Program-made: the position numbers and the translations under genes | The notes under the pieces: generated by a model | What the model saw: the letters and a program-made list of their open reading frames with translations, nothing else | What the model was told of the DNA's origin: nothing | Databases searched by the model: none | Source: Pseudolabrys sp. | Lineage (GTDB): Bacteria; Pseudomonadota; Alphaproteobacteria; Rhizobiales; Xanthobacteraceae | Length of the DNA stretch: 64,000 nucleotides | NCBI GenBank assembly: GCA_026125895.1 | Contig: JAHCKG010000004.1 | Location: 163,223 to 227,222 of the forward strand | Reading direction: 5' to 3' | Shown: in pieces, positions 1-64,000 of the stretch | How the letters are laid out: the number at the start of each line of letters is the position of its first letter | Position numbering within the stretch: the stretch's first letter is position 1

Positions 1-1116
1 GCCGCGGAACGGACAGGTCGGCGGAGTGTGGCTGAACACGCCGGTGACGGCGACGTCGAATGCGGGAATCCTGTAAACACCGGCAAGACCGCCAAGATTA
101 TTGGTCGACGAGTGCAGGCCGTTGAGCGCGATATAGGCGCCGATATTGGCCATGGTTTCGACGCGTAGCGCGAGAAAGCGGCCGTCCTTGTCGAGCGCCA
201 GCGCCACGTCGGAAATGTTGTCGCGGGCCTGGTGATCAGACAGGAAGCCTTCGCTGCGCTCGGCCACCCATTTCACCGGCCGGCCGGTGAGACGCGAAGC
301 CCACAGCACCAGTACCTGTTCGGGATAGACGCTGCCCTTCATGCCGAAAGAGCCGCCAACGTCGTGAGCGACGACGCGGAAGCGGTTGGCCGGCTCGCGG
401 AAGATTGCGGCGATCTCGCGCTGAATGGTGTGCGGCGATTGCAGGCTTGAATAGAGCGCGTAGCGGCCGTCCTTCGCCGTATAATTTCCGAGCGCGTTGC
501 GCGGCTCGATCGAATTGGTCGTCATCCGCGTGATGACGAGGCGGTCGCGGACCACGTGTTCGGCGTGCTCGAAGGCGTCGTCGGCGGCGGCGGCGGCGCC
601 CAGCCGGAGCACGAAGCAACGGTTGTCGCCCTGGCCGTCCCACACCACCGGCGCGTCGGCGTCGAGGCAATGCCCGGTGTCGGTAACAGCCGGCAACACC
701 TCGTAATCGATCTCGACCAGTTCGGCCGCGTCCTTGGCCTGCGCCAGGCTCTCGGCGACGACGGCCACGACGGCAACGCCGCTGTGCGGCGCGACGTCCA
801 CCGCCAGCGGATAATAGGGCGGCACGAAATTCGGCTCGCCATTCGCCTTGTGCCGCTGCACCCGCGACGGCAGGGTGCCGAGTTCGGCCGCGACGACATC
901 GGCACCGGTCAACACCGCGAGTACGCCATCGGCATTTTTCGCCGCCGCAACGTCGATGCCGACGATGCGCGCCGCGGCATGCGGCGAGCGCACCAGATAA
1001 AGCGCGGCGGCGGGACCGAGATCGACGTCGTCGGAATAGCGGCCGAGCCCGGCGATCAGCCGCGCATCCTCGCTGCGTGGAACAGGTTTGCCGATACCCC
1101 AATCGAGTTCACGCAT
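1..1116 (-). CDS. Xanthine dehydrogenase family molybdopterin-binding subunit (partial)
   Basis: This is the N-terminal 372 residues of a large molybdenum hydroxylase subunit; the reading frame stays open to the left edge of the window, so the rest lies outside. Such subunits hydroxylate aromatic or N-heterocyclic substrates with water, together with an FAD and a 2Fe-2S subunit not seen here. The first ~130 residues match the a/b hammerhead domain (SEDARLIAGLGRYSDDV). The Mo-cofactor-binding loop VGGSFGMKG lies near residue 255, after the segment SSLQSPHTIQ. The visible end (PPTCPFRG) lacks the CO-dehydrogenase AYRCSFR loop, so it is not a form I CoxL. The ATG start lies 15 bases beyond the stop of the upstream permease gene, making it a late gene of the same minus-strand operon. 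The substrate is unknown. Confidence 0.85.
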   Translation of the reverse strand, partial: MRELDWGIGKPVPRSEDARLIAGLGRYSDDVDLGPAAALYLVRSPHAAARIVGIDVAAAKNADGVLAVLTGADVVAAELGTLPSRVQRHKANGEPNFVPPYYPLAVDVAPHSGVAVVAVVAESLAQAKDAAELVEIDYEVLPAVTDTGHCLDADAPVVWDGQGDNRCFVLRLGAAAAADDAFEHAEHVVRDRLVITRMTTNSIEPRNALGNYTAKDGRYALYSSLQSPHTIQREIAAIFREPANRFRVVAHDVGGSFGMKGSVYPEQVLVLWASRLTGRPVKWVAERSEGFLSDHQARDNISDVALALDKDGRFLALRVETMANIGAYIALNGLHSSTNNLGGLAGVYRIPAFDVAVTGVFSHTPPTCPFRG

Positions 1117-1131
1117 ACCGCGGCCGATGCC

Positions 1132-1983
1132 TCATGCACCCGAGGTCGCGGCGAGCGCGGCCTTGTCGGCCGCGCGCTCAGCGTTTTTCTTGCGACCGCG
1201 ATTGCCGTGGAAGCCCTGCAACCAGCTCAGGATGAAGTTCATGCCCGCCGCGGTCGCGAAAATGAGGATCGCGTCGGCGTAGACCGAGGCGATGCGGAAC
1301 TGGTCGGCATAGCGGATCAGGCGGAAGCCGAGACCGCCCTGCGAATTGGCGATTTCGGCGGAGAGCACGCCGATGATCGACATTGACATGGCTAGCCGCA
1401 GGCTGGTCAGCACGGGGTTGGCCATCGCCGGCAGATAGACCTTCATTGCCATCTGCCAGGACGACAAATTGAAGCTGCGGCCGGTCAGCAGCAGAATTTT
1501 CGGGATCTGCACGAACGCGCTGGTCGTGCTCAGCACCACGGGGAAGAAGGCCGACAGCGACGCCTTGGCGATCTTGGACTCGATGCCGAGCCCGAACACC
1601 AGAAAAATGATCGGCAGGAAAATCACCTTCGGCGTGCCGCCGAGAGCGGTGATGAACGGCTCGAATACCCGGCGGCCGAACGGCTGGAGGCCGAGCATAA
1701 TGCCGAGAACCAGCGCGATCAGCGACCCGGCAAGAAAGCCTGCAGTCGCGGCGAAAACGGTCAGGCCGAGGTCGTAATAGAAATCCTTCGCCATCAGTTC
1801 CTGCGCCAAGGCCACGATCACGGCCCAGGTCGGCGGAATGACGCCTTCGTAGAAGAAGCCCGAGCGCGCGGCGAACTCCCAAAGCGCAACCAGGGCAATG
1901 ATCGTGAACACCCGGATCCAAAGGACCTGGAGATGAAGCGCGTGCTGCCGCGGGTTGAATATTCTCATCGCGACCGGATCCAT
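1132..1983 (-). CDS. ABC transporter permease (TauC/SsuC type)
   Basis: This is a 283-residue inner-membrane permease of the nitrate/taurine/sulfonate importer family. It has about six hydrophobic segments, and near residue 170 a cytoplasmic loop of the EAA type (SSWQMAMKVYLPAMANPVL), which contacts the ATPase. Its start overlaps the end of the next permease gene upstream by 19 bases, so the two are probably translated together and form a heterodimeric channel. The ATPase of the same family is not adjacent; the nearest is at 11118-11918, and no receptor gene lies in this operon. The cargo is unknown; given the context, an aromatic or hydroxy carboxylate is plausible. Confidence 0.9.
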   Translation of the reverse strand: MDPVAMRIFNPRQHALHLQVLWIRVFTIIALVALWEFAARSGFFYEGVIPPTWAVIVALAQELMAKDFYYDLGLTVFAATAGFLAGSLIALVLGIMLGLQPFGRRVFEPFITALGGTPKVIFLPIIFLVFGLGIESKIAKASLSAFFPVVLSTTSAFVQIPKILLLTGRSFNLSSWQMAMKVYLPAMANPVLTSLRLAMSMSIIGVLSAEIANSQGGLGFRLIRYADQFRIASVYADAILIFATAAGMNFILSWLQGFHGNRGRKKNAERAADKAALAATSGA

Positions 1984-2759
1984 TGTTCGCCGCGGCCGAT
2001 CAGCCAGTTGAGCATGACGCTGACCGCCGCGACGGCGAGGATGGCCGAATAGGTGCCGGGGATGTCGAAGCGGAAGTAGCGATCGGCGACGATACGCCCG
2101 AGACCGCCGACATCGACGAGATACTCGATCGCGACGATGTTGATCAGCGTGTACATCAACGCCAGACGCACACCGGTGGCGATGGTCGGCGCGGCCGCCG
2201 GCACCATGATGCGCCAGAAGATGGCGTTCTTCGACAGCGCATAGCTCAGGCCGACATTGATATAGGTTTGCTTGACGCCGAGGAACCCCTCCTGGACGTG
2301 AAGGATGAGCGGGATGAAACCCGGCAGGAATCCCATGACGATGAGCGTCACCTGATTGCGGCCGAAGACGACGAGAAACAGCGGGTACAGCAGGAATATC
2401 GGCGCCGCCGACAGCGACGCGAACCAGCTCGTATAGGCAATGCCGAAAGCGCGGCGCTTGTACATCAGGTGGCCGAGCGGAACCGCGACCAGGATTTCGA
2501 GCACCAGCGCGGTCAGCGTCGTCGTCATCGTCGAGCGCAGCGCGCCGAGGATATCGACCTTGGCCTGCAAATCGGCGATGCCGAGGATGGTGGTGCTCGG
2601 CTCGGCGACAATCGCCCGCGACACGAACCCGCCGCGCACCAGGCCTTCAAGCAGCAGCAGAAACGCGACCAAAACGAGAAGCGAACAGAACGCCGGCGAA
2701 CTGAGGAACCGGATCAGGACAGATCGGACGGTTGCGCGCGGTTTCGCCATGTCAGGCAT
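1965..2759 (-). CDS. ABC transporter permease (TauC/SsuC type)
   Basis: This 264-residue membrane protein is the second permease of the pair. It starts with a short basic N-terminus (MPDMAKPRATVRS), has about six membrane spans, and carries an EAA-like loop around residues 165-195 (ALSKNAIFWRIMVPAAAP). The start overlaps the stop of the ThDP enzyme gene by 8 bases and the end overlaps the next permease by 19 bases, so ThDP-1, both permeases and the molybdenum hydroxylase appear to be one transcript. Having two different permeases without an ATPase beside them is unusual for this family, where the order receptor-ATPase-permease is common. Confidence 0.9.
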   Translation of the reverse strand: MPDMAKPRATVRSVLIRFLSSPAFCSLLVLVAFLLLLEGLVRGGFVSRAIVAEPSTTILGIADLQAKVDILGALRSTMTTTLTALVLEILVAVPLGHLMYKRRAFGIAYTSWFASLSAAPIFLLYPLFLVVFGRNQVTLIVMGFLPGFIPLILHVQEGFLGVKQTYINVGLSYALSKNAIFWRIMVPAAAPTIATGVRLALMYTLINIVAIEYLVDVGGLGRIVADRYFRFDIPGTYSAILAVAAVSVMLNWLIGRGEQWIRSR

Positions 2760-4494
2760 CGCTCAGCCAGTCGAAGCTGGCGCCTCGCGAGGGATCGATC
2801 AGAACGTCGATGACATAAGGCTTGCCGGCCTCCACCGCCTTGATGCCGCGTTCCAGTGCCGCGAGTAAATCACCAGCTTTCGTAACGGGACCTTCGGCGG
2901 CTACGCCATAATCGCGCGCCAGGCCGGCGAGATCGACCGCCGGGTCGTCGATGCGCTGGCCGATCCAGCGATTGGTAACCGGACGCTTGCGCTCACGCGC
3001 CACGGTCTCCTGCTGGATTTCGTCGGTGAAATAGGAGCGATTGTTCGCCACCACCATCAGCAGCGGAATGTCGTAATGCGCCGCGGTCCACAAGGCCGAG
3101 GCGGCGCCGAGATACTCGCCGTCACCCATGATGCCGACCACGACCCGCCCCGAGCCGGCGAGCGCCAGCGCGGCGCCGACGCTCATGCCCGGACCGGAGC
3201 CAACGCCGCCGCCGCCGTCATAGCCGAGATAGTCGAGCGGCTCGCGGAACGGATAGCTGGCCGACGGCCAGTTCAGCGGCGCGCGCGCCAGCGTGATCTG
3301 CCGGCCTTCGCGCAGCTTCGCCATCGCCTGGCCGAGATCGGTGAGCGTCGGCGTCAGGCTGGGATCGCCGGCAAAATCGGGCGCCCTCTTCTGCTCGATG
3401 GCCATCGGCTTGGCCGGCGGCTTGAGCCGATCCAGCAGCGCCGCGACCGCCATGTGCGGCTCGACGGCCATGTCGAGATCGACCGGGGCCAGGCGCTGAT
3501 GATCGCCGCTATAGGAATTGTGCGCCTGATGATCGACGGTCACGCTGATCACCTTGGCCTTGCCGCCCGCCTGCAACAGCGTGTCGGCGAGATCGTACCA
3601 GTCGAGGCTGAGCACGAGATCGGCCTTACCGATGGTGGCCTTGTCGTTCGGCGACAGGAACAGGTCCTGTGGTCCGCCATGCAGCGGATGCTCGGTGGGG
3701 AACGAGGCGCCCATGCGCAGATCCGTGACGACGCGCGCATTGAGCCGCTCGGCCAGCGCGACCCGCTGGTCCCACTGCCCGCGGTCGAGCGAGACGCGGC
3801 CGATGAGCATCGCGATGTTCTTGGCGGCGGACAACATCGTAACGGCGCGGTCGAGCATTTCGGCTGACGGCGCCGCCGGCGCCTTCGGCTTGTAGCGCCC
3901 GATGTCCGGAAGCGCGATGTCGCCTTCCAGCGCGTCTTCCTGAAGGCGGCGGTCGAGGACCACGTAAGACGGGCCGCAGGGCGCGGTGTTCGCTGCCTGC
4001 CAGGCGCGCAGGATGCTGTCGATCTGGGCGCGCGGCGTCGTCGGCTGCTCGTCCCATTTGACGTAGTGGCGCACCAGCGCGCCCTGATCGCGGAACGTAT
4101 GGTTCCAGTCGATCCAGTTGCGGCGCACCGCGCTGTCCACCGCGCCGGTAGCGCCGAGGACCAGCATCGGTACGCGGTCGCACCAGGCATTGAAGATCGA
4201 CATCGTGCCGGCCATGAGGCCAACATTGCTGTGGACGACGACCGCCATCGGCTCGCCGCAGGCCTTGTAGTAACCGTGCGCGATCGCGACGACCGACTGC
4301 TCGTGCAGCGACAGCAGCATCTGCGGCTTTTCGTTGCCGAGATAGTTGATCAGGCTGTCATGCAGGCCGCGGAAGCTCGAGCCCGGATTGACGCAGACAT
4401 ATTTGATGCCGAGCCGGCGCAGGAGTTCGGCGACGATGTCGCTGCCCCAGCCCAGCACCGGCTTTGCATCTTTTTCCGTCTGATCCGCTTTCAT
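2752..4494 (-). CDS. ThDP-dependent enzyme, benzoylformate decarboxylase-like (ThDP-1)
   Basis: This 580-residue protein has the length and three-domain layout (PYR, central, PP) of the acetolactate synthase / benzoylformate decarboxylase superfamily. The ThDP-activating glutamate is E65 (SLHEQS). The Mg-ThDP motif starts with GDG at 457 and ends with NN at 485. H88 lies 23 residues after E65, matching by memory-based alignment the E47-H70 spacing of Pseudomonas benzoylformate decarboxylase; the NPGS loop at 36-39 corresponds to its Ser26 loop. A non-oxidative 2-oxo acid decarboxylase is the best guess. It is one of four paralogues here and most resembles ThDP-2. It follows an FMN 2-hydroxyacid oxidase and an aldehyde dehydrogenase in the operon. 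Substrate and exact reaction are unproven; carboligation remains possible. Confidence 0.85.
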   Translation of the reverse strand: MKADQTEKDAKPVLGWGSDIVAELLRRLGIKYVCVNPGSSFRGLHDSLINYLGNEKPQMLLSLHEQSVVAIAHGYYKACGEPMAVVVHSNVGLMAGTMSIFNAWCDRVPMLVLGATGAVDSAVRRNWIDWNHTFRDQGALVRHYVKWDEQPTTPRAQIDSILRAWQAANTAPCGPSYVVLDRRLQEDALEGDIALPDIGRYKPKAPAAPSAEMLDRAVTMLSAAKNIAMLIGRVSLDRGQWDQRVALAERLNARVVTDLRMGASFPTEHPLHGGPQDLFLSPNDKATIGKADLVLSLDWYDLADTLLQAGGKAKVISVTVDHQAHNSYSGDHQRLAPVDLDMAVEPHMAVAALLDRLKPPAKPMAIEQKRAPDFAGDPSLTPTLTDLGQAMAKLREGRQITLARAPLNWPSASYPFREPLDYLGYDGGGGVGSGPGMSVGAALALAGSGRVVVGIMGDGEYLGAASALWTAAHYDIPLLMVVANNRSYFTDEIQQETVARERKRPVTNRWIGQRIDDPAVDLAGLARDYGVAAEGPVTKAGDLLAALERGIKAVEAGKPYVIDVLIDPSRGASFDWLSDA

Positions 4495-4500
4495 CGGTCG

Positions 4501-5934
4501 CTACTGCCAGGTTTCGGTGATCGTCTTGACGTTCATGTGCTCGAGCAGACCTTCGATGCCGGACTCGCGGCCGATGCCGCTGTCCTTCATGCCGCCGAAT
4601 GGCCCTTCAGGCGCGGTCACCGTGACGCCGTTGATGGCAATTACGCCCGCTTGCAGCGCCTCGCCGATCCGCGCCGCATAGGATTGCGAGCGTGTGAAGG
4701 CGTAGGCCGCAAGCCCGTATGGCAAGCGGTTCGCTTCCCTGACGACGCCATCGAAATCCTTGAACGGCACTAGCGGCGCCAGCGGGCCAAAGGGTTCGGT
4801 ATTCATCAAACTGGCCTCTTTCGACAGGCAGGTGATGACGGTCGGTTCGAAGAAGAAGCCGGTATTGCCCTTGCGGCGGCCGCCGGTGGCGACACGCCCG
4901 CCGCGTGCTTCGGCATCGGCCACCAGTTTTTCCATGGCATCGATGCGGCGCGCATTGGCGAGCGGGCCCATCTGCGATTTCGCATCGAGGCCGCTGCCGA
5001 CCTGCAAGGCCGACGCCGCCGCGGTGAAGCCGGCGGCGAACTTGTCGAACAGCGAATCGTGAATGAAGAAGCGCGAACCGGCGGTGCACACCTGCCCGGC
5101 ATTGCGGAAGCGGCTGCCCACTGACAGCGAGATCGCGCGATCGAGATCGGCATCCTCGAAAACAATGACCGGCGCGTGGCCGCCCAATTCCAGCGTGACC
5201 TTCTTGAAATCATGGCTGGCGAGGGATGCAATATGCCTGCCAACATTGGTCGAGCCGGTCAGCGACACCTTGCGGATGATCGGCGACTTGATGAGGCGCT
5301 CGGATACCTGCGCCGGTTCGCCGAACAGGATATTGACGACGCCCTTGGGCACGCCGGCCTGCTCGCACACCTTGCCGAGGGCCACGGCCGTGCCGGGCGT
5401 CTCTTCCGCCGGCTTGAGCACGATGGAGCAGCCGGCGGCGAGCGCATGCGCAATCTTGCGGCCCGGCATCATGCAGGGGAAATTCCACGGCGAGAACGCC
5501 GCCACCGGACCGATCGGCTCATGCACGACCATGGTGCGGGTATTGGCGACGCGGCTCGGCACCAGGCGGCCGTAGATGCGGCGCGATTCCTCGGCCAGCC
5601 ACTCGAACAATTCGGCGGTTGCGCCGACTTCGGTGCGCGCCTCGGCGATCGGCTTGCCTTGCTCCAAGGTCATGACATGGGCGATGGCGTCCGTCTGCTC
5701 GCGCAGCAAAGTCGCGATCTTGCGGATGACCTTGGCGCGCTCCTGCGGCAGCACCTTCCTCCAGACCTCGAAGCCGCGCTCCGCCGCGGCGAGCGCACGA
5801 TCGATGTCGTCGGCCGAGGCGTAAGGCACGCGGCCGATCTCCTCGCCGGTCGCCGGGTTGAGCACGGCGCCGCTGCGCTTGCCGTCGCCTGTGCTCCACG
5901 CGCCGTCGATGAAGAACGCCAGGCGGTCGTGCAT
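4501..5934 (-). CDS. NAD(P)-dependent aldehyde dehydrogenase (GabD-like)
   Basis: This is a 477-residue aldehyde dehydrogenase that oxidises an aldehyde to the acid with NAD(P). It starts MHDRLAFFIDGAW; longer versions of the frame read into the upstream gene in the wrong frame. The general base glutamate is in TLELGGHAP and the catalytic cysteine in NAGQVCTAGSRF; the C-terminal PFGGMKDSGIGRE is typical of the family. The sequence looks closest to succinate-semialdehyde dehydrogenases. The gene begins 2 bases after the stop of the 2-hydroxyacid oxidase and ends 6 bases before ThDP-1. It could therefore oxidise the aldehyde released by that decarboxylase, as MdlD does in the mandelate pathway; that assignment is inference. 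Confidence 0.9.
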   Translation of the reverse strand: MHDRLAFFIDGAWSTGDGKRSGAVLNPATGEEIGRVPYASADDIDRALAAAERGFEVWRKVLPQERAKVIRKIATLLREQTDAIAHVMTLEQGKPIAEARTEVGATAELFEWLAEESRRIYGRLVPSRVANTRTMVVHEPIGPVAAFSPWNFPCMMPGRKIAHALAAGCSIVLKPAEETPGTAVALGKVCEQAGVPKGVVNILFGEPAQVSERLIKSPIIRKVSLTGSTNVGRHIASLASHDFKKVTLELGGHAPVIVFEDADLDRAISLSVGSRFRNAGQVCTAGSRFFIHDSLFDKFAAGFTAAASALQVGSGLDAKSQMGPLANARRIDAMEKLVADAEARGGRVATGGRRKGNTGFFFEPTVITCLSKEASLMNTEPFGPLAPLVPFKDFDGVVREANRLPYGLAAYAFTRSQSYAARIGEALQAGVIAINGVTVTAPEGPFGGMKDSGIGRESGIEGLLEHMNVKTITETWQ

Positions 5935-5936
5935 GA

Positions 5937-7013
5937 TCAGACCAATCTGCCGTTGGGCAAATGCGCGAAGGTGCTCATCTCGTGGCTGGGCCCCAGCGGA
6001 TCGACCGCGCAGAGATAATCCTTGGTCAGTTCCTTGAACGAGACGAGGCCGAGCAGCGCCAGCGTGTTGGTGATCTCGCGCTCGATCAGTTCGAGCGAGC
6101 GCACCAGGCCATCGGCGCCGCCGGCGGCCAGCGCCCAGCCCTGCATGCGGCCGATCAGCACCGCATCGGCGCCGAGCGCCACCGCCTTGATGACATCCGA
6201 GCCGCGCAGGAAGCCGCCGTCCACCAAAATGCGCGCCTTGCCCGCCGCCGCGGCGACGACGGTCGGCAGCGTTTCCATGGCGCCGAGACAATGATCGAGC
6301 TGGCGGCCGCCGTGGTTGGAGACGTAGATGATGTCGACGCCACGCTCGATCGCCAGCTTGGTGTCGGCGGCGGTCGCAACGCCCTTGAGAATGAACGGGC
6401 CGCCCCACTCCGCCTTGATGAAGTCCATCAACTCCCAGGTGATGGCGGACTGCAGATGACGGTTGGTCTGGGCCTTCACGCTCGGCGGCTGGTATTGATT
6501 CATCAATTGCCGCTCGCGGATGCCGTACACCGCCGAATCCACGGTCAGCGCCAGCGCCGCATAACCGGCCGTCTTGACGCGGCCGATGATGTCCTTGAGC
6601 CAGGCCTTGTCGCCGCGCACATAGAGCTGAAAGATCTTCGGGCCCTCGGCGGACTTGGCGCAATCCTCCAGGCTCGGCTGGGTGATCGAGGAGATCATCG
6701 GGATGGTGCCGAACTTCGCCGCCGCGGCGCAGGACGACGCGCCGCCGCCTTCATGGATCGCCTGCAGCGAGCCGATCGGCGCCAGCATCACCGGGATGCG
6801 CAGCTTGTGGCCGAGAAACGTGGTCGAAGGATCGACCTTGGACACGTCGCGGCAGACACGCGGCAGGAACGCGAGTTTGTCGAGCGCATAGCGGTTGCGC
6901 CGCAAGGTCGTCTCCGACTCGGCCGCACCGGTCAGATAGTCCCATACATCCTGGGTCAGGTTCTTGCGGGCAACCTCGATGATTTCCTGGTTGCAAGTGA
7001 AATCCGCGGCCAT
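5937..7013 (-). CDS. FMN-dependent alpha-hydroxy-acid oxidase/dehydrogenase
   Basis: This 358-residue TIM-barrel flavoprotein belongs to the glycolate oxidase / lactate dehydrogenase / mandelate dehydrogenase family, which oxidises L-2-hydroxy acids to 2-oxo acids. FMN contacts include PVMLAPIGSLQAIH and QLYV; the catalytic histidine and substrate arginine lie in SNHGGRQLD; the phosphate site is LVDGGFLRGSDV and GADAVLIGR. No membrane-binding insert is obvious, so it may be a soluble oxidase or a loosely bound dehydrogenase. It overlaps the operon logic of hydroxyacid oxidase, aldehyde dehydrogenase, ThDP decarboxylase. The natural substrate could be an aromatic or branched 2-hydroxy acid. 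Confidence 0.9.
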   Translation of the reverse strand: MAADFTCNQEIIEVARKNLTQDVWDYLTGAAESETTLRRNRYALDKLAFLPRVCRDVSKVDPSTTFLGHKLRIPVMLAPIGSLQAIHEGGGASSCAAAAKFGTIPMISSITQPSLEDCAKSAEGPKIFQLYVRGDKAWLKDIIGRVKTAGYAALALTVDSAVYGIRERQLMNQYQPPSVKAQTNRHLQSAITWELMDFIKAEWGGPFILKGVATAADTKLAIERGVDIIYVSNHGGRQLDHCLGAMETLPTVVAAAAGKARILVDGGFLRGSDVIKAVALGADAVLIGRMQGWALAAGGADGLVRSLELIEREITNTLALLGLVSFKELTKDYLCAVDPLGPSHEMSTFAHLPNGRLV

Positions 7014-7043
7014 CCGAGAACTCCGTAAACCTGTGCCTGTCGA

Positions 7044-8441
7044 TCAGTTCGCCGTCGCGGCTTCCACTTCCTTGATGGCTTCAAGGAAAATGTCGATACC
7101 TTTTCGCAAGTGCGCTTCGGTGATGACCAGCGGCGGCATCAGGCGGAACGTATTACCATTGCGGCCGCAAGCCATGACGCGCACGCCGCGCTGCTCGCAG
7201 GCCTTGGCGATCTGACCCATGTATTTGGCTTCGAGCGGCGTGCGCTTGTCCTTGTCGCTCACCAGTTCGACGCCGATGAACAGACCGCGGCCGCGCACCT
7301 CGCCGACCAGCCGGCAGGACTTCTGGAAATCGAGCAGGCGTTGCTTCAGGTCCGCCCCCAGCTTGGCGGCGCGGCCGATCAGATCGGTCTTGGGATCACT
7401 GAGGATTTCGAGATTGGCGAGACCGACGGCATTGACGACAGCGTTCTCGGCGCTGGTGATGACCTGCGAACTCTGCGGCAGTTTCTCGTAGAAACGCTTG
7501 TGCGCGGTGACGCCGGACAGCGGCATGTCGCCGCCGACCGCCTTGGCCCAGACCAGCATGTCCGGCTTGATACCGTAATGCTCGACCGCCCACATCTTGC
7601 CGGTGCGGCCGGCGCCGGCCTGCACTTCGTCGATGATGAGGATGATGCCGCGCTTGTCGCAGGCCTCGCGCAACGCCTTCATGAACTCGATCGGTGGATC
7701 GATGTAGCCGCCATCGGCCTGCATCGACTCGACGATCACGGCGGCAACGTCGTCGGCGCCGGTGTTCGGCGTGTTGAGCTTGAAGTCGAGATACTTGCCG
7801 CAGGCCTGCGCGCAGCTCTTGGCGTCGAAGCCGGCGAAGCAGCGATAGCAATAGGCGTACGGCATGTGGATCGCGCCGGGCATCAGCGGCAGATAAGGCA
7901 CGCGGAAATTCTCGCGCGTCGTCAGCGCCAGCGAGCCGTGGAAGACGCCGTGATAGGCGCCCTCGAAGGCGACGATCTGATGCTTGCCGGTAATCGCCTT
8001 GGCGAACTTGATCGCGGTCTCGACGGCGGCCGAGCCGCTCATGCCGAACACCGTGAAGCATTCGCCGCGCAGGCCCTCCGGCATGATATCCGACAGCTTC
8101 TGCGCCAGCTTCACCGTGCTCGACGACACCAGGCCCGCCGAATGCATCAGCTTGGTGGCCTGCTCGCGCACGGCTTCAACCACCTTGGGATGGTTGCGGC
8201 CGACACTCGACACCGCGACGCCCGCGGACAGATCGATGTAGACGTTGTCGTCAGGGTCCTTGATGCCGGCGCCGAAGCCCTCCTCGATCACCAGCGTGCC
8301 GCGCACCGACGGCCGCGTCGGGGTCTGCACCTTGAGGGCATCGTCGATGACCTGACGCGACTTCGGGCCCGGCAGCTCATTGGAGACGATCTTCGGCATC
8401 TCCGGATAAGACAGCTTGGCCAGTTCCTGCTCGGAAATCAT
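7044..8441 (-). CDS. Class III PLP-dependent aminotransferase (GabT-like)
   Basis: This 465-residue enzyme transfers an amino group, usually from an omega-amino group, to a 2-oxo acid. Phosphate binding is at GMSGSAAVETAIK, the pyridine-nitrogen aspartate is in LIIDEVQAGAGRTG, and the Schiff-base lysine is in VWAKAVGGDMPLSG. The segment YCYRCFAGFDAKSCAQAC resembles the cysteine-rich stretch of some 4-aminobutyrate aminotransferases. It lies 30 bases upstream of the hydroxyacid oxidase gene in the same orientation. Together with the GabD-like dehydrogenase this suggests conversion of an amino acid to a semialdehyde and then an acid, a route that may be separate from the decarboxylase branch. 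Substrate unknown. Confidence 0.88.
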   Translation of the reverse strand: MISEQELAKLSYPEMPKIVSNELPGPKSRQVIDDALKVQTPTRPSVRGTLVIEEGFGAGIKDPDDNVYIDLSAGVAVSSVGRNHPKVVEAVREQATKLMHSAGLVSSSTVKLAQKLSDIMPEGLRGECFTVFGMSGSAAVETAIKFAKAITGKHQIVAFEGAYHGVFHGSLALTTRENFRVPYLPLMPGAIHMPYAYCYRCFAGFDAKSCAQACGKYLDFKLNTPNTGADDVAAVIVESMQADGGYIDPPIEFMKALREACDKRGIILIIDEVQAGAGRTGKMWAVEHYGIKPDMLVWAKAVGGDMPLSGVTAHKRFYEKLPQSSQVITSAENAVVNAVGLANLEILSDPKTDLIGRAAKLGADLKQRLLDFQKSCRLVGEVRGRGLFIGVELVSDKDKRTPLEAKYMGQIAKACEQRGVRVMACGRNGNTFRLMPPLVITEAHLRKGIDIFLEAIKEVEAATAN

Positions 8442-8511
8442 GAAGACGCCTCGGACGGAGATGGACGGGGTTCAGACGCAGTCAGTCACATCGGCATATG
8501 ATTGGAGCGGA

Positions 8512-9753
8512 CTATCCGGCGGCCGCCTTCACGCCGCGCTGGGCGCGGCGCTCGTGCTTGCCCGGCGCCAGCGTCGTCTCGAGATTGAACAAGCGCTGCG
8601 CGTTGCCGCCGAGAATGTCGCGCTTGGCCTGCTCGTCGAGAAACGGCAGGTCGTAGATGGTGGACGGCAGGTCCATGTCCCAGTGCGGGTAATCCGACGA
8701 GTACAGCAACTGCGTCTTGGCGTTGATCATTTCGAAGGTCACTTCCAGTGCCTTCGGATTGTTGACCATCTCCATCGGCTGCGAGGTGTAGTACATCTCG
8801 CGCATGTAGTCGCTGGGGATGCGCTTGAGCAGCGGTGCGTCCGACGAGCGCATCATGAATTCGTTGTCGAGGCGCTGCATCAGGAACGGCACCCAGGCGA
8901 GGCCCGATTCGATCCAGACGACCTTGAGCTTGGGGAAGCGCTCCGGCATGCCGTTGACCAGCCAGTTGGTCATGTGGAGCATGTTGTGCCAGGTGAAGCC
9001 CAGCGCATGTACCGCCATGAAGCGGTTAGTCAGCGACAGCTGCTTGTCGCTCCAGGTATAGGCGGCGTGAAACGCCAGCGGCAGGTTGCGTTCCTGCAGC
9101 ATCGCATAGAGCTTCATATAAGCGTTGTCGTGGACGGATCGGTAATGCGTCGCCACCACCATGAAGCCGATGACGCCCTTGCGGCTGCCGAACTTCTCGA
9201 CGATGTCGATACAGGCCGCCGGGTCGTTGAACGGCAGATAGAGCATCGACTTGAGGCGGCCATTCTCGCTCTCGAGAATGTTGTCGCATAGCCAGCGGTT
9301 ATAGGCGCGCGCCAGCGCCACCTCGACCTCGATGCGCGGACAGGTGACGATGTTCAGCATCGGCGTCGGGAACATGCAGGCGACGTCGACGCGCAGCGCG
9401 TCCATCCAACGATACATCAGCGTGATGTCGCGGTGCGGCTGGGCCGGCACCTTCTCGCCGCGACGCTCCGGATAGCGCGTGATGCGCCCGGTCATTTCCT
9501 GATACGAGCCATCCATCGACGCGATGCCGCCGCGCGCCATGCCCTGGAACTTGGCTTCGCGGCGCAAGACGGGATCGTCGATGTAGTCGGCGATCTCGCT
9601 GAAGGCCTCGGTCTCGTAGTGGTGCGCATCGACATCGACGATCATGAAATCGTCGTAGTTGCGCGATTCACCCTGCGCCGCGGCGTTCTTGAGATGCACC
9701 GAGCTGTTAAAGCCCTCGTTCGCGACGTCACGGTTGCTGGTCACCTTCAACAT
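8512..9753 (-). CDS. Amidohydrolase family protein (ACMSD-like metal-dependent hydrolase/decarboxylase)
   Basis: This 413-residue protein fits the amidohydrolase-2 family, whose members include aminocarboxymuconate-semialdehyde decarboxylase and other aromatic-acid decarboxylases or ring hydrolases. The N-terminal metal motif is DVDAHHYE (near residue 40), further ligands are likely at AFHAAYTW and the conserved aspartate in YSSDYPHWD near residue 355. The first 35 residues are not conserved, so a later start is possible, but the ATG shares one base with the stop of the upstream small gene, which supports it. It is probably cytoplasmic and acts on a ring-fission product or an aromatic acid. 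Its steady companions here are a Rieske ferredoxin and a small unknown protein. Confidence 0.85.
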   Translation of the reverse strand: MLKVTSNRDVANEGFNSSVHLKNAAAQGESRNYDDFMIVDVDAHHYETEAFSEIADYIDDPVLRREAKFQGMARGGIASMDGSYQEMTGRITRYPERRGEKVPAQPHRDITLMYRWMDALRVDVACMFPTPMLNIVTCPRIEVEVALARAYNRWLCDNILESENGRLKSMLYLPFNDPAACIDIVEKFGSRKGVIGFMVVATHYRSVHDNAYMKLYAMLQERNLPLAFHAAYTWSDKQLSLTNRFMAVHALGFTWHNMLHMTNWLVNGMPERFPKLKVVWIESGLAWVPFLMQRLDNEFMMRSSDAPLLKRIPSDYMREMYYTSQPMEMVNNPKALEVTFEMINAKTQLLYSSDYPHWDMDLPSTIYDLPFLDEQAKRDILGGNAQRLFNLETTLAPGKHERRAQRGVKAAAG

Positions 9754-10094
9754 CAGAAGCGCTCCGTCGCGGACTCGTCATACTTGATACGGCCGACGCT
9801 CGACATGTTCTGCCAGGCGCCGAGTTCGAAAAGAGCAAGGTTGACCGCCTCCAGCATCGCGGTGCAGCCGATCGCGACATCGGTCGCGGTCACGCCGCTG
9901 TTGCGGCCGAAGGGCAGCACACTCTCGCCGGCCTGCGCCTTGGCGGCGTAAACCTGCAGGACCGATGCGAAAGCCTGGCCCAGCGCATCGGCCGGAATGT
10001 CCTCAAGGCGGTTCTGCTCGATGGCCTCGAGGCAGCGCGCGGACAGATCGCTCGCCAGATCCGAGAAATCGCGCGCGGCGTCAGATCGCGACAT
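9753..10094 (-). CDS. Small protein of unknown function in Rieske/amidohydrolase operon
   Basis: I do not recognise a named family for this 113-residue protein. It is acidic, mostly helical in appearance, has no signal peptide or membrane span, and no metal-binding cysteines. The N-terminal half (DFSDLASDLSARCLEAIEQN) looks amphipathic. It overlaps the Rieske ferredoxin gene upstream by 14 bases and shares one base with the amidohydrolase start, so all three are probably made in fixed ratio. A structural or accessory subunit of a Rieske- or amidohydrolase-containing complex is a reasonable guess, but it is only a guess from position. Confidence 0.7.
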   Translation of the reverse strand: MSRSDAARDFSDLASDLSARCLEAIEQNRLEDIPADALGQAFASVLQVYAAKAQAGESVLPFGRNSGVTATDVAIGCTAMLEAVNLALFELGAWQNMSSVGRIKYDESATERF

Positions 10095-10449
10095 AGATTT
10101 GCCCTTCCCTCTCGACCACGTCGTACTTCTTCAGCTTCACCTTCGGGTCGATGACGTGCTCGCCGGATTCGATATGGAATTCGTAGCCGTGCCACGGGCA
10201 GACGATATGCACATCGTCTTCATTGAATTTCTGGCAGACGAAGAGACCGTTCTCGTCGATCACGTCCTCGACTTGCGGCATGCGCACACCCTCGCAGACC
10301 GGCCCGCCCTGATGCGGGCAGACATTCTTGTAGGCGTGGCACCCGCCATTATGGCGAAAGATGCCGACCTCGACGTCGCCGATGGTGCACACCCGGACGG
10401 CGCCTTCCTTGAGCTCGTCGCTCCGGCACACCAGGACCTGCTCGCTCAT
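10081..10449 (-). CDS. Rieske [2Fe-2S] ferredoxin
   Basis: This 122-residue protein carries both halves of a Rieske cluster site: CPHQGG near residue 44 and CPWHGYEF near residue 83. It has no signal peptide, so it is a soluble electron carrier of the kind that feeds ring-hydroxylating oxygenases or demethylases. The ATG at 10449 (MSEQVLV) is chosen over an ATG 24 bases upstream because AAGGAG lies ten bases before it. It is the first gene of the minus-strand operon. No oxygenase alpha subunit is next to it, so its partner is unknown; the molybdenum hydroxylase or an enzyme outside the window are candidates. Confidence 0.9.
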   Translation of the reverse strand: MSEQVLVCRSDELKEGAVRVCTIGDVEVGIFRHNGGCHAYKNVCPHQGGPVCEGVRMPQVEDVIDENGLFVCQKFNEDDVHIVCPWHGYEFHIESGEHVIDPKVKLKKYDVVEREGQIYVAI

Positions 10450-10568
10450 TTGCCTCGTACTCCTTGCGCGCACCGAAGGGTCATTGCTAAGGTACCTATT
10501 GGTAAGATACCTTACGATTAATATAAGTCAACTCAGTTTTCTGTATCAATTGTCTGCCGGAGATTTCC
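10450..10568. promoter_or_regulatory. Divergent promoter region with MarR-type inverted repeat
   Basis: This is the AT-rich gap between the Rieske operon and the divergent marR-1 gene. Positions 10488-10514 form an inverted repeat with perfect 7-base arms (TAAGGTA / TACCTTA) around a 13-base spacer; the halves also read as near direct repeats, TAAGGTACC and TAAGATACC. MarR proteins usually bind such palindromes between themselves and their target operon, so autoregulation plus repression of the Rieske operon is the likely reading. The sequence is seen directly; binding is inference. Confidence 0.6.
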
Positions 10569-11117
10569 TTGCCCGACACGCCGCGCCACCTCGCCGAAGC
10601 CCCTGTTCAACCGCCGCCCGTCGGCATCGGCAAACTGCTGCGGCGCTCACATCTGGCCTTCAGCAAATTGTTGCGTGACCGGCTCAAGGATCACGGCGTC
10701 AGCTTCAGCGAATTCGTCCATCTCGAGAGGTTGTGGTATGATGACGGCCTCAATCAGACCGAGTTGTCGCGCCGCGTCGGCATCGAAACCGCGTCGTCGA
10801 CAACCGTGCTCGATGCCCTGGAAAAGCGCGGCTATATCCGCCGCGAGCGCGATGCGCGCGACCGCCGCAATGTGCGCGTCTTTCTCGAGCCCGCCGGCGC
10901 CGAGATCGAGGCCAAGCTCCTGGAATGCGCGGCCGGCATCAACGCCATCGCTCGCGAGGGCCTGAGCAAAGCTGATATCGCCGAGTTCTTCCGCATCGGA
11001 GCGATTATCGCCGGCAATCTCGAGACAAAAAGCCGCGGCGCCTCGCGCAAGGCCGGCAACCCGCCGGCCACAGCAGCCAAATCGCAACGCGCTCGTCGCA
11101 AGCGCGCCGCGACCTGA
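10569..11117 (+). CDS. MarR family transcriptional regulator (MarR-1)
   Basis: This 182-residue winged-helix protein starts at TTG, supported by GGAG six bases upstream. The helix-turn-helix is LNQTELSRRVGIETASSTTVLDALEKRGYI (middle of the protein, residues ~58-87), followed by the wing DARDRRNVRVFLEPAG. The last 30 residues are a basic low-complexity tail rich in Ala, Arg and Lys (KSQRARRKRAAT), which may add non-specific DNA affinity. It is divergent from the Rieske operon across a clear inverted repeat and converges directly on the ABC ATPase gene, whose stop codon abuts its own. It probably senses an aromatic or carboxylate ligand and controls operon A. Confidence 0.9.
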   Translation: MPDTPRHLAEAPVQPPPVGIGKLLRRSHLAFSKLLRDRLKDHGVSFSEFVHLERLWYDDGLNQTELSRRVGIETASSTTVLDALEKRGYIRRERDARDRRNVRVFLEPAGAEIEAKLLECAAGINAIAREGLSKADIAEFFRIGAIIAGNLETKSRGASRKAGNPPATAAKSQRARRKRAAT

Positions 11118-11918
11118 TCAGGACGCGCGCTTGCGTTCGGCTTCCTGCATGCCGCGCGAGGCTTCTTCGCGCAGGTCGGCCCAGATCATGCCGACAAGCT
11201 GGCCGAAGCGCTCGCTGCTCATGATCTCAGAGGAGCGCGGCCGCGGCAGATCGATCGGCACGATGCGTTTGACCGTGCCCGGCCGGTAGCTCATCACCAC
11301 GACACGATCGGAAAGCTGCACCGCTTCCGTGATGTTGTGGGTGATCAGCATCGTCGTCTGTTCGAGCTCCTGCTGAATCTGCAGCACCTTGTCGCCGAGC
11401 AACAACCGGGTCTGTTCGTCGAGCGCGGCGAAGGGCTCGTCCATCAGCAGGATCTTCGGATCGAAAGCCAGCGTCCGCGCGATCGCCGTGCGCTGGCGCA
11501 TGCCGCCCGAGAGTTCGCTCGGATAATTGTTCTCGAAGCCTTCGAGACCGACCAACTGGATGAAATGCCTGGCCCGCTCGATGCGCTCGTTCTTCGGCAT
11601 GCCGGCCGCTTCCAGCGGAAACATGACGTTCTGCAAGGTCGTGCGCCAGGGGAACGTCGATTCTTCCTGGAATACGGTGCCGATAGTGCGATCGCCGGGC
11701 TTGCCCTGGCCGTCTAGCACCACCTCGCCCTCGTAATCCTTGAGGAAGCCGCCGATGATATTGAACAGTGTCGACTTGCCGCAGCCGCTCGGCCCGATGA
11801 TGGAAATGAACTCACCGGGCTTCACGTCGAACGACATGTCGCGGACGGCGACGATGCCGGCGTGTCCGCCGAATCTCTTGGTGACATTCTTGATTTGAAG
11901 TCCGTGACCGTGCGACAT
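11118..11918 (-). CDS. ABC transporter ATP-binding protein (TauB/SsuB type)
   Basis: This 266-residue ATPase has Walker A GPSGCGKST, Q-loop FQEESTFPW, signature LSGGMRQRT, Walker B ILLMDEPFAALD and switch LITHNITEA. It belongs to the nitrate/sulfonate/taurine importer family. The ATG at 11918 is preferred to one at 11927, since GAGGG lies 9 bases upstream of the former but touches the latter. No permease is next to it. The receptor-less permease pair at 1132-2759 is of the same family and probably its partner, although it is encoded 8 kb away in another operon. It is the last gene after the aldehyde dehydrogenase. Confidence 0.92.
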   Translation of the reverse strand: MSHGHGLQIKNVTKRFGGHAGIVAVRDMSFDVKPGEFISIIGPSGCGKSTLFNIIGGFLKDYEGEVVLDGQGKPGDRTIGTVFQEESTFPWRTTLQNVMFPLEAAGMPKNERIERARHFIQLVGLEGFENNYPSELSGGMRQRTAIARTLAFDPKILLMDEPFAALDEQTRLLLGDKVLQIQQELEQTTMLITHNITEAVQLSDRVVVMSYRPGTVKRIVPIDLPRPRSSEIMSSERFGQLVGMIWADLREEASRGMQEAERKRAS

Positions 11919-11945
11919 GGTGTTCATCCCTCGACTGGGTCTGGC

Positions 11946-13436
11946 TCAGGCCCCGGCAGCGTCCAGCACGACATTGATGCTCTTGAGCTGCGTATTGTCC
12001 AGCAGCTCTTCGATTGATTCTTCGCGTCCAAGCCCGGATTGCTTATAGCCGCCGAACGGCACGCCGTAATAATGCGTGCTGGCGCCGTTCACCCAAACAT
12101 AACCGGCTTCGACGCGCGCCGCAGCGCGATGCGCGACCGACAGGTTCTTCGTCCAGATCGAAGCCGTGAGACCGTAGCTCAGTTCGTTGACCGCCTGGAA
12201 CATCGCCTCCTCGTCGCGCCATTTGAAGACGCTGAGCACCGGCCCGAAGATTTCCTCGCGGGCAATCCGCATGTTCGATGTAACGTCGGCGAAGATTGTC
12301 GGCTCGTAGTAGAAGCCCTTGGCGAAGGCCGGATCGTCGGGGCGCCGGCCGCCGGTCACGAGTCGTGCGCCATCCTGCTTGCCGGCTTCGACGTAGTGGA
12401 TGACCTTGTCGAGTTGCGCCTGGCTGACGAGACAGCCCATTTCGGTGTCCGGATCCGTCGGGATGCCGAAGCGCAGCGCCTTGAGTTTTTCCACGACGCG
12501 ATCGAGCACCTGGTCGTGAATGCTCTCGTGCAGGAAGGCCCGCGACGTCGAGCCGCAGGACTGCCCCAGCCAGACGAAGTTCATGCCCTGGATCACGCCG
12601 GCGGCGAGCTTGTCCGGATCGGCGTCGGCATAACCGATCAGCGCATTCTTGCCGCCCAGTTCCAGCGACACCTTCTTCATGGAATCCGCGGCGCCCTTGA
12701 GGATCGCCTTGCCGGTCGGGATGGCGCCGATGAGGCCAACCTTGGCGACCAGCGGATGCGCGACCATGGCTTCGCCGCAGGCGCGGCCGCCGGCCAATAC
12801 GCTGACGACACCTTTCGGAAACAATGGGCCGATCAGTTCGGCGAGGCGCAAGGTCGACAGCGGCGCCTGCTCCGGCGGCTTCATGATCACTGCGTTGCCG
12901 GCGGCGAGCGCCGGCGCGGCATGGGTCGCGGCAAACAGCATCGGGTGGTTATAGGCGTTGATGCGCACGACGACGCCGAGCGGCTCACGCACCGTGAAGC
13001 TCAGCACGTCGTCGCCGCCGGGAATCGTGTCGCCCTTGATCTCGGTGATCAGGCCGGCGAACTGCTCGAAGGCCAGCGCGCCGCCCTCGCTGTCCTTGAT
13101 CATTCGTTTGAACGGGCCGCCGCAATCGGCGGCGTCGAGCATCGCCAGTTCCTCGGCGTGCTGCCGGATGACCTCGGCCGCCTTGCGCAGCACGGTGGCG
13201 CGCTCGAGAGGCTTCATGCGCCGCCACACCTTGAAGCCTTCGTAAGCGGCCTTCACGGCGGCATCGACGTCTTCGGCGCCGGCCATAGCGACGGCGCCGA
13301 GGCTTTCGCCGGTCGCCGGGTTGAACGTCTCCTGCGTCGCGCCCGAACGGGCCTTGTGCCAGGCGCCGGCGTAATAGAGATCGCGCTTCACCGTGGGCAG
13401 AACGAACGCGGCAGGCTTCTTCAACGCAGTCGCCAT
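11946..13436 (-). CDS. Aldehyde dehydrogenase
   Basis: This 496-residue NAD(P)-dependent aldehyde dehydrogenase has the catalytic cysteine in LGQSCGSTSRAF, the base glutamate in SLELGGKN, and the C-terminal PFGGYKQSGLGREES. The start at the ATG of MATALKK is preferred because GAGG precedes it by seven bases; an upstream TTG in the same frame has no such site. It resembles betaine-aldehyde and hydroxybenzaldehyde-type dehydrogenases more than the GabD-like paralogue at 4501-5934. It follows ThDP-2 by 83 bases in the same orientation, so oxidation of the aldehyde produced by ThDP-2 is the obvious proposal. The actual aldehyde is unknown. Confidence 0.9.
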   Translation of the reverse strand: MATALKKPAAFVLPTVKRDLYYAGAWHKARSGATQETFNPATGESLGAVAMAGAEDVDAAVKAAYEGFKVWRRMKPLERATVLRKAAEVIRQHAEELAMLDAADCGGPFKRMIKDSEGGALAFEQFAGLITEIKGDTIPGGDDVLSFTVREPLGVVVRINAYNHPMLFAATHAAPALAAGNAVIMKPPEQAPLSTLRLAELIGPLFPKGVVSVLAGGRACGEAMVAHPLVAKVGLIGAIPTGKAILKGAADSMKKVSLELGGKNALIGYADADPDKLAAGVIQGMNFVWLGQSCGSTSRAFLHESIHDQVLDRVVEKLKALRFGIPTDPDTEMGCLVSQAQLDKVIHYVEAGKQDGARLVTGGRRPDDPAFAKGFYYEPTIFADVTSNMRIAREEIFGPVLSVFKWRDEEAMFQAVNELSYGLTASIWTKNLSVAHRAAARVEAGYVWVNGASTHYYGVPFGGYKQSGLGREESIEELLDNTQLKSINVVLDAAGA

Positions 13437-13519
13437 GACAAACCTCAGATGATGAATCTCAGATGGCAAATCTCGGACTGACAGACCTCGGGCCGTAACG
13501 TCGCAACTGAGCCCGCCGC

Positions 13520-15322
13520 TTAAGGCGAGCCGACTTCCTTGGTCTCGGTGAGCGCGGCCACGGTGCTGGGCGCGTAACCGGGCGCCACATGGACATCGAC
13601 GACCACCGTCTCACCGGCCTTCACCGCGGCGACGGCTTCCGCCAAGGTCTTGGCCAAATCGGCGTGGCTCTTGACCGGGCCGAAGGCAGTCGCGCCCTGG
13701 GCGCGCGCGAACATGACGATGTCGGGCTCTGGATCGGCGATGCGCTGGCCGATCCAGCGGTTTTCGACCGGACGGCCGCGCATCACGGCGACGCGCTCCT
13801 GATGCACCTCGTCGTTGAAGTACGAGTGGTTGTTGGCGACGACCGTGAGCATCGGCACCTTGTAGTGCACGGCGCTCCACAGCGCGGTGACGCCCATCAG
13901 GTAATCGCCGTCACCGAGGATGGCGACCGGCAGACGGCCGGTGCCCTTGAGCGCCAGCGCGGCGCCGACGGCCATGCCGGGACCGGAGCCGACACCGCCG
14001 CCGCCGGAGTGACCGATCTGATCGAGCGGATGCTCGAAGGGCCAGTACGAGCCGTCCCAGCCGAGCGGCAGGCGCGACAGGCATACCGCTTCGTTCTTCA
14101 CGGCGTCGCGCAAGGTCATCGCAATGTCCTTGAGCGTGATCGGGCCCTCGCCCGTTCCCTTCGCCACCTTGGCCGGCGTCTTGCTGTATGCGCGCTTCGG
14201 CGCCGGCAGCGCCTTGACCAGCGCCGGCACCGCCGCATCCGGCGTCACGGCGAGCCGCACGTCGACCGGCGGCAGCGCCATGTAGCCCATGTCCCATCCG
14301 TTATGGACATGGTGATCGACCGAGATGTGAATGATCTTCGCGGGGCAGCCTTCCGGCCAGGCCTGCTTCATCGTGCCGGCGAGATCGACCCAATCGAGGC
14401 TGAGCACCACGTCGCTGCTCTGCAGCTTGCCGAGCGATTCCTTGCTGATGAACATGCCCCGCGGCATGGCGTGCAGTTCGTGCTCGCTGGGGAAGCTGGC
14501 GCCAACCTTGAGGTCGGTGAACACCGTGGCGCCGAGTTGCTCGGCAAGCCGCACGCGGTCGGCCCAGGCCTTTGGATCGCGCGACACGCGGCCTGACAGG
14601 ATCACCGGCGACTTGGCGTTCGTCAGCAGACGGACGGCCGCATCGAGGCTGACCGGATCGGGAGCCGGCGACGGGATCGCCTTGTAGCGCTGCATATCCG
14701 GCATCGGCGCGCCGCCGGCGTGCCTGGCCTCCTGCACCGCGGAGTCGAGCACGATGTAGACGGGCCCGCACGGCGCCGTGGTCGAGATCTGCATGCCGCG
14801 CAGCAGCGACTCTTCCGTCGCTTCGACTGAAGCCGGCTGGTCGTCCCACTTGGTGTAATGCCGCGTCATTGACGCCTGGTCGCGAGACGTGTGGATCCAG
14901 TCGATGAACGGCCGGCGCTTGTTGGCATCGACCGGGCCGGTGGCGCCGAGAATCATCATCGGCACGCGGTCGCACCAGGCGTTGAAGATCGCCATGGTGC
15001 CGTGCATGAGGCCTACATTGCTGTGCAGCACCACCGCCAGCGGCTTGCCGGCCACCTTGGCATAGCCATGCGCGATGGCGACCGCGGCCTCTTCGTGCAG
15101 ACACAGCAGCATCTGGGGCCGCTCGTTGCCGAGCAGATTGACGAGACTGTCATGCAGGCCGCGGAAGCTGGCGCCAGGGTTCAGGCAGATGAACGGCAGG
15201 TCAAGTTCCCGGATGATCCGGGCAATACGATCGCTGCCCCACCCGTCTTCAACCGAATTCGGTAGCGTCGGCACCTCGGGAATGCCGGAATTGCTTCGCG
15301 ACTCGCCTGCCTTGTTACGCAC
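13520..15322 (-). CDS. ThDP-dependent enzyme, benzoylformate decarboxylase-like (ThDP-2)
   Basis: This 600-residue protein is the second of four ThDP paralogues and is closest to ThDP-1: both share a central domain of the form VxTDLxxGASFPxEH and LDWxDLA. The ThDP glutamate is E77 (CLHEEA), the histidine equivalent to benzoylformate decarboxylase H70 is H100, and the Mg-ThDP motif runs from GDG at 470 to NN at 498. Unlike ThDP-1, the substrate loop reads NPGA (A51) instead of NPGS. The N-terminal ~25 residues are an extra unconserved tail. It lies between MarR-2 and an aldehyde dehydrogenase. Decarboxylation of a 2-oxo acid is the likely reaction. Confidence 0.85.
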   Translation of the reverse strand: MRNKAGESRSNSGIPEVPTLPNSVEDGWGSDRIARIIRELDLPFICLNPGASFRGLHDSLVNLLGNERPQMLLCLHEEAAVAIAHGYAKVAGKPLAVVLHSNVGLMHGTMAIFNAWCDRVPMMILGATGPVDANKRRPFIDWIHTSRDQASMTRHYTKWDDQPASVEATEESLLRGMQISTTAPCGPVYIVLDSAVQEARHAGGAPMPDMQRYKAIPSPAPDPVSLDAAVRLLTNAKSPVILSGRVSRDPKAWADRVRLAEQLGATVFTDLKVGASFPSEHELHAMPRGMFISKESLGKLQSSDVVLSLDWVDLAGTMKQAWPEGCPAKIIHISVDHHVHNGWDMGYMALPPVDVRLAVTPDAAVPALVKALPAPKRAYSKTPAKVAKGTGEGPITLKDIAMTLRDAVKNEAVCLSRLPLGWDGSYWPFEHPLDQIGHSGGGGVGSGPGMAVGAALALKGTGRLPVAILGDGDYLMGVTALWSAVHYKVPMLTVVANNHSYFNDEVHQERVAVMRGRPVENRWIGQRIADPEPDIVMFARAQGATAFGPVKSHADLAKTLAEAVAAVKAGETVVVDVHVAPGYAPSTVAALTETKEVGSP

Positions 15323-15357
15323 GCCTGAACTTCCCCTTGCCGCTTGCGGTGGTTTGT

Positions 15358-15876
15358 TTACTTCGCCGGGCCGGCGCCCGGACCGACGTAGAACATCAGC
15401 GTCGACAGTGCCGTCTCACGCTCGTCATTCGTCAGCTGGCTGGTGAAGTAATCGACATGCGGCTTCACCTCATTGTCGATGCGATCGCAGACCGCCTTGC
15501 CCGCCGGCGTGATCTTGAGGATCGTCACGCGGCCGTCCGTGACATCGGAATCGCGCTTGAGATACTTCGACTTGACCAGGCCTTTGATCAGGTTGGAGGC
15601 GAAAGCCGGCGCGATATCGAGCCGCTCGGCGAGTTCGCTCACGCGCAATTCCTGATTCGGACTGCCGTAAACCTGGAGCAGCGCCTGATGCGCCAGCGAT
15701 TCCAGGCCGACTTCCTTGGCCTTCTCCTCGATGATGCGGAAGACCTTGCGCAGGATGTAGCGCACATGGGCTACGGCTGCGAAATACTCATGCTTGTCGG
15801 CACCATTGCGCGAGCGCGCGGCGGCGGCCGAGCGCTTTTCAATCTTCGCAAAGTTGAGGACCACGTTCATCTTCAT
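15358..15876 (-). CDS. MarR family transcriptional regulator (MarR-2)
   Basis: This 172-residue winged-helix regulator has its recognition region at LRVSELAERLDIAPAFASNLIKGLV (residues ~80-104) and a wing at DSDVTDGRVTILKITPAG. A second ATG six bases downstream (15870) has better spacing to GGGAA and may be the real start. It is the first gene of a minus-strand operon with ThDP-2, aldehyde dehydrogenase and an ABC ATPase, and it is divergent from ubiX-ubiD. It probably represses both sides from the AT-rich gap between them and is relieved by an aromatic ligand; this is inferred from family and position. Confidence 0.88.
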   Translation of the reverse strand: MKMNVVLNFAKIEKRSAAAARSRNGADKHEYFAAVAHVRYILRKVFRIIEEKAKEVGLESLAHQALLQVYGSPNQELRVSELAERLDIAPAFASNLIKGLVKSKYLKRDSDVTDGRVTILKITPAGKAVCDRIDNEVKPHVDYFTSQLTNDERETALSTLMFYVGPGAGPAK

Positions 15877-16154
15877 TTCCCGGCATTTGCAGCGCCGCCC
15901 TGTCGCGCCGTGATGGGCGATAACCGCGGCGTTGTTGATTCGAATTAGTTAGTTAACATATCTTTCTGCAAATGCCAGCCTTATTTCCGGGCGGGTTGCA
16001 TCGTCTGAACGGCAGGCGGTATCCGATGGCGCGCGGCCCGGCGCATGGCCGGTCTGCCGCGATTTATGTATGTTTACAACCTTAGTTCTATAATATATGC
16101 CAGAGACCTTACCGCCGCCGGACCGCGGGTCGCGGCGGCGAACAGGATTTGCAC
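15877..16154. promoter_or_regulatory. Divergent promoter region between marR-2 and ubiX
   Basis: Two AT-rich blocks stand out in an otherwise GC-rich gap. The one near marR-2 (15943-15966) contains the heptamer TAACATA at 15954-15960, next to GTTAAC. The one near ubiX (16062-16100) contains TATAAT at 16089-16094. The ubiX leader then holds a 7-base-pair hairpin (16112-16118 with 16132-16138) shortly before the AGGA ribosome site at 16144. The TAACATA heptamer recurs inverted at two other catabolic promoters in this window, suggesting a shared operator. Confidence 0.5.
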
Positions 16155-16739
16155 GTGACCCAGCGTATCATCGTCGGTATCAGCGGCGCCTCCGGAGCGA
16201 TCCTCGGTATCCGCACCCTCGAGGCCCTGCGCGCGGCCGGCGTCGAGACGCACCTCGTGCTGAGCAAGTCGGCGGCCCTGACGATCTCTAGCGAAACCGA
16301 TCACACGCCCGCGCAGGTGCGCGATCTCGCCGACGTCACCTACAAGGCCGAGAATGTCGGCGCCGCCATCGCCAGCGGCTCGTTTCGCACCATGGGGATG
16401 ATCGTCATCCCCTGCTCCATCCGCTCGCTGTCGGAGATTGCCTACGGCAATACGACGACGCTGCTGACGCGCGCCGCCGATGTCGTGCTCAAGGAGCGCC
16501 GCAAGCTCGTACTCGTGGTGCGCGAGACACCGCTGCATCTCGGCCATCTCAAGACCATGACGCGGGCCGCCGAGATCGGCGCGCTCATCGCACCGTTTAT
16601 GCCCGCGCTTTACACCCGGCCGCAGACCATCGACGACATCGTCAATCACACGGTCGGCCGCGTGCTCGATCAGTTCGATATCGATACGGGAGCCGTCAAG
16701 CGGTGGGGCGAACAAGTCCCGGCCATTGGCGAAAACTAA
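16155..16739 (+). CDS. ubiX: UbiX family flavin prenyltransferase
   Basis: UbiX enzymes join dimethylallyl phosphate to FMN to make prenylated FMN, the cofactor of UbiD decarboxylases. This 194-residue protein has the N-terminal flavin loop GISGASGA, the SSET motif, CSIRSLSEIAYG with the conserved CS, and the C-terminal RETPLHLGHLKTM. It starts at GTG (MTQRIIVG), since AGGA ends seven bases upstream; an upstream TTG would touch that site. It lies 20 bases before a UbiD gene, so it most likely supplies cofactor for that catabolic decarboxylase rather than for ubiquinone synthesis. Confidence 0.95.
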   Translation: MTQRIIVGISGASGAILGIRTLEALRAAGVETHLVLSKSAALTISSETDHTPAQVRDLADVTYKAENVGAAIASGSFRTMGMIVIPCSIRSLSEIAYGNTTTLLTRAADVVLKERRKLVLVVRETPLHLGHLKTMTRAAEIGALIAPFMPALYTRPQTIDDIVNHTVGRVLDQFDIDTGAVKRWGEQVPAIGEN

Positions 16740-16759
16740 CGACTAAAGGAATGCCGGAA

Positions 16760-18190
16760 ATGTACCGCGACTTGCGTGAATTCATCGATCTCGTGGACGG
16801 CCTCGGTGCGCTGCGGCGGATCGACAACGCCGATCCGATGCTCGAGATCGGCGGCATCACCGAAGTCGCGGCCGGCATGCCGGAATGCCCGGCCCTGCTG
16901 TTCGATAACATCAAGGGCTACCCGAAGGGCTATCGCATCTTCAGCAACGCCACCGTGAGCGCGCAGCGCGCCGCGCTGGCGCTCGGCCTCGATCCGCATC
17001 TGCGTCCGCTCGACGCGCTCAAGGCGTGGATGGCCAAGCGCCAGACGCTCAAGACCTTCGATCCCGTCGAGGTCAAGGACGCCGCTTATCTTGAGAACTC
17101 GATGACCGGCGACGACGTCGATCTCGCCCGCCTGCCGGCGCCGCACTGGCATCCGGAAGACGGCGGCCCCTATATCGGCTCCGGCAGCCTCGTCATCATG
17201 GGCGACGCCGATGAGGGCTGGGTCAACGCCTCGATCTATCGCGTGCAGGTGCACGGCAAGGACCAGGTCACGATTCAGTTCGATCACCAGGGCCGCCACG
17301 GCGCGATGATTTCCAAGAAATACTGGCAGCAGGGCAAGCCTTGCCCCGTCGCCGTCGTTAATGGCGAGGATCCGGCGCTGTTCATCGCCGGCTTCGAGTA
17401 TCTGCCGGCGGGTCAGTCGGAATACGCCTTCGCCGGCGCCATCAAAGGCGCACCGATCGAGGTGCGTCGCGGTCCGGTCACCGGTCTCCCGATCCCGGCC
17501 TTTGCCGAAAGCGTGCTCGAGGGCGAACTGCTGCCGATCTCGGAGACCAGCCTGCTCGAAGGCCCGTTCGGCGAGTTCACCGGCTATTACGCCGCCGACA
17601 AGCGGCCGGCGCCGGTGATGCAGGTCACCGCGATCCACCACCGCACCAACCCCATTCTGCTCGGCTCGCCGCCGATGAAGCCGCCGCGCTTCCATTTCGG
17701 CCTGCCGTTTCGCGGCGCCGGCATCTGGCAGAACCTCATCGCCTGCGGCGTCACCGACGTCGTCGGCGTCTGGCAGCACGTCTCGCAGCTCATGACCGTG
17801 ATCGCGCTCGAACAGCGCTATCCCGGCCACGCCAAGCGCGCCGGCCTCATCGCCGCGGCGAACAGCTACATGGGCCGCCTCGTCGTCGTCGTCGATGAAG
17901 ACGTCGATCCATCCAACCTCGCCGACGTGATGTGGGCCGTAACGACGCGCTCGGAGCCGTCGGAATCGGTGGATATCGTGCGCGGCGGCTGGAGCTCGGG
18001 CCTCGATCCACGGCTGACGCCCGAAGCGCGCGATCAGGGCCTGACGCAGAATTCCAAGATGATCATCGACGCCTGCCGACCCTTCGGCTGGCGCGACAAA
18101 TACGCCAAGACCTCGGCGCTCTCGATCGCCGAGACGCGCGTCATCGAAGACAAATGGATGGCGAGCCTGAGACCCGCCGTCCGCACCTGA
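16760..18190 (+). CDS. UbiD family prenylated-FMN-dependent decarboxylase
   Basis: This 476-residue protein has the length and motifs of UbiD enzymes, which reversibly decarboxylate aromatic, heteroaromatic or unsaturated acids. Visible are the cofactor-site segments NASIYRVQVHGKD and FDHQGRHGA, the ESVLEGEL stretch and EGPFGEFTGYY, which carry the conserved glutamates. The ATG at 16760 has AAAGGA nine bases upstream; an ATG at 16751 directly touches it. It follows ubiX and precedes a 2-hydroxyacid dehydrogenase by 11 bases. Family members act on protocatechuate, vanillate, hydroxybenzoate, phthaloyl-CoA and pyrrole carboxylate; sequence alone does not settle which applies here. Confidence 0.92.
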   Translation: MYRDLREFIDLVDGLGALRRIDNADPMLEIGGITEVAAGMPECPALLFDNIKGYPKGYRIFSNATVSAQRAALALGLDPHLRPLDALKAWMAKRQTLKTFDPVEVKDAAYLENSMTGDDVDLARLPAPHWHPEDGGPYIGSGSLVIMGDADEGWVNASIYRVQVHGKDQVTIQFDHQGRHGAMISKKYWQQGKPCPVAVVNGEDPALFIAGFEYLPAGQSEYAFAGAIKGAPIEVRRGPVTGLPIPAFAESVLEGELLPISETSLLEGPFGEFTGYYAADKRPAPVMQVTAIHHRTNPILLGSPPMKPPRFHFGLPFRGAGIWQNLIACGVTDVVGVWQHVSQLMTVIALEQRYPGHAKRAGLIAAANSYMGRLVVVVDEDVDPSNLADVMWAVTTRSEPSESVDIVRGGWSSGLDPRLTPEARDQGLTQNSKMIIDACRPFGWRDKYAKTSALSIAETRVIEDKWMASLRPAVRT

Positions 18191-18201
18191 GCGAAACGGC
18201 C

Positions 18202-19272
18202 ATGGCGAAGCCCCGGGTCCTCGTTTTCGCGCCGCTCGCGGGCAGCGAGGCGATGATGGGCGAACTCGCCGCGCATGGCTACGACGTCGTGCTCGGCGAG
18301 CCGCATTGGCAGCAGCCCGGCAAAGCTAAGGCGTCGGATATTGCTGCCGCCGCGCGCAACGCCGTGGCGCTGATGGGCACCTCGATCCGCGCCACACCGA
18401 TCACGCGCGAGGTGCTGGAAGCCTCGCCGCACTTGCGTACGGTGACTAAATATTCGGTCGGCGTCGACGACGTCGATGTCGCCGCCGCCACGGAGCTCGG
18501 CATCCTGGTCTGCCACGGCCCGACCGAGGACAACTGCTTCGCGGTCGCCGAGAACACCATCGCCTTGATGCTGGCGCTGCTGAAGAAGATCGCCAGGCGC
18601 GACGCCGACGTGCGTGCGGGCCAATGGCGCCAAGAGCGCCACGCCGCGACCTTCCTCGGCGCCCGCGCCTCCGACGGCTATCCAGGCATCACGGTCGGTC
18701 TCGTCGGCCTCGGCCGCATCGGCACGCGCGTCTCGCAATTGCTCGCGCCGTGGCGGCTGCGCATCATCGCGTACGATCCTTACGTGCCGCCGACCAGCTT
18801 CATGCTCGCCGGTGTCGAGCGCGTCGATTACGATACGCTGCTGCGGCGTGCCGATGTCGTGTCATTCCACGCGACCTTGAACGACGAAACCCGCATGATG
18901 TTCGGTGCTCGCGAGATCGGTCTGATGAAGGCAGGCGCCGTCGTCCTCAACACCGCGCGCGGCAAGATCATTGACGAGGCCGCCGTCGCCGCCGCATTGC
19001 GTGACGGCCGTCTCGGCGGCGCCGCGATCGACGCCTTCGAGGAAGAGCCGCTGCCCATGGACTCGCCGCTGCGCGCCATCGGCGACACGCTGATCCTGTC
19101 GCCGCATGCGACCGCGAAGACCGACACCATCGAATTGCGCGCCGGCGCCGAATGGGCCGGCCGCTCGGTGCACGACGCGCTCTGCGGCCGCGTACCCGAC
19201 AATGTCTACAACAAGGACGCCATCGCGCTGTGGAAGCAGCGCTTCGGCGGCGTCGATCTGTCGAAAGCCTGA
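18202..19272 (+). CDS. D-isomer-specific 2-hydroxyacid dehydrogenase
   Basis: This 356-residue NAD-dependent enzyme interconverts a D-2-hydroxy acid and a 2-oxo acid. It has the Rossmann motif GLVGLGRIGTRVSQ near residue 160, the catalytic arginine in NTARGKIID, the glutamate in FEEEPLP and the histidine in LSPHATAKT. The overall layout resembles D-3-phosphoglycerate dehydrogenases without the regulatory ACT domain. It ends the ubiX-ubiD operon. A product that is a 2-oxo acid would be a natural feed for a nearby ThDP decarboxylase, but a role with the UbiD product is equally open. Confidence 0.9.
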   Translation: MAKPRVLVFAPLAGSEAMMGELAAHGYDVVLGEPHWQQPGKAKASDIAAAARNAVALMGTSIRATPITREVLEASPHLRTVTKYSVGVDDVDVAAATELGILVCHGPTEDNCFAVAENTIALMLALLKKIARRDADVRAGQWRQERHAATFLGARASDGYPGITVGLVGLGRIGTRVSQLLAPWRLRIIAYDPYVPPTSFMLAGVERVDYDTLLRRADVVSFHATLNDETRMMFGAREIGLMKAGAVVLNTARGKIIDEAAVAAALRDGRLGGAAIDAFEEEPLPMDSPLRAIGDTLILSPHATAKTDTIELRAGAEWAGRSVHDALCGRVPDNVYNKDAIALWKQRFGGVDLSKA

Positions 19273-19287
19273 TCCCGCAACGAAAAG

Positions 19288-19309
19288 GGGCCGCCCTTAC
19301 GGGCGGCCC
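19288..19309 (-). terminator. Rho-independent terminator for ald
   Basis: A perfect 9-base-pair stem (GGGCCGCCC / GGGCGGCCC) with a TTAC loop lies between two converging genes. Four A residues precede it on the plus strand, so on the minus strand the stem is followed by TTTT, which fits termination of the alanine dehydrogenase transcript; it may also act on the opposite transcript. Confidence 0.75.
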
Positions 19310-19342
19310 AGTGACCGGGAGGAAGCGCCGGTGCAGGGATCG

Positions 19343-20458
19343 TCACGCCGCGATGGCGTTTTCCGCCGCGACGTAAGGCAGGTTCAGACTGTCGGCGACC
19401 GCCTTGTAGGTCACCTTGCCCTTGTGAACGTTGAGGCCGTTGCGCAGATGCGGGCTCGCGAGCAGCGCCTTGAGCCCCGATGACGCGAGCGCAAGGCCGA
19501 ACGGCAGCGTCGCATTGTTGAGCGCGTGGCTCGACGTGACCGGCACCGCGCCCGGCATGTTGGCGACGCAATAGTGGATGACGCCATCCACGACATAAGT
19601 CGGCTCGGCATGCGTCGTCGCATGCGATGTCTCGAAGCAACCGCCCTGGTCGATGGCGACATCGACGATGACCGCGCCCTTCTTCATGGTCTTGAGCTTG
19701 TCGCGGCTGACGAGCTTCGGCGCGCTGGCGCCGGGCACCAGCACGGCGCCGATCACGACATCGGCTGCGGCGACTTCGTTGTCGAGAGCCTCGCCGGTCG
19801 AGAACAGCGTGCGCACGCGGCCGCCGAACAATTCATCGAGCTCGCGCAGGCGCGGCAGCGAACGGTCGAGAATGGTGACTTCCGCGCCGAGACCGACCGC
19901 CATGCGGGCGGCATGCGCGCCGACAACGCCGCCGCCGATCACCACGACGCGGCCTGCCGGCACGCCGGGCACGCCGCCAATGAGCAGGCCGCGGCCGCCG
20001 GCGGGCCGCTTGAGCGCGACGCCCGCCGCCTCGATCGACAGGCGGCCGGCGACTTCGCTCATCGGCGCCAGCAGCGGCAGGCCGCCGCGCTCGTCCGTGA
20101 CGGTCTCATAGGCGACCGCGGTGCATCCCGACTTGATGAGGGCCGCCGTCTGCTTCGGGTCCGGCGCCAAATGGAGATAGGTGAACAGGATCTGGCCTTC
20201 GCGAAGCTGCGCGCACTCGTCGAGTTGCGGCTCCTTGACCTTGACGATCATGTCCGCCTTTTTGAACACCTCTTCCGCGGAATTCGCGATCGAGGCGCCG
20301 GCCTGTTGATAGACGTCGTCGGCGGCGCCAATGCCATCGCCGGCGCCGCTCTGCACAAGAACCTGGTGACCGCGCTGGGCATATTCCCTGACAGATGCCG
20401 GGGTCAGGCCAACGCGGTACTCATGAGTTTTGATTTCGCTTGGAACGCCGACGAGCAT
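19343..20458 (-). CDS. ald: Alanine dehydrogenase
   Basis: This 371-residue enzyme reversibly deaminates L-alanine to pyruvate and ammonia with NAD. It has the N-terminal signature [18 protein letters not shown], the K and H substrate residues in VKVKEPQ and YLHLAPD, the dinucleotide fold [14 protein letters not shown] and the loop [25 protein letters not shown] lies about nine bases upstream of the ATG. It is divergent from an Lrp/AsnC regulator, the usual arrangement for ald. In this context it could recycle alanine made by the two class III aminotransferases when pyruvate is the acceptor. Confidence 0.95.
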
Positions 20459-20584
20459 GCGCGATCCCCTCCCTGGTTGACGGCAACGCTAGACCAGGAC
20501 GAGGTTGTTTTTCCGGCGTTTCCTGCGCTATGTTGGTCCATCGCGCAGCTTTCCGGCGCGCAACATCGGTCTTCGGCTCGTTTC
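20459..20584. promoter_or_regulatory. Divergent gap between ald and lrp-type regulator
   Basis: This 126-base gap must hold the promoters of both ald and the Lrp-type regulator gene. No strong palindrome or clear sigma-70 hexamer pair was found by eye, although TTGTTTTTCC near 20506 is an AT-rich stretch. Regulation of ald by the divergent Lrp protein is inferred from the arrangement. Confidence 0.35.
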
Positions 20585-21079
20585 ATGCACGATCTGGACA
20601 AGATAGATATCGCGTTGCTGCGGGAAGTCGCCGGCAATGCGCGCGCGTCCCATGTCGAGCTCGCCGAACGCGTCGGGCTGTCGAGCACGGCCTGTTCCCG
20701 GCGTCTCGCCGTTCTCGAAGAGGAAGGATTCATCGCCGGCTATCACGCCGCGCTCGGCCTGCACGCGCTCGGTCTCGGCACGACGGTCATCGTGCGCATC
20801 ACGCTGGAAAGCCAGAGCGAGGAAGCGCTGCAGTCCTTCGAGGCGGCGGTGGCAAAGTGCCCGTCCGTCATCCGCTGCCTGCTGATGTCAGGCTCGGACG
20901 ACTATCTCGTCACCATCCTGGCTCGCGGCATCGAGGACTTCGAGCATATTCACAAGACCCAATTGTCGCGGTTGCCGAAAGTTGCCCGTATCCACTCGAG
21001 CTTCGCCATCCGCAACGTCGTCGAACGCCCCTTCCCGCCGACCGCTTTGGCTGAAAGCACAAAGCGGCCGAAGCGGTGA
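20585..21079 (+). CDS. Lrp/AsnC family transcriptional regulator
   Basis: This 164-residue protein has an N-terminal helix-turn-helix (VELAERVGLSSTACSRRL, residues ~22-39) and a C-terminal ligand-binding RAM/ACT-like domain (VRCLLMSGSDDYLVTIL-type stretch near residue 100). The length is typical of Lrp/AsnC proteins. The frame extends far upstream, but MHDLDKIDIALLREV is the family's usual beginning. It is divergent from ald and probably activates it in response to alanine or another amino acid, as AldR-type proteins do. Its last codons are only 3 bases from the converging HpaB-like gene. Confidence 0.9.
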   Translation: MHDLDKIDIALLREVAGNARASHVELAERVGLSSTACSRRLAVLEEEGFIAGYHAALGLHALGLGTTVIVRITLESQSEEALQSFEAAVAKCPSVIRCLLMSGSDDYLVTILARGIEDFEHIHKTQLSRLPKVARIHSSFAIRNVVERPFPPTALAESTKRPKR

Positions 21080-21082
21080 GGA

Positions 21083-22600
21083 CTACCTGACGTCGCCTTC
21101 AGGCGGCAGCGCCAGAGCGCTTTCGACCATGCCGGTCGCCCGGGCGAAGTCGAAGTTGCGGTAGACGTTCATCTTCACCAGGAACGACGCGCCGCCGTAG
21201 AACTTCTCGTACTGCTGGTGGCGGCTGCCGAATTCAGAGCCGATGAAGTCCCAGGCCATGCGCATGACCGCGACGCGGCTCTTGGCATCCGCGACGCCGG
21301 ACTGCATGAACCGGTCGATGTCGGCGCGCATGTCGGGGTTCTGGAAGTCGGCATAAGCCGACGGCACGGTGATCATGCCGGCGCCGCTCAGTTCGCGAAT
21401 GATCTCGAGCATGCGCGAATTCAGCTCGGACTGCAGCGCCATCACCGAATACAGGCCCGTCTTCGACGGCCACAGCACGCCGTCCTTGTCGATGGTCGCC
21501 GTCGTTTCCTGCGACAGCAGCATGTTCTCGACGATCGACACGAGAGAGGCGAGTTCGCCCATCTGCACCTGAACGGCCGGATTGGAATCGTTGCCGGTCA
21601 TTTCGTTCATGCGCTTGGAAAGGCCGATCATGAAACGCAGCTTGGTCGCGTAGCGCGCCTGCGCCTGGCAGTTGCCATACAGATGCGACGGCGTCCGCCA
21701 CCACTGATCGCGGCAGACCGCCGGATTGCGGTAGATGAAGACATTTTCCCACGGCACAAAGACGTTATCGAGGACCACGAAGCAATCGACTTCGTCGAAG
21801 CGCGAGGACAGCGGATAGTCGTAGGAATTGTCCGCGACGTTCGCATAAGCGCGGCGGGGATAGAGCTTGAGCCCGGGCGCATTGGCCGGAATGGCGACGC
21901 CGTTGGCGTAGTTCTCGTCGCCCGGCTGCAGCGGATGGATGCAGCTCAGGTAGATGTAATCCGAAAACAGACCGGCGGTGGCGAGCTGCTGCGCACCCGA
22001 CAGATAGATGCCGGCATCGGTTTCCTTGACGACGCCGGCATAGAGCGTCGGATCGCTCTGCTGGTGCGCCGGTTTGCTGCGGTCGATCTGCGGCGGCACG
22101 ATCGCGTAGCTGAGATACTGGTGCGTATCGCGGATCTTTTCATAGAAGTTGACGACGTTGTCCGCGAACTTCTGGCCGCCCGCGGCGAACACGCTCGGCA
22201 CCGCGGCGTAACCGGCAAAGAAGCCGGCGACGTGGTCGGGAGTGCGCCCCATCAAACCGTAGGTGGCTTCCGCCCAGGTCTCGGCGGCGAGGCGCTTGGC
22301 CTTGAGGTCGGCATGAGACTTCGGGATTTGATAGGCGCGCCAGACCGGATTGCCGGTCTTCGGCGAGGTGAAGGTCATGCGCTCGCGCATCTCCGGCGCG
22401 GCGGCAATGTCGAACAGGCGGGCAAGAGACCTGGCGCCGCCGGAGAAAGCCTTGTGGGTTGTGACGTCCTTGACCTTCTCGCCATCGACATAGACCTGAC
22501 GACCGTCGCGCAGGGATTCGAGATATTCGGCGCCTGTGCGCAATCCGGTGCCGGAACTCTTCCGGGAACTCCCCTTCGTCACGTTTTCAACGACGTTCAT
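21083..22600 (-). CDS. 4-hydroxyphenylacetate 3-hydroxylase-like FAD monooxygenase (HpaB family)
   Basis: This 505-residue protein is the oxygenase component of a two-component flavin monooxygenase. Its fold is acyl-CoA-dehydrogenase-like, with an N-terminal part LRTGAEYLESLRDGRQVYVDGE, a central IYLSGAQQLATAGLFSDY and the flavin region VFVPWENVFIYRN. Members ortho-hydroxylate phenols using FADH2 supplied by a separate reductase; relatives act on hydroxypyridines and chlorophenols. A candidate reductase lies at 26051-26608 in the divergent operon. AAGGA precedes the ATG. It is transcribed alone, from a promoter with a clear palindrome shared with the MFS operon. Confidence 0.92.
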   Translation of the reverse strand: MNVVENVTKGSSRKSSGTGLRTGAEYLESLRDGRQVYVDGEKVKDVTTHKAFSGGARSLARLFDIAAAPEMRERMTFTSPKTGNPVWRAYQIPKSHADLKAKRLAAETWAEATYGLMGRTPDHVAGFFAGYAAVPSVFAAGGQKFADNVVNFYEKIRDTHQYLSYAIVPPQIDRSKPAHQQSDPTLYAGVVKETDAGIYLSGAQQLATAGLFSDYIYLSCIHPLQPGDENYANGVAIPANAPGLKLYPRRAYANVADNSYDYPLSSRFDEVDCFVVLDNVFVPWENVFIYRNPAVCRDQWWRTPSHLYGNCQAQARYATKLRFMIGLSKRMNEMTGNDSNPAVQVQMGELASLVSIVENMLLSQETTATIDKDGVLWPSKTGLYSVMALQSELNSRMLEIIRELSGAGMITVPSAYADFQNPDMRADIDRFMQSGVADAKSRVAVMRMAWDFIGSEFGSRHQQYEKFYGGASFLVKMNVYRNFDFARATGMVESALALPPEGDVR

Positions 22601-22749
22601 GGCGTTCCTTAACCTCCGCGATCGATGAATCTTCCGCTGAGGCGTGGGGATAACGGCTCCGATCCGCCTCTTGCATTATGCTATAAAACATAGGTATGTT
22701 AGATTAGCAATCAAATTCCGCACCCGGCCGGGATAACAAGGAAATTTAG
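22601..22749. promoter_or_regulatory. Divergent promoter/operator between HpaB-like gene and MFS operon
   Basis: The AT-rich block 22675-22710 contains the palindrome 22687-22700: AACATA-GG-TATGTT, with perfect six-base arms. For the plus strand, TTGCAT (22671-22676) and TATGTT (22695-22700) are 18 bases apart and could be -35 and -10 boxes, so a bound repressor would cover the -10 site. AAGGAAA at 22739 is the ribosome site of the MFS gene. A MarR protein (perhaps MarR-3 of this operon) is the likely binder. Confidence 0.55.
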
Positions 22750-23997
22750 ATGACGACCAGTTCGGTCTCCGACACGACCCTGACTTCAAATCCGGCTGCG
22801 AAGCGGCGCTGGCTCGTCGCCGGCGTGCTGTTGCTGGTTGTGATCGCCGGTTTCTTCGACCGCATCAGCATCGCGGTGCTGTTCACCAACGCCGATTTCA
22901 ATCAGGCGATCGGCATCGGCTTCAACCCGCCGATGCTCGGCCTGCTGATGACATCGTTCCTCCTTGCCTATGGCGTGGCCGGCATATTCCTGAGCTTCAT
23001 CGGCGACATTTACGGACCGCGGCGCAGCCTCGCCGTCGGCGCGACGCTGTGGGGCGTGTTCATGGTGCTGATCGGCGCCGCAAGTTCCTTCACGTCGATG
23101 ATCGTCTACCGCGTGCTGCTCGGCCTCGCCGAAGGCCCGCAGTTCGCGCTGGTGAACAAGGTGGTCAAGCGCTGGTTCCCCAAGCACGAACAGGCGCGCG
23201 CCAATTCGGTGTGGATGGTCGGCAGTCCGCTCGGCTCGGCCATCGGCTTCCCGCTGACCATCGCGCTGGTCGCCGCGTTCGGCTGGCGCTCATCGTTCTA
23301 TGCCTTGGCCATCCTCAACATCGTCATCATCGTGCCGCTGGTGCTGATGCTGGTGCGCGACTGGCCGCCCTACCGCGAGGCCGAAGCGCGCGCTGAGGAA
23401 TCCTCCACCACATCGATGACCGGCAGCATCGGCGTCTTCCTGAAGGACTGGCGCTTCTGGATGATTCTGATCTTCAATTCGGCATGTCTGGTCTATCTCT
23501 GGGGCCTCAATGCCTGGCTGCCGAGCTATCTGGAGAAGGTGCAGCACTTCGATCTCAAGTCGCTCGGCTTCTTCGCCTCGCTGCCGTTCATCCTGATGTT
23601 CTTCGGCGAGTTGCTCGGCGGCTATATTTCCGACCGCATCGGCCGCCGCGCCATTGTCTGCTTCATCGGCCTGTTCATGGCCGGCGCGCTGATCTATGTC
23701 GTGTCCTTCGTCTCGAACCCCTACGCCGCCGCCGTCGTGATGGCGTTGAGCGCCGGCTTCTGGGGCTCGGCGCTGCCGCCGCTGTTCGCCATGGCGGCGC
23801 AGATCATTCCGCCGCAGGTCACGGCTTCGGGCGTCGGCGTCTACAATGGCGCGGGCAACCTGATCGGCGCCTGCTCGCCGCTGCTGATGGGCTGGATCAT
23901 CGGCACCTCCGGCAATTTCAACGCGGGGCTGCTGGTGCTGGTCGGCGCCGGCGTGCTCGGCTCGCTCTTCATGCTGCCGCTCATCAAGCGTTACTGA
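22750..23997 (+). CDS. MFS transporter (anion:cation symporter type)
   Basis: This 415-residue inner-membrane protein has 12 hydrophobic segments split by a central loop (PYREAEARAEESSTTSM). Family motifs include the cytoplasmic loop GDIYGPRRSLAVGATLWG after TM2 and the second-half equivalent YISDRIGRRAIV. It looks like the ACS subfamily, which imports organic anions such as phthalate, hexuronates or 4-hydroxyphenylacetate. It leads an operon with a DUF2848 protein, cupin and flavin reductase and is divergent from an HpaB-like hydroxylase, which suggests uptake of the aromatic acid those enzymes use. Confidence 0.92.
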   Translation: MTTSSVSDTTLTSNPAAKRRWLVAGVLLLVVIAGFFDRISIAVLFTNADFNQAIGIGFNPPMLGLLMTSFLLAYGVAGIFLSFIGDIYGPRRSLAVGATLWGVFMVLIGAASSFTSMIVYRVLLGLAEGPQFALVNKVVKRWFPKHEQARANSVWMVGSPLGSAIGFPLTIALVAAFGWRSSFYALAILNIVIIVPLVLMLVRDWPPYREAEARAEESSTTSMTGSIGVFLKDWRFWMILIFNSACLVYLWGLNAWLPSYLEKVQHFDLKSLGFFASLPFILMFFGELLGGYISDRIGRRAIVCFIGLFMAGALIYVVSFVSNPYAAAVVMALSAGFWGSALPPLFAMAAQIIPPQVTASGVGVYNGAGNLIGACSPLLMGWIIGTSGNFNAGLLVLVGAGVLGSLFMLPLIKRY

Positions 23998-24013
23998 GGC
24001 AAAGGAACCGGTT

Positions 24014-24703
24014 ATGCCCGAGATCAAGCTCACCTTCTCGTCCGACGACGCCAGCGGCGACATGAACGCCACCGTCTCCTCGCTCGTCATCGCCGGCTGG
24101 ACCGGGCGCGACCCGGCCGCCATGGAGGCGCATATCGTCGAACTGGAGAAGCTCGGCGTAAAGCGTCCGGCCTCGACGCCGATCTTCTATCGCGGCGCGA
24201 CCTCGCTGCTCACCCAGGCGCCGGAAATCGAGGTGGTCGGCACCCATTCGAGCGGCGAAGTCGAGCCGGTGATCTTCAGCCTGCCGGACGGCCTCTGGCT
24301 CGGCGTCGGCTCCGATCACACCGATCGCCAGGTCGAAACCGTCGGCATCACCATCTCCAAGCAAATGTGCGCCAAGCCGGTGTCGAAGCGGCTGTGGCGT
24401 TTCGCCGACGTGTCGGCGCGCTGGGACCAGTTGCTGGTGCGCTCCTTCGCCACCCGCAATGGCAAGCGCAGCCTCTATCAGGAAGGCCCGCTCGCCAAGA
24501 TGCGCCATCCCGACGACCTGACCGCACGCTATCTCGGCGCCGGCGCCAAGCTGCCGGTGGGCACCGCGATGTTCTGCGGCACGTTGGCCGTCCATGGCGA
24601 GATCGCCGGCGCCGACCTTTTCGAGCTCGAACTCGAAGATCCGGTCGCCAAGCGCAAGATCACCCACCGCTACACCACTCTCACCCTGCCGATCGCCGGC
24701 TAA
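24014..24703 (+). CDS. DUF2848 family protein
   Basis: This 229-residue protein matches, by recognition only, the DUF2848 family, which has no settled function. Features visible are the segment PIFYRGATSLLTQA, the basic central part and, near residue 195, AMFCGTLAVHGEI, which recalls the GxxFCGTL loop of fumarylacetoacetate hydrolase-type enzymes. It may therefore be a divergent member of that fold acting on a ring-fission product; this is speculative. It has no signal peptide. It lies 16 bases after the MFS gene and 13 before the cupin gene, all in one operon with AGGA sites. Confidence 0.7.
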   Translation: MPEIKLTFSSDDASGDMNATVSSLVIAGWTGRDPAAMEAHIVELEKLGVKRPASTPIFYRGATSLLTQAPEIEVVGTHSSGEVEPVIFSLPDGLWLGVGSDHTDRQVETVGITISKQMCAKPVSKRLWRFADVSARWDQLLVRSFATRNGKRSLYQEGPLAKMRHPDDLTARYLGAGAKLPVGTAMFCGTLAVHGEIAGADLFELELEDPVAKRKITHRYTTLTLPIAG

Positions 24704-24716
24704 AACGCGAGGTCCC

Positions 24717-25109
24717 ATGCCCTTCAACAAGCCGCATCTCGAATTCTTCGCCCTCGACATGAACTCCGGCTGGGAGACGCCGCCCGGCTATCCGTCCGGC
24801 ATCAAGCAGAAGATCCTGGCCAGCGACCTCAACGAGACGGCCAAGACCGGCAGTCGCTCGCGCATCCTGCGCTTCGATCCCGGCGTCTTCACCGTCGATC
24901 CCTTCGTGCACGATCACTGGGAGGAAGTGTTCCTGTTCTCCGGCGATCTCACCGTCGGCAACGACAAGAACGGCAAGGGCGGCGAGCCGTTCAACCCGCT
25001 GACCTATGCCTGCCGGCCGCCCGGCGCCTATCACGGCCCGTTCAAGTCGGAGAAGGGCTGCATGCTGTTCGAGATCCACTACTACGACGAAACCCAGAAC
25101 AAGAAGTAG
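24717..25109 (+). CDS. Cupin domain-containing protein
   Basis: This 130-residue single-domain protein has a cupin core. The first motif is FVHDHWEEVFLFSGDLTVG (metal ligands H, H, E near residues 64-68) and the second PPGAYHGPFKSEKG with the fourth ligand histidine near residue 104. Single cupins near aromatic genes may be dioxygenases, isomerases or ligand binders. The ATG is supported by GAGG five bases upstream; longer frames read into the DUF2848 gene. It lies between DUF2848 and a receptor-like protein in the MFS operon. The exact role is unknown. Confidence 0.85.
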   Translation: MPFNKPHLEFFALDMNSGWETPPGYPSGIKQKILASDLNETAKTGSRSRILRFDPGVFTVDPFVHDHWEEVFLFSGDLTVGNDKNGKGGEPFNPLTYACRPPGAYHGPFKSEKGCMLFEIHYYDETQNKK

Positions 25110-25115
25110 CAACCG

Positions 25116-26054
25116 ATGAAGATCGCGGTCCCCGACCTGATTTCCAACTCGTATTTTCCGGCGGCGGCCGCGGTCGAACTCGGCTACTTCAAGGAAGAAG
25201 GCCTCGACGTCTCACTCGAACTGATCTTCCCGGTCGACAAGTGCTATGCCGCCTTGCGCGACGGCACCATCGACTTCGTCGGCGGCTCGGCGCACTCGGC
25301 GCTCGCCGCCTTTCCCGAGTGGAAGGGCGTCAAGCTGCTGTGCGCGCAGGCGCAGGGCATGTACTGGTTCCTGGTCATGCGCGCAGACCTCAAGGCCAAG
25401 CGCAACGATCTGAGCATCGTCAAGGGCAAGCGCATCGGCGCTGCGCCGTGGGTCGAGATGGGCCTGCGGCAACTGCTCAAGGCCGGCGGTATCGATCTGG
25501 AACGCGATCAGGTCTCGATCGCGCCGGTGCCGGGCGCCGTCGGCGCCACCGTCAATTTCGGCCTCACCGCCGCCAAGGCGCTCGAGGACGGCAAGATCGA
25601 CGGCTTCTGGGCCAACGGCATGGGCACCGAAGTTGCGGTGACGCGGGGCGTCGGCAGCGTCGTGCTCGACATCCGCCGCGGCGACGGGCCGAAGGGCTGC
25701 TTCGACTACACCATGGCCTCGATCGCCACGTCCGACCGCTTCATCGAACAGTCGCCGGACAAGGCGGCTGCGGCCGTGCGCGCCATCGTCAAGACGCAGG
25801 CCGCGCTGAAAGCCGATCCGTCGAAAGCCACCGCCGTCGGCCGCAAGCTGTTTCCGCCCGCGGAAGCCGAACTGATCGCCGAACTGATCCGGCGCGACCT
25901 GCCCTATTACGACGCGACGATCACGCCCTCCTTCGTCGAGGGCATGAACGCCTTCGCGCGCAATATCGGCATCCTCAAGGGCCATCCGCGCTACGAGGAC
26001 GTAGTGGCGACGCAGTTCAGCCCATTGTGGTCCCAAGGATCAGTGAAAGGGTGA
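25116..26054 (+). CDS. NMT1/SsuA-like substrate-binding-type protein without signal peptide
   Basis: This 312-residue protein has the fold signature of periplasmic receptors for nitrate, sulfonates and pyrimidine precursors: AAAVELGYFKEEGLDVSLEL, then GSAHSALAAF and VKGKRIGAAPW. It begins directly with the mature sequence (MKIAVPDLISNSYF). An in-frame stop codon (25107-25109) lies two codons upstream, so no signal peptide can be hidden in a longer frame. It is thus predicted cytoplasmic, and no permease or ATPase is in its operon. Possible roles are an intracellular ligand sensor or a THI5-like enzyme; a receptor that lost its export signal is another option. Confidence 0.8.
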   Translation: MKIAVPDLISNSYFPAAAAVELGYFKEEGLDVSLELIFPVDKCYAALRDGTIDFVGGSAHSALAAFPEWKGVKLLCAQAQGMYWFLVMRADLKAKRNDLSIVKGKRIGAAPWVEMGLRQLLKAGGIDLERDQVSIAPVPGAVGATVNFGLTAAKALEDGKIDGFWANGMGTEVAVTRGVGSVVLDIRRGDGPKGCFDYTMASIATSDRFIEQSPDKAAAAVRAIVKTQAALKADPSKATAVGRKLFPPAEAELIAELIRRDLPYYDATITPSFVEGMNAFARNIGILKGHPRYEDVVATQFSPLWSQGSVKG

Positions 26055-26608
26055 GTGAAGGCGTGAGCGGCAACACCGGCACCAGACTGGATGCCCGCGC
26101 ATTCCGCAATGCGCTCGGCCTGTTCGCGACCGGCGTCGCCATTATTTCCGCCGAGGTCGATGGCAACAAGATCGGCGCCACGGTGAGCTCGTTCAACTCC
26201 GTGTCGCTCGAGCCGCCGCTGGTGCTGTTCAGCATTGCCAGGAACGCTTACGGCCTGCCCTTGTGGAAAGCGGCGAAGGCGCTGGCTATCTCAGTGCTCG
26301 GCGAACACCAGATCGAATTGTCCAACCGCTTTGCGCGGGCGACCGGCAGTAAATGGGACGGCCTTTCCGAGCGCCGCGCCGGCAACGGCAGCCCGCTGCC
26401 GCCGGACATCCTCATGCATCTCGAATGCCGGCCTTACGCCACCTATGACGGCGGCGACCACGAGATCTTCGTCTGCGAGGTCACAGGCTTCACGGTTCAT
26501 CACGCCAACGCCCTGCCGCTGGTGTTCTTCTCCGGCCGTTACCGGCGGCTCGCCCATGACGACGGCGCCCGGGCGCCGGAAGACAATCTGTGGCTCCACG
26601 GCTGGTGA
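26051..26608 (+). CDS. Flavin reductase family protein (FMN-binding split barrel)
   Basis: This 185-residue protein belongs to the HpaC/flavin reductase-like family that reduces FAD or FMN with NAD(P)H. The segments RNALGLFATGVAIISAEVDGNKIGATVSSF and SLEPPLVLFSIAR form the flavin site; the C-terminal HANALPLVFFSGRYRRL is typical. The GTG at 26051 overlaps the preceding stop by four bases (GTGA); a GTG at 26063 is an alternative. It is the likely reductase partner of the HpaB-like monooxygenase encoded divergently at 21083-22600, although the two are on different transcripts. Confidence 0.9.
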   Translation: MSEGVSGNTGTRLDARAFRNALGLFATGVAIISAEVDGNKIGATVSSFNSVSLEPPLVLFSIARNAYGLPLWKAAKALAISVLGEHQIELSNRFARATGSKWDGLSERRAGNGSPLPPDILMHLECRPYATYDGGDHEIFVCEVTGFTVHHANALPLVFFSGRYRRLAHDDGARAPEDNLWLHGW

Positions 26609-26684
26609 CGAGCCAATTCTGTTCCGCGGCCCCCCACGATCGTGTATTTGACAGATGTCCTTAGCTGACGGCCACGAGGCATCG

Positions 26685-27305
26685 ATGCCGAATAAACGCG
26701 CTCCTGCGGTGAAAAAAGGCCCGGAATCGGCCCCCCGGGCTTCGGCCAAGAACCTCACCGTCAGCCTGCCCGAACTTCTCGTCGACGGCTCCGATCTCAA
26801 GTTCCGCGAACTGGTCGCCGATCTCTTCGCCGCCGCGGCCGGCATGCTCGCGCTGCGCCGGGCGCTCGCCACATCGGTCGGTTTGAGCGCCGCCGAATAT
26901 GCGATCCTGCTCGCGACCTGGCATCTGCAGAAGAAAGGCGCGGTCGGCATCAACACGCTGGCCGGGCAACTGCATGTCGCCGCCGCCAACGTCACGGCCG
27001 AAGTCGGCAAGCTGGTCAAGAAGGGCATCCTCGACAAGCAGCCGCATCCGAAGGACAGCCGCGCCGTGCTCATTCGCCTGACCGCGGAGGGCACCGCCAT
27101 CCTCCACGAACTGACGCCGCTGCTGCGCCGGATCAACGACCGCCTGTTCTCCGGCAACCGCGCGCGCGACATGAATGCCGTGGCGAACTTCCTCCGCCAC
27201 ATCGCCGACGAGACTCCGAATTCGATTCATCTGGCCAAGAGTTTCCGGCCGGGCGCGCGCGACGAGCGGCGGCGAAAATCATCCGCGAAAGAGAGCCGCC
27301 TGTAA
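26685..27305 (+). CDS. MarR family transcriptional regulator (MarR-3)
   Basis: This 206-residue protein carries a winged helix: GINTLAGQLHVAAANVTAEVGKLVKKGIL and the wing KDSRAVLIRLTAEG. The ATG at 26685 has GAGG five bases upstream; an in-frame ATG at 26655 lacks a site. The N-terminal 25 residues are basic and disordered. Its stop overlaps the next ATG (TAATG), so it is translated together with the FAD dehydrogenase. Its position inside the operon, rather than at a divergent promoter, suggests it autoregulates the MFS operon and perhaps the ThDP-3 promoter just downstream. Confidence 0.85.
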   Translation: MPNKRAPAVKKGPESAPRASAKNLTVSLPELLVDGSDLKFRELVADLFAAAAGMLALRRALATSVGLSAAEYAILLATWHLQKKGAVGINTLAGQLHVAAANVTAEVGKLVKKGILDKQPHPKDSRAVLIRLTAEGTAILHELTPLLRRINDRLFSGNRARDMNAVANFLRHIADETPNSIHLAKSFRPGARDERRRKSSAKESRL

Positions 27306-28399
27306 TGCAGGTCCTGGTGATCGGAGCCGGCGTGGTCGGCCTGGCCGCGGCGCGCGCGATCGCGCAACGCGGGCATGACGTCATCGTCGCCGAGGCGGCG
27401 AACGCCATCGGCACCGGCGTATCGTCGCGCAATTCCGAAGTCATCCACGCCGGCATGTATTACCCGACCGGCTCGCTGCGCGCGAAGCACTGCGTCGCCG
27501 GCCGGCGGCTGCTCTACGCATTCTGCGCTTCGCATGGCGTACCGCATAAAAAGGTCGGCAAGCTGATCGTCGCCACCAACGACGCCGAAACCGCCAAGCT
27601 CGAGCAAATCGGGGCGCAGGGCAAGATCAACGACGTCGAAGGTCTGACCCTGCTGAGCGCCGCCGAGGCGAAAGCGCTGGAGCCGGCGCTGGCCTGCACC
27701 GCCGCGCTGCTGTCGCCCGAGACCGGTATCGTCAGTGCGCATGATTACATGCTGGCGCTGCGCGGCGACATCGAGGATGCCGGCGGGGCCATCGCCTTCA
27801 ACACACCGGTGACCGGCGCGGTGCGCAGAAACGGCCAGTGGCTCGTCGCCTTCGGCGGCAGCGACGCCGGCGAGATGGAATTCGACGCCATCGTCAATTG
27901 CGGCGGCCTGTCGGCTCAGAAAATCGCACTGACGATGCCGGACTATCCCGCCGCGCGCGTGCCCAAGCAGGTCTTGGCGAAGGGCAACTACTTCACTTAT
28001 GCCGGCAAGCCGGCCTTCACCCGGCTGATCTATCCGACGCCAGTGACCGGCGGCCTCGGCGTCCATGTCACGCTCGATCTCGCCGGCCGCATGCGTTTCG
28101 GGCCGGACGTCGAATGGATCGACCAGGAGTACTACCCGGTCGATCCTGCGCGCGCCGACGCCTTCTATGACCGCATCCGCACTTACTGGCCGGCACTGAA
28201 GGACGGCGCGCTGGCGCCGGACTATTCCGGCATCCGGCCGAAACTCACCGGCCCCGGCGAAGCGGCGGCGGATTTCCTCATCGATACGCCGGCCGATCAC
28301 GCCGTGCCTGGTCTGGTGCAGATGTTCGGCATCGAGTCGCCGGGCCTGACCAGTTCGCTGTCGCTGGCGGAACTGACGGCGGCCGCGCTCGAGGTCTAG
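27305..28399 (+). CDS. FAD-dependent oxidoreductase (L-2-hydroxyglutarate dehydrogenase/LhgO-like)
   Basis: This 364-residue DAO-family flavoprotein starts with a dinucleotide fold VLVIGAGVVGLAAARAIAQRGHDV. The segments SSRNSEVIHAGMYYPTGSLRA and GVHVTLDLAGRMRFGPDVEW, with PDYSGIRPKL near the end, are characteristic of L-2-hydroxyglutarate dehydrogenases, which turn a 2-hydroxy acid into a 2-oxo acid and pass electrons to a quinone or other acceptor. The start overlaps the MarR-3 stop. A ThDP enzyme gene follows after a promoter gap, so this could be the 2-oxo acid generator of that module. The true substrate may differ from 2-hydroxyglutarate. Confidence 0.9.
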   Translation: MQVLVIGAGVVGLAAARAIAQRGHDVIVAEAANAIGTGVSSRNSEVIHAGMYYPTGSLRAKHCVAGRRLLYAFCASHGVPHKKVGKLIVATNDAETAKLEQIGAQGKINDVEGLTLLSAAEAKALEPALACTAALLSPETGIVSAHDYMLALRGDIEDAGGAIAFNTPVTGAVRRNGQWLVAFGGSDAGEMEFDAIVNCGGLSAQKIALTMPDYPAARVPKQVLAKGNYFTYAGKPAFTRLIYPTPVTGGLGVHVTLDLAGRMRFGPDVEWIDQEYYPVDPARADAFYDRIRTYWPALKDGALAPDYSGIRPKLTGPGEAAADFLIDTPADHAVPGLVQMFGIESPGLTSSLSLAELTAAALEV

Positions 28400-28542
28400 C
28401 GGCCGCGGCGCGCATGGCCGTACGGCCGGAACGCGCGACAAAAAGATATACATAACTAAGCTATATGTTATTGTTTTCTCGGCCGCATCTCACGTGCGCG
28501 GTCATCAACGCGCCGTCGCTTAAACGTCTCGGGAGACATGCC
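28400..28542 (+). promoter_or_regulatory. AT-rich promoter/operator upstream of ThDP-3
   Basis: The block 28439-28478 is strongly AT-rich, unlike its surroundings. It contains quasi-palindromes, e.g. ACATA-ACTAAGCTA-TATGT, and the heptamer TATGTTA at 28464-28470, also found (inverted or direct) at 15954-15960 and 22695-22701. An ATG at 28465 inside this block could extend the ThDP-3 frame, but GGGAG at 28531 points to the GTG at 28543. This indicates a separate promoter for ThDP-3. Confidence 0.5.
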
Positions 28543-30318
28543 GTGCAAGACATCGACCGCCCCACCGTCCCGGTGAAATCCAACGATCTCGCCTGGAAAA
28601 GCGATGTGGTCGCCGAGTTGTTGCGCCGGTCCGAGATACCCTTCGTCGCCCTCAATCCCGGCGCCAGCTATCGCGGCCTGCATGACAGCCTGGTCAACTA
28701 TCTCGGCAACGCGGCGCCGCAAATGCTGCTGTGTCTGAACGAGGATCATGTCGTCTCGATCGCGCACGGCTACGCCAAGGCCACCGATCAGCCGCTCGCC
28801 TGCGTGCTGCACAGCAATGTCGGCCTCATGCACGGCCTGATGGGCGTCTTCAATGCCTGGGCCGATCGCGTGCCGATGCTGATCCTCGGTGCCACCGGCC
28901 CGGTGCAGCCGGAAAAGCGCCGGCCGTGGATCGACTGGATCCACACCGCCAAGGATCAAGGCGCCCTGCTCCGCCATTATGTGAAGTGGGATGACGAGCC
29001 GCGCTCGCTTCACGGCGTCATCGAAAGCATGACGCGCGCTCTACAGATGACCACCAGCGCGCCCAAGGCGCCGGTCTATGTCTGCCTCGACGCCGGTCTT
29101 CAGGAAGAGCCGATTGCCGATGCGGTGGACCTGCCGGGCCTCGAACGCTTTGCCGCGCCCGACGCCCCCTGCGGCACGCCGGCGGACATCGCTGAAGTGG
29201 CCGGCATGGTCGCCACTGCCAAACGTCCGGTCTTTCTGATCGGCCGCGGCTCGCGTCAGCAACTGCATTGGGACCGGCGCATCGAACTCGCCGAGACCGC
29301 CGGTGCCGCTGTGATCACCTCGCTGCGCGAGCGCGCGGTGTTCCCGACGACGCATGCCCAGCACATCTCACCGCCCAGCGGCTGGATGACCGCCGGCGCC
29401 AAGGCCGCGATCAAGGAAGCCGACCTGATCGTCAGCTTCGACTGGGTCGACCTCAACGGCTATCTGCAGCAGTTCGACCGCCAGACACATCGTCTGGCGT
29501 CGAAGATCGTGCACGTGTCGCTCGAAAGCATCCTGCAGAACGGCTGGAGCATGGACCACTTCGCGCCGGTCGCCGCCGACCGCCATGTCATGGCCGACGC
29601 CGATGCCTTCATCGAACAGCTTTTGCCAGCCATCAAATCGCGTGTCGGCAAGCCGCGCACGCCGTGGCTCAAGGGAGGCCCGGCGGCGCCGCGCGGCTTC
29701 AGCGATGGTGCCGAAAGTGAAATGGTCCCCCACGATATCGAGGCGCTGCTCGCCGAGCTGAAGAAAGAGCACCCGATCACGCTGGCGCATACGACCATCG
29801 GCTGGGCCTCGACGGATTATCCGATGGAAGGCCCGCTCGATTATCTCGGCCATGATGGCGGCGCCGGCCTTGCCGCCGGTCCGGGTTTGACCATCGGTGC
29901 CGCGTTGGCGCTGCGCGACACCGACCGGATCGTGGTCGGCGTGCTCGGCGACGGCGATTTCCTGCAAGGCGCGACGGCGCTGTGGACCGCAGCGCATTAC
30001 AGCATCCCCTGCCTGTTCATCGTCTCGAACAACCGCTCGAACTTCAACGACGAGGTGCATCAGGAAACCGTCGCCAAGACACGCGGCCGGCCGGTGGAGA
30101 ACCGCTGGGTCGGCCAGCGCATCGACGATCCGGCCGTCGATCTCGCCGCCATCGCCCGCGCACAGGGCGTCGATGCCATCGGGCCGGTGAATACGATCGG
30201 CGAATTGCGCAAGGCCGTGGAAACGGGTCTCGACGCCGTGAAGAGCGGCAAGCCGTTCTTCATCGATGCCCGCGTCAACCCTGGCTACGCCAATATTATC
30301 GTATCGCGGCACGGCTGA
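28543..30318 (+). CDS. ThDP-dependent enzyme, benzoylformate decarboxylase-like (ThDP-3)
   Basis: This 591-residue protein is the third ThDP paralogue; with ThDP-4 it forms a sub-pair that shares RRPWIDWIHTxKDQG, SLRERAxFPTxH and VSFDWVDLNG. The ThDP glutamate is E67 (LNEDH; His replaced by Asn just before it), H90 matches benzoylformate decarboxylase H70, the substrate loop is NPGA with A41, and GDG...NN spans 469-497. The GTG start is chosen because GGGAG lies seven bases upstream; a longer frame begins in the AT-rich promoter. It is transcribed behind an FAD 2-hydroxyacid dehydrogenase. Likely a 2-oxo acid decarboxylase; substrate unknown. Confidence 0.85.
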   Translation: MQDIDRPTVPVKSNDLAWKSDVVAELLRRSEIPFVALNPGASYRGLHDSLVNYLGNAAPQMLLCLNEDHVVSIAHGYAKATDQPLACVLHSNVGLMHGLMGVFNAWADRVPMLILGATGPVQPEKRRPWIDWIHTAKDQGALLRHYVKWDDEPRSLHGVIESMTRALQMTTSAPKAPVYVCLDAGLQEEPIADAVDLPGLERFAAPDAPCGTPADIAEVAGMVATAKRPVFLIGRGSRQQLHWDRRIELAETAGAAVITSLRERAVFPTTHAQHISPPSGWMTAGAKAAIKEADLIVSFDWVDLNGYLQQFDRQTHRLASKIVHVSLESILQNGWSMDHFAPVAADRHVMADADAFIEQLLPAIKSRVGKPRTPWLKGGPAAPRGFSDGAESEMVPHDIEALLAELKKEHPITLAHTTIGWASTDYPMEGPLDYLGHDGGAGLAAGPGLTIGAALALRDTDRIVVGVLGDGDFLQGATALWTAAHYSIPCLFIVSNNRSNFNDEVHQETVAKTRGRPVENRWVGQRIDDPAVDLAAIARAQGVDAIGPVNTIGELRKAVETGLDAVKSGKPFFIDARVNPGYANIIVSRHG

Positions 30319-30346
30319 CAGACTACGCGGGCCGGCTGCGCCGCCG

Positions 30347-31831
30347 TTACGGCATCAACGGCGGCGGCCTGCGATGATGCGTCGCCTGCTCGTAGGCATA
30401 GGCCAGCTCGAGCATACGCGCGTCCGAATAAGGCCGCCCCAGGAAGGTGATGCCCGCCGGCAGATCGTCGGTCGTGTAGCCCGCCGGCACCACGACCGAC
30501 GGCACATTGGTCAGGAACGTATTGAGGTGCGGCGCGCCCTTTTGATCGACGAACGGCGGCTCGACGCCGTCCTTGATCAAGGTCGGCTGGTGCTCGACCG
30601 CCTTGTGCACGATGGCATCGAGCCGGTGGTCGGCCATCACCTTGAGCAGGTTGGTGAGCAGTTGTTCGCGGGCGCGATGATAGGCGAGCTGCTTCTCGTC
30701 CGATGGCGCGTCACACCAACGCTTCTGCGAATTGATCCAGACTTTCTGGAACAACGGTGACGCCGCGACTTCCTCGCGGGTGGCGAACGGCGGCTTGGTG
30801 CCTTTGACGTAAAGCGCGTACATCTCGTTGTCGTTGTCCGGATTGCGCGCCCGCTTCTTCAGCAGAGCGACGAGGTCAGGAATGACGATCGAATCGACGA
30901 TCTCGGCGCCGGCCTGCTTCAGCTCGGCGACGGCCTTGTTGAACACGTCATCGACCTTCCTGAAGTCGTCGGATTGCGGCTCGCTGTCGTAGCCTATCGG
31001 TTCGCGCAGGATGCCGATGCGCACACCGGCGAGGCCGCTCTTCTTCAACAAGGCGCTGTAGCTCGCCGCTGTCTGCCCGACGCCATAAGCGGTGCTCGGA
31101 TCGTCGGGATCGTAGCCGGCCATGACGTCGAGCAGTTTCGCCAGGTCGGCGACGCTGCGCGCCATCGGGCCGAGCGAGCCGTTGGTGGTCGGCCAGCCGC
31201 CGTAGACGCCGCCGCGACTCACCAGCCCGACCGATGGCCGCATGCCGGCAATGCCGTTCCAGATCGACGGCCGCCGGATCGAGGAGAAGCCCTCCTGCCC
31301 GATCGCCGCGACGCAGAAATTCGCCGACACCGACGCGCCGCACCCGCCCGACGAGCCGCCGGCGGTGCGCGCGGGGTCATAGACGTTGCGCGTCGAGCCG
31401 AACAGCGAGCCATGGGTGTCGCCGCCGCCGAGTTCGCCCAGGGTCACCTTGCCGAGCATGATGGCGCCGGCCTGTTTCAGCTTGTTGACAACGAAGGCGT
31501 CGCGCCCGGGGCGGAAATCCTTGAACAGCAGCGAGCCCATGGTGGTCGCCATGCCGTCGACGTCGATCTGGTCCTTGATGAGCAGCGGAATGCCGTGCAG
31601 CGGGCCGGTCATGCCCTGCGCCTTGAAGCGGGCGTCAAGCTTGTCCGCCTCGTCGAGCGCCTTGTCGTTCAGCGCGATCACCGAATTGATGGCGGGACCT
31701 TTCTGGTCGTAGGCCTCGATGCGCGCCAGATACGTCTCGACCAGTTGGCGCGCCGTCAGCGTGCCCGCTTCGAACGCGGCGTGGATATCGGCGATCGTCG
31801 CCTCGACGACGTTGAAGGCTTTGGACGTCAT
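30347..31831 (-). CDS. Amidase (amidase signature family)
   Basis: This 494-residue enzyme hydrolyses an amide to acid and ammonia. The Ser-cisSer-Lys triad can be placed: Lys in PLLIKDQID (near residue 87), the cis-Ser in TAGGSSGGCGAS and the nucleophile Ser in GQEGFSSIRRPS. The last motif differs from the common GxDTGGSIRxP, so it belongs to a divergent branch. AAGGA precedes the ATG. It is the last gene of the operon with an ABC importer and an isochorismatase-fold hydrolase, ten bases after the permease stop. It probably works on an imported amide or a ring-fission amide in the cytoplasm. Confidence 0.9.
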   Translation of the reverse strand: MTSKAFNVVEATIADIHAAFEAGTLTARQLVETYLARIEAYDQKGPAINSVIALNDKALDEADKLDARFKAQGMTGPLHGIPLLIKDQIDVDGMATTMGSLLFKDFRPGRDAFVVNKLKQAGAIMLGKVTLGELGGGDTHGSLFGSTRNVYDPARTAGGSSGGCGASVSANFCVAAIGQEGFSSIRRPSIWNGIAGMRPSVGLVSRGGVYGGWPTTNGSLGPMARSVADLAKLLDVMAGYDPDDPSTAYGVGQTAASYSALLKKSGLAGVRIGILREPIGYDSEPQSDDFRKVDDVFNKAVAELKQAGAEIVDSIVIPDLVALLKKRARNPDNDNEMYALYVKGTKPPFATREEVAASPLFQKVWINSQKRWCDAPSDEKQLAYHRAREQLLTNLLKVMADHRLDAIVHKAVEHQPTLIKDGVEPPFVDQKGAPHLNTFLTNVPSVVVPAGYTTDDLPAGITFLGRPYSDARMLELAYAYEQATHHRRPPPLMP

Positions 31832-31841
31832 GGCGGTTCCT

Positions 31842-32612
31842 TCAGACGTTGGTCTCGAAATTGCGCAGCAGCGCGCCGCTCCAGCCGATCAGCAAGTTCA
31901 CGGCGAGGCCGAGGATGCCGGTCAGCATCACCAGGCCGAACACGGTCGAACTGCGGAAGGTGCTCTGCGCCAGCGAAATCTCGCGGCCGATGCCGGAGCC
32001 CTGGGTGAGGATTTCCACCAGAAGCACGATGATCAGCACGATCGGCGCCGCGATCTGCGTGCCGAGCTGGATGGCGCCGACCAGCGAGGGAATGAGGATT
32101 TTGCGCTGCGTCGCGAACCACGACAGGTGCAGCACGCGCGCGGCGTCGAGACGGTCCTGGCTGATGCGCCGCGCCGCCGAGCGGACGTTGAGCAGGATCG
32201 GCCAGATGCTGGTCAGCGTGACGACGAACAACGTCATCTGCTCGGTGTAGCCGAGAATGAGCACCGCCACCGGCACCAGCGCGCCGGCCGGCATGGTGCG
32301 CCAGAATTCCAGCGACGGTCCGAGCATACGGTCGAAGGCCTGCGAGCGGCCGAGCAGGATGCCGAGCGCCGAGCCGATCAGGATGCTCAGCACCAAAGCT
32401 TCGGCGAAACTCATCATGGTGGTGAGAATGGCCGGCCACAGGCTGCCCGACAGCCGCAGGTCGTCGAGCGCGCGCAGCCATTCCAGCGGCGGCGGGAAAT
32501 ACGCCACCCGCGGCCCGAAGAACTGCCAGGCCAGCAAGCCGACGATCAGCGGCAGCAGGCCGCGCAATGGCGGCGCCGCCGTCCCTGCAGCGCGCGGATC
32601 GCGCGGCGTCAT
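31842..32612 (-). CDS. ABC transporter permease (TauC/SsuC type)
   Basis: This 256-residue permease has about six membrane spans and the EAA loop LDAARVLHLSWFATQRKILIPSLVGA near residue 150. The ATG start shares ATGA with the stop of the upstream permease gene, which rules out the longer frame that reads through that gene. With the preceding permease, the ATPase at 33373 and the receptor at 35031 it makes a complete NMT1-type importer. Cargo is unknown; the amidase and cysteine hydrolase in the operon suggest an amide- or N-containing carboxylate. Confidence 0.92.
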   Translation of the reverse strand: MTPRDPRAAGTAAPPLRGLLPLIVGLLAWQFFGPRVAYFPPPLEWLRALDDLRLSGSLWPAILTTMMSFAEALVLSILIGSALGILLGRSQAFDRMLGPSLEFWRTMPAGALVPVAVLILGYTEQMTLFVVTLTSIWPILLNVRSAARRISQDRLDAARVLHLSWFATQRKILIPSLVGAIQLGTQIAAPIVLIIVLLVEILTQGSGIGREISLAQSTFRSSTVFGLVMLTGILGLAVNLLIGWSGALLRNFETNV

Positions 32613-33376
32613 GGCGTCACCGCATGGGCTTTCATGGCGCGCTCGACCGCCACCATCAGCGCCGCGTTGAGCGCCCAGCCGATGAGGCCGATGACCAGCA
32701 GATAAGCGAAAGCCTGCGCCGGCTGGATCGCCTGCTGCGCATAGACGATGCCGAAGCCGAGACCGGCCGGATTGCCGACCATCTCCGCCACCACCGCCAG
32801 CGCGATCGACAAGGTCAGCGCCAGCCGCACGCCGACCACGATGCCCGGCAGCGCCGCCGGGATGCGCACCTTCATCACCGTGGCGCGCTCCGACAGCCGC
32901 AGCGAGCGCGCCGAGTCGAGATAGCTGCGCGGCGTAGCGCCGACGGCGCTCGCCGTCGCCAGCAGCACCGGCCACTGGCTGACATAAACGACGATGACCA
33001 TCTCCATCTTCGAGGAGAAGCCGAACAACAGCAGCGCAATCGAAATCAGCGAGATCGACGGGATCGAGCGCAGTACGTCGATGCTGGCCATCGAATAGGT
33101 CCATACCGGCCGCCAGATGCCGATGACCAGCCCGGCCGTGAGGCCGATGGCGCAGGCGATCAGCCAGCCGGCGATGGAGACGAACACGGTATGCGCGAGC
33201 TGCGGCATCAGCACGCCGTCGCTGACGAGTTGGTGGAGCGCGACGAGGATCTTCGACACCGACGGGATGGTCTCCAGCCGCGCACCGACGGTGCGGGCGA
33301 AGATCTCCCACAGCACGACGAGGCCCGCCATGAAGGCGAGGCCCGGAAGATTGATCCGTTGCAACATCCTGCTCAC
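32609..33376 (-). CDS. ABC transporter permease (TauC/SsuC type)
   Basis: This 255-residue membrane protein starts at GTG, which overlaps the ATPase stop in GTGA; an internal ATG at codon 4 is an alternative. It has about six spans and an EAA loop LDSARSLRLSERATVMKVRIPAALPG near residue 155. It ends overlapping the next permease by four bases. The two permeases are only distantly alike and probably form a heterodimer. Confidence 0.92.
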   Translation of the reverse strand: MSRMLQRINLPGLAFMAGLVVLWEIFARTVGARLETIPSVSKILVALHQLVSDGVLMPQLAHTVFVSIAGWLIACAIGLTAGLVIGIWRPVWTYSMASIDVLRSIPSISLISIALLLFGFSSKMEMVIVVYVSQWPVLLATASAVGATPRSYLDSARSLRLSERATVMKVRIPAALPGIVVGVRLALTLSIALAVVAEMVGNPAGLGFGIVYAQQAIQPAQAFAYLLVIGLIGWALNAALMVAVERAMKAHAVTP

Positions 33377-34215
33377 GCCGGCGCGCCATGGCCACGCAGC
33401 ATCTCGTAGATGCGGTGCCGCAGTTCGAGATATTCCGGCATTTCCTTGGTGGTGATCTGGTCGCGCTCCTTCGGCAGCGGGCTGATGACGTCGAGGCCGA
33501 TCGCCGCCGGCTTGCCGCGCAGCACGATGATGCGGTCGGCGAGCAGCACCGCCTCGTCGATGTCATGGGTGATGAACATGATCGTGGCGCCGGAGGCCTG
33601 ATGGATGCGCCGCAGCTCGATCTGCAAGTTCTCGCGCGTCATGGCGTCGAGCGCACCGAACGGCTCGTCCATCAGCAACAGCCGCGGCTGGAGCGCCAGC
33701 GCCCGCGCGATCTGCACGCGCTGCTGCATGCCGCCCGACATCTGCCGTGGATAGTCGTTGGCGCGGTCGGCGAGGCCGACCTGCTCCAGCGCGGTCATGG
33801 CGCGGCTCTGCCGCTCCGCCTTCGGCAGCGTCTCTTCGAGGCCGAGCTCGACATTTTTGCGCGCGTTGCGCCACGGCAGCAGTGAGCCGGCATAGTTCTG
33901 GAAGACGAACACGGCACCGCGCGGCGGGCCGGAGATCGCCTCGCCGTTCAGTTCGAGCGTGGAACCGGGCGCGGCCGGCACGAGGCCGCCGAACACGCGC
34001 AGCAGCGTCGTCTTGCCGACGCCGGATTCGCCGAGAATGCAGACGAACTGCTGTCGCTGCACTTCGATATTGAGATTCTCGATGATGCGCCGCTTGTAGT
34101 CGCCGATGCCGAGATCGACCGCGAGCGAACGGCAGCGAAACGCGATCCCGTCATCGGATGAACTCTGCTCCGGCCGGTACCCGCCGCTCTCAACCGCACG
34201 CTCCGCCACGCTCAA
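33373..34215 (-). CDS. ABC transporter ATP-binding protein (TauB/SsuB type)
   Basis: This 280-residue ATPase has Walker A GESGVGKTT, Q-loop FQNYAGSLLPW, signature MSGGMQQRV, Walker B LLLMDEPFGALD and switch FITHDIDEA. The first 25 residues are an unconserved leader. The start is TTG at 34215, with GGAGG about eight bases upstream; a GTG two codons on is also possible. The gene overlaps the downstream permease by four bases. It powers the importer formed with 31842-33376 and the receptor at 35031-36005. Confidence 0.93.
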   Translation of the reverse strand: MSVAERAVESGGYRPEQSSSDDGIAFRCRSLAVDLGIGDYKRRIIENLNIEVQRQQFVCILGESGVGKTTLLRVFGGLVPAAPGSTLELNGEAISGPPRGAVFVFQNYAGSLLPWRNARKNVELGLEETLPKAERQSRAMTALEQVGLADRANDYPRQMSGGMQQRVQIARALALQPRLLLMDEPFGALDAMTRENLQIELRRIHQASGATIMFITHDIDEAVLLADRIIVLRGKPAAIGLDVISPLPKERDQITTKEMPEYLELRHRIYEMLRGHGAPA

Positions 34216-34260
34216 GAATCCTTCCTCCGCATCGAAGTCACGTCGCCGCAGACGGCGGCA

Positions 34261-35001
34261 TCATTTCATGCTCACGGTCTTGAGATGCCCGATCGCGGCA
34301 TCGGCCGTGGTGACGTCGCCGTATTTCATGTCGATGTCAGCCAGGAACACCCAGTGCGCTGTCTGGATGCGGTCGAAGGTGGCGTCCGCTACCACGGCGA
34401 CCTTGAAATTGTGCGAGAAGCCGTCCACCGCGGTCGCGTAGATGCAGCCGCTCGAGGTGCCGCCGCAGATGATCAGCGAGTCGATGCGATGGGCGATGAG
34501 ATAAGGTAGCAGCCCGGTGCCGAAGAACAGGCTCGGCTTGTTTTTCGAGAACACCATCTCGCCCGGCTTCGGCTCGAGTTCCTTTACGATCTGGTTCTCG
34601 CCCTTCTGCGGGTCGGGGTTGATGCCAGTGTCCTCGACGCCGCGGCGGTTCTTGGCGCGCCACAGCCCGGGTTCGTATTCCGGGCTCGCCGGATCTTCCA
34701 TGGCGCTGTAGATCACCGGCGCGCCCGCGGCCCGCGCCTGCGCGATCAGCGCCGCCGTGGAATCGACCGTCTCCCAGGCAAACTCGCCGCAGGAGCGCCG
34801 CTGCGCGGCAATCGATTCCAGGATCGGCTTCGGCTCACGCCCGCAGAAGCTGTAAGTCGCATCGACGATCAGGACCGCCGGACGCGAGCCGAAGCCGATG
34901 CGTTTGCCATAGCCCGCGGCATCGGAAATCTCGCGCTCGGCCGAAGTGAGGCAGTCGCGAAGCCGCTGCGCCAGAGCGGCTTCCTTGGTGGTGCTGGTCA
35001 T
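34261..35001 (-). CDS. Isochorismatase-fold cysteine hydrolase
   Basis: This 246-residue protein has the Asp-Lys-Cys triad of the family: Asp in LIVDATYSF, Lys in FSKNKPSLFFGT and Cys in CGGTSSGCIYATAVDG with the adjacent cis-peptide bond. It resembles N-carbamoylsarcosine amidase and maleamate amidohydrolase-type enzymes, which release ammonia from an amide or ureido group. An N-terminal extension of ~35 residues precedes the core. It lies between the ABC ATPase and the receptor gene, so it is co-expressed with uptake. Combined with the amidase at 30347 it suggests a nitrogen-containing substrate; maleamate from pyridine-type ring cleavage is one option only. Confidence 0.88.
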   Translation of the reverse strand: MTSTTKEAALAQRLRDCLTSAEREISDAAGYGKRIGFGSRPAVLIVDATYSFCGREPKPILESIAAQRRSCGEFAWETVDSTAALIAQARAAGAPVIYSAMEDPASPEYEPGLWRAKNRRGVEDTGINPDPQKGENQIVKELEPKPGEMVFSKNKPSLFFGTGLLPYLIAHRIDSLIICGGTSSGCIYATAVDGFSHNFKVAVVADATFDRIQTAHWVFLADIDMKYGDVTTADAAIGHLKTVSMK

Positions 35002-35030
35002 GATTGCAGTCTCGATTCTTCAGCGTGGCG

Positions 35031-36005
35031 TTACCGGGCCCAGGCCGGCAGCAAGGCCTCTTTCTTCACGGGCGGAAAATCGCTGGTGCGCTTGAGGATG
35101 TCGATCCAGGTCGCCACGTCCTTGCCCTGCTCCTTCTTGAGATCCTCGGCGGTCGTCGAGAAGTGGAATTCCGGAATCGGCACGCGATCGAGGATCGGCC
35201 CCTTTAGCCCGGTGTAGGAGCTCAGGATCGTCTTCGCCTCTTCGCGATTGCCTTCAATCCACTTCACTGCCTCTTCGAGGGCCGCCGAGAAAGCGAGAAT
35301 GCGATCCTTATTGGCGTCGGCCCATTCGCGCTGCGCCAGCAGGATGCCGACGAAAGCGCGGTCGCCGATCGAGCGGAACGGATTGCCGAGCGACACGCCG
35401 CCGGCCGCGACGGCGCTGGTTGCGAAGGGTTCGATCTCCTCGATCGCATCGACGCGGCCCGCCTTCAGCAGATCGGGCAGTTGCGGCACCGTGCCGCTGA
35501 CCCAGCGGATGCGCTTGAAATCGACGCCCTGCTTTTGCAGCCCGTCGAGCAGGGCAAAGTGAATGTTGCCCGTGAGCGTCAGGGTGCCGACGGTCTTGCC
35601 TTCGAGCTGCTTGATCGAGGTGATGCCGGATTCCTTGCTGGCGACGATGTCGGAGGTCGGTACCTTGGTGGTGTCGAGCGCCGCGCCCGTCACCACCACG
35701 ACCGGCAAGCCCTGCCCGGCCGCGGCGATCAACGCCGGCTGCGTGCCCATCGCAATATCAAACTGACGGCCGAGCGTCGCGATCGAATCGGAGATCTGCA
35801 CCTGCGAGATCGTGTACTTGGCGGCGACGTTATGCTTGGCGAACAGGCCCTTCTCCTGCGCCACCACGATCGGCAGCGCCGTCGTGGTGCGCTGGATCGT
35901 CACGCGGATCTCGTCCTTGGCTTGGGCGTTGGCCTGCGCCGAGAGCAACATCAGCGCGGCGGCCGCGGAAAGACCGAGCTTGGTGAAACGCTTGTCAAAA
36001 TACAT
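35031..36005 (-). CDS. ABC transporter substrate-binding protein (NMT1/TauA type)
   Basis: This 324-residue periplasmic receptor has a clear signal peptide (basic MYFDKRFTK, hydrophobic LGLSAAAALMLLS, then cleavage after ANA). The mature part shows IVVAQEKGLFAKHNVAAKY and LEGKTVGTLTLTGNIHFALLDG, typical of the family. The ATG at 36005 has GAAGGA eight bases upstream; a longer frame has no such site. It is the receptor of the importer encoded just downstream. Confidence 0.93.
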   Translation of the reverse strand: MYFDKRFTKLGLSAAAALMLLSAQANAQAKDEIRVTIQRTTTALPIVVAQEKGLFAKHNVAAKYTISQVQISDSIATLGRQFDIAMGTQPALIAAAGQGLPVVVVTGAALDTTKVPTSDIVASKESGITSIKQLEGKTVGTLTLTGNIHFALLDGLQKQGVDFKRIRWVSGTVPQLPDLLKAGRVDAIEEIEPFATSAVAAGGVSLGNPFRSIGDRAFVGILLAQREWADANKDRILAFSAALEEAVKWIEGNREEAKTILSSYTGLKGPILDRVPIPEFHFSTTAEDLKKEQGKDVATWIDILKRTSDFPPVKKEALLPAWAR

Positions 36006-36052
36006 GGGGCAATTCCTTCTTTCGTCAGAACAGCGGCGGCTCGATCGCCGCC

Positions 36053-37054
36053 TTATGGTTTGGCAGTCTTCACCTGTGCCGCGATCTCGTTCCACTGCGT
36101 CACCTGTTCGGCGATGAATGAATCGAACTCGGAGGGCGTCGTTTTCTTGACGAAGATGCCGAGCGGCTCGAGGCGCTTCTGCACGTCGGGCTTGTCGAGC
36201 GCGCGGTTGAGCGCGGCATTAAGCTTGTCGATCACCGCCTTTGGCGTGCCGGCCGGCGCGGCGAGGCCATACCAGGTGCCCTGCTTGAAGCCCGGCAGAT
36301 CGATGCCCTTCTCGGCGAAGGTCGGCACCGTGGGCGCCTCCTTGAGGCGTTGCTGGCCGATGGCGGCGAGCATCTTCAGCTTGCCTTCCTGCACCAGACC
36401 GACTGCGCTTTGCGGGCCGACAAAAGCGCTGGTGATGCGGCCGGCCAGCAGATCGGTGACGGCGGGCGTCATGCCGCGATAAGGCACCATCAGCGGCGCG
36501 ATCTTGGCCGCCTTGGCGAAGGACAGGCCGGCGAGATGCGGCGTGCTGCCGAGCCCGGCATTCGCGATCGACACGCCGTCTCCGGCCTTGCGCGCGTTCG
36601 CGATGAAGCTCTCCAGGTCTGGCGTCCTGCTATCGGCGGGAACGACGAGGACTAGTGTCGACTCGGTCGTCTGTCCGACCATCTTGAAGTCCTTGACCGG
36701 ATCGTAGCCGACGTCGTTGTGAAAATGCGACAGCACGGCAAACGACATATCGACGGCGACCAGCGTGTAACCATCCGGCTTCGAACGCGCGACATAGGCA
36801 AAGGCGATGGCGCCGCCCGCTCCGGCCTTGTTCTCGACGACGACGGTGCCGTTGATCTCTTTGGCGATGCCGTCGGCGACGGCGCGGGCGATGACATCGA
36901 CGGGACCGCCGGCGGCAAAGGGAACGACGAGCGTGATGGGGCGGTCGGGGAACTCGGCTGCCGCAGCGCGAGGCTGGAACAATCCGGACAAAAGGCCGCA
37001 GACAACGAGCGACGTGACACCAAGACGCTTCAACCAGACATTTCCGACCGACAT
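36053..37054 (-). CDS. Bug family tripartite tricarboxylate transporter receptor (TctC-like)
   Basis: This 333-residue protein has a signal peptide (MSVGNVWLKRLGVTSLVVCGLL...AAAA) and the Bug fold: DRPITLVVPFAAGGPVDVIAR, then YVARSKPDGYTLVAVD and the C-terminal GTPKAVIDKLNAALNRAL. These proteins bind carboxylates, often aromatic ones. No TctA or TctB membrane genes are in the window, so it is an orphan receptor at the head of an ABC operon that already has its own receptor. It may serve a TctAB encoded elsewhere or act as a sensor. The ATG at 37054 is preferred over one 27 bases upstream. Confidence 0.92.
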   Translation of the reverse strand: MSVGNVWLKRLGVTSLVVCGLLSGLFQPRAAAAEFPDRPITLVVPFAAGGPVDVIARAVADGIAKEINGTVVVENKAGAGGAIAFAYVARSKPDGYTLVAVDMSFAVLSHFHNDVGYDPVKDFKMVGQTTESTLVLVVPADSRTPDLESFIANARKAGDGVSIANAGLGSTPHLAGLSFAKAAKIAPLMVPYRGMTPAVTDLLAGRITSAFVGPQSAVGLVQEGKLKMLAAIGQQRLKEAPTVPTFAEKGIDLPGFKQGTWYGLAAPAGTPKAVIDKLNAALNRALDKPDVQKRLEPLGIFVKKTTPSEFDSFIAEQVTQWNEIAAQVKTAKP

Positions 37055-37377
37055 TTTTCCGCGCTCCAGTTCAATTCCCACGAAAAGCAGAAACTCTCAG
37101 AAATTCACGCGCATGCGCCGCGTTTGCGCCCCTGCAATGGCTGATCGGAAGGCCGGCCCGGCGCGCCGCGGCGGCCCTCCGGCTACTAAACATATATACA
37201 GTAGCTATATTACATAGTTTTATTTTAGAGGCAACCCTGACGGGCGGGCCGCTGTATCGCGCCGATTGAAACAGCCGTGCCCCGGAATGACGCGCCCAAT
37301 GGTGCGTCCTCCAGCACGGCCGCCGCAGTTCCCCGAGGGCTCCCCCGAACTTTTGCATCTCACCTGGCCTTGCCTCT

Positions 37378-37429
37378 TTGCATCGCGCCATTGCGTCGGG
37401 CCTTTGCATCGGGCCGTTGCATCTTCGAT
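37378..37429. repeat. 13-base tandem repeat, about 3.5 copies
   Basis: Three adjacent 13-mers read TTGCATCGCGCCA, TTGCGTCGGGCCT and TTGCATCGGGCCG, followed by a decayed fourth, TTGCATCTTCGAT. A unit of 13 is not a multiple of three, so it is not a peptide repeat. It lies in the middle of the intergenic region. Confidence 0.8.
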
Positions 37430-37565
37430 GCCAACTCCGCGCGCCGCATCGGCCCTGCTCGCCGCCGCAACGAAGCCGCCGAAGCCCGCCGGAGCGCGGC
37501 GGCGAGAGGCCGTTTTATCGGCAGGTTGCATGCGCAATAGGCGGCGATGGCGGAACCGGCCATGT

Positions 37566-37595
37566 CAGCCACCGCGGAAAAACGGCCGGTGGCTG
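37566..37595. other. Hairpin in intergenic region
   Basis: CAGCCACCG (37566-37574) and CGGTGGCTG (37587-37595) form a perfect 9-base-pair stem with a 12-base A-rich loop. There is no T-tract after it on either strand, so it is not a classical terminator; it may be part of a small RNA or an old gene end. Confidence 0.5.
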
Positions 37596-37850
37596 CGCGG
37601 CATATCTCATAGGCCGCAGCGAGCGCTCCTGCGTCGTCGCCCGGTCGGGCAAAGAATATCAGCGGCGCCGCGGCACAGCGCGTCTTTAATCGCCAACGCC
37701 CGTCAGCGCGTGGATACCAGCGCACCCATTTAGCTTTCTTAATTACCCTACTTTACTTTACTATTTTCGATATGTAACCTTCGGAACTCGGCCGGCGTTA
37801 TCAGCGCCCGGCCGGCAATATGCTCAAAGCGAACAGAGAAGAGATCGCGT

Positions 37851-38933
37851 GTGAACGAGCCTGTTGTCCGCTTTGTCAACGTCAACAAGACCTATGACGG
37901 CAAGGCACTGGTCGTCGACGATCTCAATCTGTCCGTCACGCGCGGTGAATTTCTGACGCTGCTCGGCTCGTCCGGCTCGGGCAAGACGTCGTCGCTGATG
38001 ATGGTCGCCGGCTTCGAGCAACCGACCTCGGGCGACATTCTGCTCGACGGCAAACCCATCACCCGGCTGCCTGCCTACCGGCGAAATATCGGCGTCGTCT
38101 TCCAAAATTACGCGCTCTTCCCGCACATGACCGTGGCGGAAAATCTGGCCTTTCCGCTTCAGGCGCGGAAGGCCACGAAAGCCGACATCGACAAGAAGGT
38201 CTCGCGCGTTCTCGAGATCGTCCGGCTGACCGGATACGAGAACCGCAAGGCCCCGCAATTGTCCGGCGGCCAGCAGCAGCGCGTCGCGCTGGCCCGCGCC
38301 CTCATCTTCGATCCCGCTCTGGTGCTGATGGATGAACCGCTCGGCGCCCTCGATCGCCAACTGCGCGAAGCGATGCAGTACGAGATCAAGCACATCCACG
38401 ACACCCTCGGCATCAGCGTCATCTATGTCACCCACGACCAGGACGAAGCGCTGGCGATGTCCAACCGCATTGTAGTGCTGGAAAAGGGCAAGATCGAACA
38501 GGTCGGAACGCCGAAGGAATTGTACGAGGCGCCGGCCAGCGCCTTCGTCGCCGGCTTCGTCGGCGAGAACAACTGCATGAAGGGCCGTGTCCGCTCGGCC
38601 GATGGCGGCTCATGTGCCATCGAGATGCCGTGGGGCGAGGTTCGCGCCGTTACGGTCGGCGCCGCCGGTATCGGCCGCGACACGACCTGGTCGGTGCGTC
38701 CGGAGCGCATCGAACTCAACGCCGATCGCGGCGGCCTGGACAACCTCTATGACGGCGTTGTCAAGGACGTCGTCTATCTCGGCGATCAGATCCGGGTCTA
38801 CGTCACGATCGGCGACAGCACCTTTGTCTTGAAAGTCACCAACAAGTCCGAACTCGCCGCCCTGACCATCGGCCAGCCCGTCAAGGTGGGATGGCGCGCC
38901 AGGGACTGCCGGGCATTCGGACTGCAACACTGA
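37851..38933 (+). CDS. Pot-type ABC transporter ATP-binding protein
   Basis: This 360-residue ATPase drives an importer of the spermidine/putrescine-type family. It has Walker A GSSGSGKTSS, Q-loop FQNYALFPHM, signature LSGGQQQRV, Walker B LVLMDEPLGALD and switch YVTHDQDEA, followed by a C-terminal TOBE-like domain (residues ~245-360). It starts at GTG. It leads a four-gene plus-strand operon with receptor and two permeases. Despite the family name, related systems in alphaproteobacteria often import other small organic molecules, so polyamine uptake is not assured. Confidence 0.92.
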   Translation: MNEPVVRFVNVNKTYDGKALVVDDLNLSVTRGEFLTLLGSSGSGKTSSLMMVAGFEQPTSGDILLDGKPITRLPAYRRNIGVVFQNYALFPHMTVAENLAFPLQARKATKADIDKKVSRVLEIVRLTGYENRKAPQLSGGQQQRVALARALIFDPALVLMDEPLGALDRQLREAMQYEIKHIHDTLGISVIYVTHDQDEALAMSNRIVVLEKGKIEQVGTPKELYEAPASAFVAGFVGENNCMKGRVRSADGGSCAIEMPWGEVRAVTVGAAGIGRDTTWSVRPERIELNADRGGLDNLYDGVVKDVVYLGDQIRVYVTIGDSTFVLKVTNKSELAALTIGQPVKVGWRARDCRAFGLQH

Positions 38934-39003
38934 CTCGAGATACGCCGGCCGAAAGGCATGCGTTGGCACTGACTGTTTAGCGTTCACCTCAGGGGAGACG
39001 ACC

Positions 39004-40044
39004 ATGATGTCCAGATTGCCGCGTTGTATCGCTCTTGCAGCCGTAGCCGCCTTTGTCACCTCCGCCGCCGCCGCCCGCGATCTGACCGTTGTGTCGTGGG
39101 GCGGCGCCGTGCAGAAGGCGCAGAGCACGGCCTTCCTCGAACCCTTCGCTCAGGAGACGAAGACGCCGCTGCGCCAGGCTTCCTGGGAGGGCGGCATCGG
39201 CATCCTGCGCGCCAAGGTGCAGAGCGGCAACGCCGACTGGGATGTCGTCGAGGTCGAGTCGGACGAACTGGCCATCGGCTGCGAGGAGAACCTCTACGAG
39301 AAGCTCGACTGGAGCAAGATCGGCGGCAAGGACATCTATTTTCCCGAGGCCGTCAATTCGTGCGGCGTCGGCGCGCTGCTGTACAGCTTCGTCCTGGCCT
39401 ATGACCCGGCCAAGGTGAAGGGCGAGCCGAAGAGCTGGACCGATTTCTACGATCTCGCCAAATATCCCGGCAAGCGCGCGCTGCGCTCGGGACCGAAGCT
39501 GACGCTGGAAAGCGCGCTGCTGGCGGATGGCGTCGCCCCGGCGGATGTCTACAAGGTGCTGGGCACCGATGAAGGCGTCAATCGCGCCTTCAAGAAGCTC
39601 GACACCATCAAATCCAACATCATCTGGTGGCAGACCGGCCAGAAGCCGGTGGAACTGCTCGCCTCCGGCGAGGTGGCGATGACCGGCGTGTTCAACGGCC
39701 GCATCACCGCCGCCAAGAATGCCGGCAAGGTGTTCAACATGGTCTGGAACCAGAGCATGTACACCTGGGACAGCTGGGTGATCCTGAAGGGCTCGCCGAA
39801 CCTCGACGCCGCCTACAAGCTGCTCAACTACATGAAGGATGCCAGCCAGCAGGCCAAGCAGATGACCATGCTGGCGAACGGCACCTCCAACAAGGACAGC
39901 ATCGCCAAGGTCGATCCCAAGATCGCGGCCGACCTGCCCTCGGCGCCGGCGAATTCGGCGCACGCCATGGAAGTCAGCGCCCAGTTCTGGCTCGACAACT
40001 TCGACAAGCTCAGCGACCGCTTCACCAAGTGGGTCGCGCAGTGA
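39004..40044 (+). CDS. Pot-type ABC transporter substrate-binding protein
   Basis: This 346-residue receptor has a signal peptide (MMSRLPRCIALAAVAAFVTSAAAA) and a mature start RDLTVVSWGGAVQKAQ that is typical of PotD/F-like proteins. Further family segments are WDVVEVESDEL, KYPGKRALRSGPK and WNQSMYTWDSWVI. GGGGAG lies seven bases upstream of the ATG. Cargo unknown; the gene neighbourhood offers an amine or aminated compound as one possibility, since a class III aminotransferase is encoded nearby. Confidence 0.92.
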   Translation: MMSRLPRCIALAAVAAFVTSAAAARDLTVVSWGGAVQKAQSTAFLEPFAQETKTPLRQASWEGGIGILRAKVQSGNADWDVVEVESDELAIGCEENLYEKLDWSKIGGKDIYFPEAVNSCGVGALLYSFVLAYDPAKVKGEPKSWTDFYDLAKYPGKRALRSGPKLTLESALLADGVAPADVYKVLGTDEGVNRAFKKLDTIKSNIIWWQTGQKPVELLASGEVAMTGVFNGRITAAKNAGKVFNMVWNQSMYTWDSWVILKGSPNLDAAYKLLNYMKDASQQAKQMTMLANGTSNKDSIAKVDPKIAADLPSAPANSAHAMEVSAQFWLDNFDKLSDRFTKWVAQ

Positions 40045-40162
40045 GGCGCCCTGCGGCAAGGGCCTCGGCCCTTGCCGCACTTCTTCAGCCGGCAGGTGCG
40101 AGCAGGCATCATAACGATGAACGCGAGCAGGGCTTCACGATCCCGAATGCGAGCAAGGCTTC

Positions 40163-41374
40163 ATGACCGATAGTCATGTTTTGGGCCGGCAGCTTCACGC
40201 CTCCAACCGCCGCCGCCACCTGACCTCGCTCGCGCTGGTCGCTCCGCTCTTTATATTTCTGATTTTCTCATATGGGTTTCCGATTGGCACCATGTTGTGG
40301 CAATCGGTTGCGGACAAAGAAGTCGGCACGGCGTTTCCGCAAACCGTTGCGGCTCTCGCCTCGTGGGACGGCAAGAGCTTGCCTGACGAAAATGTCTTTC
40401 GCCTCCTTGCGGCCGATATTAAGAAAGCCCGCGCCGACGAGACCCTGGCGCCTGCCGCGCGGCGCTTGAACTACGACGTCAGCGGCTTTCGCGAGGCATT
40501 GTTTCGCACCGCGCGGCGCCCGCCCCCGGCCGATACGGCGTCGGTCAAAGATTTTCTCATCGGTATCGACCCGGCGTGGAGCAACTTGAATTACTGGGGC
40601 GCGATCCGGAATGCGGCGGGACCAGTCTCGTTGTACTACCTGCTATCGGCAATTGATCTTCGAACGGATTCCGCCGGGTCGATCGGCGCGAAGCCCGAAG
40701 AAGCATCGATCTTCATCGACATCTTCATTCGTACCTTCGAAATGTCGCTCGTCGTCACGCTGCTTTGCGTCGCGCTGGGCTTTCCGGTCGCTTATTTGCT
40801 GGCCAGCCTGCCGGCGCGGCTCGCCTACCCATTGCTGGTGCTGGTTCTCGTGCCGTTCTGGACATCGCTGCTGGTTCGCACCGCCGCGTGGGTCGTGCTT
40901 TTGCAGAACCGCGGCATCGTGAACCATGCACTCGTCGACCTGCATATTCTGAACGAACCGACCGCCCTGATCTATAACCGGCTCGGCGCCTATGTTGCCA
41001 TGACGCACATTCTGCTGCCTTATTTCATCTTGCCGCTTTTCAGCGTCATGAAAGGCATTTCACCGAATTACATGAGGGCGGCCGCGAGCCTGGGCGCCAG
41101 GCCGATCCGGGCCTTCATCAAGGTCTATCTGCCGCAATGCGCCTCTGGCATCACGGCCGGCTGTCTGCTGGTCTTCACCGTGGCGATCGGCTTCTACATC
41201 ACGCCGGCGCTCGTCGGCGGCGCAGCCGATCAGATGATCAGCTACTACATCGCGTTCTACACCAACACGGCCGCGAACTGGGGGCTCGCCTGCGCGCTCA
41301 GTGTGTGGCTGCTGGCCGCAACGTTCATCCTGTACGTTGTGTATTCACGGCTGGTGGCGAGGCCGATCATATGA
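40163..41374 (+). CDS. Pot-type ABC transporter permease (PotB-like, long first loop)
   Basis: This 403-residue permease has a first membrane span at residues ~22-45, then an extra ~120-residue soluble stretch (from VADKEVGTAFPQTV to about DLRTDSAG) before the remaining five spans. The EAA-type loop ASLGARPIRAFIKVYLPQCASG lies near residue 315. The extra stretch should face the periplasm and may touch the receptor. Codon use in the first third looks less GC-biased than in neighbours. It overlaps the next permease by four bases (ATGA). Confidence 0.9.
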   Translation: MTDSHVLGRQLHASNRRRHLTSLALVAPLFIFLIFSYGFPIGTMLWQSVADKEVGTAFPQTVAALASWDGKSLPDENVFRLLAADIKKARADETLAPAARRLNYDVSGFREALFRTARRPPPADTASVKDFLIGIDPAWSNLNYWGAIRNAAGPVSLYYLLSAIDLRTDSAGSIGAKPEEASIFIDIFIRTFEMSLVVTLLCVALGFPVAYLLASLPARLAYPLLVLVLVPFWTSLLVRTAAWVVLLQNRGIVNHALVDLHILNEPTALIYNRLGAYVAMTHILLPYFILPLFSVMKGISPNYMRAAASLGARPIRAFIKVYLPQCASGITAGCLLVFTVAIGFYITPALVGGAADQMISYYIAFYTNTAANWGLACALSVWLLAATFILYVVYSRLVARPII

Positions 41375-42207
41375 CGGTCGGTCATGAACACCGCCCGCTG
41401 TCGCAGCGCCTGACGCGGCTGGCGTTATGGGTCATCACCATCCTGGTGCTGACCTACCTGATCGCGCCGCTGCTCGTCATCATCCCGCTGTCGTTCAGCT
41501 CGAGCGCCTTCCTGAACTACCCGATTCCGTCGTTTTCGCTGCGCTGGTACGAGGACTTCTTCACGTCGCCGGAATGGCGGCTGGCGATCTGGAACTCGCT
41601 GGTCGTCGGCTCGATCACCGCGCTGCTGGCGACATCCCTCGGCACGCTGGCCGCGCTCGGCCTCAACCGCGCCGACTTTCCTTTCAAACGGATCATCACC
41701 GGCTTCTTCATCTCGCCGCTGGTGGTGCCGGTCATCATTCTCGCCGTCGGCACCTATTTCTTCTTCGCGCCGCTGCGGCTGACCGGCACCTACACCGGCA
41801 TCATCCTGGCGCACACGACGATGGCCATCCCCTTCGTCGTCATCACGGTCGGCGCCACGCTGACCGGGCTCGACGACAACCTCGTCCGCGCCGCCTTCAG
41901 CCTCGGCGCCCACCCGGTCCGCGTCTTCTTCAAGGTGATCCTGCCGCTGGTGCTGCCGGGCGTCGTCTCCGGCGCCGTCATCGCCTTCGCCACCTCGCTC
42001 GACGAGGTCGTCATGATCCTGTTCCTGGCGGGGCCCGAGCAGAACACCATCCCGCGGCAGATGTTCAACGGCATCAAGTATTATCTGAGCCCGACCATCA
42101 CCGCGGTCGCCACCGTGCTGATCGTGGTGTCGATCCTCATCCTCGGCCTGATCGGCCTGCTGCGCCGGCGCATGGACAAGCTGCGCGCGTCCACCGCCGA
42201 GCACTAA
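41371..42207 (+). CDS. Pot-type ABC transporter permease (PotC-like)
   Basis: This 278-residue membrane protein has six spans and the EAA-type loop FSLGAHPVRVFFKVILPLVLPG near residue 175. The ATG overlaps the preceding stop (ATGA), which excludes the longer frame. It completes the importer of 37851-42207. Its TAA stop lies within one arm of a hairpin whose other arm contains the stop of the converging ThDP-4 gene. Confidence 0.92.
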   Translation: MTVGHEHRPLSQRLTRLALWVITILVLTYLIAPLLVIIPLSFSSSAFLNYPIPSFSLRWYEDFFTSPEWRLAIWNSLVVGSITALLATSLGTLAALGLNRADFPFKRIITGFFISPLVVPVIILAVGTYFFFAPLRLTGTYTGIILAHTTMAIPFVVITVGATLTGLDDNLVRAAFSLGAHPVRVFFKVILPLVLPGVVSGAVIAFATSLDEVVMILFLAGPEQNTIPRQMFNGIKYYLSPTITAVATVLIVVSILILGLIGLLRRRMDKLRASTAEH

Positions 42208-42226
42208 CGGCGATGCAGCGCCGTTA
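42205..42226. terminator. Hairpin formed over two convergent stop codons
   Basis: TAACGGCG (42205-42212) and CGCCGTTA (42219-42226) form a perfect 8-base-pair inverted repeat with a 6-base loop. Each arm contains the TAA stop of one of the two converging genes. No T-tract follows, so termination strength is doubtful. Confidence 0.5.
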
Positions 42227-44011
42227 GCGGCCGATGCGGCCCTGCGCCGACGCCTTCGGCAGATCCGGCCGGGCGATGCGCACGTCGATCAGGAACGGCC
42301 GGCCCTCGCGCACCGCCACGAGGCCCTGCTTGATGGCGGCGCGCAGCGTGTCGCGCGACGTTACCGGCCCGATCGCCTCGACACCCTGCCCATCCGAGAT
42401 CTTGACCATGTCGAGCTCCGGATCCGACAGACGCTGGCCGATCCAGCGGTTGTCGCGCGGACGGTTGCGCAGGCTCGCCATCACGTTCTGGTGGATCTCA
42501 TCGTTGAAGTTGGAGGCGTTGTTGGCGATGATGAACAGCGCCGGTATGCGGTAATGGGCGGCGGTCCACAAGGCGGTGGCGCCTTGCAGGAAGTCCCCGT
42601 CGCCGATCACGGAAATCACCGGCCGTCCGCTGTCCTTCAACGCCAGCGCGGCGCCGATGGTGATGCCCGGTCCCGCCGCCAGGCCGGCGCCGCCGTCATG
42701 GCCGAGGAAATCGAGCGGCTCGCGATAGTCATAGACGCCGCCGCTCCACACCAGCGGCAGATGCGCGATGGTGAATTGTTCTTCGCCGCGCTCCTCGGCC
42801 AGCGCGACTTCGATATCGAAATAGGTCAGTTGGCCGTCGGGAGCCGCGGCCGGTCGTTCGGCGGCAACGGCGCTGCCCGCGGCCTTCGGTGCCTCGCGGC
42901 GCACCTCTCGCAGACGCTTCAGCATCTGGCCGACGACCACATCGGCGTCGGCCTTGATCTGGATATCGACCGGCGGAATGCCGAAATGGTCGAGGCTCCA
43001 GCCGTTATGCAGCGCGACGTCGAGCGAGACGTGGACGATCGTCGCGTTCAGCGGCTTGCCGCGGCCGGCCATCTCCTGGAACAGGCCGTTGAGATCGACC
43101 CAGTCGAAGCTGACGATGACATCTGCCGCCGCCAGCGTATCGGTCGCCGCCGCAGTCAGGCCGTCGATCGGCGGCCCGGCATGAAGCCGGTGCGCGGTCG
43201 GAAACAGCGCGCGCTCGCGTAGCGAGGTGATGACGGCCGCGCCGCTGAGTTCGGCGAGCGCCACGCGGCGGTCCCAGTCGTCCTGTTCACGCGAACCGCG
43301 GCCGAACAGCAACACCGGCCGTTTCGCCTGCGCCGTCGCTTTCGTCGCGGCCGCGATATCGTCTTCGGCGCCTCCCGGGGGTGACGGCGGCGCGTAGCGC
43401 CGCGGGTCCGGCAAGGCGATGCCCGCGCCAATGGCCTGCTCCTGCAGACCGGCATCGAGGCAGACATAAACCGGCGCCTGCGGCAGATCGCGCGTCATCT
43501 GCGAAGCCTTCAGGAAGGCCTGCACGATGCCCTGGCTGGAGCGCGGCTCGTCGTCCCACTTGGTGAAATGGCGCAGCATGGCGCCCTGGTCCTTGCAGGT
43601 GTGGATCCAGTCGATCCACGGCCGCCGCTTTTCAAATTCGACCGGGCCGGTGGCGCCGATCACGATCATGGGCACGCGGTCGCACCACGCATTGAAGATG
43701 CCCATCAGGCCGTGCATCAGCCCGACATTGCTGTGCAGCGCGCAGGCCATTGGCTTGCCGGTGACCTTGGCGTAACCATGGGCAATCGACACCACATGAT
43801 CCTCGTGCAGACACACGAGCATCTGCGGATCGCGGTTACCGAGATAGTTGACGATGCTGTCTTCGAAGCCGCGATAGCTCGCGCCGGGATTGATGGCGAT
43901 GTAGGGCACATCGAGGATCCGCAGCATTTCCGCTGCGAGATCGCTGTTCCATTTCATCTCACGGTTCGAGGCAATGTTATCCGGCTGCTCGCGCGCTACC
44001 GACGTGTCCAT
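42224..44011 (-). CDS. ThDP-dependent enzyme, benzoylformate decarboxylase-like (ThDP-4)
   Basis: This 595-residue protein is the fourth ThDP paralogue and is most like ThDP-3 (shared RRPWIDWIHTCKDQGA, SFDWVDLNGLF, GDGDFLQGATALWTAAHY). The ThDP glutamate is E70, H93 matches benzoylformate decarboxylase H70, the substrate loop is NPGA with A44, and GDG...NN spans 470-498. An upstream frame extension reads antiparallel codons of the aminotransferase gene and is rejected; MDTSVAREQ starts 11 bases after that gene. Transcribed with a class III aminotransferase, so it may decarboxylate a 2-oxo acid or use the pyruvate/aldehyde side of that reaction. Unproven. Confidence 0.85.
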   Translation of the reverse strand: MDTSVAREQPDNIASNREMKWNSDLAAEMLRILDVPYIAINPGASYRGFEDSIVNYLGNRDPQMLVCLHEDHVVSIAHGYAKVTGKPMACALHSNVGLMHGLMGIFNAWCDRVPMIVIGATGPVEFEKRRPWIDWIHTCKDQGAMLRHFTKWDDEPRSSQGIVQAFLKASQMTRDLPQAPVYVCLDAGLQEQAIGAGIALPDPRRYAPPSPPGGAEDDIAAATKATAQAKRPVLLFGRGSREQDDWDRRVALAELSGAAVITSLRERALFPTAHRLHAGPPIDGLTAAATDTLAAADVIVSFDWVDLNGLFQEMAGRGKPLNATIVHVSLDVALHNGWSLDHFGIPPVDIQIKADADVVVGQMLKRLREVRREAPKAAGSAVAAERPAAAPDGQLTYFDIEVALAEERGEEQFTIAHLPLVWSGGVYDYREPLDFLGHDGGAGLAAGPGITIGAALALKDSGRPVISVIGDGDFLQGATALWTAAHYRIPALFIIANNASNFNDEIHQNVMASLRNRPRDNRWIGQRLSDPELDMVKISDGQGVEAIGPVTSRDTLRAAIKQGLVAVREGRPFLIDVRIARPDLPKASAQGRIGR

Positions 44012-44022
44012 GGCGGCCGCCC

Positions 44023-45408
44023 TTACGCAGGCTTCCGGAGCGACTTGCTGCCGACCCAGGCTTCGGTGTTCTTGACCGCCTGCTCGAGCATGTCGAACAG
44101 TTCGTTCAACTGCGCTTCGGTGATGATCAGCGGCGGACAGACGGCGATGGTGTCGCCGATGGCTCGCGTGATCAGGCCAAGCTTCTGACACTCGTTGAGG
44201 CAGTAGATACCCACGCCCTGCTTCGGATCGAACAGCCGCTTCGCCTTGCGGTCGGCGACGAGTTCGATACCGCCGATCAAGCCGATCGAGCGCGCGCTGC
44301 CGACGAGTTCATGCTGCCCGAGCCGGCGCATGCGCTCGGCGAACACGGGCGCCAGGTCGCGGATGCGGTCGAGAATGCGCTCGCGCTGATATATTTCGAT
44401 GGTCTTGAGCGCGATGGCACAGCCGACCGGATGGCCCGTATAGGTGAAGCCGTGGCCGAAAACGCCGATCTTCTCGCTCTCGCTCAGCATTGCCTGATAG
44501 AGCGGCTCCTCGATGGTGATGGCGCCGAGCGGGAAGTAGCCGGAGGTGATGGCCTTGGCGACCGAAATCGAGGTCGGCTGGAAGCCGAGCGATTGCGCGC
44601 CGAACCATTCACCCGTGCGACCGAAGCCGCAGATCACCTCATCGGAGATGATGCGCACGTCGTGCGCCGCCAGCACCTTGTTGATCTTCGGGAAATAGGA
44701 CTTCGGCGGAATGACGACGCCGCCCGCCCCCATCACCGGCTCGGCGATGAAGGCCGCCACGGTGTCTGGTCCTTCCTTCTGGATCAGTTCCTCGAGATCC
44801 CGCGCCATGCGATCGGTGAACTGGTCTTCGGTCTCGCCTTCGGCGGCACCGCGGTAGAAGTCCGGGCAGGACGTGTAAGCCACGTTCTTGATGGGCAGAT
44901 CGAAGTCGGTGTGAATCGCCGGCAGGCCGGTCAGCGAGCCGGACGCGACCGTGATGCCGTGATAGGCGCGCATGCGGCTGATGATCTTTTTCTTCTGCGG
45001 CATGCCGCGCGCATTGTTGTAGTACCAGGTCAGCTTCACCTGCATGTCGTTGGCGTCGGAGCCGCCGCTGGAGAACAGCACCTTGGAGGGTGAGCCCGGC
45101 GCGATCTCCTTGAGCTTCTCGGCCAGCTCGATGGCCGGCTCGTGCGACTTTCCGGTGAACATCGACGAAAACGGCAGCTTGCGCATCTGGCTGGCCGCAG
45201 CCTCGATCAGCTCCTCGTTGCCGAAGCCGAGCGACGTGCACCACAGGCCGGCAAGGCCGTCGATGTATTTCTGGCCGCGGTCGTCGAACAGGTGGATGCC
45301 CTGGCCACGCTCGAGAATGGTCGGCCCGGTATCCCGATGGCGCTTGAGGTTCGTGAAGGGGTGAACGAGGGCTTCGATGTCACGAACACCCATGTTGGTC
45401 GGTGTCAT
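44023..45408 (-). CDS. Class III aminotransferase (omega-amine:pyruvate type)
   Basis: This 461-residue PLP enzyme has the cofactor phosphate loop SSGGSDANDMQVK, the aspartate in IISDEVICGFGRTGEWFG and the Schiff-base lysine in SVAKAITSGYFPLGA. The motifs YIDGLAGLWCTSLGF and RMRAYHGIT are typical of omega-amine:pyruvate aminotransferases, which convert an amine or omega-amino acid and pyruvate to an aldehyde and alanine. Alanine dehydrogenase at 19343 could recycle the alanine. It leads a two-gene minus-strand operon with ThDP-4 behind an AT-rich promoter. The Pot-type importer next door could bring in its amine. Confidence 0.9.
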   Translation of the reverse strand: MTPTNMGVRDIEALVHPFTNLKRHRDTGPTILERGQGIHLFDDRGQKYIDGLAGLWCTSLGFGNEELIEAAASQMRKLPFSSMFTGKSHEPAIELAEKLKEIAPGSPSKVLFSSGGSDANDMQVKLTWYYNNARGMPQKKKIISRMRAYHGITVASGSLTGLPAIHTDFDLPIKNVAYTSCPDFYRGAAEGETEDQFTDRMARDLEELIQKEGPDTVAAFIAEPVMGAGGVVIPPKSYFPKINKVLAAHDVRIISDEVICGFGRTGEWFGAQSLGFQPTSISVAKAITSGYFPLGAITIEEPLYQAMLSESEKIGVFGHGFTYTGHPVGCAIALKTIEIYQRERILDRIRDLAPVFAERMRRLGQHELVGSARSIGLIGGIELVADRKAKRLFDPKQGVGIYCLNECQKLGLITRAIGDTIAVCPPLIITEAQLNELFDMLEQAVKNTEAWVGSKSLRKPA

Positions 45409-45902
45409 TACTGAAATGCCTCAAGACTGCTGGGAGTGAAGGCGCAAAACGAGGGCCGGGCTCCGGCCCGGGGATGCGCGGTATTCTCTCCCCTGGCCGG
45501 ATCCGCGGTCATGCTATAATATACATTATAGTTGACTTACTTATTCAAGTTATATTTCGCCGCGGCTGCCGGCATGCCCTGCCGGGCCGCACGCCGAGAG
45601 AGGCCGATCCGGAATCGCGCGAAAGGCGGCAATATGTCATCGCCGGGCGCGGCGTCCGCTCGTTTCAGGAACGCCCCGGAATTGCGGATCGGAGTGTCGC
45701 CGCGCACTGAGCGAGGCGGGAGGGCCGGACCCTCGAAGGAGCGGAATAATATCCGCCTGTTTGCCTTCTTTATCACCGCGCATTCGCTCGCCATGCACCG
45801 GATCGGCGGCGATATGGCGCGGCCGAGCGAGCCGCGGTGTCAGGCCAGAGGAATCGACGCCGCCCCAATCGTATCAACCAGGGCGGCATCGGTCGGCACG
45901 GC
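45409..45902. promoter_or_regulatory. Intergenic region with AT-rich palindrome upstream of aminotransferase operon
   Basis: The block 45509-45557 is AT-rich in a GC-rich setting. Positions 45514-45531 form a perfect palindrome, CTATAAT-ATAC-ATTATAG, which contains a consensus TATAAT -10 box on both strands. TTGACT follows at 45532. This is the likely promoter and operator of the aminotransferase/ThDP-4 operon. From 45560 to 45902 I see no gene that I can support; short frames there lack ribosome sites and family features. Confidence 0.5.
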
Positions 45903-46175
45903 TCAGCGCGAGCCCAGTCCGATGATCGAGCGGTCGAACACCATGTGGACCTTGCCGTTGTGCCGGAACAGCACGGTGCCCGGCTGCACCTCTTGAGCGC
46001 GCGCCATCATGGCGTCATCGATATTCAGGTTGATGATCCGCGGCTCGCCTTTCATGTTGACGGCGTAGCCTTGGTTCGGGCCCATCAGCCAGTTGCCGGC
46101 ATCATTGGCAAAGGCGACGGCGCCAAGCGTCAGCATAAAGCCGGACGCCATCGCGACCTTGTTGAGTCGGGGCAT
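45903..46175 (-). CDS. Small secreted protein of unknown function
   Basis: This 90-residue protein has a signal peptide (MPRLNKVAMASGFMLTLGAVAFA) and a short mature part beginning NDAGNWLMGPNQGYAVN. I do not recognise a family. The mature part has no cysteines and contains VLFRHNGKVHMVFD, which looks like a small beta sheet. GGAG seven bases upstream of the ATG supports it. It is monocistronic and lies at the edge between the catabolic and the core part of the window. Confidence 0.65.
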   Translation of the reverse strand: MPRLNKVAMASGFMLTLGAVAFANDAGNWLMGPNQGYAVNMKGEPRIINLNIDDAMMARAQEVQPGTVLFRHNGKVHMVFDRSIIGLGSR

Positions 46176-46413
46176 TGAGCATCTCCATCCGTGTGAAAAT
46201 AAGGTTGTCGGCGCGGCAGACCCTATTCACCGGAAGGCAGCGCTTCTTTTTGGTTCCCCCTCCCTTTTCGAAATCGACGTATGTCGGCACGGGCGGCGCA
46301 CATACCTTGGTATGAGCCAGGGAGCCGAGCGTACGATTTAGAAGAAGGGCTGCCGCGAGCAAAACGAACGCACGGGATGTCGTCACAAGCCAAGTGACAA
46401 AGGACGATCGCAA

Positions 46414-46650
46414 ATGAGCCGAATGTTCGCGCTGCTGCTTCTGTCGATGCTGGCGCTAGCCGGCGGACCAACCTGCGCGGCCGAAGGCTCGCCCTTTCGC
46501 CTGCCGCCGGCGCGGCCCTTCGTGGCGCCGCCGGACGAGCGACAGCCGACCCTTCAAGGCCTGCCGCAGGCCATTGCGCACAGCGAAGGCAGGCGCACGC
46601 AGCGCCAGAAGGATTTGGATAAGACGCTTCAGATCTGCCGCGGCTGCTGA
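46414..46650 (+). CDS. Small secreted protein of unknown function
   Basis: This 78-residue protein has a signal peptide (MSRMFALLLLSMLALAGGPTCA) and a short Pro- and Arg-rich mature part ending in QICRGC. No family is recognised. AAAGGA lies ten bases upstream of the ATG. Just upstream, CATACC-TT-GGTATG (46301-46314) is a small palindrome that may be part of its promoter. It ends about 95 bases before tRNA-Gln, which is on the other strand. Confidence 0.55.
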   Translation: MSRMFALLLLSMLALAGGPTCAAEGSPFRLPPARPFVAPPDERQPTLQGLPQAIAHSEGRRTQRQKDLDKTLQICRGC

Positions 46651-46745
46651 TCCATCGAGCGTGGCACGGCGGATAAGCGCCGCCGCTTGCCGCAGGACGG
46701 CCGCGCGGCTCCACGTCGACGTCACAAGAGGGGAAAATCGGAGAC

Positions 46746-46820
46746 TGGCTGGGGCGGGAGGGATCGAACCTCCGAATGGCGGAATCAAAATCCGCTGCCT
46801 TACCGCTTGGCTACGCCCCA
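46746..46820 (-). tRNA. trnQ: tRNA-Gln (anticodon UUG)
   Basis: Read on the minus strand, the acceptor stem TGGGGCG pairs with CGCCCCA, the anticodon stem GCGGA/TCCGC holds the loop TTTTGAT with anticodon TTG, and the T-arm has GGTTCGATCCC. The discriminator is G, and the CCA end is encoded (46746-46748). The 3' end faces the catabolic region at lower coordinates. Confidence 0.97.
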
Positions 46821-46976
46821 ATGCGCCGGAAGCCCCGGTGCCGACCGCGAAGCGGGCACGGGCGCGCGGACCATAGCGGCGCCGTCCGGCATCCGCAACG
46901 GACGTCTAAGCCATTGACCACAAATCCTTTCCCGCCCCGCTTGGAGGCGGTGGCGCGGCCCGCTAGATTGCCCGCC

Positions 46977-48698
46977 ATGACATATCGCGCCCCCGTCGCC
47001 GACATCGCCTTCGCCCTCAAGCACGCCGCCGGCCTCAAAGCCGCCCTCGACGAGGGCCTCTACGGCGACCTCGACGAGGCGACCGTCGACTCCGTGCTGG
47101 AAGAAGCCGGCAAGTTCGCCTCCGACGTCATCGCGCCGCTCAACAGCGTCGGCGACAAATTCGGCACGCCATTCAAGGACGGCAACGTCACCACGCCGCC
47201 GGGCTGGAAGGAGGCTTACACCTCGTGGGCCTCCGCCGGCTGGAATGGCCTCGCCTCCCCCGCCGACTTCGGCGGCCAGGAACTGCCTCACGCGGTGAAC
47301 GCCGCCTGCATCGAAATGTGGAACGCGGCGTCGATGGCCTTCGGCATCGGCCCGGTGCTGACCATGGCCGCGGTCGATGCGCTGCACGCCTATGGCAGCG
47401 ACGAGCTCAAGCAGAAATATCTCGAGAAGCTGATCAGCGGCGAATGGATGGGCACGATGCAGCTCACCGAGCCGCAGGCCGGTTCCGACGTCGGGGCGCT
47501 GCGCACCAAGGCCGAGCGCGCGAGCGACGGCACTTACCGCATCACCGGCTCGAAGATTTTCATTACCTACGGCGAGCACGATCTCACCGACAACATCATC
47601 CACTTCGTGCTGGCCCGCCTGCCCGATGCTCCGGCCGGCACCAAGGGCATTTCGCTGTTCCTGGTGCCGAAGTTCATGCCGGATGGTTCGCGCAACGACG
47701 TGCGCGCGCATTCGATCGAGCACAAGCTCGGCATCCATGCCTCGCCGACCTGCACCATGGTCTATGGCGACAAAGGCGGCGCTGTCGGCTGGCTGATCGG
47801 GCAAGAGCACAAGGGCATGCTGTGCATGTTCACGATGATGAACCGCGCCCGTCTCGCCGTCGGCTTGCAAGGCGTGGCGATTGCCGAGCGCGCGTTGCAG
47901 CAGGCGAACGCCTACGCCCGCGAGCGCAAGCAGATGGGTCACGCCATCATCGACTATCCCGACGTCAAGCGCATGCTGCTCACCATGCGCTCGCTCACCG
48001 GCGCGGCGCGCGCCATCTCATATGCAACGGGTGTCGCGCTCGACCGCTCGATCCGCGCCAAGGACGAAGGCGCGCGGCAGAAGGCGCACGAACTCGCCTC
48101 GCTGCTGACGCCGGTCGCCAAGGCCTTCTCCACCGACATCGGCATCGAGGTCGCCTCGCTCGGCGTGCAGATTCACGGCGGCATGGGCTTCATCGAGGAG
48201 ACCGGCGCGGCGCAGCATTATCGCGACGCGCGCATCGCCGCGATCTACGAAGGCACCAACGGCATCCAGGCCATCGATCTCGTCACCCGCAAGGTGCCGC
48301 TCGACAACGGCAACACCATTGCCGGCTACATCGCGGGCTTGCGCAAGACCGTCGATCACGTGAAGGCGAGCAACGTGCCGGCCTTCGGCGACACCGCGGC
48401 GCGTTTGGGTGAAGCCGTGGATTCCCTGGAGCGCGCGACGCAGTGGCTGCTGAAGCAGAAGAACTCGCCGGATGCGCTGGCCGGCGCGACGCCGTATCTG
48501 CGGCTGTTCGGCAACGCCGCCGGCGGCGTCATGCTGGCCGAGCAGGCGCTGATCGCGCTGCGTGAGGGCGACGGCGCGGCGCGCACGGCGCTGGCGCGCT
48601 TCTTCGCCGAGAACATCGCGGTGACCTCGAACGGGCTGGAGCGCAATGTCACCGAAGGCGCGGCGAGCATTACCAACGCAGAGGCGGCGCTGGCGTAA
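46977..48698 (+). CDS. Acyl-CoA dehydrogenase with C-terminal extension (FadE/DmdC-like)
   Basis: This 573-residue flavoprotein oxidises an acyl-CoA to the enoyl-CoA. It has the FAD-site segments MQLTEPQAGSDVGALRTKA and KIFITYGEHDLTDNI, and RDARIAAIYEGTNGIQAIDLVTRK, in which the glutamate of YEGT is the likely catalytic base. An additional ~120-residue C-terminal domain marks the long subfamily that includes 3-methylmercaptopropionyl-CoA dehydrogenase and broad-range enzymes. The ATG of MTYRAPVADIAF is the usual start; the longer frame runs through the tRNA. It stands alone and converges on a small unknown gene. Confidence 0.92.
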   Translation: MTYRAPVADIAFALKHAAGLKAALDEGLYGDLDEATVDSVLEEAGKFASDVIAPLNSVGDKFGTPFKDGNVTTPPGWKEAYTSWASAGWNGLASPADFGGQELPHAVNAACIEMWNAASMAFGIGPVLTMAAVDALHAYGSDELKQKYLEKLISGEWMGTMQLTEPQAGSDVGALRTKAERASDGTYRITGSKIFITYGEHDLTDNIIHFVLARLPDAPAGTKGISLFLVPKFMPDGSRNDVRAHSIEHKLGIHASPTCTMVYGDKGGAVGWLIGQEHKGMLCMFTMMNRARLAVGLQGVAIAERALQQANAYARERKQMGHAIIDYPDVKRMLLTMRSLTGAARAISYATGVALDRSIRAKDEGARQKAHELASLLTPVAKAFSTDIGIEVASLGVQIHGGMGFIEETGAAQHYRDARIAAIYEGTNGIQAIDLVTRKVPLDNGNTIAGYIAGLRKTVDHVKASNVPAFGDTAARLGEAVDSLERATQWLLKQKNSPDALAGATPYLRLFGNAAGGVMLAEQALIALREGDGAARTALARFFAENIAVTSNGLERNVTEGAASITNAEAALA

Positions 48699-48702
48699 CG
48701 CC

Positions 48703-49119
48703 TCACGGCATCCGGCCGCCTTCGAAATCGAACGTCCAGCCGGCATCCTTCACGGCCCGCTCCACGGCGTTGCGCACCTCACCGTAGTCCACCTTGCCGC
48801 CGCCGGCCGGCGACGTGTCGGTGCGCGATCCGGAGCGCTGCCAGCCGCTGGTGGTCGTCACTTCGACCGACAGAGTCGGCGGCGGCATGCCCGAACTTTT
48901 CTCGATCACGACTTCGCGGAAATGCGCGGTGCGCGCCGCCTCGTCGAAGCGGCACGACATGCGGTAGCTCACCTTGCGGCTGCCGAGCCACCATTTGGCG
49001 AGAATCTTTTCGGCCTGCCCGGAAAGGCCGCCCTCTTTCTCGGCGGCGGCGATGCCGAAGGCGGCCAGCGCCGTTTTCAGCCGGGCCTTGAGATCGGTCG
49101 TGGTGGTTGCTGTATCCAT
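48703..49119 (-). CDS. Hypothetical protein
   Basis: This 138-residue protein is not recognised. It has no signal peptide. A helical N-terminal half (LKARLKTALAAFGIAAAEKEG) is followed by a beta-rich part with SYRMSCRFDEAARTAHFREVVIEKSSG. The converging acyl-CoA dehydrogenase stop lies four bases away. The frame has strong codon bias like its neighbours and an ATG start, so it looks like a real gene. Confidence 0.65.
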   Translation of the reverse strand: MDTATTTTDLKARLKTALAAFGIAAAEKEGGLSGQAEKILAKWWLGSRKVSYRMSCRFDEAARTAHFREVVIEKSSGMPPPTLSVEVTTTSGWQRSGSRTDTSPAGGGKVDYGEVRNAVERAVKDAGWTFDFEGGRMP

Positions 49120-49222
49120 GGTTGAAGACTAGGCCACCCGGCAAAAGCCGTCTTGACCCATATCAACGCCGGACGGTCCGCAGTACATTGGCGGCAACGA
49201 TCGAACGCACACGAGGGCGGAT

Positions 49223-50083
49223 ATGTCACTGAAGGGCAAAACCCTGTTCATCACCGGCGCGTCGCGCGGTATCGGGCTCGCCATCGCGCTGCGCGCCGCG
49301 CGCGACGGCGCCAACGTCGCCATCGCCGCCAAGACCACCGCGCCGCATCCCAAACTCGAAGGCACGATCTACACCGCCGCCGAGGATATCGAAAAGGCCG
49401 GCGGCAAGGCGCTGCCGCTCGTCGTCGATGTGCGCGAGGAAGCGCAGGTCAAGGAGGCGCTCGACAAGACCGCGGCAACGTTCGGCGGCCTCGACATCGT
49501 CGTCAACAATGCCAGCGCCATCTCGCTGACGCCGGTCGCGCAGACCGACATGAAACGCTTCGACCTGATGCACCAGATCAACGCGCGCGGCACCTTCATG
49601 GTGTCGAAGTATGCCCTGCCCCATCTCGCCAAAGCGGCGAACCCGCACATATTAATGCTGTCGCCGCCGCTCGACATGGCGGTGAAGTGGTTCGCGCCGC
49701 ACACCGCCTATTCGATGGCCAAGTTCGGCATGAGCCTCGTCGTGCTCGGCCTCGCCGGCGAGCAGCATGGCAAGATCGCCGTCAACGCCCTGTGGCCGCG
49801 CACCACCATCGCCACCGCGGCGGTGAAGAACCTGCTCGGCGGCGATGCGCTCATCAACATGTCGCGCACGCCGGACATTCTCGCCGAAGCGGCCTGGCGC
49901 ATCTTCCAGAAGCCGAAGACCTTCACCGGGAACTTCCTGATCGACGACACCTTCCTCGCCGGCGAGGGCGTCACCGATTTCGACAGGTATCGCGTTAATC
50001 CAAGCCAGCCGCTGCAGGTCGATTTCTTCGTGCCGGATTCGATCCCCGCGCCGGCGGGCGTGAGCCTGAAGGCGCTGAAGTAG
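49223..50083 (+). CDS. Short-chain dehydrogenase/reductase (HSDL2-like)
   Basis: This 286-residue NAD(P)-dependent enzyme has TGASRGIG near residue 13, the NNAS motif at VVNNASAIS, and the active-site pair in HTAYSMAKFGMS (Y and K). The LSPPL stretch supplies the serine. The insert AAKTTAPHPKLEGTIYTAAEDIE is characteristic of hydroxysteroid dehydrogenase-like 2 proteins. The substrate is unknown, possibly a fatty acyl intermediate. It lies 43 bases before the HDAC-like gene in the same orientation. Confidence 0.9.
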   Translation: MSLKGKTLFITGASRGIGLAIALRAARDGANVAIAAKTTAPHPKLEGTIYTAAEDIEKAGGKALPLVVDVREEAQVKEALDKTAATFGGLDIVVNNASAISLTPVAQTDMKRFDLMHQINARGTFMVSKYALPHLAKAANPHILMLSPPLDMAVKWFAPHTAYSMAKFGMSLVVLGLAGEQHGKIAVNALWPRTTIATAAVKNLLGGDALINMSRTPDILAEAAWRIFQKPKTFTGNFLIDDTFLAGEGVTDFDRYRVNPSQPLQVDFFVPDSIPAPAGVSLKALK

Positions 50084-50126
50084 CCCGACAATTGAATCAA
50101 TCGAGCTTCAGAGCTACATACTCAAG

Positions 50127-51056
50127 ATGTCCACACTCCTCATCTCGCATCCCGCCTGCATCGATCACGAGGTTCCCGCCGGTCACCCGGAGCGGCCCGA
50201 CCGCATGCGCGCGGTGGACGAAGCGCTCGCCGCCGAGCAATTTCAGATGCTGGCGCGCGAACAGGCGCCGATGGCCGACGGCGATATCGTCAGCCTCGCC
50301 CACCCGCTCGAATATTTCGAGGCGATCCGTGAGGCCTCGCCCTCCGAAGGCATGGTACGGATCGACGCCGACACCACGATGTCGCCGGGCTCGTTCGAGG
50401 CGGCGCTGCGTTGCGCCGGCGGCGCCGTGCTGGCCGTCGATGAAGTGATGACCGGCAAGGTCGCCAACGCCTTCGTCGCCACCCGCCCGCCCGGCCATCA
50501 TGCCGAGACGGCAAAGCCGATGGGCTTCTGCTTCTTCAACAACGCGGCAATCGCCGCGCGCTACGCGCAGAAGAAGCACGGCATCGAGCGCGCCGCCATC
50601 GTCGATTTCGACGTGCATCACGGCAATGGCACGCAGGACATCTTCTGGGCCGACAAGTCCGTGCTTTATGAATCGACTCACGAAATGCCGCTTTATCCCG
50701 GCACCGGTGCCATTGGGGAACGAGGCGAGTTCGACACCATCGTCAATGCGCCGTTGCGCGCCGGCGACGGCGGCGAGCAGTTCCGCGAAGCCTTCGAAAC
50801 CGTGATCCTGCCGCGGCTGCGCCGCTTCGCGCCGGATCTGCTCATCATCTCGGCCGGCTTCGATGCGCATACGCGCGATCCGCTCGCCAATCTCAATCTG
50901 GTCGAGGCGGATTTCGCCTGGGCGACGAAGAAGCTGATGGAAATCGCCGACGAGACGGCGCAAAGCCGCGTCGTCTCGCTGCTCGAAGGCGGCTACGACC
51001 TCCAGGGCCTCGCGCGCTCCGTCGCCGCTCATGTCAGCGCGCTGATGCGGGGGTGA
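50127..51056 (+). CDS. Histone deacetylase-like zinc hydrolase
   Basis: This 309-residue protein belongs to the class II HDAC / acetoin-utilisation / acetylpolyamine amidohydrolase family. The double histidine is in RPPGHHAE, the zinc ligands are in VDFDVHHGNGT (D, H) and SAGFDAH (D), and the C-terminal LEGGYD is present. The start at HPACIDHEVPAGHPERPDR is typical. The substrate in bacteria is usually an acetylated amine or lysine; nothing here defines it. Confidence 0.92.
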   Translation: MSTLLISHPACIDHEVPAGHPERPDRMRAVDEALAAEQFQMLAREQAPMADGDIVSLAHPLEYFEAIREASPSEGMVRIDADTTMSPGSFEAALRCAGGAVLAVDEVMTGKVANAFVATRPPGHHAETAKPMGFCFFNNAAIAARYAQKKHGIERAAIVDFDVHHGNGTQDIFWADKSVLYESTHEMPLYPGTGAIGERGEFDTIVNAPLRAGDGGEQFREAFETVILPRLRRFAPDLLIISAGFDAHTRDPLANLNLVEADFAWATKKLMEIADETAQSRVVSLLEGGYDLQGLARSVAAHVSALMRG

Positions 51057-51082
51057 GAGCCTGCCGCACGCGCAAGCGCGCC

Positions 51083-51105
51083 CCCTCTGCCCTTGGGGGA
51101 GAGGG
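51083..51105. repeat. GC-rich extragenic hairpin
   Basis: CCCTCT (51083-51088) pairs with AGAGGG (51100-51105) in the gap between two converging genes. Similar CCCCTCTCCC...GGGAGAGGG elements are scattered in related genomes, to my knowledge. It may also end transcription of the HDAC-like gene. Confidence 0.5.
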
Positions 51106-51141
51106 TTGGGGTCTCCCTATGGGAGAGCTGAAGAAAGAGAG

Positions 51142-51873
51142 CTACCGCGCCGTCAGCCCGCCATCGATCGGCAGATCCGCGCCCGTGACAAAGCCGCTCT
51201 CGTCCGACAATAAATAGAGACACAGCGCCGCCACCTCCGACGGTTTGCCGAGGCGGCCGATCGGAATCTCCGCGCTCATCTTTTCCATCGCGCTGCCCGG
51301 ATCGCGCGCGGTGCCGGCGATGCCATCGACCATCGGGCCTTCGAGGAACGCCGGACACACGGCGTTGCAGCGGATCGGCGGCCTGTTGCGCGCCCCGAGC
51401 AGCGCCACGGACTTCGTCAGCAGCGAGACGCCGCCCTTCGACGCGTTGTAGGCGGCAAGGTTGTGCCCACCGACCAGCCCCGACACCGACGACAGATTGA
51501 CGATGGAGCCGCCGCGCTCCTTGAGCAGCGGAAAGGCGTATTTGCAGCCGAGGAAGGTGCCGTCGAGATTGATCGACAACACGCGGCGCCAGGTGGCGAA
51601 ATCGAGTTTCTCGACGCTGCCGATGGCGACGATGCCGGCGGCATTCACCAGCCCGTCGAGCCGGCCGTGGCGCTCGCCCACCTCGGCAACGACACGCTGC
51701 CAGCCCTCCTCCGACGTGACGTCGAGCGTCAGGTCAGCGCCTTTGAGATCGGTGGCAATGGCGACGCCGCCGGCCGCGCGGACGCCCTCGGCCACCGCCG
51801 CGCCGACGGCGCCAGCCGCGCCGGTAATCAGAATGATTCTGTCCTTGAGCGATTCCACGCGCGTTTCTTTCAT
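51142..51873 (-). CDS. Short-chain dehydrogenase/reductase
   Basis: This 243-residue enzyme has the coenzyme motif TGAAGAVG near residue 16, NAAGIV, and the active-site residues in NLSSVSG and AAYNASKGG. The C-terminal FVTGADLPIDGGLTAR is typical of classical SDRs. The ATG at 51873 (MKETRVES) is chosen because AAGG precedes it; an ATG 30 bases upstream is possible. It is divergent from another SDR gene with a gap of only ~37 bases. Substrate unknown. Confidence 0.9.
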   Translation of the reverse strand: MKETRVESLKDRIILITGAAGAVGAAVAEGVRAAGGVAIATDLKGADLTLDVTSEEGWQRVVAEVGERHGRLDGLVNAAGIVAIGSVEKLDFATWRRVLSINLDGTFLGCKYAFPLLKERGGSIVNLSSVSGLVGGHNLAAYNASKGGVSLLTKSVALLGARNRPPIRCNAVCPAFLEGPMVDGIAGTARDPGSAMEKMSAEIPIGRLGKPSEVAALCLYLLSDESGFVTGADLPIDGGLTAR

Positions 51874-51909
51874 TGCCTTGACGCCGCATTCTGTTGCATT
51901 CACTCGGCG

Positions 51910-52722
51910 ATGTCATCCAGCAGCAAGCCTCTCGAGCCCGTCTGCCTGATCACCGGCGCCAGCGCCGGCATAGGCGCCGAGCTGGCGCGCGTCTTCGCCA
52001 CCCATGGCCACCGCGTCGCGCTCACCGCGCGGCGCGAGGACGAATTGAACGCCGTGGCCGACAGCATTGCCGCCCGTGGCGCGCCGCGGCCACTGGTCAT
52101 CGCCGCGGATCTCGGTTCGGCGGACGGCATCGAGCAACTGGCGCGGGCGCTCGCCGCGGCCGGCGTCGAACCGGCGACCCTCGTCAACAACGCCGGCTTC
52201 GGTCTCGTCGGCGATGCCGCCCGCATCGACCGCGACGAACAGCTCCGCCTCGTCGATCTCAACAACCGCGCATTGACCGATCTGACGCTGCGCTTCATCG
52301 ACAGCGTCACGCGGCACAAGGGCGGCATCCTCAACGTCGCCTCGATCGCCGCCTTCCTCCCTGGCCCCGGCATGGCTGTCTATCACGCGTCCAAGGCTTA
52401 CGTGCTCTCGCTCAGCGAAGCGTTGCACGAGGAGCTGAAGGAGGATGGCGTGCGTGCCTGCGCGCTGTGCCCCGGCCCCTCGCCGACCACCGGCTTCTTC
52501 AGCCGCGCCGGGCTGCCGGCCGACTGTTTTCCCGCCGGGTTGATGCGCGATGCCGTCAGCATCGCGCGCGCCGGCTATGACGGGTTCATGGGCGGCCACC
52601 GCGTCGTGGTGCCCGGCAAGCCGAGCCGGATCGTCACTCTGCTGCCGCGCCTCCTGCCCCGCGCCGTGATCCGCGGATTGGGCGGCTGGCGCTGGCGGCG
52701 CAAGCGGCGGGCGCCTATGTGA
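51910..52722 (+). CDS. Short-chain dehydrogenase/reductase (DltE-like)
   Basis: This 270-residue enzyme has TGASAGIG near residue 16, VNNAGFGLVG, and the pair in AVYHASKAYVL. The C-terminal extension LPRAVIRGLGGWRWRRKRRAPM is basic and hydrophobic and may touch the membrane. The ATG is at 51910; the longer frame runs into the divergent SDR gene and is rejected. Substrate unknown. Confidence 0.88.
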   Translation: MSSSSKPLEPVCLITGASAGIGAELARVFATHGHRVALTARREDELNAVADSIAARGAPRPLVIAADLGSADGIEQLARALAAAGVEPATLVNNAGFGLVGDAARIDRDEQLRLVDLNNRALTDLTLRFIDSVTRHKGGILNVASIAAFLPGPGMAVYHASKAYVLSLSEALHEELKEDGVRACALCPGPSPTTGFFSRAGLPADCFPAGLMRDAVSIARAGYDGFMGGHRVVVPGKPSRIVTLLPRLLPRAVIRGLGGWRWRRKRRAPM

Positions 52723-52798
52723 ATAACCGGCGGCGCCCGGCCTATCTTCGGCGCGCCGCGGGCCTTAAGATACGGGCCGAACCGGGATATCGAGATTT

Positions 52799-53050
52799 AT
52801 GGCCGACGCTTCCAACACCGACATCAAAAAGCTGACCTTCGAAAACGCGATCGCGGAACTGGAGTCGATCGTCAAGCGCCTCGAGGAAGGCAAGGTGCCG
52901 CTTGAGGAGTCGGTGGCGATCTATGAGCGCGGCGAAGGGCTGAAGGCCCGCTGCGAGGAACTGCTGCGCCAGGCCGAGGCGCGGGTGGAAAAGATCACCC
53001 TCGACGCTTCCGGAAAACCGGCCGGAACCACGCCTCTGGACGTGGATTAG
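52799..53050 (+). CDS. xseB: Exodeoxyribonuclease VII small subunit
   Basis: This 83-residue protein has the family core LTFENAIAELESIVKRLEEGKVPLEESVAIYERG (residues ~12-45) and the following helix. It joins the large subunit XseA, not encoded here, in an enzyme that degrades single-stranded DNA. It lies immediately before dxs, a linkage common in proteobacteria. Confidence 0.96.
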   Translation: MADASNTDIKKLTFENAIAELESIVKRLEEGKVPLEESVAIYERGEGLKARCEELLRQAEARVEKITLDASGKPAGTTPLDVD

Positions 53051-53185
53051 CCTCCGTCAGCGACGGATTTGGCCGCCGCGCGCGGGCGAATTGCCCCCCG
53101 CGACCGAACTGGTGTAAGCCATAAAAACGGCACCGGAACGCCGTACCGGGTCCGAAATACGCCTTTGCGACGACCGGAGTTTCTT

Positions 53186-55108
53186 TTGTCCGAGCTTTCG
53201 AAGACCCCGCTGCTCGACCGCGTGCATGTACCGGCCGATTTGCGGAATTTTTCTGCGGAGCAGCTGAAGCAGCTGGCGCAGGAGCTGCGCACGGACACCA
53301 TCGACGCGGTGGCCAAGACCGGCGGCCACCTCGGCGCCGGGCTGGGCGTGGTCGAACTCACCGTCGCCATCCACGCCGTTTTCGACACCCCGGCCGACCG
53401 CCTGATCTGGGACGTCGGCCACCAGGCCTATCCGCACAAGATCCTGACAGGACGTCGCGACCGCATCAGGACGTTGCGCCAGGGCGGCGGCCTGTCCGGC
53501 TTCACCAAGCGCGCCGAGAGCGAATACGACCCCTTCGGCGCCGCGCACTCCTCGACCTCGATTTCCGCCGGCCTCGGCATGGCCGTGGCGCGCGACCTCA
53601 AGGGTGACAAGAACAACGTCATCTGCGTGATCGGCGACGGCGCCATGTCGGCCGGCATGGCCTACGAGGCCATGAACAATGCCGGCGCGCGCAACGAGCG
53701 CCTCATCGTCATTCTCAACGACAACGACATGTCGATCGCGCCGCCGGTCGGCGCCATGTCGGCCTACCTCGCCCGCCTCGGCTCCGGCGCGACCTATCTG
53801 AAGCTGCGCGACGTCGGCAAGCAGCTCACCAAGCATCTGCCGAAGTCGTGGGACCGCGCCATCACCCGCGCCGTCGAGCACGCGCGCGGCTACGTCACCG
53901 GCGGCACGCTGTTCGAAGAACTCGGCTTCTATTACTGCGGCCCGATCGACGGCCATAACCTCGATCACCTGCTGCCGATCCTGCGCAACGTACGCGACGC
54001 CGAGATCGGTCCGATCCTCGTCCATGTCGTGACGCAGAAGGGCAAGGGCTACGCTCCGGCGGAGACCTCGGCCGACAAGTATCACGGCGTCGTCAAATTC
54101 GATGTCGCCACCGGCGCGCAGGCGAAGTCCAAGGGCGGCGCGCCGCAATACACCAAGGTATTCGCCGACGCGCTGATCAAAGAGGCGCGGAAGGACGACA
54201 AGGTCATCGCCATCACCGCGGCGATGCCGTCCGGCACCGGGCTCGACCTGTTCCAGAACGAGTTTCCGAACCGCTGCTTCGATGTCGGCATCGCCGAACA
54301 GCACGCGGTGACCTTCGCCGCCGGTCTCGCCACCGAGGGCTTCAAGCCGTTCTGCGCGATCTACTCGACCTTCCTGCAGCGTGGCTACGACCAGGTGGTG
54401 CACGACGTCGCCATCCAGAGCCTCCCGGTGCGCTTTGCCATCGACCGCGCCGGCCTGGTTGGCGCCGACGGCCCGACGCATGCTGGCTCGTTCGATGTCG
54501 CCTATCTCGGCTGCCTGCCGAATTTCGTGCTGATGGCCGCGGCCGACGAAGCGGAACTGACCAACATGGTCGCGACCTGCGCCGCGATCGACGACCGGCC
54601 CTCCGCCGTGCGCTACCCGCGCGGCGAAGGCACCGGCGCCATCATTCCGGCCGAAGGCACGCCACTCGAAATCGGCAAGGGCCGCGTGCTGCGCGAAGGC
54701 CACAAGGTTGCCCTGCTCTCCTACGGCACGCGCCTTGCGGAAACGCTGAAGGCGGCCGACGAACTCGGCGCGCACGGCCTGTCCACCACCGTCGCCGATG
54801 CGCGCTTCGCCAAGCCGCTCGATCTCGAGCTGGTGCTGCGCCTGGCGCGCGAGCACGAAGTGCTGGTGACGATCGAGGAAGGATCGGTCGGCGGCTTTGG
54901 CTCCTTCGTCATGCAGGCTTTGGCCGACCACGGCGTGTTCGACACCGGCCTCAAATTCCGCGCCATGGTGCTGCCCGATGTCTTCATCGATCACGACACC
55001 CCGGCGGCGATGTACGCGGCGGCCGGCCTCGACGCCAAGGGCATCGTGCGCAAGGTCTTCGAGGCGCTCGGCAAGGACATTACCGCGGAGACGGTGAAGC
55101 TGGCGTAG
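53186..55108 (+). CDS. dxs: 1-deoxy-D-xylulose-5-phosphate synthase
   Basis: This 640-residue ThDP enzyme makes DXP from pyruvate and glyceraldehyde 3-phosphate, the first step of the MEP isoprenoid pathway. Visible are [15 protein letters not shown], the ThDP-Mg motif [16 protein letters not shown], and [17 protein letters not shown] with the catalytic glutamate. The start is TTG at 53186 ([11 protein letters not shown]), supported by GGAG six bases upstream; this gives the usual length. It is unrelated in function to the four catabolic ThDP paralogues. Confidence 0.97.
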
Positions 55109-55117
55109 ACACCGCTT

Positions 55118-55164
55118 GTCCCGGGCGCAGGGCATCGCAAGGCGATGTCCTGCAGACCCGGGAC
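55118..55164. repeat. Palindromic extragenic element, copy A
   Basis: GTCCCGGG (55118-55125) and CCCGGGAC (55157-55164) are perfect outer arms; inside are CATCGC / GCGATG and GCAGG / CCTGC. The core 55119-55163 is 45 bases and matches the reverse complement of copy B at 36 of 45 positions. It lies just after dxs and before the GIY-YIG gene. Confidence 0.85.
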
Positions 55165-55201
55165 CGTTACGCACTGAGCATCAGCTGCAACGGCTTTGCC
55201 G

Positions 55202-55495
55202 ATGTCGCGCAGCGCATTCGTCTATATCCTGACCAACCGGCCCAAGGGGGTCTTGTACGTTGGCGCAACGAGCGACCTCATTCGCCGCATTGCCGAGCAC
55301 AAAGGAAAGCATGCTCGCGGCTTTACCGAAAAATACGGCGTGACGCGGCTGGTCTATTTCGAGGAATACGCATCCATTCTCGAAGCACGAGCCCGGGAGC
55401 GTTCGGTAAAGCGTTGGGCGAGGGCTTGGAAATTCGAACTGATTGAAAAGCTAAACCCCGATTGGCTGGACCTTTCCGATCAATTGATGATGTAG
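55202..55495 (+). CDS. GIY-YIG nuclease domain protein
   Basis: This 97-residue single-domain protein has the GIY-YIG motif as VYILTNRPKGVLYVGATSDL, followed by the conserved arginine in LIRRIAEHK and a glutamate in YASILEARARERSVKRW. Such small proteins are widespread and their roles are unclear; the fold makes phosphodiester cuts. The ATG at 55202 is used. The gene is bracketed by two related palindromic elements in opposite orientation, which is unusual and suggests the protein may act on them. Confidence 0.9.
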   Translation: MSRSAFVYILTNRPKGVLYVGATSDLIRRIAEHKGKHARGFTEKYGVTRLVYFEEYASILEARARERSVKRWARAWKFELIEKLNPDWLDLSDQLMM

Positions 55496-55516
55496 GCCCC
55501 GCCGAGCCTGGAACGA

Positions 55517-55561
55517 TCCCGGGTCAGCGGCGCATCGCTGCGCGATGCACCGCGCCCGGGA
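55517..55561. repeat. Palindromic extragenic element, copy B (inverted)
   Basis: TCCCGGG (55517-55523) and CCCGGGA (55555-55561) are the outer arms, with GCATCGC / GCGATGC inside. Its off-centre loop shows it is in inverted orientation relative to copy A: the reverse complement matches copy A at 36 of 45 positions. It lies between the GIY-YIG gene and tlyA. Confidence 0.85.
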
Positions 55562-55575
55562 AAAGGACACTGAGA

Positions 55576-56313
55576 ATGACCACCCCTTCCCGCATCCGCA
55601 TCGATCGCCTGCTCGTGGAGCGCGGGCTGTTCGACAGCCGCGCCAAGGCGCAGGCGGCGATCGAAGCGGGACTGGTCAAGGCCAACGGCAAAACGATCGG
55701 CAAGGCTTCGGAAGAAGTCGCTGCCGACGCCGTCATCGAAGCGTCGCCCGCGCATCCTTACGTCTCGCGCGGCGCGCTCAAGCTCGTGGCCGCGCTCGAT
55801 CATTTCAAATTCGATCCAAAGGGCCGCGTCTGTCTCGACGTCGGCGCCTCGACCGGCGGGTTCACGCAGGTGCTGCTCGAACGCGGCGCCGCCCGCATTT
55901 ACGCCGTCGATGTTGGCACCGCGCAACTGCATCCGAGCCTGCGCAATGATCCGCGCATCGTCTCGCTCGAGCAGACCGATATTCGCAAGCTCGGCGCCGC
56001 AACGCTCGATCCGAAGCCGGATCTGATCGTCTGCGACGTCAGTTTCATCTCACTCAAGCAGGTGCTGCCGACGACGCTGGCGTTTGCCGCGAAGCCGGCG
56101 CAACTCGCCGCGCTGATCAAGCCGCAGTTCGAGGCCGGCCGCGCGCAACTCAAGAAAGGCATTGTCCGCGACGAAGCGGTGCGTCAGGCCGTGTGCGCCG
56201 ATATCGAAGAACTCGTCAAATCCCTCGGCGGCGATGTGATCGGCGTCGTGCCCTCGCCGATCGAAGGCGGCGACGGCAACATCGAATATCTGATCGGCGC
56301 CGAGGTTTCATAA
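55576..56313 (+). CDS. tlyA: TlyA family rRNA (cytidine-2'-O)-methyltransferase
   Basis: This 245-residue protein has an N-terminal S4 RNA-binding domain (RIDRLLVERGLFDSRAKAQAAIEAGLV) and a FtsJ-like SAM domain beginning VCLDVGASTGGFTQVLLERGA. The catalytic region includes DLIVCDVSFISLKQVL and ALIKPQFEAGR. TlyA proteins 2'-O-methylate cytidines in rRNA; they were first called haemolysins. The ATG of MTTPSRIRIDR is used. It lies downstream of dxs as in related genomes. Confidence 0.93.
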   Translation: MTTPSRIRIDRLLVERGLFDSRAKAQAAIEAGLVKANGKTIGKASEEVAADAVIEASPAHPYVSRGALKLVAALDHFKFDPKGRVCLDVGASTGGFTQVLLERGAARIYAVDVGTAQLHPSLRNDPRIVSLEQTDIRKLGAATLDPKPDLIVCDVSFISLKQVLPTTLAFAAKPAQLAALIKPQFEAGRAQLKKGIVRDEAVRQAVCADIEELVKSLGGDVIGVVPSPIEGGDGNIEYLIGAEVS

Positions 56314-56442
56314 CCGGCGGCGATGCGACCCATCGCTTACGCTCATCATTCTGTGGCTGTTCCGCCACGCAACACGGCGAAAGCGCGCCTGCGGCAACGC
56401 GGAGCCTTTCTTGCGCCACATCGAAGACGTTAGTCCCGCGCC

Positions 56443-57870
56443 ATGACGGCAGAACCGACCAACTATGCCGCCGGGCTCGAGGCGCCGGCGGGCCCTTCGC
56501 TTTGGCGCCATGAATTGCGCGCCACGGTGAAGCTCGCGCTGCCGATCGCGCTGACGCAGCTCGGCCAGGTGGCGATGATGACGAGCGATCTCATCCTCAT
56601 CGGCCGGCTCGGCGATGTCGCCATCGCCGGCGCGGCGCTGGCGCACATCATCCTGTTCGCCTGCTTCGTGCTCGGCATGGGGCTGATGTCGGCGGTGTCG
56701 CCGCTGGCGGCGCAGGCTTACGGCGCGCGCGAGCCGCGCATGGTGCGCCGCGCCTTGCGTGTCGGCCTGTGGGCCGCCGTCTTCATCGGCGCGCCGCTCA
56801 CCGCGGCGATGTTCGGCGGCGAGCACATGCTGCGCGCGCTCGGCCAGGACGAAACCGCGGCGCGCCTTGCCGGCGAATATCTCATGGGCCTGTCCTGGTG
56901 CCTGGTGCCGGGCTGGTGGTTCATCGCGCTGCGCGGTTTCATGAGCGCGGTCAATCGCCCCGAGCCCGCTTTGTGGGTCATGCTCGCCGCGATCCCGGCC
57001 AATCTGCTGCTCGCCTATATGCTGATCTTCGGCGAATTCGGCATGCCGCAGCTCGGCATGGTCGGCGCCGGCATCGCCACGACCATCGTCAATCTCGGCA
57101 TGTGCGCCGCGTGCCTGTGGGTCTGCTACACGCAGCGGCCGTTCCGCAAATTTCAGGTGCTCGGCCGCTTCTGGCGCATGGACTGGGCGCTGACCGGCAA
57201 GCTGTTCGTCATCGGCCTGCCGATCGCCGGCGCGTTTCTGCTCGAATACGGCCTGTTCGCCATCGCCGCGATCCTGATGGGCTGGATCGGCACGACGGCG
57301 CTCGCCGCGCACCAGATCGCGTTGCAGATCGCCTCGATCCTGTTCATGGCGCCGTTCGGCATTTCGATGGCCGCGACGGTGCGCGTCGGCCATGCCGTCG
57401 GCCGCCGCGATCCGGTCGGCACGCGGCGCGCCGGCTTCGCGGCGATCGCGCTGGGCGCCGCCTTCATGGCGCTGATGGTCGTTCTCATCCTGGCGACGCG
57501 CCACGTCATCCCGCTCGCCTTTCTCAACGCCAACAGCGCCGATGCAAGCGCGACGCTGACGCTCGCCGCGACCTTGCTCGCCGCCGGCTCGACCTTCTTC
57601 ATCGCCGACGGCGTGCAGACCATTGCCGCCGGCGCGCTGCGCGGCCTCAACGACACGCGCGTGCCGCTGGTGTTCGCCGCCATCAGCTTCTGGGTGATCG
57701 GCTTTGCCACGTCCTACGGCCTCGCCTTCCCGGCGGGGCTGGCAGCCATCGGTATCTGGATCGGTTTCACCGTCGGCCTCGGCGTCTACGCCCTGCTGCT
57801 GGTCTGGCGCTTCAACGCGCTGACCCGGCACGGCTACCTGCCCGATCTGCCGGGCCATGCGCACGCCTGA
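56443..57870 (+). CDS. MATE family multidrug efflux transporter
   Basis: This 475-residue inner-membrane protein has 12 hydrophobic spans in two related halves (LPIALTQLGQVAMMTSDLILIGRLGD and LPIAGAFLLEYGLFAIAAILMGWIG). MATE proteins export cationic compounds using Na+ or H+. The ATG of MTAEPTNYAAG is used. It sits alone between tlyA and an RNA methyltransferase gene. Confidence 0.93.
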   Translation: MTAEPTNYAAGLEAPAGPSLWRHELRATVKLALPIALTQLGQVAMMTSDLILIGRLGDVAIAGAALAHIILFACFVLGMGLMSAVSPLAAQAYGAREPRMVRRALRVGLWAAVFIGAPLTAAMFGGEHMLRALGQDETAARLAGEYLMGLSWCLVPGWWFIALRGFMSAVNRPEPALWVMLAAIPANLLLAYMLIFGEFGMPQLGMVGAGIATTIVNLGMCAACLWVCYTQRPFRKFQVLGRFWRMDWALTGKLFVIGLPIAGAFLLEYGLFAIAAILMGWIGTTALAAHQIALQIASILFMAPFGISMAATVRVGHAVGRRDPVGTRRAGFAAIALGAAFMALMVVLILATRHVIPLAFLNANSADASATLTLAATLLAAGSTFFIADGVQTIAAGALRGLNDTRVPLVFAAISFWVIGFATSYGLAFPAGLAAIGIWIGFTVGLGVYALLLVWRFNALTRHGYLPDLPGHAHA

Positions 57871-57916
57871 ACGCCTTCCCCTTTCAGGAGAGGGCCAAGC
57901 AGGTTAAGTCCCTCTC

Positions 57917-59155
57917 ATGACGGAACAGCTCAGCATCGCGCGCATCGGCCACCGCGGCGACGGCGTCGCCGACACGCCGGCCGGCGCGGCCTATGTGCCC
58001 TACACGCTGCCGGGCGAGACGGTGACGGTGGAGCCGGTCGCCGGTCACCCCGACCGCCGCGCCCTGCTGCACGTCGATACGCCGAGCGCCGAACGCATCG
58101 CGCCGGTGTGCAAGCATTTCGGCGTCTGCGGCGGCTGCGCCGTGCAGCACTGGACGTTTCCCCGATACCTCAACTGGAAGCAGTCGCTGGTCGCCGATGC
58201 GCTCAGCCATGCCGGCATCGAGGCGCCGGTCGAACCGATCATCGACGCCCACGGCAAAGGCCGCCGCCGCGCCGTGCTGCATGCGCGGCGTCCCGGCGCC
58301 AACCTGTTGCAGGTCGGCTTCGCCGCGCCGCGCGCCCATCACATCGTCGCCATCGACGAATGCCCGATCCTGGCGCCGGGCCTTAACGGCTGCATCCCCG
58401 CCGCCTGGGCCATCGCCGAAGTTCTCAAGTCCGCCGGCAAGCCGCTCGACATCCACTTCACCGCCAGCGACCGCGGCCTCGATGTCGATGTGCGCGGCTC
58501 GGGACCGCTGCCCTCCGCACGCCTCACCGAACTCGCCAAACTCGCCGACAAGCATGGCCTCGCCCGCATCACCCGGCACGGCGAACTGGTGCTGCAACGG
58601 ATCGAACCCGTCCTCAAGATCGGCCGCGCCGACGTGCCGCTGCCGCCCGGCTCGTTTTTGCAGGCGACCGCCGAGGGCGAAGCCACCCTCGCCCGTCTCG
58701 TGCTCGCCCATGTCGGCAAGGCGAAGAAGGTCGCCGACCTGTTCAGCGGCCTCGGCACGTTTGCCTTGCGGCTCGCCGAGACCGCGCGCGTCATCGCCGT
58801 CGATGGCGAGGCGAGCGCCATCAAGGCGCTGGAGCGCGGCATCAAAAGCGCACCGGGCTTCAAGCCGATCGAGGCGAAGACTCGCGACCTGTTTCGCAAT
58901 CCGCTGGTGGCGATGGAATTGAAAGCCTTCGACGCGGTGGTGTTCGACCCGCCGCGCCAGGGCGCCGAACGTCAGGCGCAGGAGCTGGCGGCGAGCAAGG
59001 TGCCCCTCGTCGTCGCCGTATCGTGCGATGCCTCGACCTTCGCCCGCGACGCCCGCCTTCTCATCGACGGCGGCTACAAACTGACGAGCGTGACGCCGGT
59101 CGATCAGTTCCGCTATTCGCAGCATGTGGAAGTGGTGGGGAGATTTGAGCGGTAG
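57917..59155 (+). CDS. Class I SAM-dependent RNA (uracil-5-)methyltransferase, RumA/TrmA-like
   Basis: This 412-residue enzyme has a short N-terminal TRAM-like domain, an iron-sulfur site ([10 protein letters not shown] near residue 70 and DECPIL), the SAM motif [17 protein letters not shown] and [14 protein letters not shown]. The nucleophilic cysteine lies in [13 protein letters not shown], where the usual CNP is CDA. It probably makes m5U in rRNA. Compared with full RumA proteins the N-terminal TRAM domain is short. The ATG of [11 protein letters not shown] is used. Confidence 0.9.
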
Positions 59156-59163
59156 TTTGAGAT

Positions 59164-59253
59164 ACCGCTCACCCCCGCGAAAGCGGGGGGCCAGCTCTTT
59201 CCACTGAGTGTGCAGCCTGAGACTGGGTCCCCGCTTCCGCGGGGACGAGCGGT
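59164..59253. repeat. Compound extragenic palindrome
   Basis: The outer arms ACCGCTC (59164-59170) and GAGCGGT (59247-59253) enclose two separate hairpins, CCCCCGC-GAAA-GCGGGGG (59172-59189) and GTCCCCGC-TTCC-GCGGGGAC (59227-59246). The layout is that of a REP doublet. It lies between two converging genes. Confidence 0.8.
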
Positions 59254-59275
59254 GGATAGACCGCGTTCTGCAAGC

Positions 59276-60124
59276 CTACCTGTAATCCATCCCGCCGCCC
59301 CAGCGGTCCTGCCACATCTTCTCGCCGATGGTGCAGGAAATGCGCGGCTTGTCGGCGCTGGCCGGAATGACCCTCGCCTCCGGCTCACGGTCGGCGACTT
59401 CGAGGATCAGCTTGGTGCGCGTCGCTTCGATGAATTTCTCGCGCTCCTTGATCGGCACAACGAAAGCCCCCGGCCCACCGATCACGCAATCCTCGTAGTA
59501 GATGTCGAGTTGATCGATATCGAGCGTCGCGAAATTGGAGCGCTTGAGCATGATCGGCAGGCCGTTGATGGTGATGCCGGCCTTGATGACTTCATCGCGC
59601 GTCGGCGCGACGAAATCGCCCGAATTATTGGCGCCGTCGCCCGACACGTCGATGACGCGGCGCGCGCCGCGATAGCCGCTGTTGTCGAACAGCGGCTTGG
59701 CGAATTTCAACGCGCCGGAAATCGAGGTGCGCGAAGCGCGGCGATACGGCGCGCGCATGATCTCGCTGGCGACCGCGTCGGCCGACTCCGGCCCGTCGAT
59801 CAGCCGCCACGGCATGACAACGCGCTGGTCGCCGGCACCGGCCCATTCGAAATAAGTGATGGCGATCTTGCCATGGGCGCCCTCGCGCAGCGCCATGAGG
59901 AACTCACGCGACGTCAGCGCCTGCGCATAGCCTTCGCGCTGCAGCGCCTGCTCGTCGGGATCCATCGAATAGGAGATATCGACCGCGAGGACGAGTTCGA
60001 CATCGACCGGGATGGCGTTGGGGCCGAGGTCCGCGAGGCGCGCGTGCGGCGCGGCCCACGCGGCAATGGCAGAGGCGAGGCACAAGGCCCCCGCCGCAGC
60101 ACCATAAAGACGTGTCCGCCTCAT
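59276..60124 (-). CDS. DUF1194 family secreted protein (von Willebrand A-like)
   Basis: This 282-residue protein has a signal peptide (MRRTRLYGAAAGALCLASAIAAWA) and a VWA-type fold with the metal motif DISYSMD (DxSxS) near residue 47. The stretch GARRVIDVSGDGANNSG holds the second metal loop. It is assigned to DUF1194 by recognition; the function is unknown, perhaps protein binding in the periplasm. The ATG at 60124 is chosen because GGAGG lies just upstream; a TTG 18 bases further is less likely. Confidence 0.88.
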   Translation of the reverse strand: MRRTRLYGAAAGALCLASAIAAWAAPHARLADLGPNAIPVDVELVLAVDISYSMDPDEQALQREGYAQALTSREFLMALREGAHGKIAITYFEWAGAGDQRVVMPWRLIDGPESADAVASEIMRAPYRRASRTSISGALKFAKPLFDNSGYRGARRVIDVSGDGANNSGDFVAPTRDEVIKAGITINGLPIMLKRSNFATLDIDQLDIYYEDCVIGGPGAFVVPIKEREKFIEATRTKLILEVADREPEARVIPASADKPRISCTIGEKMWQDRWGGGMDYR

Positions 60125-60221
60125 GCCGCCCTCCTGCGTCAATGCACAGGGGCATCATGCTGCCATGACGCGCCGGCCGGTAAAATGCCGCCGGCGCATG
60201 GCTCCCTCAGATTTCCGGCGC

Positions 60222-61313
60222 CTAGCTTTCCAGCACCTCGGTTCCGGCGATCTCGATACCGAAGCCGCCGAGGCCGACATAGGTGCGATGGCTGGACGAC
60301 AGCAGCCGGATCGAGGAAATGCCGAGATCCTTGAGAATCTGCGCGCCGAGGCCGACATCCCGCCACTGCTGCGAGCGCGCCGTGTCGGTTTCCGTGGCAC
60401 CCTCCTGCGGGATCTCGGTCACCGGCACGCCGGCGGTGCCGTCGCGCAGATAGACGATGACGCCGCGGCCCGCTGACTTGAACACCTTCAGCGCCGACCG
60501 GATCGACTTGGCGCCGCCGAACACATCGCCGATCACGTCGGCGCGGTGCAGACGCGCCGGCACGTCCTTGCCGTCGCCGATGTCGCCGTAGACGAAGGCC
60601 ATGTGATGCACGCGGTCGAACGGCGTGACATAGGCAAAGCCCTGCATCGCGCCGATGTCGGAGGTGAGCGAGAAATCACCGACCCGCGTCACCAGTTTCT
60701 CGCGCGCCTGCCGGTAGGCGATAAGATCGGCAACGGAGATCTGCATCAGCTTGTGCTGCGCGGCGAAGGCTGCGACCTGCGGGCCGCGCATCACGGTGCC
60801 GTCGTCGTTCATCAGTTCGGACAGCACGCCGACCGGCGGCAGACCGGCGAGCTTGCAAAGATCGGTGCAGGCTTCGGTATGCCCGGTGCGCATCAGCACG
60901 CCGCCTTCGCGCGCGATCAGGGGAAACACGTGGCCGGGCCGCGCGAAATCCGCGGCGCCCATGTTGTCGTTGGCGAGCGCGCGCACAGTGTTGGTGCGCT
61001 CTTCCGCCGAGATGCCGGTGGTGAGCCCGTGCTTGACGTCGATGGTTACGGTGAACGCGGTGCCGAGCGGCGCGTCGTTCTTGGCCACCATCGGGTCGAG
61101 GTGCAGGCGCCGCGCGTCGGCGGCGGTAATCGTCGCGCAGACGATCCCCGAGGTGTGGCGGATGATGAAGGCCATCTTCTCCGGCGTGCACAGCGAGGCG
61201 GCGACGAACAGATCGCCTTCGTTCTCGCGGTCGTCGTCATCGGTGACGACGACGATCTCGCCCTTGGCGAAAGCCTTGATTGCCGCTTCGACTTTACTGT
61301 GGGTATTTGACAC
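60222..61313 (-). CDS. ribB: 3,4-dihydroxy-2-butanone-4-phosphate synthase with degenerate GTP cyclohydrolase II domain (RibBA-like)
   Basis: The N-terminal ~200 residues are a complete RibB, which makes the four-carbon precursor of riboflavin: DDDDRENEGDLF, then RTGHTEACTDLCKLAGL. The C-terminal ~160 residues look like GTP cyclohydrolase II (RibA). The zinc-binding cysteines of the motif ECLTGDVFGSLRCDCG, however, are replaced (here RADVIGDVFGGAKSI), so this half should be inactive for GTP. This matches what is called RibBX. The start is GTG at 61313 (VSNTHSKVEAA), with GAGGATC upstream. It follows aroC by 29 bases. Confidence 0.9.
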   Translation of the reverse strand: MSNTHSKVEAAIKAFAKGEIVVVTDDDDRENEGDLFVAASLCTPEKMAFIIRHTSGIVCATITAADARRLHLDPMVAKNDAPLGTAFTVTIDVKHGLTTGISAEERTNTVRALANDNMGAADFARPGHVFPLIAREGGVLMRTGHTEACTDLCKLAGLPPVGVLSELMNDDGTVMRGPQVAAFAAQHKLMQISVADLIAYRQAREKLVTRVGDFSLTSDIGAMQGFAYVTPFDRVHHMAFVYGDIGDGKDVPARLHRADVIGDVFGGAKSIRSALKVFKSAGRGVIVYLRDGTAGVPVTEIPQEGATETDTARSQQWRDVGLGAQILKDLGISSIRLLSSSHRTYVGLGGFGIEIAGTEVLES

Positions 61314-61342
61314 GTGATCGATCCTCAGGCGCCGGGCGCCGA

Positions 61343-62461
61343 CTACTTCTTCTCGAACGGCCACGGCAGGCTTTCGCCGACCTGGCCGCGATGCATCAGA
61401 TAGTGATCGGCGACGACGCATGCCACCATGGCCTCCCCGATCGGCACCGCGCGGATGCCGACGCAGGGGTCGTGGCGGCCCTTGGTGAACAATTCGGTGT
61501 TGGCGCCGTAACGATCGACGGTCTTGCGCGGCGTCAAGATCGACGAGGTCGGCTTGACGGCGAAGCGCGCGACGATCGCCTGTCCGCTGGAGATGCCGCC
61601 GAGAATGCCGCCGGCATGGTTCGACAGGAACAACGGCTTGCCGTCATTGCCCATCCGCATCTCGTCGGCGTTGTCCTCGCCGGACAGTTCCGCGGCGGCA
61701 AAGCCGTCGCCGATCTCGACGCCCTTGACGGCATTGATGCCCATCAGCGCGCCGGCGATCTCGGCGTCGAGCTTGGCATAGATCGGCGCGCCGAGGCCGG
61801 CCGGCACGCCTTCGGCGACGACCTCGATCACCGCGCCGATCGACGAGCCGGATTTGCGCACCTCGTCGAGATACTCTTCGTAGAACTTGGCCTGCACCGG
61901 GTCGGGGCAGAAGAACGGGTTGTTTCCGACCTCGTCCCAGTCCCAGCGCGAGCGGTCGATCTTGTGCGGCCCCATCTGCACCAGCGCGCCGCGCACATTC
62001 AGCCCCGGCACGACCTTGCGGGCGATGGCGCCGGCGGCGACGCGTGCCGCGGTCTCGCGCGCCGACGAGCGGCCGCCGCCGCGATAATCGTTGATGCCGT
62101 ACTTCACGTCATAGGTGAAGCCGGCGTGGCCGGGGCGGTACTTGTCCTTGATCTCGGAATAGTCCTTCGAGCGCTGATCAACATTCTCGATCAGCAGCAT
62201 GATCGGCGTGCCGGTCGTCACCTGAAGGCCGCTCGCCTCGTCGGTGAAGACGCCGGACAGGATCTTGACCGCGTCCGGCTCCTGGCGCTGCGTGGTGAAG
62301 CGCGACTGGCCCGGCCGGCGCTTGTCGAGAAACGCCTGGATCTCCTCGGCGGTGATTGGGAGCCGCGGCGGGCAGCCATCGACAACGCAGCCGATCGCCG
62401 CCCCATGGCTTTCGCCGAAGCTGGTGAACCGGAACAGGTGGCCGAAGGTGTTGAAGGACAT
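61343..62461 (-). CDS. aroC: Chorismate synthase
   Basis: This 372-residue enzyme makes chorismate from EPSP, the last common step of aromatic amino acid synthesis, with reduced FMN. The signatures [17 protein letters not shown] (near residue 15), [18 protein letters not shown] and DLIGVRAVPIG-like [15 protein letters not shown] are present. The ATG of [12 protein letters not shown] is used; the longer frame has no ribosome site. It leads an operon with the RibBA-like gene. Confidence 0.96.
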
Positions 62462-62528
62462 GGTGGTTCCAAGATTTGGAGGTTTCGTACCCCGCAGCCC
62501 CTCGGGGGTCAAATGGCTGCAATTTCTT

Positions 62529-62615
62529 CGTCATGGCCGGGCTTGTCCCGGCCATCCACGCCTTTCTGTTTAGCCAAGGAAGACGTGGATGCCCGGCACA
62601 AGGCCGGGCATGACG
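62529..62615. repeat. Long inverted repeat (palindromic extragenic element)
   Basis: The left arm 62529-62560 and right arm 62584-62615, each 32 bases, match as inverted repeats at 28 of 32 positions around a 23-base loop. The four differences are G/C swaps. Elements with GTCATGGCCGGGC...GCCCGGCATGAC arms are familiar from Bradyrhizobium-type genomes. It lies upstream of aroC, between it and a gene remnant. Confidence 0.9.
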
Positions 62616-62621
62616 ACCGCG

Positions 62622-62855
62622 TCAGGCGTAGCGGCTCAGTTTCTCGCCCCGGAACACATAGACCTCGCCCTGGATAATATCGACCAGCGGCGCCACCGCC
62701 GGCGTCGCCACGCCGAGGCAGGTCATCAGGCCGCGGCAGGTGCCGCCCCGTGTGTTAAGATCGAACTGGAGAATGCCAAGGTCTTCCTCCGCCCGCCAAA
62801 TCGGAGCTTGCTCGGTAGGGAGGAGCCGATTCCAATGCTCGCCGTGCGCCTGCTA
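62622..62855 (-). pseudogene. 3' remnant of a conserved-looking gene
   Basis: A minus-strand frame of 76 residues ends at a TGA (62622-62624). It reads in part GEHWNRLLPTEQAPIW and RGGTCRGLMTCLGVATPAV, and looks like genuine protein, but there is no start codon for the whole: an in-frame stop (62853-62855) is met upstream. The last 34 residues alone could start at an internal ATG, without a visible ribosome site. I do not recognise the family. The break lies close to the LysR gene, so an insertion or deletion there may have removed the 5' part. Confidence 0.55.
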
Positions 62856-62886
62856 GGCTGTCGGATGCCGTCATCCAGGGACGCGT

Positions 62887-63804
62887 ATGAATCTGCGCCA
62901 GCTCAAATACTTCGTAAGTGTCGTGGAAGCCGGCAATATGACCCGTGCCGCCGAACAGCTTCATGTTGCGCAAACTGCCCTGGGCATGCAGATCCGCCAG
63001 ATTGAGGAAGATCTGGGCGTCGCCCTCCTCATTCGCCATTCGCGAGGTGTCGAGCCGACCAAGGCCGGAAAGCTGCTCCATGCGAAAGCGCTGGCAATCC
63101 TGAAGTCGGTCGAGGAAATCCGCTACGAGGTGTCGCGTTGTGATCGCGAGGACAGCGAACCCATACGTCTCGGAACGACGCCGGCCCTCATGCCGATTGT
63201 CGGCCCAGAGCTTGTCATCCATGTTCGCGAACACATCCCGCAGATTCTCCTCAGTCTGGTCGAGGAGATGAGCCATGTCCTCGTCGACACGTTGATCCGC
63301 GGAGAACTCGACTTCATCCTTTGCTACGACATTCCGGACCTACCCCAACTGTCGCGCACGCCGCTTTTCCAGGACGATCTTGTGCTCGTCACGCTTCCAA
63401 GGCCTCGAAAAGGCGAGCCGATCACCTTTGCCGAGGCCCTGGACGAATGCCTCGCGATGCCCGAGCCGGGCGACACCGTGCGCAATGCCGTGACACGTGC
63501 AGCGAGGGAGCTCGGACTCGAGTTGCAGATCGACTACGAGGTGCGCTCCGTTTCGGCGATGAAAACCATGGTGAAGCGCGGCGCCGTGGCAAGCATTTTG
63601 CCCTATTTCTCGGTGATGGACGAGGTTCGCAATGGCGCTCTCGATGCGCGCCCCATCATCAGACCAGCCGTCAGGCGGACATTGTTCCTCGCGTCCTCGA
63701 CCCAGCGTCCGCCATTTCGCAACGAGGCCGGCCTGAGCGGTGCGATCCGCTCTTCTCTGAAAGGCGTGACAGAGGCGCTCGGTCCCCTCTGCCATCCGCT
63801 TTGA
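62887..63804 (+). CDS. LysR family transcriptional regulator
   Basis: This 305-residue regulator has the N-terminal winged helix (MNLRQLKYFVSVVEAGNMTRAAEQLHVAQTALGMQIRQIEEDLG) and a periplasmic-binding-like effector domain (residues ~90-300). It resembles NAC/Cbl-like members that start MNLRQLKYFV. LysR proteins often control a divergent or adjacent operon; the gene that starts at 63975 is the natural candidate. Codon bias is somewhat weaker than in aroC and dxs, which together with the gene remnant upstream suggests a later arrival. Confidence 0.92.
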   Translation: MNLRQLKYFVSVVEAGNMTRAAEQLHVAQTALGMQIRQIEEDLGVALLIRHSRGVEPTKAGKLLHAKALAILKSVEEIRYEVSRCDREDSEPIRLGTTPALMPIVGPELVIHVREHIPQILLSLVEEMSHVLVDTLIRGELDFILCYDIPDLPQLSRTPLFQDDLVLVTLPRPRKGEPITFAEALDECLAMPEPGDTVRNAVTRAARELGLELQIDYEVRSVSAMKTMVKRGAVASILPYFSVMDEVRNGALDARPIIRPAVRRTLFLASSTQRPPFRNEAGLSGAIRSSLKGVTEALGPLCHPL

Positions 63805-63974
63805 GTACGACAGGCTAATCCGCAGAAATTCTGCGGCCTGCTCTCTGTCAATCCTCTTGGACATTCGGCTGCCGAGGCGGCCTGATGCTCGGCGCCGGCT
63901 ATCGCGGCGTCCGAACCGGACGTTGGCTGCTTCCGGCGGAGTCACAGCTACATGTTGGCGCAGGGAGATAAACG
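63805..63974. other. Intergenic region after lysR
   Basis: This 170-base gap leads to a new gene at 63975. On the minus strand it contains a short frame with MSKRIDREQAAEFLRIS, reminiscent of an excisionase-type helix-turn-helix, but the frame then runs into antisense lysR sequence, so I do not call it a gene. GGGAGAT at 63963-63969 is the ribosome site of the next gene. Confidence 0.35.
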
Positions 63975-64000
63975 ATGACCTTCCACCATGTTATCAGCCT
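63975..64000 (+). CDS. Start of an unidentified gene (partial)
   Basis: An ATG at 63975, five bases after GGGAGAT, begins a frame MTFHHVIS that continues beyond the window. Nothing more can be said of its identity. It follows the LysR gene and may be its target. Confidence 0.5.

Follow-up and report, generated by a model that had tools for sequence, protein, structure and literature searches.

The window, a 64,000-nucleotide stretch of Pseudolabrys sp. DNA, encodes four ThDP-dependent enzymes (T1 to T4) that, with a slightly better than even chance in our view, belong to a single clade akin to benzoylformate decarboxylase (BFD), decarboxylate 2-oxo acids and take part in aromatic or aryl-aliphatic acid catabolism, with a split importer and with T3 and T4 as add-ons. 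The computed basis of this reading comprises the genes, the clade, the predicted fold of T2, active-site differences, selection, synteny and neighbour enrichment.

T1 (2752-4494, - strand, 580 aa), T2 (13520-15322, - strand, 600 aa, GTG start), T3 (28465-30318, + strand, 617 aa as called) and T4 (42224-44011, - strand, 595 aa) were each assigned as a BFD-like enzyme and probable decarboxylase. Pfam detected whole-length matches to the TPP_enzyme N, M and C domains in all four, and the alignment displayed the ThDP glutamate, a histidine 23 positions later (E65/H88 in T1), GDG and NN as invariant among them, as an earlier sequence-only reading of this DNA had stated. The same reading had described four full-length enzymes of 580-600 residues, a size range that T3 as called exceeds. 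It had also regarded the paralogues as divergent; with identities to T1 of 50, 47 and 46% for T2, T3 and T4, respectively, recent copies were ruled out. Against orthologues in genomes G035 and G036, dN/dS was 0.058-0.064 for T1, 0.050 for T2, 0.113-0.135 for T3 and 0.075-0.084 for T4, and purifying selection acts on all four. Because of the whole-length domain matches and the dN/dS values (0.050-0.135), chance occurrence of T1-T4 is excluded.

The clade is widespread, and T1-T4 were its sole members found in their own genome, an 82% complete MAG. On the plasmids examined its members were mostly annotated as 'thiamine pyrophosphate-binding protein'. No assayed member of the clade was found in the literature searched, no paper was found on the T1-T4 gene set, and profile searching against the PDB with an E limit of 1e-60 gave no match. 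The best NCBIfam match of all four was PRK08327 ('thiamine pyrophosphate-requiring protein', a model name that gives no function), at 196.6-230.4 bits under a cut-off of 456. Membership of the acetolactate synthases or of other named NCBIfam families was rejected, the best 25 of 48-49 families per protein all being under cut-off. Scans for motifs and for repeats recovered nothing beyond the ThDP genes and further paralogues.

Phylogenetic analysis placed T3 and T4 inside one supported five-row group (SH-aLRT 98). Two sub-pairs, 1/2 and 3/4, had been proposed; for the latter, the tree supports shared membership of this group, and the grouping of T1 with T2 was neither supported nor rejected (p-AU 0.50 for a seven-row set) and was dropped as a demonstrated sister pair. 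A two-row topology test of T1/T2 was badly posed, as orthologues of T1 and T2 sat outside the constraint.

BFDs were the top Foldseek matches of the AlphaFold2 model of T2, the one enzyme modelled (pLDDT 87; TM-score by query length 0.73-0.76). Among the closest folds were two 4-hydroxybenzoylformate decarboxylases, from R. jostii RHA1 and P. fluorescens Pf-5 (7orx, 6qsi), which share just 19-21% identity with the T2 model in the fold alignment. The enzymes of these two strains are reportedly linked to aryl-C2 lignin fragments, going by the title of a 2019 article by Wei and others. In the family alignment (131 distinct rows, the window T1-T4 included once each) BFD E47 was kept in 130 rows and H70, D428 and N455 in 131/131, Glu47 and His70 being present in all of T1-T4. 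BFD His281 was not kept: in this column, taken from a low-identity sequence alignment, Thr occurred in 94/131 rows, and T1-T4 displayed T, T, Y and L. The Ser26 position was Ala in 101/131 rows (Ser in T1), the Leu461 position Asp in 130/131 and the Phe464 position His in 125/131 (Gln in T1). Owing to these differences, the substrate or even the reaction type may differ from those of BFD. The NCBIfam BFD model PRK07092 (cut-off 493 bits) was not reached by T1 (168.3 bits), T2 (153.4), T3 (153.4) or T4 (159.6), and no gene of the own genome passed it (best 191.4 bits). In our reading, the clade is related to BFD yet distinct from it; the term 'benzoylformate-decarboxylase-like' used in the earlier reading fits the fold and the Glu/His pair, but not the substrate loop or the family cut-off.

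The loop unlike that of BFD, with Asp and His for Leu461 and Phe464, and the loss of His281 would also agree with a family of acyloin-forming or -cleaving carboligases or lyases rather than simple decarboxylases, in which the aldehyde dehydrogenase would consume the cleavage aldehyde. The 'HKA synthase' BbmA appeared among both the T3 sequence matches and the T2 fold matches, and benzaldehyde lyase among the T1 sequence matches. We nevertheless consider this unlikely: BFD folds rank first for the T2 model, His70 is present in every row, and the neighbours include enzymes able to make 2-oxo acids. Decarboxylation of 2-oxo acids in the manner of BFD is likely and is the best reading of T1-T4, given the nearest fold of the T2 model and the over-representation of aldehyde dehydrogenases, FMN 2-hydroxyacid oxidases and importers around family loci.

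Neighbour enrichment was calculated within 5 kb of 53 family loci against 40 control half-stretches from four genomes, with taxa not matched one by one. An aldehyde dehydrogenase was present at 20/53 loci versus 0/40 controls (p 2e-6), an FMN oxidase at 9/53 versus 0/40 (p 0.005), TctC at 22/53 versus 3/40 and a NitT-type ATPase at 15/53 versus 2/40. UbiD occurred at five of the 53 loci (p 0.055), amidohydrolase-related dinuclear oxygenases (AROs) at two and HpaB at one. The D-2-hydroxyacid dehydrogenase (3/53), the class III aminotransferase (2/53) and the DAO-type oxidase (0/53), special partners in the earlier reading, are rare across the family. The limited shares of loci with an aldehyde dehydrogenase or an FMN oxidase, and the low counts for UbiD, AROs, HpaB and the DAO-type oxidase, weigh against the decarboxylase scheme.

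In the T1 operon (- strand), T1, the SSADH-like aldehyde dehydrogenase ALDH1 (4501-5937; Pfam Aldedh; TIGR01780 494.9 bits, under cut-off 646.35) and an FMN-dependent 2-hydroxyacid oxidase/dehydrogenase (5937-7013; Pfam FMN_dh, E 2e-104; SNHGGRQL segment) are consecutive, with gaps of 6 and -1 nt. Solved relatives of the FMN enzyme include lactate oxidase, glycolate oxidase and mandelate dehydrogenase. The operon also contains a class III aminotransferase, AT3_1 (7044-8441; Pfam Aminotran_3; 25 best NCBIfam matches all under cut-off), the overlapping ABC permeases abcP1b (1132-1983) and abcP1a (1965-2759; BPD_transp_1, together 1132-2759) and, as last gene, SBP0 (236-1102). SBP0 had neither a Pfam nor an NCBIfam match; it is a probable ABC substrate-binding protein by its position after two permeases, and a 74% homologue lies at the same place in G036 (L119). 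The partners named for each ThDP enzyme in the earlier reading were all recovered, but its T1 list was short, omitting the aminotransferase and the ARO/Rieske set; the aminotransferase that it gave for module 4 is not unique to that module, as the T1 operon has one too.

The mandelate pathway comprises the FMN dehydrogenase mdlB, the benzoylformate decarboxylase mdlC and the aldehyde dehydrogenase mdlD. The T1 operon resembles it in having the FMN 2-hydroxyacid oxidase, the ThDP enzyme and the aldehyde dehydrogenase adjacent, so the statement that no described pathway has this set was too strong for T1. One plasmid carries a mandelate-type operon that encodes a decarboxylase, an FMN enzyme and a racemase. 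The window ORFs scanned gave no enolase/mandelate-racemase Pfam match. Unlike the mandelate pathway, the window has ThDP enzymes from another clade, two of which seem to share an importer, and an attached UbiD/HpaB and ARO set. The island looks like a mandelate-style side-chain shortening pathway with two bolt-on modules.

The PF04909 'amidohydrolase' of the T1 operon (8512-9753, - strand) was read as an ARO from its solved relatives, its conserved residues and the adjoining Rieske gene. Its best solved relatives were 8sm7 (E 8e-37), then 8sm9, 8sm6 (SfbO) and 6m1w (AibH1H2), and also 8sm8; 5-carboxyvanillate and ACMS decarboxylases were weaker relatives (E 3e-11 or worse). A default assignment as decarboxylase or hydrolase was ruled out, the closest solved relatives being AROs. 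AibH1H2 and SfbO are amidohydrolase-related dinuclear oxygenases (PMC7782822, PMC10401708, PMC10811679). D40, D42, H44, H229, H249, E282, D354 and H357 were present in 23/23 sequences, the window one included, and were equated with metal ligands by motif position rather than structure. Between the ARO and Rieske genes lies hyp9753 (9753-10094, - strand), a small conserved protein without Pfam or NCBIfam match that has homologues in the same set elsewhere, and the small Rieske [2Fe-2S] ferredoxin (10081-10473, - strand; Pfam Rieske; CPH and CPWH motifs) is the probable electron donor. Thus, like AibH1H2 and SfbO, the window protein has conserved D/H/E motifs and adjoins a small Rieske ferredoxin; unlike them, it occurs together with ThDP enzymes of the 2-oxo-acid type and a 2-hydroxyacid oxidase. 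The scan of window ORFs revealed neither a second PF04909 protein nor a ferredoxin reductase. The set matches AROs (AibH2, SfbO), a recently recognised type of metal oxygenase, and its 'amidohydrolase' is a putative O2-dependent hydroxylase with a putative dinuclear Fe2 or Mn/Fe centre.

A MarR-type regulator (10569-11117, + strand; Pfam MarR) lies between the T1 and T2 operons. The T2 operon contains the ABC ATPase abcATP1 (11118-11927, - strand; Pfam ABC_tran) and, adjoining T2, the BADH-like aldehyde dehydrogenase ALDH2 (11946-13469, - strand; Pfam Aldedh; PRK13252 483.1 bits, under cut-off 593). Beyond another MarR-type regulator (15358-15876, - strand; Pfam MarR_2), three genes are divergent from it: a UbiX flavin prenyltransferase (16149-16739, + strand; PRK06029 and TIGR00421, both over cut-off), a UbiD-family (hetero)aryl acid decarboxylase (16703-18190, + strand; TIGR00148 262.1 bits, over cut-off 244.85; nearest solved relative 7pda, 397 bits) and a D-2-hydroxyacid dehydrogenase (18259-19272, + strand; Pfam 2-Hacid_dh; NCBIfam matches under cut-off). 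The core continues with an alanine dehydrogenase (19343-20458, - strand; TIGR00518 491.6 bits, over cut-off), an HpaB-type reduced-flavin monooxygenase (21083-22600, - strand; Pfam HpaB_N/HpaB and solved relatives; TIGR02309 332.6 bits, under cut-off) and Pfam-assigned genes for an MFS transporter, a DUF2848 protein, a Cupin_7 protein and an NMT1/THI5-like protein (22750-26054, + strand). Genome G040 has MarR2, NMT1a, cupin, DUF2848 and HpaB together near T1. No intradiol or extradiol dioxygenase domain was detected among the window ORFs scanned with Pfam, so the last steps of the route cannot be seen in the window; elsewhere the own genome has three PF00775 intradiol-dioxygenase matches.

The T1-operon permeases have no ATPase in their own operon, and abcATP1 has no permease in its own. 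Homologues of these permeases lie directly 3' of an abcATP1 homologue at six loci (L127, L129, L130, L023, L056 and L074), the first three of which display a contiguous ThDP-ATPase-permease-permease order, and the split arrangement was also seen in Ancylobacter. T1 and T2 therefore appear to share one split importer, with the ATPase from the T2 operon and the permeases from the T1 operon.

Upstream of T3 lie a MarR-type regulator (26655-27305, + strand; Pfam MarR) and, adjoining T3, a DAO-family FAD oxidoreductase (27305-28399, + strand; Pfam DAO; best NCBIfam match PRK11728, L-2-hydroxyglutarate oxidase, 202.5 bits, under cut-off 299). T4 is accompanied by an ABC importer (37851-42207, + strand; Pfam: ATPase with TOBE_2, SBP_bac_8, two permeases), conserved with it in G035, G036 and G040, and by the adjoining class III aminotransferase AT3_2 (44023-45408, - strand; PRK06105 642.1 bits, over cut-off 517; solved relatives). 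G040 encodes T1 and T2 without DAO-T3, and T4 with its aminotransferase and ABC importer at another place; G033 has T1-T3 without T4. The isolate Pseudolabrys sp. Root1462 encodes T1-T3 and the ARO set. T3 and the FAD oxidase form one separable module; T4, the aminotransferase and an importer of its own form another. This much of the modular system first proposed, namely separate movement of modules, is supported. Its further step, four independent feeder routes each with a dedicated decarboxylase, gains from the partners that T3 and T4 have of their own, but appears improbable, one split importer being apparently common to T1 and T2 in two genera.

An accessory block between T3 and the T4 importer (30347-37081, - strand; Pfam) encodes an amidase, ABC permeases and ATPase, an isochorismatase-fold hydrolase, an NMT1-like SBP and TctC. 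With DUF2848 and the alanine dehydrogenase, the amidase and the isochorismatase-fold hydrolase could point to degradation of an N-heterocycle or amide-bearing compound, with ring attack by UbiD and HpaB as the opening step and a late role for the ThDP enzymes, on ring-fission products; molybdenum-hydroxylase subunits beside some relatives fit as well. The block is present beside T3 in G033, but just its TctC gene was found beside T3 in G035 and G036. Since the amidase/isochorismatase/ABC block was not found there despite T1-T4 being kept, it lies outside the core, and we doubt the N-heterocycle or amide route.

Much of the core recurs in Ancylobacter (UbiX, UbiD, HpaB, AT3_1, ALDH1, T1, permeases, T2, ALDH2, Rieske, ARO, ATPase) and in a Bosea MAG (NMT1a, UbiX, UbiD, HpaB, T2, ALDH2, Rieske, ARO, ATPase); in both, a further FMN oxidase homologue lies at a distance of a few kb from T2. 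Phaeobacter has an aldehyde dehydrogenase, a ThDP enzyme, a D-2-hydroxyacid dehydrogenase, an FMN oxidase, a Rieske oxygenase and an ARO set beside protocatechuate genes, and Rhodospirillaceae and kin have arrays of their own, in which four to five paralogues lie close to FMN oxidases and AROs. In an order sample of 249 genomes, scored on at most five first-look candidates per genome, the T family occurred in 15, AROs in five and both in four, own genome included; without it, three of four ARO genomes had the T family (hypergeometric p 6e-4, the genomes being non-independent). In the class sample 17/385 genomes had an ARO, and 7/16 ARO genomes other than the own had the T family, four of these seven belonging to one taxonomic family and two to another; the T-family background was 25/372 in a slightly different class draw with at most three candidates scored per genome. 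A Rieske homologue occurred somewhere in 19/28 class-sample ARO stretches, and no T-family gene lay near the ARO in 24/28, some stretches ending at contig ends. As a general rule the ARO-decarboxylase linkage is weak; what is new is a genomic link, in some lineages, between T-type ThDP enzymes and AROs.

For the preferred decarboxylase scheme we infer decarboxylation itself, the shared importer, the order of steps, the action of the ARO and all substrates. In the core module, at about 1-26 kb, the compound would enter through a single ABC importer encoded partly in the T1 operon and partly in the T2 operon. The FMN oxidase and the D-2-hydroxyacid dehydrogenase would convert side-chain 2-hydroxy acids to 2-oxo acids, or AT3_1 would transaminate 2-amino acids, while alanine dehydrogenase would turn the alanine back into pyruvate. 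T1 and T2 would then release CO2 to give aldehydes, which ALDH1 and ALDH2 would oxidise to acids one carbon shorter. UbiD/UbiX may next strip a ring carboxylate, HpaB may hydroxylate the ring, and the 'amidohydrolase'-Rieske set would most likely hydroxylate the substrate, possibly on the side chain. The separable T3 and T4 modules, the former including the FAD oxidase and the latter an aminotransferase and a dedicated importer, would be add-ons for other 2-oxo acids.

A more specific and quite speculative version, to which we give little credence, makes the ARO-Rieske pair an aryl- or alkyl-acetate alpha-hydroxylase, likely a Mn/Fe or Fe2 oxygenase acting first, that would feed the T decarboxylases (R-CH2-COOH to R-CHOH-COOH, R-CO-COOH, R-CHO and R-COOH), the sequence being run twice in the core (T1/ALDH1 and T2/ALDH2). 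If this alpha-oxidation were true, the multi-paralogue arrays (four members here, four to five in Rhodospirillaceae and kin) would represent one machinery in sets specific to chain or substituent.

AROs of one subtype thus stand with 2-hydroxyacid oxidases and this ThDP clade in several lineages, though not in most places examined, and this narrows the substrates worth testing to a short list. The widespread clade probably offers 2-oxo-acid decarboxylases whose active-site loop differs from that of BFD.

The sequence-only reading had claimed four genes for ThDP enzymes resembling benzoylformate decarboxylase (BFD), and all were found as stated from ORFs, domains and alignment: T1 (2752-4494, minus strand), T2 (13520-15322, minus), T3 (28465-30318, plus) and T4 (42224-44011, minus). 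A profile of the four proteins gave 13 matches in their own genome (4.52 Mb, 82% complete; window at G000:C34:163223-227222). Four exceeded 1000 bits, all within the island, and the next best reached 97 bits; therefore, the T family, the clade of these proteins, is confined to the island in the available sequence of this 82% complete genome. Judged by T1, the closest relative with a genus name was Pseudolabrys sp. Root1462 (93%).

A FastTree phylogeny, in which seven further ThDP genes from the genome carrying the window served as root, placed all T-family rows in one group. When four plasmid-borne BFDs were added and five other ThDP rows were designated by us as outgroup, a single branch separated BFDs and T family from these five (SH-aLRT 98). 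T3 and T4, a proposed sub-pair, fell within one five-row group (SH-aLRT 98) whose internal branching order was not settled, while a clade uniting the T1 and T2 groups was neither supported nor rejected. T1 clustered with Ancylobacter and a second copy from G040, a same-genus relative; T2 clustered with Ancylobacter, a Bosea MAG and G040. The predicted AlphaFold2 model of T2 (41 aligned rows as input; pLDDT 87, pTM 0.90) had BFD structures as its first matches.

The active site was compared between 131 distinct T-family rows and four plasmid BFDs that a BFD query had retrieved. The BFD residue numbering used here is consistent with mutant names among the fold-search matches. Glu47 was conserved in 130 rows and His70, Asp428 and Asn455 each in all 131, while BFD His281 was not kept, this alignment column being the least certain. 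The position of BFD Ser26 was Ala in 101 rows and Ser in 30, including T1. Position 461 was Asp in 130 rows, position 464 His in 125 and Gln in six (T1 among them), and position 465 Gln in all 131. Ile110, Asp111 and Trp112 were present in 130, 119 and 131 rows, respectively.

A scan of a species-level genome collection showed that at least 560 of the 593 pattern matches listed encode T relatives, and 80 loci were retained. Pseudomonadota predominated, with a few Thermodesulfobacteriota, Binatota and Actinomycetota. The T-family genes of a MAG labelled Klebsiella pneumoniae and a betaproteobacterial MAG (loci L036 and L045) were almost identical; the former MAG is probably mis-binned. Removing duplicates left 70 loci, 53 of them with 5 kb on either side (including L002 and L024, two ends of a single Ancylobacter region). 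The 53 were compared with 40 control half-stretches; these came from four genomes, where 20 segments, each of 20 kb, had been taken at round-number positions. Within 5 kb, the loci exceeded the controls for ALDH (20/53 versus 0/40), TctC (22/53 versus 3/40), NitT-type ATPase (15/53 versus 2/40) and FMN oxidase (9/53 versus 0/40). UbiD and Rieske oxygenase (5/53 each, p 0.055), D-2-hydroxyacid dehydrogenase (3/53), class III aminotransferase (2/53), ARO (2/53) and HpaB (1/53) were all at 0/40 in controls, and the DAO-type oxidase was found near neither (0/53, 0/40).

The closest solved relatives of the window 'amidohydrolase' (8512-9753, minus) were the amidohydrolase-related dinuclear oxygenases (AROs) of Liu et al. 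(PMC10811679) and AibH1H2. All 23 sequences compared, that of the window among them, have the same candidate ligand residues, and the gene of a small Rieske protein (10081-10473) adjoins the 'amidohydrolase' gene. AibH1H2 is served by the ferredoxin AibG and AibG's reductase AibF (PMC7782822). Plasmid ARO relatives with 61-63% identity share their plasmids with T-family genes in Phaeobacter, Salipiger and Thioclava. In Phaeobacter P92 the two are separated by about 15 kb, and the same stretch also holds ALDH, D-2-hydroxyacid dehydrogenase, FMN oxidase, Rieske oxygenase and protocatechuate genes. A nadC-like gene lies between ALDH and the T-family gene on the Phaeobacter and Thioclava plasmids (L151 27365-28216, L135 9128-9919), and on the Thioclava plasmid that bears the ARO/ThDP cluster PLSDB predicts a BKC-1 beta-lactamase feature, 213 bases long, at the start of the record (L152 16500-16712). 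In Aminobacter, an ARO set is accompanied by an SSADH, an aminotransferase, 4-hydroxybenzoate 3-monooxygenase and a ThDP enzyme from a different clade; in Neorhizobium petrolearium, the set adjoins a ThDP enzyme outside the T family.

In a class sample, 33 non-window ARO places were obtained as 28 stretches, some ended by contig ends. A T-family gene lay at most 9 kb (coordinates) from the ARO in four of the 28 (G393, G498, G587, G664), all from one taxonomic family; FMN oxidase occurred in eight and a Rieske homologue in 19, and a ThDP gene in none of 20 control stretches. An order sample gave two of seven non-window ARO places near a T-family gene, both in genome G119. G498, G587 and G664 each hold five T-family matches spanning about 14 kb, and G393 four in 7.4 kb with a fifth on a separate contig. 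These arrays, with FMN oxidases interspersed, lie 6-9 kb from ARO genes, and ThDP genes are arranged likewise in L069 and L078, labelled Rhodospirillaceae. In the tree, G498 and L069 rows clustered together and not one by one with T1-T4, thus T arrays apparently have more than one origin.

Among 35 same-genus genomes (own excluded), 34 held at least one T-family member at E 1e-60; the sole genome without a match at this threshold, G039, is 99% complete. The order T1-T4 was identical in G035 and G036, and G033 holds T1-T3. In G040 the T1-T2/UbiD/HpaB block was rearranged, DAO-T3 was absent, and T4 with its aminotransferase (AT3_2) and ABC genes lay at another place. Most other members had a single T copy placed in a different branch; in those examined (L127, L129, L130), the genes behind it encode an ABC ATPase and two permeases. 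The dN/dS of T1-T4 against orthologues in G035 and G036 was 0.050 to 0.135; G033 rows for T4 and AT3_2 were excluded as non-orthologous because G033 lacks module 4 (T4, AT3_2 and their ABC importer). The ARO-hypothetical-Rieske set of G036 (window 8512-10473) showed 90, 76 and 71% identity (ARO dS 0.73), diverging beyond most flanking genes, while the ARO was 99% identical in G033 and G035; the set looks locally replaced in G036.

Some gene calls in the window deserve mention. A tRNA-Gln (46746-46820, minus) overlaps the 5' start of an acyl-CoA dehydrogenase ORF (46776-48698, plus), whose true start probably lies downstream. Within 24014-25109, the cupin ORF as called shares 110 nt with DUF2848 and probably starts later. 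The NMT1/THI5-like protein (25116-26054; 312 aa) has its domain from about residue 15, versus residue 73 in NMT1b; its signal peptide may be missing, and its role may differ from that of an ordinary binding protein.

The T2 operon (T2-ALDH2-abcATP1) contains an importer ATPase (11118-11927, minus) without permease, and the T1 operon (Rieske-hypothetical-ARO-AT3_1-FMN oxidase-ALDH1-T1-two permeases-SBP0, the last a probable binding protein at 236-1102, minus) contains permeases without ATPase. Homologues of these importer genes were contiguous after a single ThDP gene in L127, L129, L130, L023, L056 and L074; in Ancylobacter the ATPase is inside the T2/ARO block and the permeases follow T1. This suggests one importer split over both operons and, by inference, a single imported compound served by T1 and T2.

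FMN enzymes, D-2-hydroxyacid enzymes and aminotransferases can yield 2-oxo acids; ThDP decarboxylases form aldehydes and ALDHs form acids; UbiD/UbiX decarboxylate aromatic acids and HpaB-type enzymes hydroxylate phenols. For the island pathway, the step order and the substrates are putative. Three PF00775 intradiol dioxygenase matches lie outside the island in the own genome. The modular claim of four independent routes, each with its own decarboxylase, reads as less likely than two integrated and two add-on modules. The four-gene set is real, conserved among near relatives and under selection, and most likely represents a mandelate-type decarboxylation route in a new form, with T1 and T2 integrated and the modules of T3 and T4 added on.
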